A stretch of DNA of 27,213 bases, taken from IMG/VR virus record IMGVR_UViG_3300040801_002061, positions 1-27,213 of that record, one strand, 5' to 3'. Below are positions 1-27,213 of this stretch, one piece after another. The translations under genes and the position numbers were made by a program. The stretch comes from a virus. The notes under the pieces were generated by a model that saw only the letters and a program-made list of their open reading frames with translations, made no database searches and was not told the DNA's origin. Within the stretch, counting starts at the first letter, position 1. Every line of letters starts with the position of its first letter.

Positions 1-113
1 CTAAGATCGGCAAGAGAATTGTTTTTTGCTGATTTTGATTTAAAACCAGCATTAAGAGCGTCATTTACTCTGTCAATTCTATCTAGTGCTTTTTCTTTCA
101 TTTTGTTGTTCAT
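1..113 (-). CDS. Partial hypothetical protein, 5' end only
   Basis: The first 37 codons of a gene that continues past the left edge. It starts at ATG 111-113 on the minus strand, with CGGAG five bases upstream. The visible peptide (begins MNNKMKEKALDRIDRVNDAL) is charged and probably helical. No family is recognised from so short a piece. It lies directly downstream of the promoter at 161-188, so it is probably the first gene of a transcription unit running out of the window. Its leader, GGAGTTATTATGAA, is nearly the same as that of the gene starting at 13376. Confidence 0.7.
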   Translation of the reverse strand, partial: MNNKMKEKALDRIDRVNDALNAGFKSKSAKNNSLADL

Positions 114-139
114 AATAACTCCGAATTGATGTTAATGAG

Positions 140-198
140 TCAATCTTTATTTTATGGTTCATTATAACATATTCGGATATAAAGTCAACACTTTTTTT
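140..198 (-). repeat. 59-bp dispersed promoter repeat, copy 1
   Basis: Matches 16550-16608 at 57 of 59 positions by eye. The repeat contains the A-tract, -35, spacer, -10 and about 20 bases of leader including AATAAAGATTGA on the minus strand. The conservation therefore covers both the promoter and the start of the transcript. Confidence 0.9.
161..188 (-). promoter_or_regulatory. Sigma70-type promoter with extended -10
   Basis: On the minus strand TTGACT (183-188) is followed after 16 bases by TATAAT (161-166). A TG one base before the -10 makes an extended -10. A T/A-tract and the motif GTGTTGAC precede the -35. The promoter faces the partial gene starting at 113. It lies inside a 59-bp repeat that recurs at 16550-16608. 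Confidence 0.8.
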
Positions 199-204
199 GA
201 CTTT

Positions 205-600
205 TTATGCATTCCAAAGGTCAATTGTTTCTTTTTTTGTTCTTAAAGATCCGTCTGGTTTCATTTCATCAGTCATGAGGACACAATTTTCACATACTGC
301 CATGAAAGAATGATTGTTAAGTCCTATTTGTTTGAAGTCTACAAGAGATACTTTTTCTGATCCGCACTTTTCACAATTTTTTAAACCGTCTTGAACGATC
401 TTTCTCTTGCCTTTGAACTTTTTGTTCCAGTCTGTAATGCATCTTTTCTTCGCAAGATCGGGATTTTTAGAATAGTATGATTTTGTCATAAGACCACAAT
501 CACATGTTATAAAGGACGCATTAGGTCTTCGTGTGTCATTCCATTGAGTTAATTCTGGAGTGACTCCACATTTACATTCTTTTATCTCTGGAATTTTCAT
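205..600 (-). CDS. Tandem Lar-like zinc-ribbon protein
   Basis: A 131-residue protein made of two similar halves. Each has a CxC or CxxC pair, a second Cys pair about 25-40 residues later, and ends in an I(x)xxWN motif: CKCG...CDCG...CITDWN in the first half, CEKCG...CENC...TIDLWNA in the second. This spacing and the AI..WN ending resemble the Lar (restriction alleviation) family of small phage/plasmid zinc ribbons, here duplicated. Assignment to Lar is by pattern only. Lar proteins modulate type I restriction, so an anti-restriction role is possible but unproven. The ATG overlaps the stop of the upstream gene (TAATG), with GAGG seven bases before it. It is the last gene before the promoter repeat at 140-198. 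Confidence 0.6.
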   Translation of the reverse strand: MKIPEIKECKCGVTPELTQWNDTRRPNASFITCDCGLMTKSYYSKNPDLAKKRCITDWNKKFKGKRKIVQDGLKNCEKCGSEKVSLVDFKQIGLNNHSFMAVCENCVLMTDEMKPDGSLRTKKETIDLWNA

Positions 601-965
601 TATTCATCCTCTTCAAGCATATATGTCACATCTTTACTTACAATAGAACATCGTTTCTGATTTCCAATGTGCTTTAATTCCTTAGCAACTTCAATCATGT
701 TATCTAATATTATGTATTGGCTGTTAGGAAATCTTGGATAATTGATCAAAGTGATTTTTACACCGCTTTCACTTCCATGAGTATAGATATAATCTATATC
801 AGTAACAGAGAAACACGCACCATTTGTATCACAATATTCTCGGAGATAATCTTTGTATTTTAATTTAATTCTTCGCTCTATATCAGTTTTTTGATGCCAA
901 TTGCTTTCATCATTTGAACCGCAACCAATATAAAGATCTACTATGTATGTATCACATTGTTTCAT
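600..965 (-). CDS. Hypothetical phage protein, 121 aa
   Basis: No family recognised. I place the start at ATG 963-965 (MKQCDTYIV) because AAGGAG lies seven bases upstream and the ATG overlaps the previous stop (TAATG). A start 36 bases further upstream would overlap the neighbour by 37 bases. The protein is mixed alpha/beta in character with three scattered cysteines and an acidic tail (LEEDE). It overlaps the next gene by TAATG, so the pair is translationally coupled with the Lar-like protein. Confidence 0.65.
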   Translation of the reverse strand: MKQCDTYIVDLYIGCGSNDESNWHQKTDIERRIKLKYKDYLREYCDTNGACFSVTDIDYIYTHGSESGVKITLINYPRFPNSQYIILDNMIEVAKELKHIGNQKRCSIVSKDVTYMLEEDE

Positions 966-1246
966 TAATTTCTCCTTAAATACTCTGTCCAACACTTCCA
1001 ATTACAAAAATAATTATCAGAGTTTCTTTCACGAATTTCATCTTGAGGTTTCACTTGAAACACTTTTTCACAATTAGCACAAATATGTTCTTTAGTGACT
1101 TTTCCTTCATTGAAATTCCATGATACTACGACTCTATAATAACCATCTTTTGATTCTTCGGCATCATCAAAACATTCGCTGACATCTCTTTCTACATCGG
1201 ACAAATCCTCAGGAACATATGTTTCATCAAGTAATATTTGTTTCAT
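965..1246 (-). CDS. Small zinc-finger-like protein, 93 aa
   Basis: The first half is acidic (about residues 1-40). The C-terminal half has ICANC...YFCNWKCW, a CxxC...CxxxC arrangement typical of a small zinc-binding domain. No named family. The start at 1246 overlaps the stop of the HNH gene (ATGA). There is no clear Shine-Dalgarno sequence, so translation probably depends on coupling. Function unknown. Confidence 0.6.
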   Translation of the reverse strand: MKQILLDETYVPEDLSDVERDVSECFDDAEESKDGYYRVVVSWNFNEGKVTKEHICANCEKVFQVKPQDEIRERNSDNYFCNWKCWTEYLRRN

Positions 1247-1590
1247 TTATTTTTAGAAGGTCGATTTTTGATTTTTTGACTCCATGCAAGAGCATCTTCT
1301 TTAACCGACTCATTCCAAGAAGCCCAGAAGTTAAGATGTCCTATAAAGAAATGATGTTCAGAACAGAGTGTGATTAGATTAGAAAATCTCAGTTCCAATC
1401 TCGGATCTACATGAAAGGGAACTATGTGGTGTACATGATTCCCTTTCTTTTTGCCACATACGGCACAGAGTGGATGCTGTTTAATATAAGCATTTCTAAC
1501 TTTTCTCCAGTGAGAAGATCTTTCTGTGCCGTATAGTTTTTGATACTCTCTTATTGTTCCTAAGAAAGTTTCTTGGTACCACTGATTCAT
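1243..1590 (-). CDS. HNH endonuclease
   Basis: A 115-residue nuclease of the HNH family. CAVC (42-45) and CSEHH (76-80) frame the catalytic core HVHHIVPF (52-59) and NLITLC (71-76), giving the zinc-stabilised beta-beta-alpha metal fold with H54/H55, N71 and H79/H80 as likely key residues. It may be a free-standing homing-type nuclease or a phage HNH with a DNA-processing role. The context (replication genes, no visible intron) fits either. The Shine-Dalgarno before the ATG is weak. No extra DNA-binding domain is visible beyond the N-terminal helix region (1-40). The stop overlaps the following gene by ATGA. Confidence 0.85.
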   Translation of the reverse strand: MNQWYQETFLGTIREYQKLYGTERSSHWRKVRNAYIKQHPLCAVCGKKKGNHVHHIVPFHVDPRLELRFSNLITLCSEHHFFIGHLNFWASWNESVKEDALAWSQKIKNRPSKNK

Positions 1591-1597
1591 GTGTTTA

Positions 1598-1828
1598 TTA
1601 TCTAGGTACTATTATTTGTAAAAATAGATCAACCCAAGGATCTACGTAAAATATCATTGATACAATTGCTCCGCTTGTGAAAGCAATGAATTTTTCAAGT
1701 TTTGTCATCTTCCTTGGACCGTCTTCTTTCTTGATTTTTCTTTTATAAAGCCAAGCAATAAACAAAGATGTTGCCAAAGACATTAATAAACATGCTCCAA
1801 ATGCATTCAATCCGCCAAAATATTCCAT
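1598..1828 (-). CDS. Small two-helix membrane protein
   Basis: A 76-residue protein with two hydrophobic stretches, about residues 8-27 (FGACLLMSLATSLFIAWLY) and 48-70 (FIAFTSGAIVSMIFYVDPW...), joined by a very basic loop (KRKIKKEDGPRKMTK). Both termini probably face the periplasm with a cytoplasmic loop, by the positive-inside rule. A holin-like or superinfection role is possible for such small phage membrane proteins, but nothing specific supports it. AAAGGAG lies six bases before the ATG. It stands between the DNA ligase and HNH genes. Confidence 0.65.
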   Translation of the reverse strand: MEYFGGLNAFGACLLMSLATSLFIAWLYKRKIKKEDGPRKMTKLEKFIAFTSGAIVSMIFYVDPWVDLFLQIIVPR

Positions 1829-1864
1829 TTCAATCTCCTTTAATAATTAATTCAGTTAATAATG

Positions 1865-2989
1865 TTATTCGTAATCTCTAATTGCTATACCAACACCGAA
1901 TCTCGGAACACCTGAAGATGTCTTTTCTTGATATCTTACAGTTAAAAATTTTCCGTAGTACTTTTCAGCATTGTTATAATAAAACTCTCTTCTTTCAAAT
2001 GATCCTCTTGGTCTTGCTGTAAATTCTTCTCCTTTTTTAGTTCGGCACCTCCATATTATTAGTTTATGAAACACATTATTAGTATCAGTGTATTCCTCGG
2101 CCTCATGTCCTACGATTTCAAATTCATCATCAAAAAACTCTTTATACTTCATGATAGAATAATCTCTATCATTGAAAGCATAATAACCGTCTTTATCTCT
2201 GATGATTATTCCTTCATAACCTTCTTTCACCCACATATCATGTAACCTTTTAATCTCTTCCCAAGAATTTACTTGAATAGTAGGAACTCTTTTAATTACA
2301 GGATGATTCTCGGGAATATATTTATCAATCAGTTTCTTCCGTTCAAGATATTTCATATCAGGAATAGGAAGATCGTAAACATAATAACAAAGATCCTCAG
2401 TACAAAGATCCACATGATCTTTTTGATCCTTAGCATAAAATTTCTTTACAACAGAAATAAGATCTTCAAATATGAAACCGTGAACATAACATTCACCGTC
2501 CAGAGAAAGATTACTAGGAAGTTTCAGATTTTTAATAGCATTTCGTATATGTGCTAGATGAACGAATTCGTTTCTTTGTCGCGAAATAAGTCTATTATCA
2601 TTTATATGATTAAACTGAACACACCGAACACCGTCATATTTCGGCTGAACAAAACAAGGGAACTTTACTTTCTTATCAGAGTACTCCTTAGCAAGTGCAG
2701 GATATATAAACTTCGGCGGCATATCTACTTCGTCAATGCGACGAACCATGTTCTCTTCAACTTTAGCCTGGACCATATTTTCAAGAAGAAATTCCGCTTG
2801 CTGATAAGCAGTTTTTTCATTTTTCTTTCCTATATTTGTCCCCTTTCGGACAAATTTCTTTTTTATAGTTTTCTTACCGTCAGAATAACCGGTTTCTCTT
2901 ACTATAACAGGAACACCTTTGTCTTCTTCAATCCAAACAGACCAAACTGATATCTTACCTGTTTTTGCTTTTTTGTATAATGTTATCAT
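1865..2989 (-). CDS. ATP-dependent DNA ligase with N-terminal WGR-like domain
   Basis: A 374-residue ligase that seals nicks in phage DNA during replication and recombination. The nucleotidyltransferase motifs are clear: motif I KYDGVR (117-122, Lys117 being the adenylated residue), motif III LDGECY (163-168), motif IV EGIIIRDKDG (about 260) and motif V IMKYKEF (about 280), followed by an OB-fold region. The first ~85 residues, with W-rich strands and the motif GTNIGKKNEKTAYQQA, look like a WGR-type domain as found on some viral and phage ligases; T4 gp30 lacks it. The length is close to T7 ligase plus this extra domain. Start overlaps the previous stop (TAATG), with GAGG upstream. The neighbours (primase upstream, HNH downstream) fit a replication block. 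Confidence 0.9.
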   Translation of the reverse strand: MITLYKKAKTGKISVWSVWIEEDKGVPVIVRETGYSDGKKTIKKKFVRKGTNIGKKNEKTAYQQAEFLLENMVQAKVEENMVRRIDEVDMPPKFIYPALAKEYSDKKVKFPCFVQPKYDGVRCVQFNHINDNRLISRQRNEFVHLAHIRNAIKNLKLPSNLSLDGECYVHGFIFEDLISVVKKFYAKDQKDHVDLCTEDLCYYVYDLPIPDMKYLERKKLIDKYIPENHPVIKRVPTIQVNSWEEIKRLHDMWVKEGYEGIIIRDKDGYYAFNDRDYSIMKYKEFFDDEFEIVGHEAEEYTDTNNVFHKLIIWRCRTKKGEEFTARPRGSFERREFYYNNAEKYYGKFLTVRYQEKTSSGVPRFGVGIAIRDYE

Positions 2990-3579
2990 TATTTGTCCTC
3001 TTCAAACATATGATAATATTGATCATCCCATGCATTTTTTATAGGGGCCGCATCGTCATCATTATAAAGTTCATCAAAAAAATCATCAGTACATTCTTCT
3101 GGAATTTCTGTTTCACATTCTGATTCTTCTTTTAACAAATCATTAACCATTTTTGACAATTTAGAAAAAGAATTAAAAACATTTTCATATTCTTTAATCT
3201 TTGCCTCTAAAAGATTATTTTCAGTTTCAAGATTAATATTATCTTGAATAAGAACAAATTGATTTTTCTTCAAATCTATTATTTCAGTTTCAAGATTTTT
3301 AATACAGTCTTCATGATCTTTTAAAGATAGTTCAATTTCCCTTTCAAGTTCCTCATTAGAGAGTCTTTCAACTTCGAGTGAATGTTTCAATGTATTGATA
3401 GTTTCCATCATATCTTTATTTACTTTTTCGGTTTGTTTCTGTCTAATAAAATAAACAAAGTCCGTTAAAGAGGAAACTAACTCAGCAGTTTCATAATCTA
3501 CTTCCCCTGCAGGTAAATTATCTCTAACAAGAACCATAAGTTTTTGGTTAAAGTCAACATTATTGGCAAAATCTGTCAT
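2989..3579 (-). CDS. Coiled-coil hypothetical protein
   Basis: A 196-residue acidic protein whose middle (about residues 50-140) is a long run of heptad-like Leu/Ile and Glu/Lys, predicting an extended coiled coil. The C-terminus is strongly acidic and aromatic (DDFFDELYNDDD...). No family recognised. The start has AAAGGAG and overlaps the previous stop by ATGA. The stop overlaps the ligase start by TAATG, so the two are probably made together. An adaptor or oligomerising role is a guess. Confidence 0.65.
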   Translation of the reverse strand: MTDFANNVDFNQKLMVLVRDNLPAGEVDYETAELVSSLTDFVYFIRQKQTEKVNKDMMETINTLKHSLEVERLSNEELEREIELSLKDHEDCIKNLETEIIDLKKNQFVLIQDNINLETENNLLEAKIKEYENVFNSFSKLSKMVNDLLKEESECETEIPEECTDDFFDELYNDDDAAPIKNAWDDQYYHMFEEDK

Positions 3580-3776
3580 TTTTTCTCCTTTAAATAACCG
3601 GTTTCAATAGCCTCTTCCAAAAGTTTTCGTATCATATACAAATCCAGTGCGTAATCAAAGAATCGGGATCCGTATTTAACATCAATCAGATTATAAAGAG
3701 CCACATCTACGGAACAAACCATATATTCGGACCCCAAATCTGTTACAAACATATCTCCCACTTCATATTCTTTCAT
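3576..3776 (-). CDS. Small hypothetical protein, 66 aa
   Basis: No recognised family. The start is ATG at 3774-3776: AAAGAGG lies six bases upstream, whereas the in-frame TTG at 3780-3782 touches the ribosome binding site and is unlikely. The N-terminal part (MKEYEVGDMFVTDLGSEYMV) looks like a small beta-barrel, similar in pattern to SH3-like or YodL-like phage proteins, and the C-terminal part is one helix. The gene begins just after the primase stop and ends overlapping the coiled-coil gene. Confidence 0.6.
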   Translation of the reverse strand: MKEYEVGDMFVTDLGSEYMVCSVDVALYNLIDVKYGSRFFDYALDLYMIRKLLEEAIETGYLKEKK

Positions 3777-3778
3777 GA

Positions 3779-4786
3779 TCAACCTCTTTTAAATTTAGTG
3801 AACTCTAATTTTGCTTTCAGTCCGGAAAATGTTCTTTCTCTTAACATACTGATGATATCTTTTTTCTCAAACATTCCTTTCATTATACCATCATTTATAT
3901 CTTTGAACTTATCGGATACTTTATATATAACTACTTTACTATTTTTTTCTATCTTTGTCAACACTTTTTTATTTATTTCTTCATTATTTCTTTCATTATC
4001 ATAAACCCAAACTTGGTCTTTATAGTCAAGTTTTATATCAGCACCTGCCATTGCAACAGAGTTTTCAACAAACATTGAATCTATAGGACCTTCCAGAATC
4101 CAAACAGTTTTTTCTGGATCAATGTAATCAGCATTATAAATCTTTTGAGCATCTGGATTAAATTTAACAGTCAAATACTTAGGAGTTATTTTAGGATTAA
4201 AGAATCTTGCTTGAAAGATTTCTATTTGCTTATTCTTCTTAAAAAATGGTATTATGATACAAGGCTCTTTATAAGATTTAAATGTATCTTCTTTCAATAG
4301 TGTTTTGGTTAGATCATAAAAATTCTTACAGAACCTAATCTTGTTCAAAGGAATTTGCCTTTTCTCAATCATCCTTCTCGCTGGATGAGTTTTATCCATC
4401 TGAGAAAATGAATCTGTTAATGAACGCAATGCAACTTCTTCAATGTATAGTTTTTGTGTCTTCTTTTCTTCTAATTGCTGTTTAATTTGATCAATGGTAG
4501 GTTTCTCTTCTCTATCCTTATAAAGATAGAACACATAATCTTTATATATGTCTGGCATATAAGTTTGAAGAAACATCCAGAACGGCGCAGAATATTGACA
4601 ATTATGACAAAAAGTTTTTAAAGAATTTTTATCATTAAAAATAAAGAATCTCTTTTTAGATCTATTCTTAGCAGAGTCTCCGCATATAGGACATCTGCAA
4701 TTCCACACACGGGAACTTTTCTGTTTTAGTTGAAGCCTAAGGCCAACAACATTAACAAAATGTAAATCTTGTAAAAGAGAATCCAA
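3779..4786 (-). CDS. 61: DNA primase, T4 gp61-like
   Basis: A 335-residue primase that makes RNA primers for lagging-strand synthesis with the gp41-type helicase encoded at 16831-18291. The N-terminal zinc-binding domain has CPIC (32-35) and CHNC (60-63). The TOPRIM core is seen in WILEGPIDSMF (about 230-240, catalytic Glu), AGAD and VWVYDNERNNEE (about 262-273), the last being characteristic of T4 gp61-type primases. The length matches T4 gp61 (about 342). The best available start is TTG (4784-4786), overlapping the region of the previous stop and with no clear Shine-Dalgarno. No ATG lies upstream of the zinc finger in frame, so a rare start codon with coupling is likely. Confidence 0.88.
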   Translation of the reverse strand: MDSLLQDLHFVNVVGLRLQLKQKSSRVWNCRCPICGDSAKNRSKKRFFIFNDKNSLKTFCHNCQYSAPFWMFLQTYMPDIYKDYVFYLYKDREEKPTIDQIKQQLEEKKTQKLYIEEVALRSLTDSFSQMDKTHPARRMIEKRQIPLNKIRFCKNFYDLTKTLLKEDTFKSYKEPCIIIPFFKKNKQIEIFQARFFNPKITPKYLTVKFNPDAQKIYNADYIDPEKTVWILEGPIDSMFVENSVAMAGADIKLDYKDQVWVYDNERNNEEINKKVLTKIEKNSKVVIYKVSDKFKDINDGIMKGMFEKKDIISMLRERTFSGLKAKLEFTKFKRG

Positions 4787-4787
4787 T

Positions 4788-5282
4788 TTATTTTTGATCG
4801 GTTAGAATGTTTTCGTTTTTGCGCTTATAGTATTCACTATCGGCTTTAGTTCTCGTATTATATAAAGTTTCTTCTTTATATATCCATAGTATACTATTTC
4901 CGTACTTTTTTGTCAACCGATTTGTTTCTTCTAATACATTATGCTCATCTTTAGCAACAAACATAAATTTATTATCTGGATTTTTTTCTTGAAAGATGGT
5001 ATATAAAAGATATGGTTTATCACTATCAAATTCTTTTTTAGTGAAACCTATATTAGGATTAGAGGGGGTAAGTGGAAAAATGTATTTGCATGTACATTCT
5101 TCGGGTGAAGATGCTCCGCATCGGCATTCTTCTTCTTTGTATATGTTCTTTTTATTAGAACAAGAAAAGAAAGAGGCAGAGGTTCCGAATTTTGATCTGA
5201 TAACTTCATAGAAAATTCTCCCTCTGCCAGTTTGCATATTAGCAACCTTGATTGCTTTCTTCATTGTTTCAGTTAGTTTCAT
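4788..5282 (-). CDS. Hypothetical protein with Cys-rich insert
   Basis: A 164-residue protein of unknown family. It has a cysteine cluster in the first half (FFSC...CRCGASSPEECTCKY, about residues 38-67) that could bind one zinc ion, then a mixed alpha/beta region and a charged C-terminus. Start ATG at 5280-5282 with GAGGAG upstream. It sits directly before the primase. A role with the primase is possible from position only. Confidence 0.6.
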   Translation of the reverse strand: MKLTETMKKAIKVANMQTGRGRIFYEVIRSKFGTSASFFSCSNKKNIYKEEECRCGASSPEECTCKYIFPLTPSNPNIGFTKKEFDSDKPYLLYTIFQEKNPDNKFMFVAKDEHNVLEETNRLTKKYGNSILWIYKEETLYNTRTKADSEYYKRKNENILTDQK

Positions 5283-5315
5283 TTTTAATCTCTCCTCAAA
5301 GATTATTATGTTTGT

Positions 5316-6062
5316 CTATGAAAGACCCATTGAACTTCTTTTTCTCTGTGATTTATTTCTCTTTCGAGTGGCTTTTGCTGTTGATTTTCCCGCTAATGCT
5401 CTTTTTCTCTTTTTAGCGGCTTTGACAAATCTTAGTTTATCAGAAGATTTTATAGGAACACATTTACCATCTTTGAACTGTTGACCTTCAGGACATTCCA
5501 TTTTCTTTCTCATCTTTCCGCCACGAACAACTTTCTTGAGTTTTCTGGCTTCATCCAATGATTCTTCTGCTTCTTTTAATTTTGCTTTTAAAGTTTTTAT
5601 ATCTGACATTTGTTCCTCTTCTTCGTCATCATCTTTCTTTTTCTTCTTCTTTTTGCCGAAAAGTGGCATATCTATTTTTGCAACACCAGATGTAACATTA
5701 ACAGTTTCTTCATATAAAGTCAATGCTTGATTGTACTCGTCGCCAAAAAAACTTCTTTTGAAATGTTGTCTAATTAGATCTTCATTTTCCTTTAAAAGAG
5801 CCATGGCAGCGGCATAATTCTTAATTTTGGACTTACCACCAGGAGTTTTATCTAAAAGTCTTTTAAGATTCCAAATAAGGCGGTGAAAAAATGTATAAGC
5901 CGCTTTTTCTTCTGAAGATTGAAGATCTTTCTGTTTCTTCAGAATCTTTCCATCAGCATCTATGATTCCTAAATCATATGCTTCCATTTCTTCCCAGTCT
6001 TTTGTTAGTTCTCTAACAAACTGGAAAGCCATTAGTGTATTGAAACTTCTCGGAAGTGCCAT
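5316..6062 (-). CDS. Conserved myovirus protein with basic C-terminus
   Basis: A 248-residue protein whose N-terminal domain (MALPRSFNTLMAFQFVREL, WEEMEAYDLGIIDADGK, EEKAAYTFFHRLIWNLKRLL, about residues 1-115) matches from memory a protein seen in T4-like phages of marine and freshwater bacteria, usually left as hypothetical or structural. A middle linker is highly charged (KKKKKKKDDDEEEEQ), followed by a short coiled coil. The C-terminal ~70 residues contain CPEGQQFKDGKCVP and a long Lys/Arg tail, which should bind nucleic acid or an acidic partner. AAGGATATAA precedes the ATG. It is adjacent to another conserved virus protein (6063-6428). Confidence 0.65.
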   Translation of the reverse strand: MALPRSFNTLMAFQFVRELTKDWEEMEAYDLGIIDADGKILKKQKDLQSSEEKAAYTFFHRLIWNLKRLLDKTPGGKSKIKNYAAAMALLKENEDLIRQHFKRSFFGDEYNQALTLYEETVNVTSGVAKIDMPLFGKKKKKKKDDDEEEEQMSDIKTLKAKLKEAEESLDEARKLKKVVRGGKMRKKMECPEGQQFKDGKCVPIKSSDKLRFVKAAKKRKRALAGKSTAKATRKRNKSQRKRSSMGLS

Positions 6063-6428
6063 TTATATCCTTAAACCTTTGTTTGTATCGATGAAGAATT
6101 TTTCATTTATCTTAACAGTCCCATCAAAACTTTTATAACCTAAGATGACGAATAAAGAGTCGATCTTATCATAATGAATATCTGGTATTTTATATTTCAA
6201 TAATTCTTCACTGATTATTCCGAAACAATTAACAAAACTGATAAAATGATTCATCATGAGTCGAAAATTGGTTGTTTCTTTTTGTTGATATCTACAAAAA
6301 TGTGCCTTGATCAAAGATATCTTCGCTAAGTCTTCTTCAAATTCTTCAATGGAATTGCATTGTTGATTGTTGTAAAATGACATTGCAACCCTGGTAAAAC
6401 TCTTTTCATCTGTAACTAAATTTAACAT
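6063..6428 (-). CDS. Conserved T4-like phage protein, possibly DUF7207-like
   Basis: A 121-residue, mostly helical protein. The start is placed at ATG 6426-6428 (MLNLVTDEK) because GAGGAG lies five bases upstream; the longer frame would need a TTG. The central part (RLMMNHFISFVNCFGIISEELL followed by LFVILGYKSF) has the same layout as a small protein conserved in many T4-like phages (RLxxNHxxxxxNxFG...FLxxLGY), which I recall as the DUF7207 group. Function unknown. It lies between a capsid-targeting-type protein and the conserved basic-tailed protein. Confidence 0.6.
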   Translation of the reverse strand: MLNLVTDEKSFTRVAMSFYNNQQCNSIEEFEEDLAKISLIKAHFCRYQQKETTNFRLMMNHFISFVNCFGIISEELLKYKIPDIHYDKIDSLFVILGYKSFDGTVKINEKFFIDTNKGLRI

Positions 6429-6444
6429 TTCTCTCCTCAGAATA

Positions 6445-6750
6445 TTAATCAAAAGTATTAATTATTTTGATCCCGTTTTTCTTCAACTCTTTAATAGCCG
6501 TTGTATAATTGTCTTTGTCTATATTATATATGATAGGAGAATTACCAACGGGATATCCTTTTGTTGAGAAAACAATCTTTTTCTTTCTAAGAATCTTTTC
6601 TGCTTTCTTATAATCTTCTCTTGAAACTGAAAAACTTTTATCCGGTTTAAATGATGGGGTTCTATCAGTTACAATATCACCAGTGTCTTTAATAAACTTA
6701 GAAAGATGAGGAGGAAGAGCCTCAGTAATAAAATCTTTGAATTTTTTCAT
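6445..6750 (-). CDS. Putative capsid-targeted internal protein, 101 aa
   Basis: The first residues, MKKFKDFITEA, match the capsid-targeting sequence of T4 internal proteins (MKTYQEFIAE type) nearly position by position, including I8-x-E10, the pattern cleaved by the gp21-type prohead protease. Removal would leave a basic ~91-residue protein of two similar small alpha/beta units (YKKAEKILRKKKIVFST and YTTAIKELKKNGIKIINTF). The mature family is not recognised. If the signal works, the protein is packed in the head and injected with DNA. The ribosome binding site is weak, and a hairpin lies just upstream. Confidence 0.65.
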   Translation of the reverse strand: MKKFKDFITEALPPHLSKFIKDTGDIVTDRTPSFKPDKSFSVSREDYKKAEKILRKKKIVFSTKGYPVGNSPIIYNIDKDNYTTAIKELKKNGIKIINTFD

Positions 6751-6767
6751 TAGATATAATTGTTAAT

Positions 6768-6814
6768 GGCTATTATAGTATACAAATGCATTACAATTGG
6801 TTACTATAATAGCC
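6768..6814 (-). terminator. 13-bp hairpin after the Ig-repeat gene
   Basis: GGCTATTATAGTA (6768-6780) pairs perfectly with TACTATAATAGCC (6802-6814) across a 21-base loop. It begins ten bases after the stop of the Ig-repeat gene. The T-run on the minus-strand side is poor (ATTAACAATT), so it could be a weak terminator, an RNA-end stabiliser or an operator rather than a strong terminator. Confidence 0.55.
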
Positions 6815-6823
6815 TTTATGATG

Positions 6824-7681
6824 TTATACAGTTTCCATTACAATTGCTGGTTGTACATAATCAGCAGGGAAATTCAAATCAGCAAGATTACCAGCGGCAT
6901 CTTCAAGAGTGGTTGCCGCACCCATTGCTAGAACAGTTAAAACAGTCAATTCACCATCAACAGCATCGGTTGCTGGACCAGTGAATGTAAGTGTAGTTGT
7001 ACCGTCACCTGAAGCAAGAGGAATTTGAATTACAGTTTCAGCGGCATCTTCAACTTCTAGAAAAACTCCTGCAACACCATTTAATGTTACTGCTTCAGAA
7101 TATTCAACTTCAAAAGTCAAATCATCTGTATTAGCATAAGTTCCATCTGTTTCATTTGTTACTGTATCAATTACAGCAGTTGACATGACAATTGTTGGTT
7201 GAACATAGTCAGCCGGGAAATCATCATCAGACCAGTTACCAGCCGCATCAAGAATTGTTCCACCGTTAAGTTGAATTTCTTCTACTACAACCAAATCACC
7301 GTCAGCCATTCCTGTAACATCACCTGTAAAAACAAGATCAGTTGTTCCAGAACCTGATACATAAGGAATCTGATAAGCATCTCCAGCCTCAGTATACACT
7401 TCAAGATAAGGAGTACCACCAGTTGTTGTTACTGTTACTGCCTCATTAAATTCTACAGTAAATGAAAGAGAAGTTGGCGCAGAATAAGTTCCATCAGCGT
7501 GATTGGTTACTGATGCTACAACTGCCGCGGCATTACCAATATCTTTTAATGTGTGTATTAGTTCTTCTTGTCCATTAGGATGTCTCAGATACCATCCACC
7601 AGGTTTCTTTACTACATCACTTTTGTTTGTTTTATTGTTTCCGTCTGTGTACATCCATGTTGCAGGGATAGTCCTTGACAT
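6824..7681 (-). CDS. Virion-type protein with two Ig-like repeats
   Basis: A 285-residue protein. Residues 1-50 form a leader domain (ATWMYTDGN...GGWYLRHPNGQEEL) of the sort that anchors decoration or fibre proteins to the particle. Residues about 54-168 and 170-285 are two copies of a bacterial Ig-like domain (DGTYxxxxxLxFxVExxEAV..., DAAGN, FPADYVQPxIVM). The repeats have a period of about 116 residues and are also visible in the DNA. There is no signal peptide, so it is a phage-particle component rather than a secreted protein. The role may resemble T4 Hoc (capsid decoration, weak adhesion). GAGG precedes the ATG. It sits between two capsid-targeting-type genes and is followed by a hairpin. 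Confidence 0.75.
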   Translation of the reverse strand: MSRTIPATWMYTDGNNKTNKSDVVKKPGGWYLRHPNGQEELIHTLKDIGNAAAVVASVTNHADGTYSAPTSLSFTVEFNEAVTVTTTGGTPYLEVYTEAGDAYQIPYVSGSGTTDLVFTGDVTGMADGDLVVVEEIQLNGGTILDAAGNWSDDDFPADYVQPTIVMSTAVIDTVTNETDGTYANTDDLTFEVEYSEAVTLNGVAGVFLEVEDAAETVIQIPLASGDGTTTLTFTGPATDAVDGELTVLTVLAMGAATTLEDAAGNLADLNFPADYVQPAIVMETV

Positions 7682-7753
7682 TTATTTTACCTCTATTTTG
7701 TTGTTTTTAATTAAATTGAAAATGTTCACTGTTATTTATGCTTTACAAATGTT

Positions 7754-8611
7754 TCACCAATCTACATTCTTCGGAACATATTCCTTGATCTTGGCTCTGA
7801 TTTCTTTATCTAATTCTTTTGTACTTTTAATAGTCTGACCTGCTTTTTTGACATAAAAGTAATTAGATGTTTTGATATATTGTCCGCCCTTTCCAGATTT
7901 CACAAGTTCCGAATCAATACCAATTTTATTGAAAGCAAATACAATATCCCCATCAAGATATTTTTTAAGATCATTGCCCATATTTATAATGTCATTCATT
8001 GTTTGAGAAACACCACGATGAGTGTTGACCAAAATTTCAGTGGGAACTGTTCTACTTCTCGAAAGATTCTGACTCTTAGCAACCTCTATATCATTAATGA
8101 TCCAAACTATATGAATTTTATCTTTTTCATAACCTAACTTTTCAAGATCTCTTGAAATACTTGCTAGTTTTGTTAGATCCCGAAGAGTAACGTCAAAAAT
8201 AATATTAGGCTTTCGATCTGGTGCTGAAACAAGTACTGATTGATAAAATGTAGATTTTTGTTTTTTATCTAATTTCAATACAGACCCGATAAGATCATGA
8301 AGAAGTGCGACATTATCAGGGTTCTTCAATGAATCTGTTTTTCTTAGTTCAGCAAAATCCATTCCGGTTTCATCTTTCACAATCTTTTCTATTTTATCGG
8401 AACGTATTGCTAGGCTTTTAAGTTCATCAACATCAAAACTCATTCCCTCTAAGCCGACTAGGTTTTTCTTCACAAATCCTTTCCCGCTTCCGGCACCACC
8501 GGCAAGAATGACAACATTGCCGAATTTCGGATAGGCTTTCCCTCCGAAAGTGATCAACTTTTCATTTAGTTCTTCTAGAACCTCATTAATGTATTCTTTG
8601 TACGATTTCAT
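7754..8611 (-). CDS. P-loop kinase with capsid-targeting N-terminus
   Basis: A 285-residue protein. Residues 1-10 (MKSYKEYINE) match the T4-type capsid-targeting sequence with I8-x-E10. A P-loop nucleotide kinase domain follows: Walker A GGAGSGKG (38-45) after a beta strand (NVVILA), then SFDVDELKSLA, FDVTLRD and VWIINDIEVAKSQNLSRSR, the layout of zeta-toxin or polynucleotide-kinase-like enzymes. The C-terminal ~50 residues are basic. It would phosphorylate a small molecule or nucleic acid end; the substrate is not evident. If packaged, the enzyme would act immediately after injection. AAAGGTGAC precedes the ATG. An inverted repeat with an extended -10 lies 40-60 bases upstream. Confidence 0.75.
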   Translation of the reverse strand: MKSYKEYINEVLEELNEKLITFGGKAYPKFGNVVILAGGAGSGKGFVKKNLVGLEGMSFDVDELKSLAIRSDKIEKIVKDETGMDFAELRKTDSLKNPDNVALLHDLIGSVLKLDKKQKSTFYQSVLVSAPDRKPNIIFDVTLRDLTKLASISRDLEKLGYEKDKIHIVWIINDIEVAKSQNLSRSRTVPTEILVNTHRGVSQTMNDIINMGNDLKKYLDGDIVFAFNKIGIDSELVKSGKGGQYIKTSNYFYVKKAGQTIKSTKELDKEIRAKIKEYVPKNVDW

Positions 8612-8648
8612 GTCACCTTTATTTGTTGATTTTTATTTTATATAACTA

Positions 8649-8670
8649 TTATATCATATTTATGATATAA
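8649..8670 (-). promoter_or_regulatory. 9-bp inverted repeat with -10-like sequence
   Basis: TTATATCAT (8649-8657) and ATGATATAA (8662-8670) are perfect inverted copies separated by four bases. On the minus strand the element carries TGATATAAT, an extended -10, and also CATAAATA, one base off the T4 late-promoter box. It lies 38-59 bases upstream of the kinase gene and just after a terminator, so it is a good place for a promoter or operator. No good -35 is visible. Confidence 0.5.
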
Positions 8671-8688
8671 AGAAAACAACAAAATGAA

Positions 8689-8719
8689 AAAGGTCAAATC
8701 TTTTCAAGAAATGACCTTT
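8689..8719 (-). terminator. Rho-independent-type terminator
   Basis: On the minus strand AAAGGTCA...TGACCTTT forms an 8-bp stem, extended by a T-T internal mismatch and an inner TCTT/AAGA stem around a GAA loop. It is followed by TTCATTTTGTTG. It begins 20 bases after the stop of the gene ending at 8739 and closes the long unit of glycosyltransferase and HD genes. Confidence 0.75.
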
Positions 8720-8738
8720 AATATATTAGATTGTTATG

Positions 8739-9143
8739 TTATTCTCCTGGCTCAGTTATATTTGGAGGGCCCTCAGGAGGCAAATCTTCCATTTGTTTAG
8801 AAGTATAATTTTTAGAAACTCCAGTTCCATCAATACTTTCAATTTCAATTGTCATGAATCTACCGGAATAGATCTTGTGAACATCTTTTGCAATTTCGTC
8901 AGCGATACTTTCACAAGATTTATTTTCATAAGAATATTGATTGATGATTTCACTAATGAATTTCTGAAAACCTTTCAAATCAATTTCATTGTTATTAAAA
9001 ATCTGAAGATAAACTTTTAATGTAAAGGCACAAGGTTTAGTTTTTCCGTCTTTTGTTTCTTTTTGATAACTTTCAAATGTTTGTTTAACAGTAATAAATT
9101 GGACACCGGTGTACAAACCATAATAATATTTGTTATTTTCCAT
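8739..9143 (-). CDS. Hypothetical protein, 134 aa
   Basis: No firm family. The body alternates beta strands and helices (FTLKVYLQIF, LKGFQKFISEII, CESIADEIAKDVHKI, FMTIEIES). It weakly recalls the T-fold of pterin/queuosine enzymes, but without their His/Cys active-site residues. The C-terminus is proline-rich (DLPPEGPPNITEPGE). A strong AAGGAGG lies six bases before the ATG. It is the last gene before the terminator at 8689-8719. Confidence 0.6.
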   Translation of the reverse strand: MENNKYYYGLYTGVQFITVKQTFESYQKETKDGKTKPCAFTLKVYLQIFNNNEIDLKGFQKFISEIINQYSYENKSCESIADEIAKDVHKIYSGRFMTIEIESIDGTGVSKNYTSKQMEDLPPEGPPNITEPGE

Positions 9144-9152
9144 ATGTCCTCC

Positions 9153-9386
9153 TTAGAACATTTTAAAATGTACTTCTTCCATAACTCTATAAACTTGCAT
9201 ACCGGCATAAAATTCTCCAGAGTAAAGAAATTCTCTATTATCTATACCTGAATAATTTTCAATTATACTTTTCAAGCGTGCATATTCAGTTGTTCCTAGA
9301 TAAAGAAATAACGGCGATTTGCCCTCTCTTTTCATGAAATCAACCTTTGCTTCTACAATTCTGGCTTTGATATTTTTTGTTTCCAT
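9153..9386 (-). CDS. Small hypothetical protein, 77 aa
   Basis: The start is placed at ATG 9384-9386 (METKNIKAR), with AAAGGAG immediately upstream. A longer version would run into the HD gene. The segment SPLFLYLGTTEYARLKSII resembles a short motif (LYLGxxEYxxLK) seen in small phage proteins of unknown role. No catalytic signature. It follows the HD phosphohydrolase gene with an 11-bp gap. Confidence 0.6.
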   Translation of the reverse strand: METKNIKARIVEAKVDFMKREGKSPLFLYLGTTEYARLKSIIENYSGIDNREFLYSGEFYAGMQVYRVMEEVHFKMF

Positions 9387-9396
9387 CTTTCTCCTT

Positions 9397-10026
9397 TTAC
9401 CATATATTAATATCTCTGTTGAACTCAACATTAATCATATCTTGAAAAATTATTCCAGCATCTTCCATTGTTAAACAAGAATCTGAAAGAACCCATCTTC
9501 CAAATTGGAATGTAGGAATTTCAACTCCTTTAATGCATTCCCACTCCAATCTAGAACCTCCCATGATTTCTGGATGATTCTTTTCATAAGCCAGCATTGA
9601 CAGATCCATTTTCTTTATGATATCTTTAACAGTAATGAATGCGGTAACTAAACCGTGAATGGGAATAATTTCATCTTTACCATAAGTCGCATACGGAATC
9701 ACATCATATTTACTATAAATCTCAAATAAAATATTGTCTTCAATTAGATTTATCTCTGAAGACAAATTTTTAACAGGAGAAGGAATATCTCCAATGTATG
9801 CTTCAACAGCATCATGTAACAATGCTATTTTAGAAAATTCTGGAAATGCGAGGGACATCCTTATAGAATGTTCAGCAACAGAATAGAACTTTTTTGTATT
9901 GCCGGCATATCTACAGATTTTCGGAAGACATGCCACTATATCTTCTAATATGATATCTGTTTTCTTCACATCCTCAGCCCAGAATGGTAATCCAGAATGA
10001 GTTTGCATATAATCACCCTTTCTCAT
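9397..10026 (-). CDS. HD-domain phosphohydrolase, YfbR-like
   Basis: A 209-residue HD-superfamily enzyme. H53 (VAEHSIRMS) and the motif LLHDAVEAYIGDIPSPVK (70-87, with H71 D72 and E75) match 5'-deoxynucleotidases of the YfbR type, which use a divalent metal to remove the phosphate from deoxynucleoside monophosphates. The D residue that completes the HD site is probably in FITVKD. In a phage it could adjust the dNMP pool or remove an unwanted nucleotide, which fits a base-modification setting beside two glycosyltransferases. Start ATG at 10024-10026 with AAAGGAG five bases upstream. Confidence 0.8.
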   Translation of the reverse strand: MRKGDYMQTHSGLPFWAEDVKKTDIILEDIVACLPKICRYAGNTKKFYSVAEHSIRMSLAFPEFSKIALLHDAVEAYIGDIPSPVKNLSSEINLIEDNILFEIYSKYDVIPYATYGKDEIIPIHGLVTAFITVKDIIKKMDLSMLAYEKNHPEIMGGSRLEWECIKGVEIPTFQFGRWVLSDSCLTMEDAGIIFQDMINVEFNRDINIW

Positions 10027-10036
10027 AATCTCTCCT

Positions 10037-10990
10037 TTATTTAATAAATTTACTTAAATTGTGTTCTTTCTTTACTTTTCTCCAATTCTTGCCTAAAACA
10101 AATTCAACCTCTTTTTCTAACAAAGATCCTTTTTTGATTCTTTCCCAAAAATCAGTTTTAATTTTTGCTGATTTGTATGAAGATTCAAAAAAATGTTGGA
10201 TAAAATAAGATTGCTCAAATATTTGATCTATACTTGGCAATAAGTTACCGAACAAATGTGTTTTACCATCAAATTTTGTCGGAGCATCAAGAGAATAACA
10301 ATTACCAGCCGCTTTCCAAGCAGGTATTGGACAACATTGAATGGGTTTCATTACTTGAACATTATCATTAGAGTTAGCAATATTCTTCATCTCCCACATT
10401 ATATAATTCCATCCTTTGGATGATTTCTTCGGTGATTCTGATAGTGATTGCTGAATTTTTGTACAAAGATCATTAATATCATTCTTTATACTTGAATGAA
10501 CTTTGAAAGGAAATACTGATAATGCTCTTCCATCCCATGTTCCGTCAGTTTTGAAGAAAGGATGTTTTGGTCCGAATTTGATCTGCATCACACCAGTTCG
10601 TTTAGTAATAGATGTTGAACAAAAAGCCTCTATATTTGGTAAGGGATTTATTGAAACAGCATCCATATCTAAAACAACACCTTCTTTCTCATTAGCAAGT
10701 CTAAACCGAACTAAATCTGATATATGAGCAACGGAGTGTCCTTTCCTCATTGATTCATGTGCATCTTTAGACGGAAAAAATTCATCAGCATTTAAAACTT
10801 TAATCTCATTTGGTATAACTATTTTATCAGAAAATCTCTGATAAGTCAAGAGAAAAATGTTTTTATATAATTTTATATGAGAATTTAAAGCCAATTCATG
10901 AAGATATGATAAATCAATAGTTTTTTCAAGCCATTGTTCATAAGATTCATCGGCTTGAACTTGACTACTCCAGAATAGAATTATATTCAT
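10037..10990 (-). CDS. Glycosyltransferase with DxD motif
   Basis: A 317-residue enzyme of the capsular-polysaccharide / GT32-like group. SVAHISDLVRFRLANEKEG (86-104) leads to the metal-binding LDMDA (107-111, D108/D110). The N-terminus (MNIILFWSSQ) is the first Rossmann-type strand. It transfers a sugar from a nucleotide-sugar donor; the acceptor is unknown. Its ATG overlaps the stop of the TAGT-type glycosyltransferase gene (ATGA), so the two are translated together and may build one disaccharide on DNA or on a virion protein. Confidence 0.8.
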   Translation of the reverse strand: MNIILFWSSQVQADESYEQWLEKTIDLSYLHELALNSHIKLYKNIFLLTYQRFSDKIVIPNEIKVLNADEFFPSKDAHESMRKGHSVAHISDLVRFRLANEKEGVVLDMDAVSINPLPNIEAFCSTSITKRTGVMQIKFGPKHPFFKTDGTWDGRALSVFPFKVHSSIKNDINDLCTKIQQSLSESPKKSSKGWNYIMWEMKNIANSNDNVQVMKPIQCCPIPAWKAAGNCYSLDAPTKFDGKTHLFGNLLPSIDQIFEQSYFIQHFFESSYKSAKIKTDFWERIKKGSLLEKEVEFVLGKNWRKVKKEHNLSKFIK

Positions 10991-11958
10991 TTCTTTCCTT
11001 TGTTTTGAAAATACTCTTCATCTTTCTTTTTGAAGTAAGCATTTAACTCATCAAAGTCTTTGAATGTTTTATAAACCATTCCGTAATTGTTTATAAGTTG
11101 TTTAACTTTAAAATCTTTTTTTAGTTTCAGTTTATTCTTTTTAAACGGTTCATAATCAACATAATGATGCCACCTATCATATTTCCAAACAACTCTTGCC
11201 ACATCTGGATGCATTGCAACAAGCATTGCAGATTTTTTAATAGTTCCTTCTGGATTGTACTTCATTTTTCTCCATTCTTCTTCAGATAAAGAACCTTCTT
11301 TATGATAAAATTCATCAGTGTTGCCTCCTTTTAAAGCCTGTGTAGCAACTTTACCTTGAAGAAATACATTAAATTGAACGGTACAATCACCATCTTTTAG
11401 AACATTTAAACATAAATCTGTATCTTCATTATATCTTCCTCTCCAGCGATGTCTACATGAATTATCAATCAAAAGACAAGAATAAATTCTGGTATTCTTA
11501 ACATAAGCAGGTCTCGCGTCTGCTTCGGGAAGAAATCCTCTATACTGGGGACCAGCAATAAGAACATTTTCATACCGATCAACAAAATCTTCCATTACTC
11601 TAAAACAAACACCAGTTTCAACTCTAATTCTCTCATTCTTATGTACTCTATAGAAATCAAGAAGATTGTCATCCATAACCCAATGTCTTTTATGACCGTG
11701 TTCTATTGAATGTTCCCAACACCAGTTTCTGGCTCTTCCCGGACCATCACCGTGATTGGAAAAAGGAAGAATTAAGAGTGAAGCAAACTCTTTTAAGTCG
11801 AACTTTTCAAGCGCTTCTATGTAATTTTCTTCATCTTGAGGTTCTATAGCGATGAAATGAGGAACATGCATTCTTCTAAGGGTTTTAGACGTTATCATTG
11901 ATTCATGCCGACCTTTAGAAATGATATAAACCGGATATCTTGGATTAGTGCATTTCAT
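10987..11958 (-). CDS. TET-associated-type glycosyltransferase (TAGT-like)
   Basis: A 323-residue GT-A enzyme. The start is taken at ATG 11956-11958 (MKCTNPRYPVYI): GAGG is nine bases upstream and the stop of the previous gene adjoins. YPVYIISKGR, the LPFSNHGDGPGRARNWCW region, HWVMDDN (about 93-98) and RYNEDTDLCLNVL match, from memory, the phage TET-associated glycosyltransferase family, which glycosylates hydroxymethylated bases in phages with TET/JBP-like dioxygenases. No such dioxygenase lies in this window, so it must lie elsewhere or the acceptor differs. It stands in the same operon as a second glycosyltransferase, a nucleotidyltransferase and an HD hydrolase. Confidence 0.78.
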   Translation of the reverse strand: MKCTNPRYPVYIISKGRHESMITSKTLRRMHVPHFIAIEPQDEENYIEALEKFDLKEFASLLILPFSNHGDGPGRARNWCWEHSIEHGHKRHWVMDDNLLDFYRVHKNERIRVETGVCFRVMEDFVDRYENVLIAGPQYRGFLPEADARPAYVKNTRIYSCLLIDNSCRHRWRGRYNEDTDLCLNVLKDGDCTVQFNVFLQGKVATQALKGGNTDEFYHKEGSLSEEEWRKMKYNPEGTIKKSAMLVAMHPDVARVVWKYDRWHHYVDYEPFKKNKLKLKKDFKVKQLINNYGMVYKTFKDFDELNAYFKKKDEEYFQNKGKK

Positions 11959-11959
11959 A

Positions 11960-12283
11960 TTAATCTTCCTCAACCCACCGTCTCAAAGACTTGACATCTT
12001 TTTTTAGTTTCGGATACCAGATGCTTTTTGATTTAGTAGTTAGTTTCTGATCAACCATTTTAGCAAATTCTTGGAGATCTTCATCATTTCTAAATCTTAC
12101 AATTATTTTAGCAAAATCCTCTTTAGTGGGTTGATCAAATTCTGGCATATCAACCCAATGTGTTTCCCAGTTGTCATTTTCTGCCATTTTTTCTTCATGA
12201 GACTTATCTCTAAAAGCCGCAAGTGACGGCTTCTTTTTCCCGGCTAAATCCAAACAATTGTCATATTCGGTTTTTTCTTTCAT
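11960..12283 (-). CDS. Hypothetical protein next to TAGT-like gene
   Basis: A 107-residue protein. The C-terminal two thirds (WETHWVDMPEF, IIVRFRNDEDLQEFAKMV, SKSIWYPKL) form one compact alpha/beta unit that I recall seeing in phages beside base-modification genes, but I cannot name a family. A short basic N-terminus precedes it. AGGAG precedes the ATG by eight bases. The stop is followed two bases later by the TAGT-like start, so the two are coupled. A helper role for DNA modification is inferred from position only. Confidence 0.6.
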   Translation of the reverse strand: MKEKTEYDNCLDLAGKKKPSLAAFRDKSHEEKMAENDNWETHWVDMPEFDQPTKEDFAKIIVRFRNDEDLQEFAKMVDQKLTTKSKSIWYPKLKKDVKSLRRWVEED

Positions 12284-12291
12284 CTATACTC

Positions 12292-12765
12292 CTATAGGTT
12301 GTTCTTGAAAAATTCAAAAAATCTTATTCTTTTGTCTTTGTCGTCGGTGATATCACCAAACACTCTCATTTTATGCAACACTTTCATTGCTTTTGTTGCT
12401 TTTTTGTACTTATAGAAACTTTCTTTGTCATGAAAGAAAAGAAAATTTATAATCCTGTTTTTGTTTCTTGCATAATAGGACATAAACCCTTCTACCTCTT
12501 CATTGTAATAAATGCTTCTGTACAACAAAGATCCGTCTCCAACACATTCATGAATTAATGTATTGACATCCGGGGTATAAAGCACTGCTATATCAATATC
12601 AGCGGGATCCGTTTTAGAATACACTGAAGAACCAAAAACAAATGATACGGATAAACTCATAAATTCTTTTATGGTATCATCGGACATCTCCGTAGATTTG
12701 AACAATTCATTTTGAAGTTCTTCAAATGTTGTCAACGTGGTTACGTCATATTTATTTTCACTCAT
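12292..12765 (-). CDS. Pol-beta-fold nucleotidyltransferase
   Basis: A 157-residue protein with FGSSVYSKTDPADIDIAVLY (44-63). The GS (45-46) and DxD (56-58) pair is the catalytic signature of minimal nucleotidyltransferases of the polymerase-beta superfamily. The rest is helical and basic. Such proteins add NMP groups to proteins, RNA or small molecules, and some are antitoxin partners; the substrate here is unknown. GGAG precedes the ATG, which overlaps the previous stop (ATGA). Confidence 0.75.
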   Translation of the reverse strand: MSENKYDVTTLTTFEELQNELFKSTEMSDDTIKEFMSLSVSFVFGSSVYSKTDPADIDIAVLYTPDVNTLIHECVGDGSLLYRSIYYNEEVEGFMSYYARNKNRIINFLFFHDKESFYKYKKATKAMKVLHKMRVFGDITDDKDKRIRFFEFFKNNL

Positions 12766-13376
12766 GGTAGTAACTCCGTTTTTGTTATTTTACAAAACAA
12801 ACTATTAGATATAGATGATTTAATATAAATGAAACCATCTGCATTCAATTTCTTTAATGCTTCCTTTTCTTTAATGTCTCCATTATCATGGAGAACAAGA
12901 ATTCTATTCTCCCAGGCTTTTGAAAAACTCTGTGATACTGAAACAAAGTTTTCTTGAAGAGTAGAATCAACTCCGTGAACAACATAAACAGGATTTCTGA
13001 AATCACCTGGAGCAATTTCTACCGATTCATCAATATCTTCTATTTCAACGATTTTGCTATCTGGAATTTCCGGATCTGGAACTGATGTCTTCACATCTTC
13101 TTTTTTGGGTTGTTCAGTGGATGTATTGAATTTACTCAAACCCTTTGCGGTTTCTTTAACATCACTAACACTGATCATATCATATACATCATATACTTTT
13201 TTCTTCCCACGACCAGATAGTCTGTCTTTAACAAGTTGCCTTGGTACTCTAACTCCTTTTTTCTTCATGTATGATTCAAATTCACCATGAGGAACAGCAG
13301 AGGGATTAAACTTCTTCTCTCTGACAAGATTTCTAATTTCTTCAATGAATATTTGCTGTTTTTGTGTTAGATTCAT
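12762..13376 (-). CDS. Hypothetical protein with basic N-terminal domain
   Basis: A 204-residue protein. Residues 1-55 (QQIFIEEIRNLVREKKFN, PHGEFESYMKKKGVRVPRQLV) are basic and helical and could bind nucleic acid. Residues 60-115 are a low-complexity acidic linker, and the C-terminal ~75 residues form a separate alpha/beta domain (NPVYVVHGVD, RILVLHDNGD). No family recognised. It is the first gene after the promoter at 13422-13450, so it leads the transcription unit that includes the nucleotidyltransferase and glycosyltransferases. ATG preceded by GGAG. Confidence 0.65.
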   Translation of the reverse strand: MNLTQKQQIFIEEIRNLVREKKFNPSAVPHGEFESYMKKKGVRVPRQLVKDRLSGRGKKKVYDVYDMISVSDVKETAKGLSKFNTSTEQPKKEDVKTSVPDPEIPDSKIVEIEDIDESVEIAPGDFRNPVYVVHGVDSTLQENFVSVSQSFSKAWENRILVLHDNGDIKEKEALKKLNADGFIYIKSSISNSLFCKITKTELLP

Positions 13377-13421
13377 AATAACTCCAAAGTCATAATTAAA
13401 TTTTTAAATTCATTATTAATG

Positions 13422-13450
13422 ATTATACAACACATAATAAAAGAAGTCAA
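13422..13450 (-). promoter_or_regulatory. Sigma70-type promoter
   Basis: TTGACT (13445-13450), 17 bases, TATAAT (13422-13427) on the minus strand, about 46 bases before the gene starting at 13376. The -35 is preceded by the same AAAAAGTG element as in the promoters at 161-188 and 16571-16598. Confidence 0.78.
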
Positions 13451-13460
13451 CACTTTTTAT

Positions 13461-14378
13461 TTAAAAAGGAATATCATCATAAGAATTTTCAATGGAGATA
13501 TGAAGTTTTAAAATGGCATGTAAGATATCATCTTCTGAAGCATTAGGAGAAATGTTGATACCACAAGCATTACGATGTCCTCCAGCATCTATAACACCGG
13601 AAAGACCTATGACAGATTCTATAAATTCAGTCAAATCTATCCGAGATGATCTTACAGAAATATTTACAGAATTCGGATAATGTTGAATGATGTAATAAAC
13701 ACCATGCTCCTGATTAAAGTGATACGGAACGTCATTCATTATAGACGGGATAACAGGTATACAAACTTTCCCTTTAACATTTTCTCCGATATCAAAATAC
13801 TCCGAATCATTTAATGCTTTGGTGATTGCATTATGTTTGTTTTTCAGAAATGCTTTTTCTTGCTGTTTAAAACCAGAAAAACCATCAGCAAATCTTGCTA
13901 TAAACTGATCAAAATGAACTTTCCAAAAAATAAGATTCAAATCATATCCCAGTTTAAACCATTCTGGCTCTTCAGTTCTCTTATACAAATCATAAGCATT
14001 AATGGCTTTCATCATGATTCTTGAACTAGGAGACATTTCCCATCCATGTTTCTCACACAGTTCAAAACACAATCTCGTTCCAGATTTATCTGCATCATAT
14101 ATAACATCATCGGGAAATGAAAGAAGAGTTTCTTTGGTATTAGGATGATGATCAATTAAAAGAACATCACAACCCTTCTCTTTTAATGATGCCATATTTT
14201 TAGTTCCTAATTCAACATCAGCGGCTATTACATCTGAATTGGGTTTAATCCAGTTAACAAAATCAGTAAACCGATGATAACCACCTTTAAATACAGTATC
14301 AAACTGAAAGTTATCTAAAAGTATGATTGCAGATCCTGCGCCGTCCAAATCATAATGACATATTAAGTATTTTTGCAT
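13461..14378 (-). CDS. DHH-family phosphoesterase
   Basis: A 305-residue enzyme of the DHH/DHHA1 superfamily. The start is placed at ATG 14376-14378 (MQKYLICHYD), since AGGAG lies directly before it and inside the longer reading. The catalytic motifs are HYDLDGAGS (about 8-16), ADVELG, LLIDHHPN (DHH at 76-78) and the C-terminal DAGGHRNACG, which is the DHHA1 substrate-binding motif. Members hydrolyse short RNA (nanoRNA), cyclic dinucleotides or pAp with Mn2+. In a phage this could recycle nucleotides, or degrade cyclic-dinucleotide alarm signals of anti-phage systems; the second idea is inference. Confidence 0.85.
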   Translation of the reverse strand: MQKYLICHYDLDGAGSAIILLDNFQFDTVFKGGYHRFTDFVNWIKPNSDVIAADVELGTKNMASLKEKGCDVLLIDHHPNTKETLLSFPDDVIYDADKSGTRLCFELCEKHGWEMSPSSRIMMKAINAYDLYKRTEEPEWFKLGYDLNLIFWKVHFDQFIARFADGFSGFKQQEKAFLKNKHNAITKALNDSEYFDIGENVKGKVCIPVIPSIMNDVPYHFNQEHGVYYIIQHYPNSVNISVRSSRIDLTEFIESVIGLSGVIDAGGHRNACGINISPNASEDDILHAILKLHISIENSYDDIPF

Positions 14379-14385
14379 TTTTCTC

Positions 14386-14643
14386 CTATACATCTAAATT
14401 GTTAAAGACCCATTCGCCGTTAACATGTTTGGCGTATTGCGGTTCTGTATAAAGCCGCGGTCCGTACTGTCTATGTTCATTATGAACATATAAATTTATT
14501 TTTGTATTTTTATCTGTGATTCCTGTTGCTTTCCAACCAGATGCAGTTCTTTCGGCATCATGCATGATTGTCATTTTTATATTTGCACCGTCTTGACATT
14601 CATACACAACCATACCCTCTTTAAGATCTTTAACACTAATCAT
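14386..14643 (-). CDS. Small hypothetical protein, 85 aa
   Basis: A small beta-rich protein (MISVKDLKEGMVVYECQDGAN, KINLYVHNEHRQYGPRLYTE). No family recognised. AGGAG lies six bases upstream, and the start overlaps the previous stop by ATGA. It precedes the DHH gene by seven bases. Confidence 0.6.
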   Translation of the reverse strand: MISVKDLKEGMVVYECQDGANIKMTIMHDAERTASGWKATGITDKNTKINLYVHNEHRQYGPRLYTEPQYAKHVNGEWVFNNLDV

Positions 14644-14798
14644 GAATTCTCCTGTAGTTGTTTAAAATCTTTTATTGATATTTTAACCGGAATACTTTTC
14701 ATTCTGAAATTCGGTACAGTAGCAGTTCCATTTTTGAAAACATAAACCTCACCATTAGAACACTTTTTTATTCCAGAGAATCCTTTAATCTTCTTCAT
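14640..14798 (-). CDS. Small hypothetical protein, 52 aa
   Basis: The start is placed at ATG 14796-14798 (MKKIKGFSGIKK): GAGG lies seven bases upstream inside the end of the previous gene. A longer version would overlap that gene by 86 bases. It is basic, beta-rich and of unknown function. It is coupled by ATGA to the gene after it. Confidence 0.55.
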   Translation of the reverse strand: MKKIKGFSGIKKCSNGEVYVFKNGTATVPNFRMKSIPVKISIKDFKQLQENS

Positions 14799-15066
14799 TA
14801 TTATCCTCATTGTTCTTATTGATAAAGTTGCTGATTTCTCGTATATCATCATAATCCGCTCCGAACTCATTGTAGTAACTTATACTAGAGAAGGAGAGAT
14901 TTAAATCCTGTCTGAAACCGAAATTTAAAACAAATTCCAAAAATGGTTTATCGGTATCTTCTGTTTCAATAAGAATTTCCGCTCTATATTCTTCACAAAG
15001 ATCGGCGAGTTTACTAAAAAATTCTTTAGTTTTGTCATTTACATTACAGATAACTATATCTTTCAT
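14785..15066 (-). CDS. Small acidic hypothetical protein, 93 aa
   Basis: An acidic alpha/beta protein (KDIVICNVND, AEILIETEDTDKP) ending in a low-complexity tail (NNEDNNEED). No recognised family. AAAGGAAAG precedes the ATG, which overlaps the previous stop (ATGA). Confidence 0.55.
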   Translation of the reverse strand: MKDIVICNVNDKTKEFFSKLADLCEEYRAEILIETEDTDKPFLEFVLNFGFRQDLNLSFSSISYYNEFGADYDDIREISNFINKNNEDNNEED

Positions 15067-15233
15067 ATCTTTCCTTTTGCTATTCTGACAAGAGCATCAT
15101 ACCAACATGTATGCCCCGGCATTTTATCCCAGACTTCCATAACGAAAGCATTTTCTTCCTCGGTGCAAAATTTGCCCCAATTACACCACTTTGCACCAAG
15201 TCTCAATATTTCATATGCTCTTTCTGAAGTCAT
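15063..15233 (-). CDS. Very small hypothetical protein, 56 aa
   Basis: A short gene read from the sequence: ATG 15231-15233 with AGGAG eight bases upstream, ending in TGA that overlaps the next ATG (ATGA). The product (begins MTSERAYEILRLGAKWCNWG) is helical with five tryptophan/cysteine-rich positions. No family recognised. The coupling to both neighbours and the ribosome binding site make it very likely real. Confidence 0.65.
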   Translation of the reverse strand: MTSERAYEILRLGAKWCNWGKFCTEEENAFVMEVWDKMPGHTCWYDALVRIAKGKI

Positions 15234-15244
15234 AATGAATTCTC

Positions 15245-15430
15245 CTAGTAGTCAGTTTTATTTTCTTCAACTGCTTTTTTATATTTAGGATCCTGTTCAC
15301 ACCAACTTTTGACAAGATCAATACAGGCTTTTTTTGTTTTTCGGGTCTCAACTCCCCATGGCATCTTAACTTTCCATTCAGAATGATCTTTTACCGGCTG
15401 ACCTAAAGGCTTTCCTATCACTGGATTCAT
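15245..15430 (-). CDS. Small basic hypothetical protein, 61 aa
   Basis: A 61-residue basic protein (MNPVIGKPLGQPVKDHSEWK...). No family recognised. AGAGGG precedes the ATG by seven bases. It is the first gene downstream of the promoter at 15482-15510. Confidence 0.55.
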   Translation of the reverse strand: MNPVIGKPLGQPVKDHSEWKVKMPWGVETRKTKKACIDLVKSWCEQDPKYKKAVEENKTDY

Positions 15431-15481
15431 AATAACCCTCTTTTAAATTTGTCTTAATCTTTATTATCTTTATTATAATGA

Positions 15482-15510
15482 ACTATAACATTATTCTGAG
15501 GTGCTGTCAA
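15482..15510 (-). promoter_or_regulatory. Sigma70-type promoter with consensus -35
   Basis: TTGACA (15505-15510), 17 bases, TATAGT (15482-15487), with TG one base before the -10. The leader includes AATAAAGATTAAG, close to the AATAAAGATTGA in the leaders of the promoter repeats. The stretch 15431-15539 holds only this promoter, its leader and a short GCTGTC/GACAGC inverted repeat that overlaps the -35. Confidence 0.8.
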
Positions 15511-15539
15511 CAAACAAATAAATGAAGACAGCCTTAATT

Positions 15540-16508
15540 TTACTTCAGAACCACTCCCTGACCTTTACAATGAGGACAATCGACAAGCGGCTCATTGATA
15601 GTGGTAATGATATCATTCAGAAGAGTTTCAACTTTCTCTTTAAGATCACGGTGATTTTTTCCGACAATACCATCAATTGGAGTGTAGTTGTTATAGCTTC
15701 TCTGTTTAGTGGTCATTTCAAAACATTTCACTGTTCTAGAAGAAATGTATGTTTTGTTATATTTAGGAGTGGCATAAGACTTACCATTAGATTTTAAAAT
15801 CTCTGTTACTTTTTCAAAGGGATCGGCTAAATCAATAATTTTATGAACTTCAAAACAAAAATCATAGTCTGAAGTGATCCGGGCAACTTTAGGATCAATG
15901 TTTTGTTTAACATACTCTCTAACAATACCATAAACTTGTTCTGAAGTTAATGCACAAGGCAGAACTGGAGCCATGATGTCAGGGAACATAATCTTATCAA
16001 TTTCTTGCCGCAGAAGGTTGTTTTGTGTAATTGTGATAGTAGTTCTGTCCCGTTTTGCTCTGAAAGCGAACTTCTCTTCTGGAATCTCTTCAATTTCTTG
16101 AAGAACAACCAGGTCGAAATCAAGTTCTTCCTTAATAGGATCTTGTTTGTCTGATTTCAGTTCATAAAGAGATTCAAATGGTTTCAGATCTTCTCTCCAA
16201 GCACAATACTCATCGCCTTCTTCATCTTCAAATGTAGTTACAACTTCATCCCTTGGCATGACTTCAGGAAGATCAATTTTTGCAAGTGTTGCAACATCTT
16301 TGATTTCATACCTAAAGTTTGTATTTGGACGAGGTCTAATAACTGTTACAGTCTTAGGTTCGTCAGATACTTTGTACCAGCCTGAAGCAAATGTCGCTTC
16401 AAGATTATTATCGTTAATGAGAATATTATGTGCTGATACACCAACAAATTTAATGAACCAGCATTTGTCAGTTTTTATTGCTTGAATTTGAATTTTTGAA
16501 TCACTCAT
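15540..16508 (-). CDS. Conserved hypothetical phage protein, 322 aa
   Basis: A 322-residue acidic protein of unknown role. The N-terminal ~80 residues are beta-rich (FIKFVGVSAHNILIND...ASGWYKVSDEP). The middle is acidic, a helical region with VREYVKQNIDPKVARI follows, and the C-terminus ends in CPHCKGQGVV, half a zinc-ribbon or DnaJ-like CxxCxGxG element. Since only one such motif exists, zinc binding would need a second partner or a dimer. It is the first gene after the promoter repeat at 16550-16608, with GAGG seven bases before the ATG. Its position next to the helicase suggests an early gene. Confidence 0.6.
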   Translation of the reverse strand: MSDSKIQIQAIKTDKCWFIKFVGVSAHNILINDNNLEATFASGWYKVSDEPKTVTVIRPRPNTNFRYEIKDVATLAKIDLPEVMPRDEVVTTFEDEEGDEYCAWREDLKPFESLYELKSDKQDPIKEELDFDLVVLQEIEEIPEEKFAFRAKRDRTTITITQNNLLRQEIDKIMFPDIMAPVLPCALTSEQVYGIVREYVKQNIDPKVARITSDYDFCFEVHKIIDLADPFEKVTEILKSNGKSYATPKYNKTYISSRTVKCFEMTTKQRSYNNYTPIDGIVGKNHRDLKEKVETLLNDIITTINEPLVDCPHCKGQGVVLK

Positions 16509-16549
16509 TTGTCACCTCATTCATAATTAAGTTTTTGTTCTTTTGTGTC

Positions 16550-16608
16550 TCAATCTTTATTTTATGGTTCATTATAACATATTAGGATATAATGTCAACA
16601 CTTTTTTT
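16550..16608 (-). repeat. 59-bp dispersed promoter repeat, copy 2
   Basis: Second copy of the element at 140-198, with two mismatches in 59. Here its upstream part overlaps the last codons and stop of the small membrane-protein gene ending at 16582. Confidence 0.9.
16571..16598 (-). promoter_or_regulatory. Sigma70-type promoter in the repeat
   Basis: TTGACA (16593-16598), 16 bases, TATAAT (16571-16576), with an extended -10 TG and an A-tract before the -35. It drives the 322-residue gene starting at 16508. The -35 lies within the coding end of the gene that stops at 16582. Confidence 0.82.
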
Positions 16609-16815
16609 CTTTTTATTTCTGTAAATAGAGATTAAATCTATAATAATGGTGGCTATAGCCAAAGAAATAAGTCCGTATTGTTTAGTAATATATGAATAAT
16701 ACAACCAACAAAATGCATTTCCTATGTGTAGCCACCATGCTATATTTGATCCCTTCATCCAACCCAAATTCGCATTAGATAGTAATGTTGTAACACTTAA
16801 AAACCAATCAAACAT
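16582..16815 (-). CDS. Small membrane protein, PnuC-like fragment
   Basis: A 77-residue protein with two or three hydrophobic helices (about residues 2-18, 26-43 and 46-66: IAWWLHIGNAFCWLYYSYI, GLISLAIATIIIDLISIY) and a basic tail. The pattern of Trp/Asn/Tyr in the helices resembles one repeat unit of PnuC-type nicotinamide riboside transporters, though a full PnuC is about three times longer. If related, it would be a reduced half-transporter; this is weak. GAGG precedes the ATG. It follows the helicase gene. Confidence 0.6.
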   Translation of the reverse strand: MFDWFLSVTTLLSNANLGWMKGSNIAWWLHIGNAFCWLYYSYITKQYGLISLAIATIIIDLISIYRNKKKKSVDIIS

Positions 16816-16830
16816 AATAACCTCATAATT

Positions 16831-18291
16831 CTAGAAATTTATTTTAAATTCATTATTTTTAGGATTTGCTCCAGGTTTAACTTGTTCTAAAAATCTATCA
16901 CCTGTACTTTTATCAAATAACGGTTTATCTTCATCATTCTTTTTATCTTTCTCCTTTACTTTATGCGGTTCTAGATAATTAGAAAAGTTTTCAACATCTT
17001 CGGCTTCACCGAATATCATTTTTTCTCTTTGATATGTCATCATGAACCGTTTCTTTCCGGGTACATTGATGTTGTCATATCTAGATTTTAATTGTTTACA
17101 TAACATCAATCCTTGCTCCGCTATTTCTTCCGGAGCCATCATACCCATCATAAAATCTACTGTATCATTGATACCTTTAGATTCACCCGTATCTTGCATA
17201 CCAATATCAGAGGATTCAATTGTTCCTCTGTTACCTTGAACAGCAGAAGCACCGATAAAATTATATTTACCTGCTAAACCTCTAAACTCTTCAGCAATTG
17301 ATTTTACAAAAAGATAAGTTCCTTTATTAAGGGAAACCCTTCTTGACAAGCAAATGTTCAAGTAATCCAAACACACTATATCAGGAACAAACCCTTTCTT
17401 CATCTTCAATTCGCGAAGTAAGGCCTCAACATGTCCCATATGGGCAGAAGATGTTGGATATTCCTTGATTATAATCTTACCAAGACCCTTCTTTTTTAGT
17501 CTGGTAATTTTATCGGCAAATTGGATGACCTCAAGTTTTTCAAGATCATCCATTGTAGTATCAAGAAGATTTGCATCAATTCTCTGAGCAATCTTTTCCT
17601 CAGCCATTTCCATTGATATGTACAGAACATTATAACCTTGAGTCGCCATCTCTGCGGCATAATGACAAAGGAATGCTGATTTTCCTACTCCAGTAGAAGC
17701 CAGAATAAGATTTATTGTTTTTCTTTCCCAACCTCCTTTTGTTATCTTATTAAGAATTCCTGTAAGAAACGGAAGTTTGTCCTCTTTTCTTTTCAGTCTT
17801 TCAAATCTTTCTACGGCGTCTTCTACATAATCAGTACCAATATGATCATCAAAAGAAACGGCTAATGCTTCTTGAATCAAGTCAGGAATACTGCTTATTG
17901 GTTCATCAGATCCTCCTTTATCATAAATATTGACCGATTTGACAAGTGCATTATATAAAGCCTTCTGTGAACAAAAATCTTCTGTACAATCTAGAATCCA
18001 TTCATATTGAACATCTTTCTTGGATTGAATATTTGTTCTTACATAATCAAATGCTTCCTTCTCTAATTCTTCAGACAAAGAAGCATCTTTTATGTAAACA
18101 TTTAAAATCTCGGAATTAGAAGGTTTTTCATAAACTGTATAATGCTTTTCATATGCTTTGTAAATAACCTTTTCGACTCCTTCAAAGAAATCCTCTTGAA
18201 GATGAGGAAATACTTTGAAGAAGTATTGGTCATTATTAGAAAGTTGATTAAATATAAGTGAAGCATCAAAATTTTTAACAACTTTGGACAT
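16831..18291 (-). CDS. 41: Replicative DNA helicase, T4 gp41-like
   Basis: A 486-residue hexameric helicase of the DnaB/gp41 family that unwinds the fork 5' to 3' and works with the gp61-type primase. The N-terminal ~150 residues are the helical DnaB-N-like domain. The RecA-like motor starts near residue 170 with GGWERKTINLILAST and Walker A ASTGVGKSA (198-206). Walker B is DIVCLDYLNI (about 303-312), and a DnaB-type SAVQGNRG loop follows. T4 gp41 is about 475 residues. AAAGGAG precedes the ATG. It follows the gp40-like and uvsX genes, which is the T4 order. Confidence 0.92.
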   Translation of the reverse strand: MSKVVKNFDASLIFNQLSNNDQYFFKVFPHLQEDFFEGVEKVIYKAYEKHYTVYEKPSNSEILNVYIKDASLSEELEKEAFDYVRTNIQSKKDVQYEWILDCTEDFCSQKALYNALVKSVNIYDKGGSDEPISSIPDLIQEALAVSFDDHIGTDYVEDAVERFERLKRKEDKLPFLTGILNKITKGGWERKTINLILASTGVGKSAFLCHYAAEMATQGYNVLYISMEMAEEKIAQRIDANLLDTTMDDLEKLEVIQFADKITRLKKKGLGKIIIKEYPTSSAHMGHVEALLRELKMKKGFVPDIVCLDYLNICLSRRVSLNKGTYLFVKSIAEEFRGLAGKYNFIGASAVQGNRGTIESSDIGMQDTGESKGINDTVDFMMGMMAPEEIAEQGLMLCKQLKSRYDNINVPGKKRFMMTYQREKMIFGEAEDVENFSNYLEPHKVKEKDKKNDEDKPLFDKSTGDRFLEQVKPGANPKNNEFKINF

Positions 18292-18600
18292 TTACTCTCC
18301 TTTTGGATCTAATGATGCTGGTACTTTTATCTTCATATCTTCTTTTAATGCAGTATCAAGTTTATTAGTAAAATCATCTTGTATGATTGTAGAAATTAAA
18401 CCGTTACATGCTTTGTGAAAAACTTCCGGATTAATAAAATCCCATGATGCTTCAAGTTTTTTTTCATCATCTTCTTTGATAAGAATTTTATATTTTATAC
18501 CATCAAATACACCACCTTTGATTTCAAAAATTAAAGATTCCTTTTCGGCAACACTTACGTCTATTTTATCTAAAAGAACAATATTTGGTAAATTACTCAT
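18292..18600 (-). CDS. gp40-position protein, 102 aa
   Basis: The start is placed at ATG 18598-18600 (MSNLPNIVLLDKI), inside the last codons of uvsX, with AGGGAG upstream. Longer readings would overlap uvsX by almost 100 bases. The protein is a small alpha/beta unit (SLIFEIKGGVFDGIKYKILI...DMKIKVPASLD). T4 has gene 40 (about 114 residues, a head vertex/assembly factor) in exactly this place between uvsX and 41. The assignment is from position and size, not from a recognised motif. Confidence 0.6.
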   Translation of the reverse strand: MSNLPNIVLLDKIDVSVAEKESLIFEIKGGVFDGIKYKILIKEDDEKKLEASWDFINPEVFHKACNGLISTIIQDDFTNKLDTALKEDMKIKVPASLDPKGE

Positions 18601-19681
18601 CTTCTGATATCTCCCTTTCTTCTGTTTCTTCAACATCTGGCACTGGAAATGCGGAGCCGTATTTGAATTTTTTGCCAACGTATTCATCAATTGCTTTCAT
18701 TATATCTTCAGTAAAGAATTTCTCAGGATTTTCATAGATGTTTTTAGAATAAACCTTTGCACCATCTTGTTCTGGTCCTAATTCAATTCTTGTTCCCGCT
18801 TTCTTCCATATTCCTGCTTCAATAGCGAATTCAACCATTCCATGCCAGCGGGAAAGACCGTCTTGATATCTGATTACAGTTTCAGCCTTTGAATTTTCTC
18901 TGGTAAGTCTTCCCTTATCTAATCTACATTTGACAACGGCACCGGTGATATCTGTTCCGCTTTTCTCTTTCGATTTAGTCAACATCATTACAGTACTTGC
19001 TGAATAAACGGGTCCTGAACCACCTGATTGGACTTGTTTAGAAAACATTTCCATAGTACCGTATGTATGATTAGTAAACAGCAATGGAACTTTGAACTTA
19101 CCCATTTTGAGAGTCAAAACTCTAAAAGCCGCTTTGACTAATTGGGCTCGAGTCATATCTCTGGTATCTTTTCCGTCTTGAATGTCTTCTATTTCTTTTA
19201 CAGTTGACAGTTGGCCGAGAGAATCAAGAACCATTAGAATGGGTGTTCTTTCTTGCGCTGGAATTGCAGAATAGTTATTAAGGATAACAAGAGCCTGATG
19301 TCTGAATTGCTGAACTGTTTCAATTGGCATAATAAGAACTCTTTTAATATCAATTCCGAATTCTAACATCATATTTTTAGTCAAAGCGGATTCTGACTCA
19401 AACATAAACACAACAGCCCTCGGATCTTTATCAAGAAACAATTTAACAGCGGTAAGAGCAAAGAAACTCTTACCAACACCAGAAGGTCCAGCCAATGCAG
19501 TTATTTTGTTGTTGGCATAACCACCATAGATTGATCCACTTAGTAAAGCATTGATAGCATAAGAACCAGAATCAATAAATCCTTCATAGTCTCCTGCAAC
19601 AATACCGTTTTCTACAATTGAAGCATACTCATTAAGTTTAAAAATTTCTTTTGCAAAATCAAATGAATTGTTTTTACTCAT
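18593..19681 (-). CDS. uvsX: UvsX RecA-like recombinase
   Basis: A 362-residue recombinase that coats single-stranded DNA and catalyses strand exchange in recombination-dependent replication. Walker A GPSGVGKS (65-72), Walker B ILMVLDSLG (about 147-155) and the KVPLLFTNHTYGTMEMF region with QVQSGGSGPVYSAST (about 200-230) are as in T4 UvsX (about 391 residues). The C-terminus is acidic (VEETEEREISEDE), as usual in this family. AAAGGAG precedes the ATG. It is served by its own promoter at 19797-19825. Confidence 0.93.
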   Translation of the reverse strand: MSKNNSFDFAKEIFKLNEYASIVENGIVAGDYEGFIDSGSYAINALLSGSIYGGYANNKITALAGPSGVGKSFFALTAVKLFLDKDPRAVVFMFESESALTKNMMLEFGIDIKRVLIMPIETVQQFRHQALVILNNYSAIPAQERTPILMVLDSLGQLSTVKEIEDIQDGKDTRDMTRAQLVKAAFRVLTLKMGKFKVPLLFTNHTYGTMEMFSKQVQSGGSGPVYSASTVMMLTKSKEKSGTDITGAVVKCRLDKGRLTRENSKAETVIRYQDGLSRWHGMVEFAIEAGIWKKAGTRIELGPEQDGAKVYSKNIYENPEKFFTEDIMKAIDEYVGKKFKYGSAFPVPDVEETEEREISEDE

Positions 19682-19776
19682 TTACTCTCCTTTAAATTTT
19701 AAGTCTAAATATTTGTCGAATTAATACTGATTTTGTTCTTAATTCTCATTTTAAGTCGATTTATGTCGGAAAACAA

Positions 19777-19820
19777 AAATCCCTTTGATAATATACAGTA
19801 TATACTATTCAAAGGGATTT
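19777..19820 (-). terminator. Strong terminator after the PEP-CTERM gene
   Basis: On the minus strand AAATCCCTTTGA and TCAAAGGGATTT form a perfect 12-bp stem (arms 19809-19820 and 19777-19788) directly followed by TTTTTGTTTT. It lies about 22 bases after the stop of the PEP-CTERM gene. This is the best Rho-independent terminator in the window. Confidence 0.85.
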
Positions 19821-19825
19821 GTCAA
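19797..19825 (-). promoter_or_regulatory. uvsX promoter overlapping the terminator
   Basis: TTGACA (19820-19825), 17 bases, TATACT (19797-19802). The -35 sits at the foot of the terminator stem and the -10 in its loop. A transcript starting here would begin inside the loop and carry only the descending arm, so it would not form the hairpin. The rest of the 160-base gap to uvsX is AT-rich leader with no other feature seen. Confidence 0.75.
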
Positions 19826-19842
19826 TACAAAAAATCAAAAGA

Positions 19843-20562
19843 TTATTTTTTTCTTTTTCTTAAAAAACTGCTTATTCCTACTAGTCCAGAACCAAAAAGC
19901 AAAATAGATGTTGGTTCTGGCACAGGGGTTGCATTAACCGTTGAAAAGTTGTCTAGACCGAAACCGTCATTAGTGTTTGATACATTCCAGATTATTTCTG
20001 AAATATATTCATCACCAAAATCTATGCCAACAAAAAAACCGGTACCATTCAGTTGATTAGGATCTATGAAAGCAAACAATCCACCACTAGCAATTGATGT
20101 TAATGCTCCTACATCACCAGGATCAGTTATATAGAAAAAGAGATTAGTAAATGTATTCGGTTTTACATTCAAAGTAATCTGAGTTATATCAGCAGAATCG
20201 AGATAATTAGTTTTTACTCCGTTTTCAGTTATATCCCTTCTTCCATTAGCATCAAAATCTCTTAGTTGAAATTTCGGTTCATTAGAATCTTTATATGCTG
20301 TTGATCCAGTTCCGGGAGATGCTCCAGCATTGGTAAATGTTCCCACATTGGTTTCTAGACTTGACGACCATCCCGGCGTCAGTGATTCAAAATCTTCTAC
20401 AAGAGAAGCGGAATTTCCTATGTTAAAAACCCAATTATTAATTTGAGCACCTTGAGTACTGAGATTGAAAACATCAATACTTGCGGCATTAGTAACTGAA
20501 GAAACAGTTACTAAAAAAAATAATACTAATAAAGCACCTAATGTACTGATAAAATTTTTCAT
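19843..20562 (-). CDS. Secreted PEP-CTERM sorted protein
   Basis: A 239-residue exported protein. Residues 1-27 are a Sec signal peptide (MKNF..., hydrophobic core LGALLVLFFLVTV, cleavage near TNA|AS). The C-terminus is a full PEP-CTERM tail: VPEP (214-217), a hydrophobic helix (SILLFGSGLVGISSFL) and a basic end (RKRKK). Exosortase (EpsH-type) in the host recognises such tails and sends the protein to the surface or exopolysaccharide. The body has a beta-sandwich look (LVEDFESLTPGWSSS, NVKPNTFTNLFFYITDPGD, FFVGIDFGDEYISEIIW), similar to many host PEP-CTERM proteins. GAGGAG precedes the ATG. It is bounded by a terminator and is probably acquired from a host. Confidence 0.88.
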   Translation of the reverse strand: MKNFISTLGALLVLFFLVTVSSVTNAASIDVFNLSTQGAQINNWVFNIGNSASLVEDFESLTPGWSSSLETNVGTFTNAGASPGTGSTAYKDSNEPKFQLRDFDANGRRDITENGVKTNYLDSADITQITLNVKPNTFTNLFFYITDPGDVGALTSIASGGLFAFIDPNQLNGTGFFVGIDFGDEYISEIIWNVSNTNDGFGLDNFSTVNATPVPEPTSILLFGSGLVGISSFLRKRKK

Positions 20563-20581
20563 ACATAACTCCTCATGTATT

Positions 20582-20827
20582 TTAAATTTTTTTACCTGGC
20601 GCTACCACAGATTTGTAATCGGTGAATTTGAATAAATCATCAATTGAACCAACCGATTTTTTGACTTCTTCATGACTAACAACTTCATTATCGGTTTCTG
20701 AGTAATACGCCTTTTGTTTTTTCTTTAAAATAGACCAAGCCTTTTTGTTCAAAGACTTGTCTTTGATATCATCAATATTAATTGTCTTCATCTTTGCTTC
20801 GGTCATCAATTCTTTAAATGTCTTCAT
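20582..20827 (-). CDS. Putative capsid-targeted internal protein, 81 aa
   Basis: It begins MKTFKELMTEA, matching the T4 capsid-targeting pattern (MKTYQEFIAE type), with Glu10 at the expected protease site and Met in place of Ile8. The remaining ~70 residues are small, basic and of no known family (KAWSILKKKQKAYYSETDNE). AAGGG precedes the ATG. It follows three similar genes in the cluster 20582-22088. Confidence 0.62.
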   Translation of the reverse strand: MKTFKELMTEAKMKTINIDDIKDKSLNKKAWSILKKKQKAYYSETDNEVVSHEEVKKSVGSIDDLFKFTDYKSVVAPGKKI

Positions 20828-21370
20828 TTATTTACCCTTAAAATAAAGTTTCTTTCCGCCGATTTCGATGTATTGTCCTTTTTCATCAAATTCAACTTCC
20901 ATTGCTATAATAGCGGCTTCGGGAGAAGCAACAAGATCTTTCTTGATTTGCTTATCACCTAGTGTCTTAATAACAGAAGAAATAAATTTCTTATCATTTA
21001 CGGTGTAATTACCTTTTCTTGCTGTTGATACTTCTGCTTTAAGGTCATATGAGACTTTGTTTCCATCGAACTTGACATTATGTGGAGTAATGACCATTTC
21101 ATCATAATCATCGAATGATTCATTAACATTTTTGTCCATTGTATGAATATTATCTTTACCACTTTTATGCTTAATTCTTATATTGGGTGTGGCTCCGTCT
21201 TTGTGAAAATAAACAGATTCATAACCTCCCTTTGAATTTTTTTCGATAGTTTTCAATCGATAACCATCTTTCAGGAGTTCGCCATGTTCTTTTCTAAATT
21301 TGGGATCACGCTTTATATTTATATTTTTATTTTCATTAAGGTCTTCGGAAAATTTCTTAAAAGTTTTCAT
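20828..21370 (-). CDS. Putative capsid-targeted internal protein, 180 aa
   Basis: It begins MKTFKKFSEDLNENK, with the same aromatic/basic spacing as the neighbouring capsid-targeting N-termini. A protease site LNE (11-13) is possible. The body is basic and beta-rich (YESVYFHKDGATPNIRIKHK; VKFDGNKVSYDLKAEVSTARKG). The second half (residues about 90-180) may be a separate domain. No family recognised. AAAGGA precedes the ATG. Confidence 0.6.
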   Translation of the reverse strand: MKTFKKFSEDLNENKNINIKRDPKFRKEHGELLKDGYRLKTIEKNSKGGYESVYFHKDGATPNIRIKHKSGKDNIHTMDKNVNESFDDYDEMVITPHNVKFDGNKVSYDLKAEVSTARKGNYTVNDKKFISSVIKTLGDKQIKKDLVASPEAAIIAMEVEFDEKGQYIEIGGKKLYFKGK

Positions 21371-21396
21371 TAAATATCCTTTATATTAATAATGGG

Positions 21397-21792
21397 TTAA
21401 ACTGTAGTTTTCATCCATGCTTTGGCTTCACTTTTAGAATCAAAGAATGTAATAACATTTATCGGACCAGTTGAGACAATAAAAGCACCGACTTTTTTGG
21501 GTTTATTTTTTCCTCCCCACACTGAAAGATCATCATAAACATCATACATCGGCAAATCAAACATCAATGCATTGCCTTTCTTTTGGACAGGTTTTATTGT
21601 CTTGATTGCTTTGAGAATCATTCGGAGTACAAGTTGATCCTCATTCGGATCTCCTTTCTTATCTGTCAGATATGTTTTAGTCAATGGAATAGATGTTCCT
21701 GATCCCACATCATAAGCAATCCAAAGACTACCTTTTGTTTTATAAATCTTATACTCCATTGCCTCATTAACAAAATCTTTATACTTTTTCAT
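21397..21792 (-). CDS. Putative capsid-targeted internal protein, 131 aa
   Basis: It begins MKKYKDFVNEA, a good fit to the capsid-targeting pattern, with V8-x-E10 at the cleavage position. The body is a compact alpha/beta protein (YKIYKTKGSLWIAYDVGSG, GAFIVSTGPINVITFFDSK, AKAWMKTTV) and is not assigned to a family. AAAGGA precedes the ATG. The start adjoins the stop of the next gene upstream (TAATG). Confidence 0.63.
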   Translation of the reverse strand: MKKYKDFVNEAMEYKIYKTKGSLWIAYDVGSGTSIPLTKTYLTDKKGDPNEDQLVLRMILKAIKTIKPVQKKGNALMFDLPMYDVYDDLSVWGGKNKPKKVGAFIVSTGPINVITFFDSKSEAKAWMKTTV

Positions 21793-22088
21793 TAATTATC
21801 CTTTACTTTATTTTTAATTATGCTTAATGAAGGCAATCCTTTAAATTTTAATATTCGATTAGCCTTGCTTAGTATTTCAAAATTTGAATCTCCTATAATT
21901 TCATTCAAACCTTGCTGGCTTACAATCTTATCAAATTGTTTATTTAATTTAGCAAATTGATCCAGCAAATTCTTATAAGTCTTATATTCATACACAGAAA
22001 CATTTTCATCATTTAAAACTTTTTCGATTGTTGATTTTTTGCCCTCATTTACACAAATATCTTCTGTTAATTTCTTGAATGACTTCAC
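21792..22088 (-). CDS. Putative capsid-targeted internal protein, 98 aa
   Basis: It begins with GTG (22086-22088) giving MKSFKKLTEDICVNEG, the shared N-terminal pattern, with a possible LTE (7-9) protease site. The rest is helical and basic (IEKVLNDENVSVYEYKTYKN, LRILKFKGLPSL). The GTG overlaps the stop of the nucleotidylyltransferase gene (TAGTG), and AAAGGA lies upstream. Unknown function. Confidence 0.58.
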   Translation of the reverse strand: MKSFKKLTEDICVNEGKKSTIEKVLNDENVSVYEYKTYKNLLDQFAKLNKQFDKIVSQQGLNEIIGDSNFEILSKANRILKFKGLPSLSIIKNKVKDN

Positions 22089-22657
22089 TAGAGATTTTCC
22101 TTTATTTCTTCAAATATTATTCTTGCTGTTTGATCATCAGCAACAGATGGCAACCATTGTCTGAATTTATCAAAATTGTCATTCAGTGCAAAGTTCCGCA
22201 TATCTGTTCCGGACTCTTCAGATTTTCTTTCACCTGCATTCTTTATATTTATATTATAGAATAAATAAGTTCCTTTGTCAACAAGTGTTTTCACTTTCTC
22301 TTTAAACTCTTCATAACGGTCATCGCCAACAATCATAGTAACATTTTTATAACCACGGTCTGACAAATTCTTCAGAACATCAAAGGGTGTTTTAATATTA
22401 ATTTCTCTAGGAATAACAGCCTCTGGAAACAACTTCCTTAGTATTGTTATCTTGAAATCATAAGACAAAGGATTCTTTTTTCTATCTTGCCGCTGTGAAG
22501 TATATATCAAAGGAATAGAATCAGTTTCTTTTGCTTCTCTGATCACTGTATTAATGAGTTTTTCATGACCAGTGGTCAATCCCTGGAATCTACCGAAAGT
22601 AAAAACTATACTCTTTTTTGATCTTTCTCTTTTGAGATATTCTTTAAACGAAAGCAT
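22088..22657 (-). CDS. Nucleotidylyltransferase (NMNAT/cytidylyltransferase-like)
   Basis: A 189-residue enzyme of the HxGH nucleotidylyltransferase superfamily. VFTFGRFQGLTTGHEKLI has the T-x-G-H form at 28-31, and SGTDMRNFAL (about 146-155) is the second signature (ISSTxxR type). VTMIVGDDRYEEF lies between. It would join NMP to a phosphorylated substrate, as in NMN or nicotinate mononucleotide adenylylation or cytidylyl transfer; the sequence does not fix which. The first residues (MLSFKEYLKRERS) are a weaker version of the capsid-targeting pattern. Proteins of this type with a capsid-targeting start are common in T4-like phages from memory. The ribosome binding site is weak (GGTG). Confidence 0.8.
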   Translation of the reverse strand: MLSFKEYLKRERSKKSIVFTFGRFQGLTTGHEKLINTVIREAKETDSIPLIYTSQRQDRKKNPLSYDFKITILRKLFPEAVIPREINIKTPFDVLKNLSDRGYKNVTMIVGDDRYEEFKEKVKTLVDKGTYLFYNINIKNAGERKSEESGTDMRNFALNDNFDKFRQWLPSVADDQTARIIFEEIKENL

Positions 22658-22672
22658 AATAAAACACCACTA

Positions 22673-23803
22673 TTAGGATCGGAACTTCATATTAGAAAAG
22701 TTTCTTTTAGAAAACTCTTCACGATTAACCAGTTTTATTGGTATATCTGCATTATTATAAACATATCCCTCAGGATTGCAAGAAGTATATTCATATAATG
22801 TATATTCATAAAAAGTGTTCAAGTCATTTAAAATATTTTGATTTAAATTATCAATAATATGATTCTTTATAACAATAATATTGTAATAAACTTTGAATAA
22901 TTCAATGAAAAAGAATTTATTTTTTTCTATGAATTCTATAATTTTATTGTTTGAATTCTTTTCTTTGCAGAATTCTTTAAACATCACAACATCAGTTGTT
23001 TCTTTCATTTCACATGAATTTCTTATTTTCATGTTAATGTACTGCCTGAAAAGTGCATTGATTTTCAGTTCAACCATTTCTTTGTGTTCTTGCTCATAAC
23101 ATTTCAAATCATCTATTAGCAAATTCAAATCATGCAATTCCTGACAATAATGAAATACCAGTGCTGAATTTAATTTGTAATCTTCTTTTCTTTTGTATTC
23201 AGAAAAAAATTGATAAACATCATTTGTTTGATTAAAATTCTCTTTGTTAACTCCGGGAACTGTTTCAATATTGTCGGGAGTTCCTTTGCAAGTTGTATGC
23301 CATGCAATTCCTATTTTTGATCCGGCAATTTTTATTGCTGAATAACTCTGAATATCTACTCCGTATGTTATAGTGTTGGGTTTGAAACAAAGATAAAATC
23401 CATCTTTATAATCAATCTCAAAAAGATCATGTTTATATTGATCATCAATATACATCAAATCGCCGTGGTACATACCAGTTTTAATAGAACCTTTAAGATA
23501 CTTTAAACAGCATTCAAGAATTTCTATAAGACCGGCTGAATTCGGATGATTTCTCCTGATATCTTTTACAGTGTAGTTATATTTGGGAGTTTTGTTGTAA
23601 ATGCTTTTAGAGGCGACAAAGAATTTATTATTTCTTGGATCTATGCCGGCAACAATGGCTGGTGCACCATCATATTTTACAGAGAGGTGCTTTTCTGGAA
23701 AAAATAAAGCATCATTAAGGGAAGGAACAATATTATTTTTTGAAAATGTAAGATCATCAAGGATAAGATCTTCAACATGTTCTATATGCTTCAACGGTTT
23801 CAA
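22673..23803 (-). CDS. Ligase-fold protein, DUF6267-like
   Basis: A 376-residue protein. HIEHVEDLILDD (7-18) and LSVKYDGAPAIVAGIDPRNN (40-59) match the phage DUF6267 family as I remember it. KYDG (43-46) is motif I of nucleotidyltransferase-superfamily ligases (Lys43 would be adenylated), GMYHGDLMY (about 114) fits motif III, and YITFxPNTIxYG-like FKPNTITYGVD follows. PIKLVNREEFS near the end carries a late conserved Lys. It may be an RNA or DNA end ligase or an AMP-transferring protein. Relatives often carry a capsid-targeting start; this one begins MKPLKHIEHV. It starts with TTG (23801-23803), with AAGGAG seven bases upstream, and pairs with the nucleotidylyltransferase gene. Confidence 0.7.
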   Translation of the reverse strand: MKPLKHIEHVEDLILDDLTFSKNNIVPSLNDALFFPEKHLSVKYDGAPAIVAGIDPRNNKFFVASKSIYNKTPKYNYTVKDIRRNHPNSAGLIEILECCLKYLKGSIKTGMYHGDLMYIDDQYKHDLFEIDYKDGFYLCFKPNTITYGVDIQSYSAIKIAGSKIGIAWHTTCKGTPDNIETVPGVNKENFNQTNDVYQFFSEYKRKEDYKLNSALVFHYCQELHDLNLLIDDLKCYEQEHKEMVELKINALFRQYINMKIRNSCEMKETTDVVMFKEFCKEKNSNNKIIEFIEKNKFFFIELFKVYYNIIVIKNHIIDNLNQNILNDLNTFYEYTLYEYTSCNPEGYVYNNADIPIKLVNREEFSKRNFSNMKFRS

Positions 23804-23807
23804 ACAA

Positions 23808-23869
23808 ATCTCCTTAGAAAAAGTTTTAATTAATTTTTATAATATATAATACACCATTTCTAAGGAGAT
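23808..23869. repeat. 13-bp inverted repeat over RBS and promoter spacer
   Basis: ATCTCCTTAGAAA (23808-23820) and TTTCTAAGGAGAT (23857-23869) are perfect inverted copies 36 bases apart. One arm is the ribosome binding site of the ligase-fold gene. The other occupies the spacer between the -35 and -10 of its promoter. A transcript from this promoter would contain only the first arm. Confidence 0.8.
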
Positions 23870-23874
23870 GTCAA
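23846..23874 (-). promoter_or_regulatory. Sigma70-type promoter of the ligase/CTS cluster
   Basis: TTGACA (23869-23874), 17 bases, TATTAT (23846-23851) on the minus strand, 43 bases before the TTG start of the ligase-fold gene. AAAAGTA precedes the -35. It probably drives the run 23803-20582. Confidence 0.78.
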
Positions 23875-23879
23875 TACTT

Positions 23880-23981
23880 TTATGATAAAAATTTGAATCC
23901 TTCATGTTTTTCAAATGTTAACAATAATAGAAGAGATGAAAGAGATAAAAGAAGGATAGACGAAAGAGTCAAGAGAGTCAT
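23880..23981 (-). CDS. Possible 33-residue hydrophobic peptide
   Basis: A short frame starting at ATG 23979-23981, overlapping the stop of the Cys-rich gene as TGATG. The product has one strongly hydrophobic Leu/Ser segment (residues 2-22) and a short charged tail (FEKHEGFKFLS), as in single-helix membrane peptides. There is no Shine-Dalgarno, so translation would need coupling. The coding strand is strongly pyrimidine-rich. It may also be a chance frame. A weak AT stem with a T-run lies near its end (23891-23916). Confidence 0.35.
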   Translation of the reverse strand: MTLLTLSSILLLSLSSLLLLLTFEKHEGFKFLS

Positions 23982-24166
23982 CAAGAGAACCATAAAAATC
24001 TTTTCCAGCAATATTTTCTGTTGTCTATCTTACAATGATTTTCGCAGAATTGTTTATCTCTGAATTTTCCTGTGAAACTTGGATGAGTCATTTTATCAAT
24101 GAAGTAGCAAGTTTCACAGGAACCAGGAATGGTTTTAAACTTCTTTCCTTTATAACGCTGTAACAT
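23981..24166 (-). CDS. Cys-rich small protein, 61 aa
   Basis: A 61-residue basic protein with CETC (17-20), FCENHC (about 41-46) and a later Cys (CW), which is enough for a zinc or iron-sulphur site. No signal peptide, so cytoplasmic. No named family. The ATG overlaps the stop of the upstream lipoprotein gene (TAATG). The ribosome binding site is weak. Confidence 0.6.
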   Translation of the reverse strand: MLQRYKGKKFKTIPGSCETCYFIDKMTHPSFTGKFRDKQFCENHCKIDNRKYCWKRFLWFS

Positions 24167-24726
24167 TATTTCTTAATAAAAGTAATATAAGCAGGACGAT
24201 AAGGTCCTTTATATGATGCATAAATCAATACAGCAATTCCTCTATCTACACCGACATCAGAGTTTTTAATCACAAGCCCTGGAACTTCTGCTCCGATTGA
24301 TCCGTTAGGTCGTTTCACAATTTTGACTGTCTTTGTAAATGTCCCTACAGTTACTTTGACTTGATCTCCCACTTTCAGGAGAGGTTGTCTTTTGTAAGTG
24401 TAATAAGTCCATCTGTCACCATTAGTGGGCTTATAATATTTTAGAGCAATTGAACCACCAGGAACATTGTTTGGTTCAGTTACTATTTCAGGCTTCTTCT
24501 CTGGTTCTGGTTTCGGTTCTTCGGGTTTAGGCTGTTCTGGTGGTGTTACTGGTTTTGGATCCGGCTTCTCTTCTGCTTCTCGTTGTTCTTGCACATATTC
24601 AACAAGATTCACAATAGTTGCTACTAATTGTTCCTGATCAATAGCAGTCACTCCGTTAGATCCTTGATTGGCACAACCTTGCATCACAAAAAATGATAGC
24701 ATTAGAAATACAATAAAATATTTCAC
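24166..24726 (-). CDS. Proline-rich outer-membrane-type lipoprotein
   Basis: A 186-residue exported lipoprotein. A GTG start (24724-24726) with AAGGAG six bases upstream is followed by a signal peptide and the lipobox VMQGC, with Cys18 to be lipidated. Residues ~50-90 are a Pro/Glu/Lys-rich stalk (KPVTPPEQPKPEEPKPEPEK), and the C-terminal ~95 residues form a small beta-barrel-like domain (KVGDQVKVTVGTFTKTVKIV). Such a protein could sit in the outer membrane and shield a receptor, or act as an o-spanin, though known o-spanins are much shorter. It follows a second small lipoprotein gene. Confidence 0.75.
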   Translation of the reverse strand: MKYFIVFLMLSFFVMQGCANQGSNGVTAIDQEQLVATIVNLVEYVQEQREAEEKPDPKPVTPPEQPKPEEPKPEPEKKPEIVTEPNNVPGGSIALKYYKPTNGDRWTYYTYKRQPLLKVGDQVKVTVGTFTKTVKIVKRPNGSIGAEVPGLVIKNSDVGVDRGIAVLIYASYKGPYRPAYITFIKK

Positions 24727-24750
24727 TTGTTACTCCTTAGATTCCTTAGA

Positions 24751-24930
24751 TTAGTTAATTAATAGATACGGTTCTTTTGGCGAAGAATTTTCTATCTTCT
24801 CAATAATTGTATCTAGTTTTTGGTTTACTTCTGTTAAATCACAAGATTCTATTCCTGGTGCTTCCGGTGAAGCACAAGAACTTAAAACAAATAACAATAT
24901 GATTAAAATAAAAGTGTATAACATTTTCAT
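24751..24930 (-). CDS. Small lipoprotein, 59 aa
   Basis: Read directly from the sequence: ATG 24928-24930, stop TAA 24751-24753. The product has a signal peptide (MKMLYTFILIILLFVLSSC) with lipobox LSSC and Cys19 as the lipidation site, then a short acidic coiled-coil-like tail (LTEVNQKLDTIIEKIEN). GGA lies about ten bases upstream of the ATG. It precedes a larger lipoprotein gene. Possible roles are a spanin partner, a receptor-blocking protein of the Llp kind, or an anchor; none is shown. Confidence 0.7.
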   Translation of the reverse strand: MKMLYTFILIILLFVLSSCASPEAPGIESCDLTEVNQKLDTIIEKIENSSPKEPYLLIN

Positions 24931-24944
24931 ATGATTTGTCCGTT

Positions 24945-25157
24945 TTATTCTACATTAATCTTAATCATCCCATAACCAGGATGAGGATTATCAGTTTGTC
25001 TACATAATACATATTTGTTTATAGTGTCACCTTCTTGGATTACACCATTAACATGATTAGAATGAAGATCATAATCATATGTATCAATAAGTTTTTTATC
25101 TTCATTAGGAGTGTCTGAATACTCCCAATTAATATCTGGTATTGCAATCCATGCCAT
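24945..25157 (-). CDS. Small conserved phage protein, 70 aa
   Basis: A 70-residue protein beginning MAWIAIPDINWEYSDTPN. The Trp/Pro-rich start and ENKYVLCRQT-like strand recall a small protein often found after fibre genes in other phages. Function unknown; possibly a minor virion component. AAGGA precedes the ATG. It lies between the fibre-like gene and the small lipoprotein. Confidence 0.58.
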   Translation of the reverse strand: MAWIAIPDINWEYSDTPNEDKKLIDTYDYDLHSNHVNGVIQEGDTINKYVLCRQTDNPHPGYGMIKINVE

Positions 25158-25185
25158 CTTATTTTCCTTAATGTTCTTATTTTAA

Positions 25186-26346
25186 TTAAAATGGTTCAGG
25201 TCCACCAGTGGACGGATATATATGTATCATTCCTGTAAGTTTATTGTTATCTGAAGTTCCTGAAAGTGTTCCAACAGCCCCCGATATACCATATCCCTGA
25301 GGAAGAAAATATTCTATACCGAGATGCAGAGGTCTTACACCACCATCTCCTAAACTTGAGAATTCGATTTCTCCTCGATCTATAGAGGTTAGTGTAAGAG
25401 TGTCATCAGTAACAGTCCGAGTACTGAACCATAAAACTGCGGCGCCACCGGTATACACATCAACATTTGGATGAAACAAGAACTCATTGGCGCCAGAATT
25501 ATCATACGGACCATAACCATACGCCAGTGAATCTAAAGAAAATCCACTAATTCTGAGTAATGCAATTTGTGCTTGAGCATTAAGTCCGTCAAAGGTGTAG
25601 GTATACGTCGCCGGGTCGGCGGGTCCTACCACATGTATCATTCCAACTAGGCCGGGGGCCAATCCGTCTACAACAATTTCAATCCAGCCTGGATTGAAAG
25701 CAGTTGACAAAGGTTGTGCTGAAGCACAAAGAAGAATAAGAAGATCATCTTCAACTGTTCCAGCAGGTTTATCTACAGTCATTGTATCTGAAGTTGGATC
25801 CGATTGTGACGTTAGTGTATAAGATTCAACTTTAATAGGAGGTACATCTAAATAGTCATCAATTGTGAATGTGTATATACCAGTTTCTGATCTGTAATGC
25901 ATTGCACCCAAAAATTTATCAATTGCGAATTCTCCAGGTTTCATAATTTCAGGTGGAGAAAATGTATCTTCATATTCATTTACAACAATAGAAGATCCTG
26001 GAGTAGAAGGAGTCGGAATATCAGCACACATCCACTGACCTTCTATATATTGTTGGATCTGTCCTTCAACACATTCAAGAACTTGTACTCCAATCATTGT
26101 CCAAACCGTTTCCCAACTTGCTCCAACTTCAGGCTCAGTTGTAGAATCAGCAGTGTGATCACTAGAACATATAAAAACATTTCCACCGTGAACAACTATA
26201 TTATTAGTAGAAGTGTATTCTGTACCAGAATTCCATTTTGTGGCATATTGACTGTATAAATCGACGAAGTTGGCCTCAGTATTTGTAAAGTTGTCATCAA
26301 GGCTAACTTTACTTTCTGGTGTGCCCACTAGAATAGGATCTTTCAT
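25186..26346 (-). CDS. Tail-fibre/adhesin-like protein with CBM-like domain
   Basis: A 386-residue protein with no signal peptide. Residues ~35-85 (YATKWNSGTEYTSTNNIVVH, GNVFICSSDHTA, ASWETVWTMIG) have the W-rich layout of a chitin-binding (CBM5/12) domain, often used on phage fibres to bind surface sugars. A short linker and a Thr/Ser-rich beta domain of about 200 residues follow, ending in LSGTSDNNKLTGMIHIYP. It is likely a host-surface binding virion part. GGAG precedes the ATG by six bases. Confidence 0.7.
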   Translation of the reverse strand: MKDPILVGTPESKVSLDDNFTNTEANFVDLYSQYATKWNSGTEYTSTNNIVVHGGNVFICSSDHTADSTTEPEVGASWETVWTMIGVQVLECVEGQIQQYIEGQWMCADIPTPSTPGSSIVVNEYEDTFSPPEIMKPGEFAIDKFLGAMHYRSETGIYTFTIDDYLDVPPIKVESYTLTSQSDPTSDTMTVDKPAGTVEDDLLILLCASAQPLSTAFNPGWIEIVVDGLAPGLVGMIHVVGPADPATYTYTFDGLNAQAQIALLRISGFSLDSLAYGYGPYDNSGANEFLFHPNVDVYTGGAAVLWFSTRTVTDDTLTLTSIDRGEIEFSSLGDGGVRPLHLGIEYFLPQGYGISGAVGTLSGTSDNNKLTGMIHIYPSTGGPEPF

Positions 26347-26359
26347 TTATTTCTCCAGA

Positions 26360-26719
26360 TTATTGATTCTGCAACATGATATTAAAAATTATTGGCTGTC
26401 CTGGTCTTACAACAATCGGTGGCAACTCAACTTCTGGGCAGAAATTAGCAACTGCTGGATGACTCTCAATATCTCCTCTGTAAGCAGTCAAAAGATATGT
26501 TTTACAATCTCCAGTATGCTCGTGAACTGCTTCATTTGTCTGAGCATCTACTCTGAGAAGTTCTGTCTTTCCGTCAATAGTTCTTTCATAGAGGATATAT
26601 CCCTCTACCTGTTCAGCGGGATCATTAAATTCCCATGTTGCTTTGACTTGAACAGCATTAGCACAAGCCGCGGACAAAAATAGTATTGCTAGAGTTAAAA
26701 AAGTGAAAAAATATTTCAT
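26360..26719 (-). CDS. Exported FN3-like protein
   Basis: A 119-residue protein. The start is placed at ATG 26717-26719 (MKYFFTFLTLAIL) because AAGGAAAAC precedes it and a signal peptide begins there; the longer frame would overlap the previous gene. The signal peptide ends near SAACANA|VQ; an imperfect lipobox (SAAC) is also possible. The mature part has a fibronectin-III-like pattern (ATWEFNDPAEQVEGYILYER, DCKTYLLTAYRGDIESHPA). It would act in the periplasm or at the surface, and is possibly involved in adhesion or shielding. Confidence 0.65.
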   Translation of the reverse strand: MKYFFTFLTLAILFLSAACANAVQVKATWEFNDPAEQVEGYILYERTIDGKTELLRVDAQTNEAVHEHTGDCKTYLLTAYRGDIESHPAVANFCPEVELPPIVVRPGQPIIFNIMLQNQ

Positions 26720-26745
26720 AGTTTTCCTTATATTTTGTTTGTGTG

Positions 26746-27177
26746 TTAATTCCAACCAACAGTACAATCATAATTTCTTATATCATCTACGGTGTATTCT
26801 GTATTATTTAGCATGTCAGTAATATTGGATTGATGAAACTTCTTTACACCGAAATTATTAGACGCTCTCATAAAGAATGCAGTTGAGAAATCCTTAAATT
26901 CTGCTACTGTGAACAATCTGGTAGAATTATCTGCTAGAACCCATAGTCCTCCTGGAGAAGGTATAGGATCTTCATCATTCATTAAGAGGCACTGGTTTTG
27001 AGTACCTTGAATAGATTCTTTATCTGCTACATACATACCACCTTGGTACTCAAAATCAGCAAGATTCGCTTCACGGTTCATTTGAAGAATTTCTTGATTT
27101 TTTCTCTCAAATGATAAATTTTTTTCTATTTCTTGTTTCTCTTCTAAAGTAATTACATTATCCCAATTTATTGTCAT
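26746..27177 (-). CDS. DUF4376-like fibre-associated protein
   Basis: A 143-residue protein with FEYQGGMYVADKESIQGTQN (42-61), LWVLADNSTRLFTVAEFKDF (about 78-97) and a preceding Glu/Lys-rich helix. This is the arrangement of the DUF4376 domain found in tail-fibre and fibre-assembly proteins. It is placed beside the adhesin-like gene. AAGGAG precedes the ATG, which overlaps the previous stop (ATGA). Confidence 0.68.
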   Translation of the reverse strand: MTINWDNVITLEEKQEIEKNLSFERKNQEILQMNREANLADFEYQGGMYVADKESIQGTQNQCLLMNDEDPIPSPGGLWVLADNSTRLFTVAEFKDFSTAFFMRASNNFGVKKFHQSNITDMLNNTEYTVDDIRNYDCTVGWN

Positions 27178-27213
27178 TGTATCTCTCCTTCTTCTTCAAT
27201 TTCTTCTTCTTCA
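27174..27213 (-). CDS. 3' end of an upstream gene
   Basis: The last codons of a gene running in from the right edge, ending EEEEIEEGEIQ and TGA (27174-27176), overlapping the next ATG as ATGA. Too short to identify. Confidence 0.55.
   Translation of the reverse strand, partial: EEEEIEEEGEIQ

What the first reader, a model, noticed from the sequence alone, without database searches (positions are those of the whole stretch)
6445..22657. A set of proteins with T4-type capsid-targeting N-termini
Six genes start with the same pattern: MKKFKDFITEA (6445-6750), MKSYKEYINE (7754-8611), MKTFKELMTEA (20582-20827), MKTFKKFSED (20828-21370), MKKYKDFVNEA (21397-21792) and MKSFKKLTED (21792-22088). MLSFKEYLKRE (22088-22657) is weaker. 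The bodies are unrelated to one another, so the shared part behaves as a signal. T4 internal proteins carry MKTYQEFIAE and are cut after (L/I)xE by the gp21 protease. I infer that these are cargo loaded in the prohead and injected with the genome, including at least one enzyme. Four of the genes are consecutive, which looks like an effector island.
Basis: partly seen in the sequence, partly recalled or inferred. Interest (0 to 1): 0.88.

Follow-up and report, generated by a model that had tools for sequence, protein, structure and literature searches.

The report
Phage cargo proteins tagged for packaging
A T4-like environmental phage puts the same short address tag, known from phage T4 to load proteins into the virus head, on at least six unrelated proteins and probably a seventh; related marine phages carry the tag on enzymes already found in their particles, so the tag likely marks proteins shipped with the phage DNA.

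Summary
Six genes start MK[KST][FY]K (0.03 expected); a seventh (22088-22657) carries a good variant. Bodies are unrelated, all seven proteins are basic, and the N-termini are conserved as protein, not DNA. Residues 4 and 7, which carry targeting in T4 IPIII, fit in all seven.

Relatives support a detachable capsid-targeting sequence. Homologues of the NMNAT-like and DUF6267 proteins occur with and without the tag, and linkers vary from none to over 100 residues. Ten zeta-like kinases keep an invariant L-x-E, the gp21 site, just before the fold. A matrix trained only on T4 and this window ranks the S-CREM2 proteome so that 7 of the top 8 are published virion proteins (expected 1.9), including SAM hydrolase, an APH-like kinase and NMNAT. 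NMNATs found in S-SM1 and S-SCSM1 virions carry it too.

Most likely these are prohead-core cargo, partly trimmed by a gp21-type protease and ejected with DNA. Packaging is well supported by homology; cleavage is likely for some; injection and effector function are untested. The contig lacks the head module, so the protease was seen only in relatives. The mechanism is known from T4; the cargo set and its link to cyanophage virion enzymes appear new.

The parts
6445..6750 (-). 101-aa basic protein, N-terminus MKKFKDFITE|A (canonical CTS and (I/L)xE site); orphan body
   Evidence: no phage or IMG/VR homologue; sits beside the 6063-6452/5316-6062 gene pair as HTVC008M gp139 (MKSFKDFQNVNE) does
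7754..8611 (-). 285-aa zeta-toxin-like P-loop kinase, CTS MKSYKEYINE, second site LNE17|KLITFG directly before the fold
   Evidence: PF06414 E=6e-9, phrog_5268 E=1.5e-109, homologues in 209 phage records; L-x-E invariant in 10 aligned homologues
20582..20827 (-). 81-aa basic orphan protein, CTS MKTFKELMTE|A
20828..21370 (-). 180-aa basic orphan protein, CTS MKTFKKFSED (Asp10; possible cleavage LNE13)
21397..21792 (-). 131-aa basic orphan protein, CTS MKKYKDFVNE|A
   Evidence: the one IMG/VR hit is a DNA polymerase, spurious
21792..22088 (-). 98-aa basic orphan protein, GTG start, CTS-like MKSFKKLTED (Asp10; possible later site VNE15)
22088..22657 (-). 189-aa NMNAT/cytidylyltransferase-like protein, CTS variant MLSFKEYLKRE, body starts near residue 17 (FTFGRFQG)
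   Evidence: PF01467 27.0 bits, cut-off 21; phrog_3041 E=2e-47; homologues are virion proteins in S-CREM2, S-SCSM1 and S-SM1
22673..23803 (-). DUF6267 protein, partner gene of the NMNAT-like gene; no CTS in this phage but CTS in about half of its relatives
   Evidence: PF19782 E=5e-69; alignment A1; fused to the NMNAT domain in L037

Best explanation
The seven N-termini are T4-type capsid-targeting sequences (CTS). During head assembly the roughly 10-residue peptide, through its aromatic residue 4 and hydrophobic residue 7, recruits each protein into the scaffolding core of the prohead. A gp21-type protease then trims those with a fitting (L/I/V)xE site, and the basic mature proteins stay in the head with the DNA and leave with it at infection. 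Cargo includes a zeta-like P-loop kinase, an NMNAT-like nucleotidyltransferase and small basic orphans that vary between phages like T4 IPs. Shown: motif, its statistics, its detachability, and its association with virion proteins in relatives. Inferred: core binding, cleavage, ejection, and roles in host take-over or counter-defence.
For: Motif and statistics. T4 positive control. Residues 4 and 7 fit the published T4 targeting residues in 7 of 7. Detachable: NMNAT homologues carry the tag in 15 of 18, with the body motif anywhere from residue 18 to 144, and three lack it; DUF6267 is about half and half. Zeta homologues keep the tag and an invariant L-x-E before the fold despite divergent linkers. 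Out-of-sample test on the S-CREM2 proteome: 7 of top 8 ranked proteins are in virions, p=2e-4; 6 of 28 non-structural virion proteins against 2 of 167 undetected above threshold, p=1.2e-4. NMNATs of S-SM1 (MKKFSAFLNEA) and S-SCSM1 (MKSFLQFLKEA), both virion-detected, carry the tag. S-CRM01 has five consecutive tagged genes including a kinase reported from virions. Gp21 protease in five of the six relatives' contigs over 50 kb; three gp23 propeptides there end LxE|A or LxE|V. All seven proteins basic, like T4 IPs.
Against: No virion data for this phage, and no protease or scaffold in the contig. Two proteins have Asp10, and the NMNAT-like protein has no (L/I)xE near its N-terminus. Some untagged proteins of the S-SCSM1 island are in virions, so the tag is not the only route. 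In Morganella phage MP1 only the top one of three tagged proteins was detected, which is not significant. The S-CREM2 authors could not exclude co-purification.
Confidence: 0.78

Rival explanations
1. The proteins are packaged by the tag but act in the particle, as basic DNA-neutralising or core-filling internal proteins, and are not effectors that work in the new host.
For: All seven are basic. T4 IP lysines contact DNA phosphate (PMC3012670). Bodies of the small ones are orphans without predicted activity.
Against: Two are enzyme-like (zeta-like kinase, NMNAT). Tagged cyanophage virion proteins include SAM hydrolase and kinases. T4 IPI and Alt are ejected and act in the host.
Confidence: 0.2
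2. The shared N-terminus is a short amphipathic docking peptide for something else, such as the replisome, membrane or another phage protein, and its presence in virion proteins is indirect.
For: The island lies beside uvsX and gp41 in the window, and next to gp41 in L002/L008. Not every tagged protein of MP1 or S-CREM2 was detected in virions.
Against: Identity with the T4 CTS at the residues known to matter, enrichment in virion proteomes, and gp21-type sites next to the tag.
Confidence: 0.08
3. The similarity is chance, AT-rich lysine bias at starts, or recent tandem duplication of a 5' segment.
For: MK starts are common in AT-rich phages; four genes are tandem.
Against: 6 observed against 0.03 expected; codons differ at least as much as codon usage predicts; the same motif recurs in unrelated families of other phages.
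Confidence: 0.02

Closest known systems
T4 internal proteins IPI, IPII, IPIII (CTS, Mullaney and Black 1996, as reviewed in PMC9026906)
   Same: Position and length of the tag, aromatic residue 4, hydrophobic residue 7, xxE near residue 10, small basic variable bodies, several per phage
   Different: Cargo includes a zeta-like kinase and an NMNAT-like enzyme; genes form an island beside uvsX, gp41 and DUF6267, while T4 has them near e and 57B; two have Asp10; no body homology to T4 IPs was seen
T4 Alt (ADP-ribosyltransferase packaged in the core)
   Same: Enzyme carried in the head and processed by gp21
   Different: Alt has another N-terminus (ITE6) and is also trimmed at its C-terminus (PMC5694885)
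Phage P1 DarB and its N-terminal packaging signal (PMC9024508)
   Same: Large protein loaded in the head by a short N-terminal signal
   Different: No shared consensus among Dar proteins, another phage group, no separate scaffold
Virion-associated enzymes of T4-like cyanophages (S-CREM2, S-SCSM1, S-SM1, S-CRM01)
   Same: Homologous NMNAT-like protein, same N-terminal tag, neighbouring virion genes near gp41 in S-SCSM1 and S-SM1
   Different: Published reports note their presence in virions without naming a targeting signal in the passages read here

Membership tests
T4-type CTS cargo (internal proteins) | N-terminal peptide of about 10 residues with aromatic residue 4 and hydrophobic residue 7 | tested here: met
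   7 of 7; residues from mutational work reviewed in PMC9026906
T4-type CTS cargo (internal proteins) | gp21 site (L/I)xE at the end of the tag | tested here: inconclusive
   Strict at Glu10 in 2 of 7, Val or Met at P3 in 2, Asp10 in 2, none in the NMNAT-like protein; invariant L-x-E before the zeta fold
T4-type CTS cargo (internal proteins) | Unrelated, basic mature bodies | tested here: met
T4-type CTS cargo (internal proteins) | Same phage encodes gp21-type protease and core scaffold | tested here: inconclusive
   Contig is a fragment without head module; protease and gp23 present in long contigs of relatives with tagged genes
T4-type CTS cargo (internal proteins) | Protein is inside the virion | not testable with these tools
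   No proteome for this phage; homologous NMNAT and other tagged proteins are in virions of relatives
T4-type CTS cargo (internal proteins) | Ejected into the host with the DNA | not testable with these tools
   Inferred from T4 only
Zeta-toxin-like P-loop kinase (PF06414), 7754-8611 | Profile match and Walker A | tested here: met
   36 bits, cut-off 22.3; GGAGSGKG conserved apart from POP12 (GGAASGKS) and an interrupted copy in PTm1
Zeta-toxin-like P-loop kinase (PF06414), 7754-8611 | Kinase or toxin activity, antitoxin partner | not tested
   No assay; partner not searched
NMNAT/cytidylyltransferase (PF01467), 22088-22657 | Profile match above cut-off | tested here: met
   27.0 bits, cut-off 21

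The most novel reading that the evidence does not exclude
The T4 capsid-targeting tag is a general, modular loading code in the wider T4-like phages (cyanophages, pelagiphages, environmental relatives): accessory enzymes such as NMNAT, a DUF6267 protein, zeta-like and APH-like kinases and SAM hydrolase gain or lose the tag and are then shipped in the head, often from tagged-gene islands beside gp41, giving the phage a pre-made metabolic and counter-defence kit before any gene is expressed.
Probability: 0.5. Interest if true: 0.8.

Novelty: new member of a known kind. Interest (0 to 1): 0.6.

Why it matters
Enzymes such as NMNAT, kinases and SAM hydrolase keep turning up in purified cyanophage particles, and authors could not say whether they are real cargo or contaminants (PMC10665884). 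A T4-type tag on the same proteins gives a mechanism and a simple test, and lets cargo be predicted from sequence in phages that cannot be grown. It also names a zeta-like kinase family found in 209 phage records, including growable phages such as RB43, as likely packaged enzymes.

Tried and rejected
Chance and composition bias: rejected. Recent duplication of a 5' segment: disfavoured by the codon test. Homologues of the orphan proteins: none in phages at E<=0.1 with a concatenated query of all five or in IMG/VR for 20828, 6445 and 21792; the one hit for 21397 is DNA polymerase. First loose patterns on S-CREM2 had little power (Fisher p 0.03-0.14); the matrix test was run after those N-termini had been seen, but its training set holds no S-CREM2 sequence. 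Second proteome, Morganella phage MP1: top-ranked gp136 detected, next two tagged proteins not, so inconclusive. AlphaFold of the zeta-like protein with four sequences failed (pLDDT 43) and says nothing about the N-terminus. DUF6267 as a ligase-like nucleotidyltransferase: sequence motifs suggest it, but the structure search gave no significant match and the profile search none; left as a lead.

Full report
WHAT IS THERE. The window is a whole 27,213-base IMG/VR virus record with all main genes on the - strand. It holds T4-type replication genes: a gp61-like primase gene at 3779-4786, a gp41-like helicase gene at 16831-18291 (best phage hits about 45% identical) and a UvsX/RecA-like gene at 18593-19681. 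It has no gp20-gp24 head module. No close relative is in the phage collection by DNA.

THE OBSERVATION. The seven ORFs are at the stated places and start as stated. Five of the six strong starts have an AAGG-type ribosome site upstream. The string MK[KST][FY]K starts six of 46 genes against 0.03 expected; with a matrix built without window sequences the seven proteins are ranks 1 to 7 of 46, each with empirical p of 4e-4 or less. Their bodies share no similarity beyond an 11-residue match at E=0.67-0.87. Codons at shared residues agree in 29 of 61 comparisons where codon usage predicts 36.6, so the peptide, not the DNA, is conserved. All seven proteins are basic.

COMPARISON WITH T4. T4 IPII and IPIII begin MKTYQEFIAEA and IPI begins MKTFKEFTSTTTPVSTITEA. 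Mutational work reviewed in PMC9026906 places targeting in residues 4 and 7 and processing in residues 8 and 10, with Asp10 allowing targeting but not cleavage. In the window residue 4 is F or Y in seven of seven and residue 7 is F, Y or L in seven of seven. Site by site: 6445 ITE|A, 7754 INE|V plus LNE17|K, 20582 MTE|A, 21397 VNE|A, 20828 Asp10 with LNE13 later, 21792 Asp10 with LTE9 and VNE15, 22088 none. So cleavage after residue 10 is likely for some, not for all.

THE TAG IS DETACHABLE. Zeta-like kinases from RB43, KP15, POP12, Aeromonas phage 65, LPCS28, EniLVp02 and three IMG/VR contigs all begin with a variant of the tag, then a linker of different length and sequence, then an invariant L-x-E directly before the fold (LNE|KLITFG here, LDE|ALITFG in RB43, LTE|A in KP15, LIE|K in L081 and L083). 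For EniLVp02 the tagged start is an internal Met, not the annotated one. NMNAT-like homologues carry the tag in 15 of 18, with the conserved body motif located from residue 18 to residue 144, and L014, L028 and L034 lack it. DUF6267 homologues are about half with and half without; the window copy lacks it.

VIRION DATA IN RELATIVES. S-CREM2 has a published proteome with coordinates (PMC10665884 Table 3). A matrix trained on T4 IPs and the window alone ranked its 219 proteins: seven of the top eight are virion proteins (1.9 expected, p=2e-4). They are NMNAT ORF154 MKNFSSFLTEA, SAM hydrolase ORF6 MKDFDSFLEE, APH-like kinase ORF14 MKRFDAFLTEE, ORF136 MQTFSMFFSED, ORF13 MKDLHSFLTEQ, the protease ORF143 and ORF155. 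Restricted to proteins not classed as structural, 6 of 28 detected against 2 of 167 undetected pass the threshold (p=1.2e-4). ORF12 (annotated as a Cas9-like nuclease) has the same element internally (LRFASFMAEA), as do similarly placed genes in S-CRM01, S-N03, S-H34 and S-B68. NMNATs of S-SM1 (MKKFSAFLNEA; T4-GC190, detected in virions) and S-SCSM1 (MKSFLQFLKEA; detected) carry the tag, and S-SCSM1 genes 89-93 beside it are all annotated as virion proteins, though the other four lack a clear tag. A second proteome, Morganella phage MP1, is inconclusive: the best-ranked gp136 MKTFQEFINEA is detected at 59% coverage, the next two tagged proteins are not. The S-CREM2 authors warn that co-purification cannot be excluded.

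ISLANDS AND PROTEASE. Runs of tagged genes recur: six beside gp41 in L002 and several in L008, three in L047, five in S-CRM01. The gp21 family is found in the contigs of L002, L008, L037, L028 and L056; the 80-kb contig of L016 and the shorter ones have none. The same five contigs have gp23; the three gp23 propeptides that could be read end LFE|A, LNE|V and LHE|A, and T4 gp23 itself has FLTE|A.

MECHANISM AND LIMITS. The best reading is core loading by the tag, partial trimming by a gp21-type protease, and ejection with the DNA. Loading is well supported through homologues; trimming is supported by sites only; ejection and function rest on T4 precedent. The zeta-like and NMNAT-like cargo suggest actions on nucleotide or NAD metabolism or on defence, but no substrate is known, and the four small bodies near the NMNAT gene plus 6445-6750 have no assigned function.

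NOVELTY. The CTS concept and its possible use for varied cargo in T4-like phages are published. In the open library only one paper holds both 'capsid targeting' and 'cyanophage', a T4 review; subscription journals are not held, so priority cannot be claimed. The new parts are this cargo set and the link between the tag and the unexplained virion enzymes of cyanophages.

Noticed in passing
window 19843-20562 (-): Phage-encoded protein with signal peptide and PEP-CTERM sorting motif (PF07589) beside the tagged island; suggests a host with an exosortase system and is unusual for a phage.
   Followed up: no
window 22673-23803 (-): DUF6267 has invariant KxDG and EGxV residues resembling nucleotidyltransferase (ligase) motifs; the structure model (pLDDT 83) gave only weak PDB hits, several of them RNA or DNA ligases. 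Fused to the NMNAT domain in L037.
   Followed up: partly
L094:6891-8732 (Tenacibaculum phage PTm1): The zeta-like kinase gene is interrupted inside its Walker A motif by an insert that looks like an intein.
   Followed up: no
window 5316-6062 (-): N-terminal part matches phrog_18642 and the Lys/Arg-rich C-terminus ends like T4 gp68 (phrog_3503 head scaffolding, E=3e-4; T4 gp68); perhaps a head protein.
   Followed up: partly
L090:28344-29237, L118:9322-9507, L119:34806-35354: Basic proteins whose N-terminal part resembles the first residues of mature gp23 (GFTGAAAPxGPxAGYDP); two of them (S-CREM2 ORF160, S-SCSM1 ORF97) are virion-detected.
   Followed up: no
L086:8566-8796 and L105:16343-16570: The small gene beside uvsW in RB43 and MP1 begins with the tag (MKSFTEFVNEA, MKTFKEIFEQT).
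   Followed up: no
L099:3922-4473, L100:2743-2971, L101:2716-2944, L102:4638-6389: Cluster C cyanophages have a second shared N-terminal motif (SRWxxW) about 10-20 residues before an internal copy of the tag.
   Followed up: no
window 6824-7681 (-): Acidic protein of two similar repeats of about 100 residues (phrog_30287), between the zeta-like gene and 6445-6750.
   Followed up: no

Follow-up and report, generated by a model that had tools for sequence, protein, structure and literature searches.

The occurrence of a gene for a PEP-CTERM protein beside the recombinase gene uvsX of a phage raises the question of whether a phage can encode a genuine exosortase substrate and, if so, what such a protein would do in the infected cell. 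The phage fragment analyzed here (the window) comprises the whole of a 27,213-base IMG/VR record. Its phage is T4-like by virtue of UvsX, a gp41-type helicase and a gp61-type primase, with a UvsX that reaches at most 54% identity to Kyanoviridae-type phages (e.g., Methylophilales phage Melnitz and Pelagibacter phage HTVC008M) and 36% identity to that of T4.

The gene (Table 1) starts with ATG, and its product opens with an apparent signal peptide, recognized by inspection as an MK n-region, a hydrophobic core and a TNA-A site (MKNFISTLGALLVLFFLVTVSSVTNA, followed by AS). When the protein was modeled with AF2 without an alignment (pLDDT 34), residues 2–24 formed a helix and the rest was of very low confidence. 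The C-terminus (PVPEPTSILLFGSGLVGISSFLRKRKK) scored 25.7 bits against PF07589 (cut-off 20.7) and 24.9 bits against TIGR02595 (cut-off 16), and the match stops at residue 238 of 239, the very end of the protein. This was the single PEP-CTERM match in a six-frame search of the whole window (E = 2.4e−8), and a degenerate DNA pattern for the tail occurred once in the window (19883–19923) and in none of 100 shuffles. The body is Asn-rich (Asn content of the protein 11.2%), and no other Pfam, NCBIfam or PHROG family was found over cut-off. The full sorting signal claimed by the first-pass annotation (signal peptide, VPEP, hydrophobic helix, RKRKK) was thus upheld, its tail by the curated Pfam and NCBIfam cut-offs and its signal peptide by inspection, and with these signals the gene very probably encodes a genuine exosortase-type substrate of a phage. 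Its GC3 of 0.179 lies at the low, AT-rich phage end of the range in the window, so that it does not look like a recent acquisition. An assembly join at this gene is unlikely, given the shared strand, the 19-bp gap to the upstream gene, its own Shine-Dalgarno sequence and the phage-like GC3.

Table 1. Positions of the PEP-CTERM gene, its signals and its neighbors in the window
Feature	Position	Strand	Basis
PEP-CTERM protein gene, 239 aa	19843..20562	−	ORF, PF07589/TIGR02595 tail, six-frame search
Shine-Dalgarno sequence GAGGAG of the PEP-CTERM gene, six bases 5' of ATG	20569..20574	−	
Predicted Sec signal peptide codons (residues 1–26, MKNFISTLGALLVLFFLVTVSSVTNA)	20485..20562	−	Sequence inspection
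PEP-CTERM sorting tail codons (PVPEP, hydrophobic helix, RKRKK)	19846..19926	−	PF07589, TIGR02595
uvsX recombinase, downstream neighbor of the PEP-CTERM gene	18593..19681	−	UvsX similarity
gp41-type replicative helicase	16831..18291	−	
Terminator-like hairpin between the PEP-CTERM gene and uvsX: perfect 12-bp stem, then TTTTTGTTTT	19777..19820	−	
Sigma70-type promoter TTGACA-17-TATACT, 11/12, overlapping the hairpin, aimed at uvsX	19797..19825	−	
Sigma70-type promoter TTGACA-17-TATAAT, 12/12, nearest strong one upstream of the PEP-CTERM gene	22253..22281	−	
Gene directly upstream of the PEP-CTERM gene, 19-bp gap, N-terminus MKTFKELMTEA, like the T4 capsid-targeting sequence	20582..20827	−	
Upstream gene, N-terminus MKTFKKFSED	20828..21370	−	
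Upstream gene, N-terminus MKKYKDFVNEA	21397..21792	−	
First full gene past the 22281 promoter, N-terminus MKSFKKLTED	21792..22088	−	

The gene closes a unit that runs from about 22281 to 19843, and it adjoins uvsX. Its place just before uvsX agrees with the first-pass annotation, as does the strong terminator of its own, found as a hairpin of −21 kcal/mol (z = −5.9). The claim that it sits inside a replication block stood only in part, as the gene is next to uvsX but not within the replication cluster proper, ending instead a presumably early accessory unit that borders the uvsX–helicase block. Nine coding-strand promoters of 11–12/12 were counted in the window, where about one was expected. 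The N-termini encoded by the four genes upstream resemble those of the T4 internal proteins IPII/IPIII (MKTYQEFIAEA). Proteins encoded at 20582–22088, 6445–6750 and 7754–8611 start with MK-[TKS]-[FY]-K-[ED]-[FLY]..E-[AV], much like the capsid-targeting N-termini of IPII/IPIII, and are probably a set of internal head proteins that are injected. Among them, the protein encoded at 7754–8611 also matches zeta-toxin-type kinases (PF06414).

Other regulatory elements of the window were observed as well. An early promoter with near-consensus −35/−10 boxes is present in two 59-bp copies (140–198 and 16550–16608; 97% identical, 16.4 kb apart), which may be dispersed early-promoter cassettes. Two promoters are associated with a perfect inverted repeat (23808–23869 and 19777–19820) whose first arm separates the −35 and −10 boxes and whose second arm falls in the leader; at 23808, this second arm includes the Shine-Dalgarno sequence of the next gene. 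The hairpin would form only in read-through transcripts, where it may cause termination (19777) or mask the ribosome-binding site (23808). A TET-associated glycosyltransferase (PF20691) is encoded at 10987–11973, with a homologue on the PEP-CTERM contig L136, and suggests hypermodified bases in the phage of the window.

Close-range searches of phages, IMG/VR and the 85,000 genomes of genome_contigs recovered no relative of the protein. A distant full-length homologue, QIE43764.1 (30% identity over residues 27–239, E = 8e−6), is encoded on a plasmid of Rhodobacteraceae SC52; it ends in VPLPTS, a helix and basic residues, and an exosortase is encoded on the same plasmid. Taken together, this homology, the tail and the plasmid exosortase place the body of the window protein in a secreted, exosortase-linked bacterial family. 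None of 92 contigs from the phage group of the window (relatives by uvsX or gp41, mostly fragments and distant, with UvsX at most 54% identical) gave a PEP-CTERM match, so the gene is a sporadic accessory in that group, which does not in itself make the annotation wrong. PEP-CTERM tails, which the first-pass annotation had proposed to look for in related phages, were thus missing from this group and present in other T4-like phages and in Tunturiibacter phage Tunturi_5.

A scan of IMG/VR with the degenerate tail pattern matched at least 119 contigs; among the matches listed, nearly all fall at the C-terminal end of an ORF, where a sorting signal has to be, and VPEP with exact spacing occurs on unrelated bodies in many viral contigs. 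Only 13 of 50 PEP-CTERM viral contigs had a Terminase_6N match (11 over cut-off), which means that part of this set may be provirus edges or cellular DNA. For this reason, the argument rests on Tunturi_5, G093/G094/G113, G088 and G091, in which phage genes flank the PEP-CTERM genes. A match in Acinetobacter phage HFM1 was rejected, as it lies antisense to a tail-collar gene.

Tunturi_5 (PP885688), an isolated 309-kb jumbo myovirus with an acidobacterial host, encodes two PEP-CTERM proteins over cut-off, both with signal peptides: gp179 and the product of an ORF at 75.1 kb. The gene for gp179 lies between those for an exonuclease and SbcD, in a recombination/replication block near uvsX; it is annotated just as a hypothetical protein, and PEP-CTERM proteins are absent from the published description of the phage. 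A T4-like clade is represented by G093 and G094, one phage recovered from two metagenomes, and by their relative G113 (gp32 72% identical). Here, an orthologous PEP-CTERM gene (59% identical) has a dN/dS of 0.48 between G093 and G113; NIGRISHVGEVSAAPVPEP and the basic end have hardly changed, and the body is conserved too. It lies between genes for a secreted protein and for a phage lipoprotein (PF25682), with gp32 (PF08804) and T4 RNase H (PF09293) encoded downstream, and in both phages an intrinsic terminator comes before it together with an 11/12 promoter (TTTACA-17-TATAAT). In T4-type phages, the shuffling of accessory genes by cassettes that combine a hairpin with an early promoter ('PeSLs') has been described, and the terminator-promoter pairs before the G093/G113 genes and after the gene of the window would fit cassettes of this type. 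In G113, four successive genes with apparent secretion signals, one of them for a likely lipoprotein, stand ahead of the PEP-CTERM gene (L194:3942-6613), and together with it may form an envelope-directed gene island.

Further PEP-CTERM genes were found in G088 (one; 74.7 kb, T4-like by gp41, gp43, gp44 and gp61), G092 (two; 228 kb) and G091 (three), a myovirus with homologues of T4 gp17, gp18 and gp19 in which two of the three are in tandem and overlap a thymidylate synthase gene. At L159:1101-2434, a tandem PEP-CTERM pair with overlapping ends lies beside thymidylate synthase, comparable to T4 imm beside gene 42. As such genes occur in phages unrelated to one another, among them a laboratory-grown one, phages seem to borrow the surface-sorting route of their hosts. 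No exosortase above cut-off was detected in the 50 PEP-CTERM viral records, in Tunturi_5 or in the window, which makes use of the host enzyme, and with it processing of the phage PEP-CTERM proteins by a host exosortase, likely. The host of the window phage would presumably carry an EpsH-type exosortase, as the first-pass annotation had suggested.

The statement of that annotation that such a protein has no standard phage role was too strong as far as position is concerned. In T4, the block is ordered 43 - imm - 42 - bgt - uvsX - 40 - 41 - sp - 61, and the superinfection-exclusion genes imm (adjoining gene 42, annotated as thymidylate synthase) and sp, both envelope-acting, sit within this polymerase-uvsX-41-61 block. 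The presence of an envelope-protein gene in this region is thus nothing foreign to T4-like phages, and the blocking of other phages becomes the more ordinary and better-supported of the ideas put forward. The 12/12 promoter at 22281 and the place before uvsX would suit early expression in a setting like that of imm and sp. A search of the window with T4 Imm and Sp (tblastn, 1e−4) returned no match, and the PEP-CTERM protein is consequently not classed with them.

From what can be read in the sequences (signals, gene setting, recurrence in phages, conservation in one T4-like clade, no phage exosortase), we infer early timing, processing by the host, surface location and an exclusion function along the following lines. 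Host RNA polymerase would transcribe the gene early in infection, and Sec would export the protein; the host exosortase would then recognize VPEP, cut the tail and pass the protein outward, either onto the outer surface or into the EPS layer. There it would modify the envelope of the cell under infection, most likely by hiding or changing a receptor or the EPS so that other phages are kept out. It would thereby render the same service as T4 Imm and Sp by another route. In Aquincola, overexpression of one host PEP-CTERM protein (PepA) lowers soluble EPS, restores flocs and shifts EPS to the bound fraction (PMC9850573), and in Nostoc adhesion to its polysaccharide requires the exosortase CrtB (PMC12188702); by analogy, an early-made phage PEP-CTERM protein could mask receptors or alter the capsule. 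The reading as a whole, i.e., a host-exosortase substrate that changes the envelope early and most likely excludes other phages, is the best explanation at hand and comes close to an even chance of being correct. Superinfection exclusion is our first choice of function because position and likely timing are like those of T4 Imm and Sp, though as a function it is advanced tentatively, at somewhat less than even chances.

Several other explanations have to be weighed against this reading. The protein might serve the phage through the matrix itself, by binding host exopolysaccharide and changing capsule, floc or biofilm so as to aid burst, spread or persistence, with exclusion as a side effect. 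Bacterial PEP-CTERM proteins do hold EPS to the cell (PMC9850573; PMC12188702) and the Asn-rich body (11%) of the window protein would suit this, but a lytic cell has little time for matrix building, and we regard such remodeling for other ends as unlikely and rank it after superinfection exclusion. The gene could also be a captured host gene without phage function (a moron or hitch-hiker) at a shuffling point between early genes, as its sporadic presence in the window's phage group and its accessory-gene position with terminator and promoter would allow. Against this stand the GC3, whose phage-like low value shows no sign of recent acquisition, the orthologue in another T4-like clade, which is under purifying selection with its tail intact, and the two or three PEP-CTERM genes in several phages. 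The conservation of the G093/G113 orthologues, although it concerns the gene of those phages and not that of the window, weakens the idea of a functionless passenger, which we consider distinctly unlikely.

Two further possibilities concern the tail. It could be a mere stop-transfer helix that keeps the protein anchored in the inner membrane on the periplasmic side, in an Imm/Sp-like or lysis-related role and with no exosortase involved. A hydrophobic helix with a basic end serves as a membrane anchor too, and the host exosortase is presumed; VPEP with its exact spacing nevertheless recurs on unrelated bodies in many viral contigs, and VPEP and the stretch before it are almost unchanged in the G093/G113 pair, so that this alternative appears improbable. 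Alternatively, the protein could act as a decoy, made in such abundance that it occupies the host exosortase and strips host PEP-CTERM proteins, possibly including receptors, from the surface. The complete tail, the strong and presumably early promoter and the lack of a phage exosortase would suit such competition, but a folded-looking body of about 190 residues would be superfluous and the body is conserved as well in the G093/G113 T4-like clade, which leaves the decoy very improbable.

We found no report on PEP-CTERM proteins in phages in the literature searched, which was mostly open-access. It is conceivable, without being the more probable case, that PEP-CTERM proteins are common in phages that infect exosortase-bearing bacteria, across several unrelated phage lineages, and that the host exosortase serves these phages as an export path for remaking the surface or matrix of the cell during infection. 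Such proteins would then form a class of phage effectors not described before, used most likely for superinfection exclusion. Phage proteins that change the envelope are well known as lipoproteins, membrane proteins and modifying enzymes; reliance on a host exosortase would, if true, be a new delivery route for phage proteins. To our knowledge, most PEP-CTERM proteins are without a known role, and the phage examples would offer a functional handle on them. Because sludge flocs, soils and biofilms commonly harbor exosortase-bearing bacteria, competition among phages in these habitats could be influenced, and the cultured pair of Tunturi_5, with its two PEP-CTERM genes, and Tunturiibacter psychrotolerans X4BP1 makes the idea directly testable.

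Compared with known systems, the window protein shares with bacterial EpsH/XrtA exosortase substrates (Haft et al. 2006, PMC1569441) the signal peptide, the tail of VPEP, helix and basic end, and an Asn-rich body without domains; it differs from them in that its gene is on a phage, ends a presumably early unit, is not beside EPS genes and has no exosortase on its record. QIE43764.1 is homologous over the full length of the body and has an exosortase on its own plasmid, but it is a cellular plasmid gene product with a VPLP-type tail, in contrast to the VPEP of the phage protein. T4 Imm and Sp are likewise envelope-directed early proteins from the polymerase-uvsX-41-61 block, as the window gene would be by its place before uvsX and its presumed early timing; they lack a C-terminal sorting tail and sequence similarity to the window protein, for which exclusion is a proposed function. 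The proteins of Tunturi_5 differ in their unrelated body, in TPEP instead of VPEP and in the acidobacterial host of the phage, and they share with the window protein the signal peptide and a PEP-CTERM tail over cut-off, with gp179 also encoded near uvsX.
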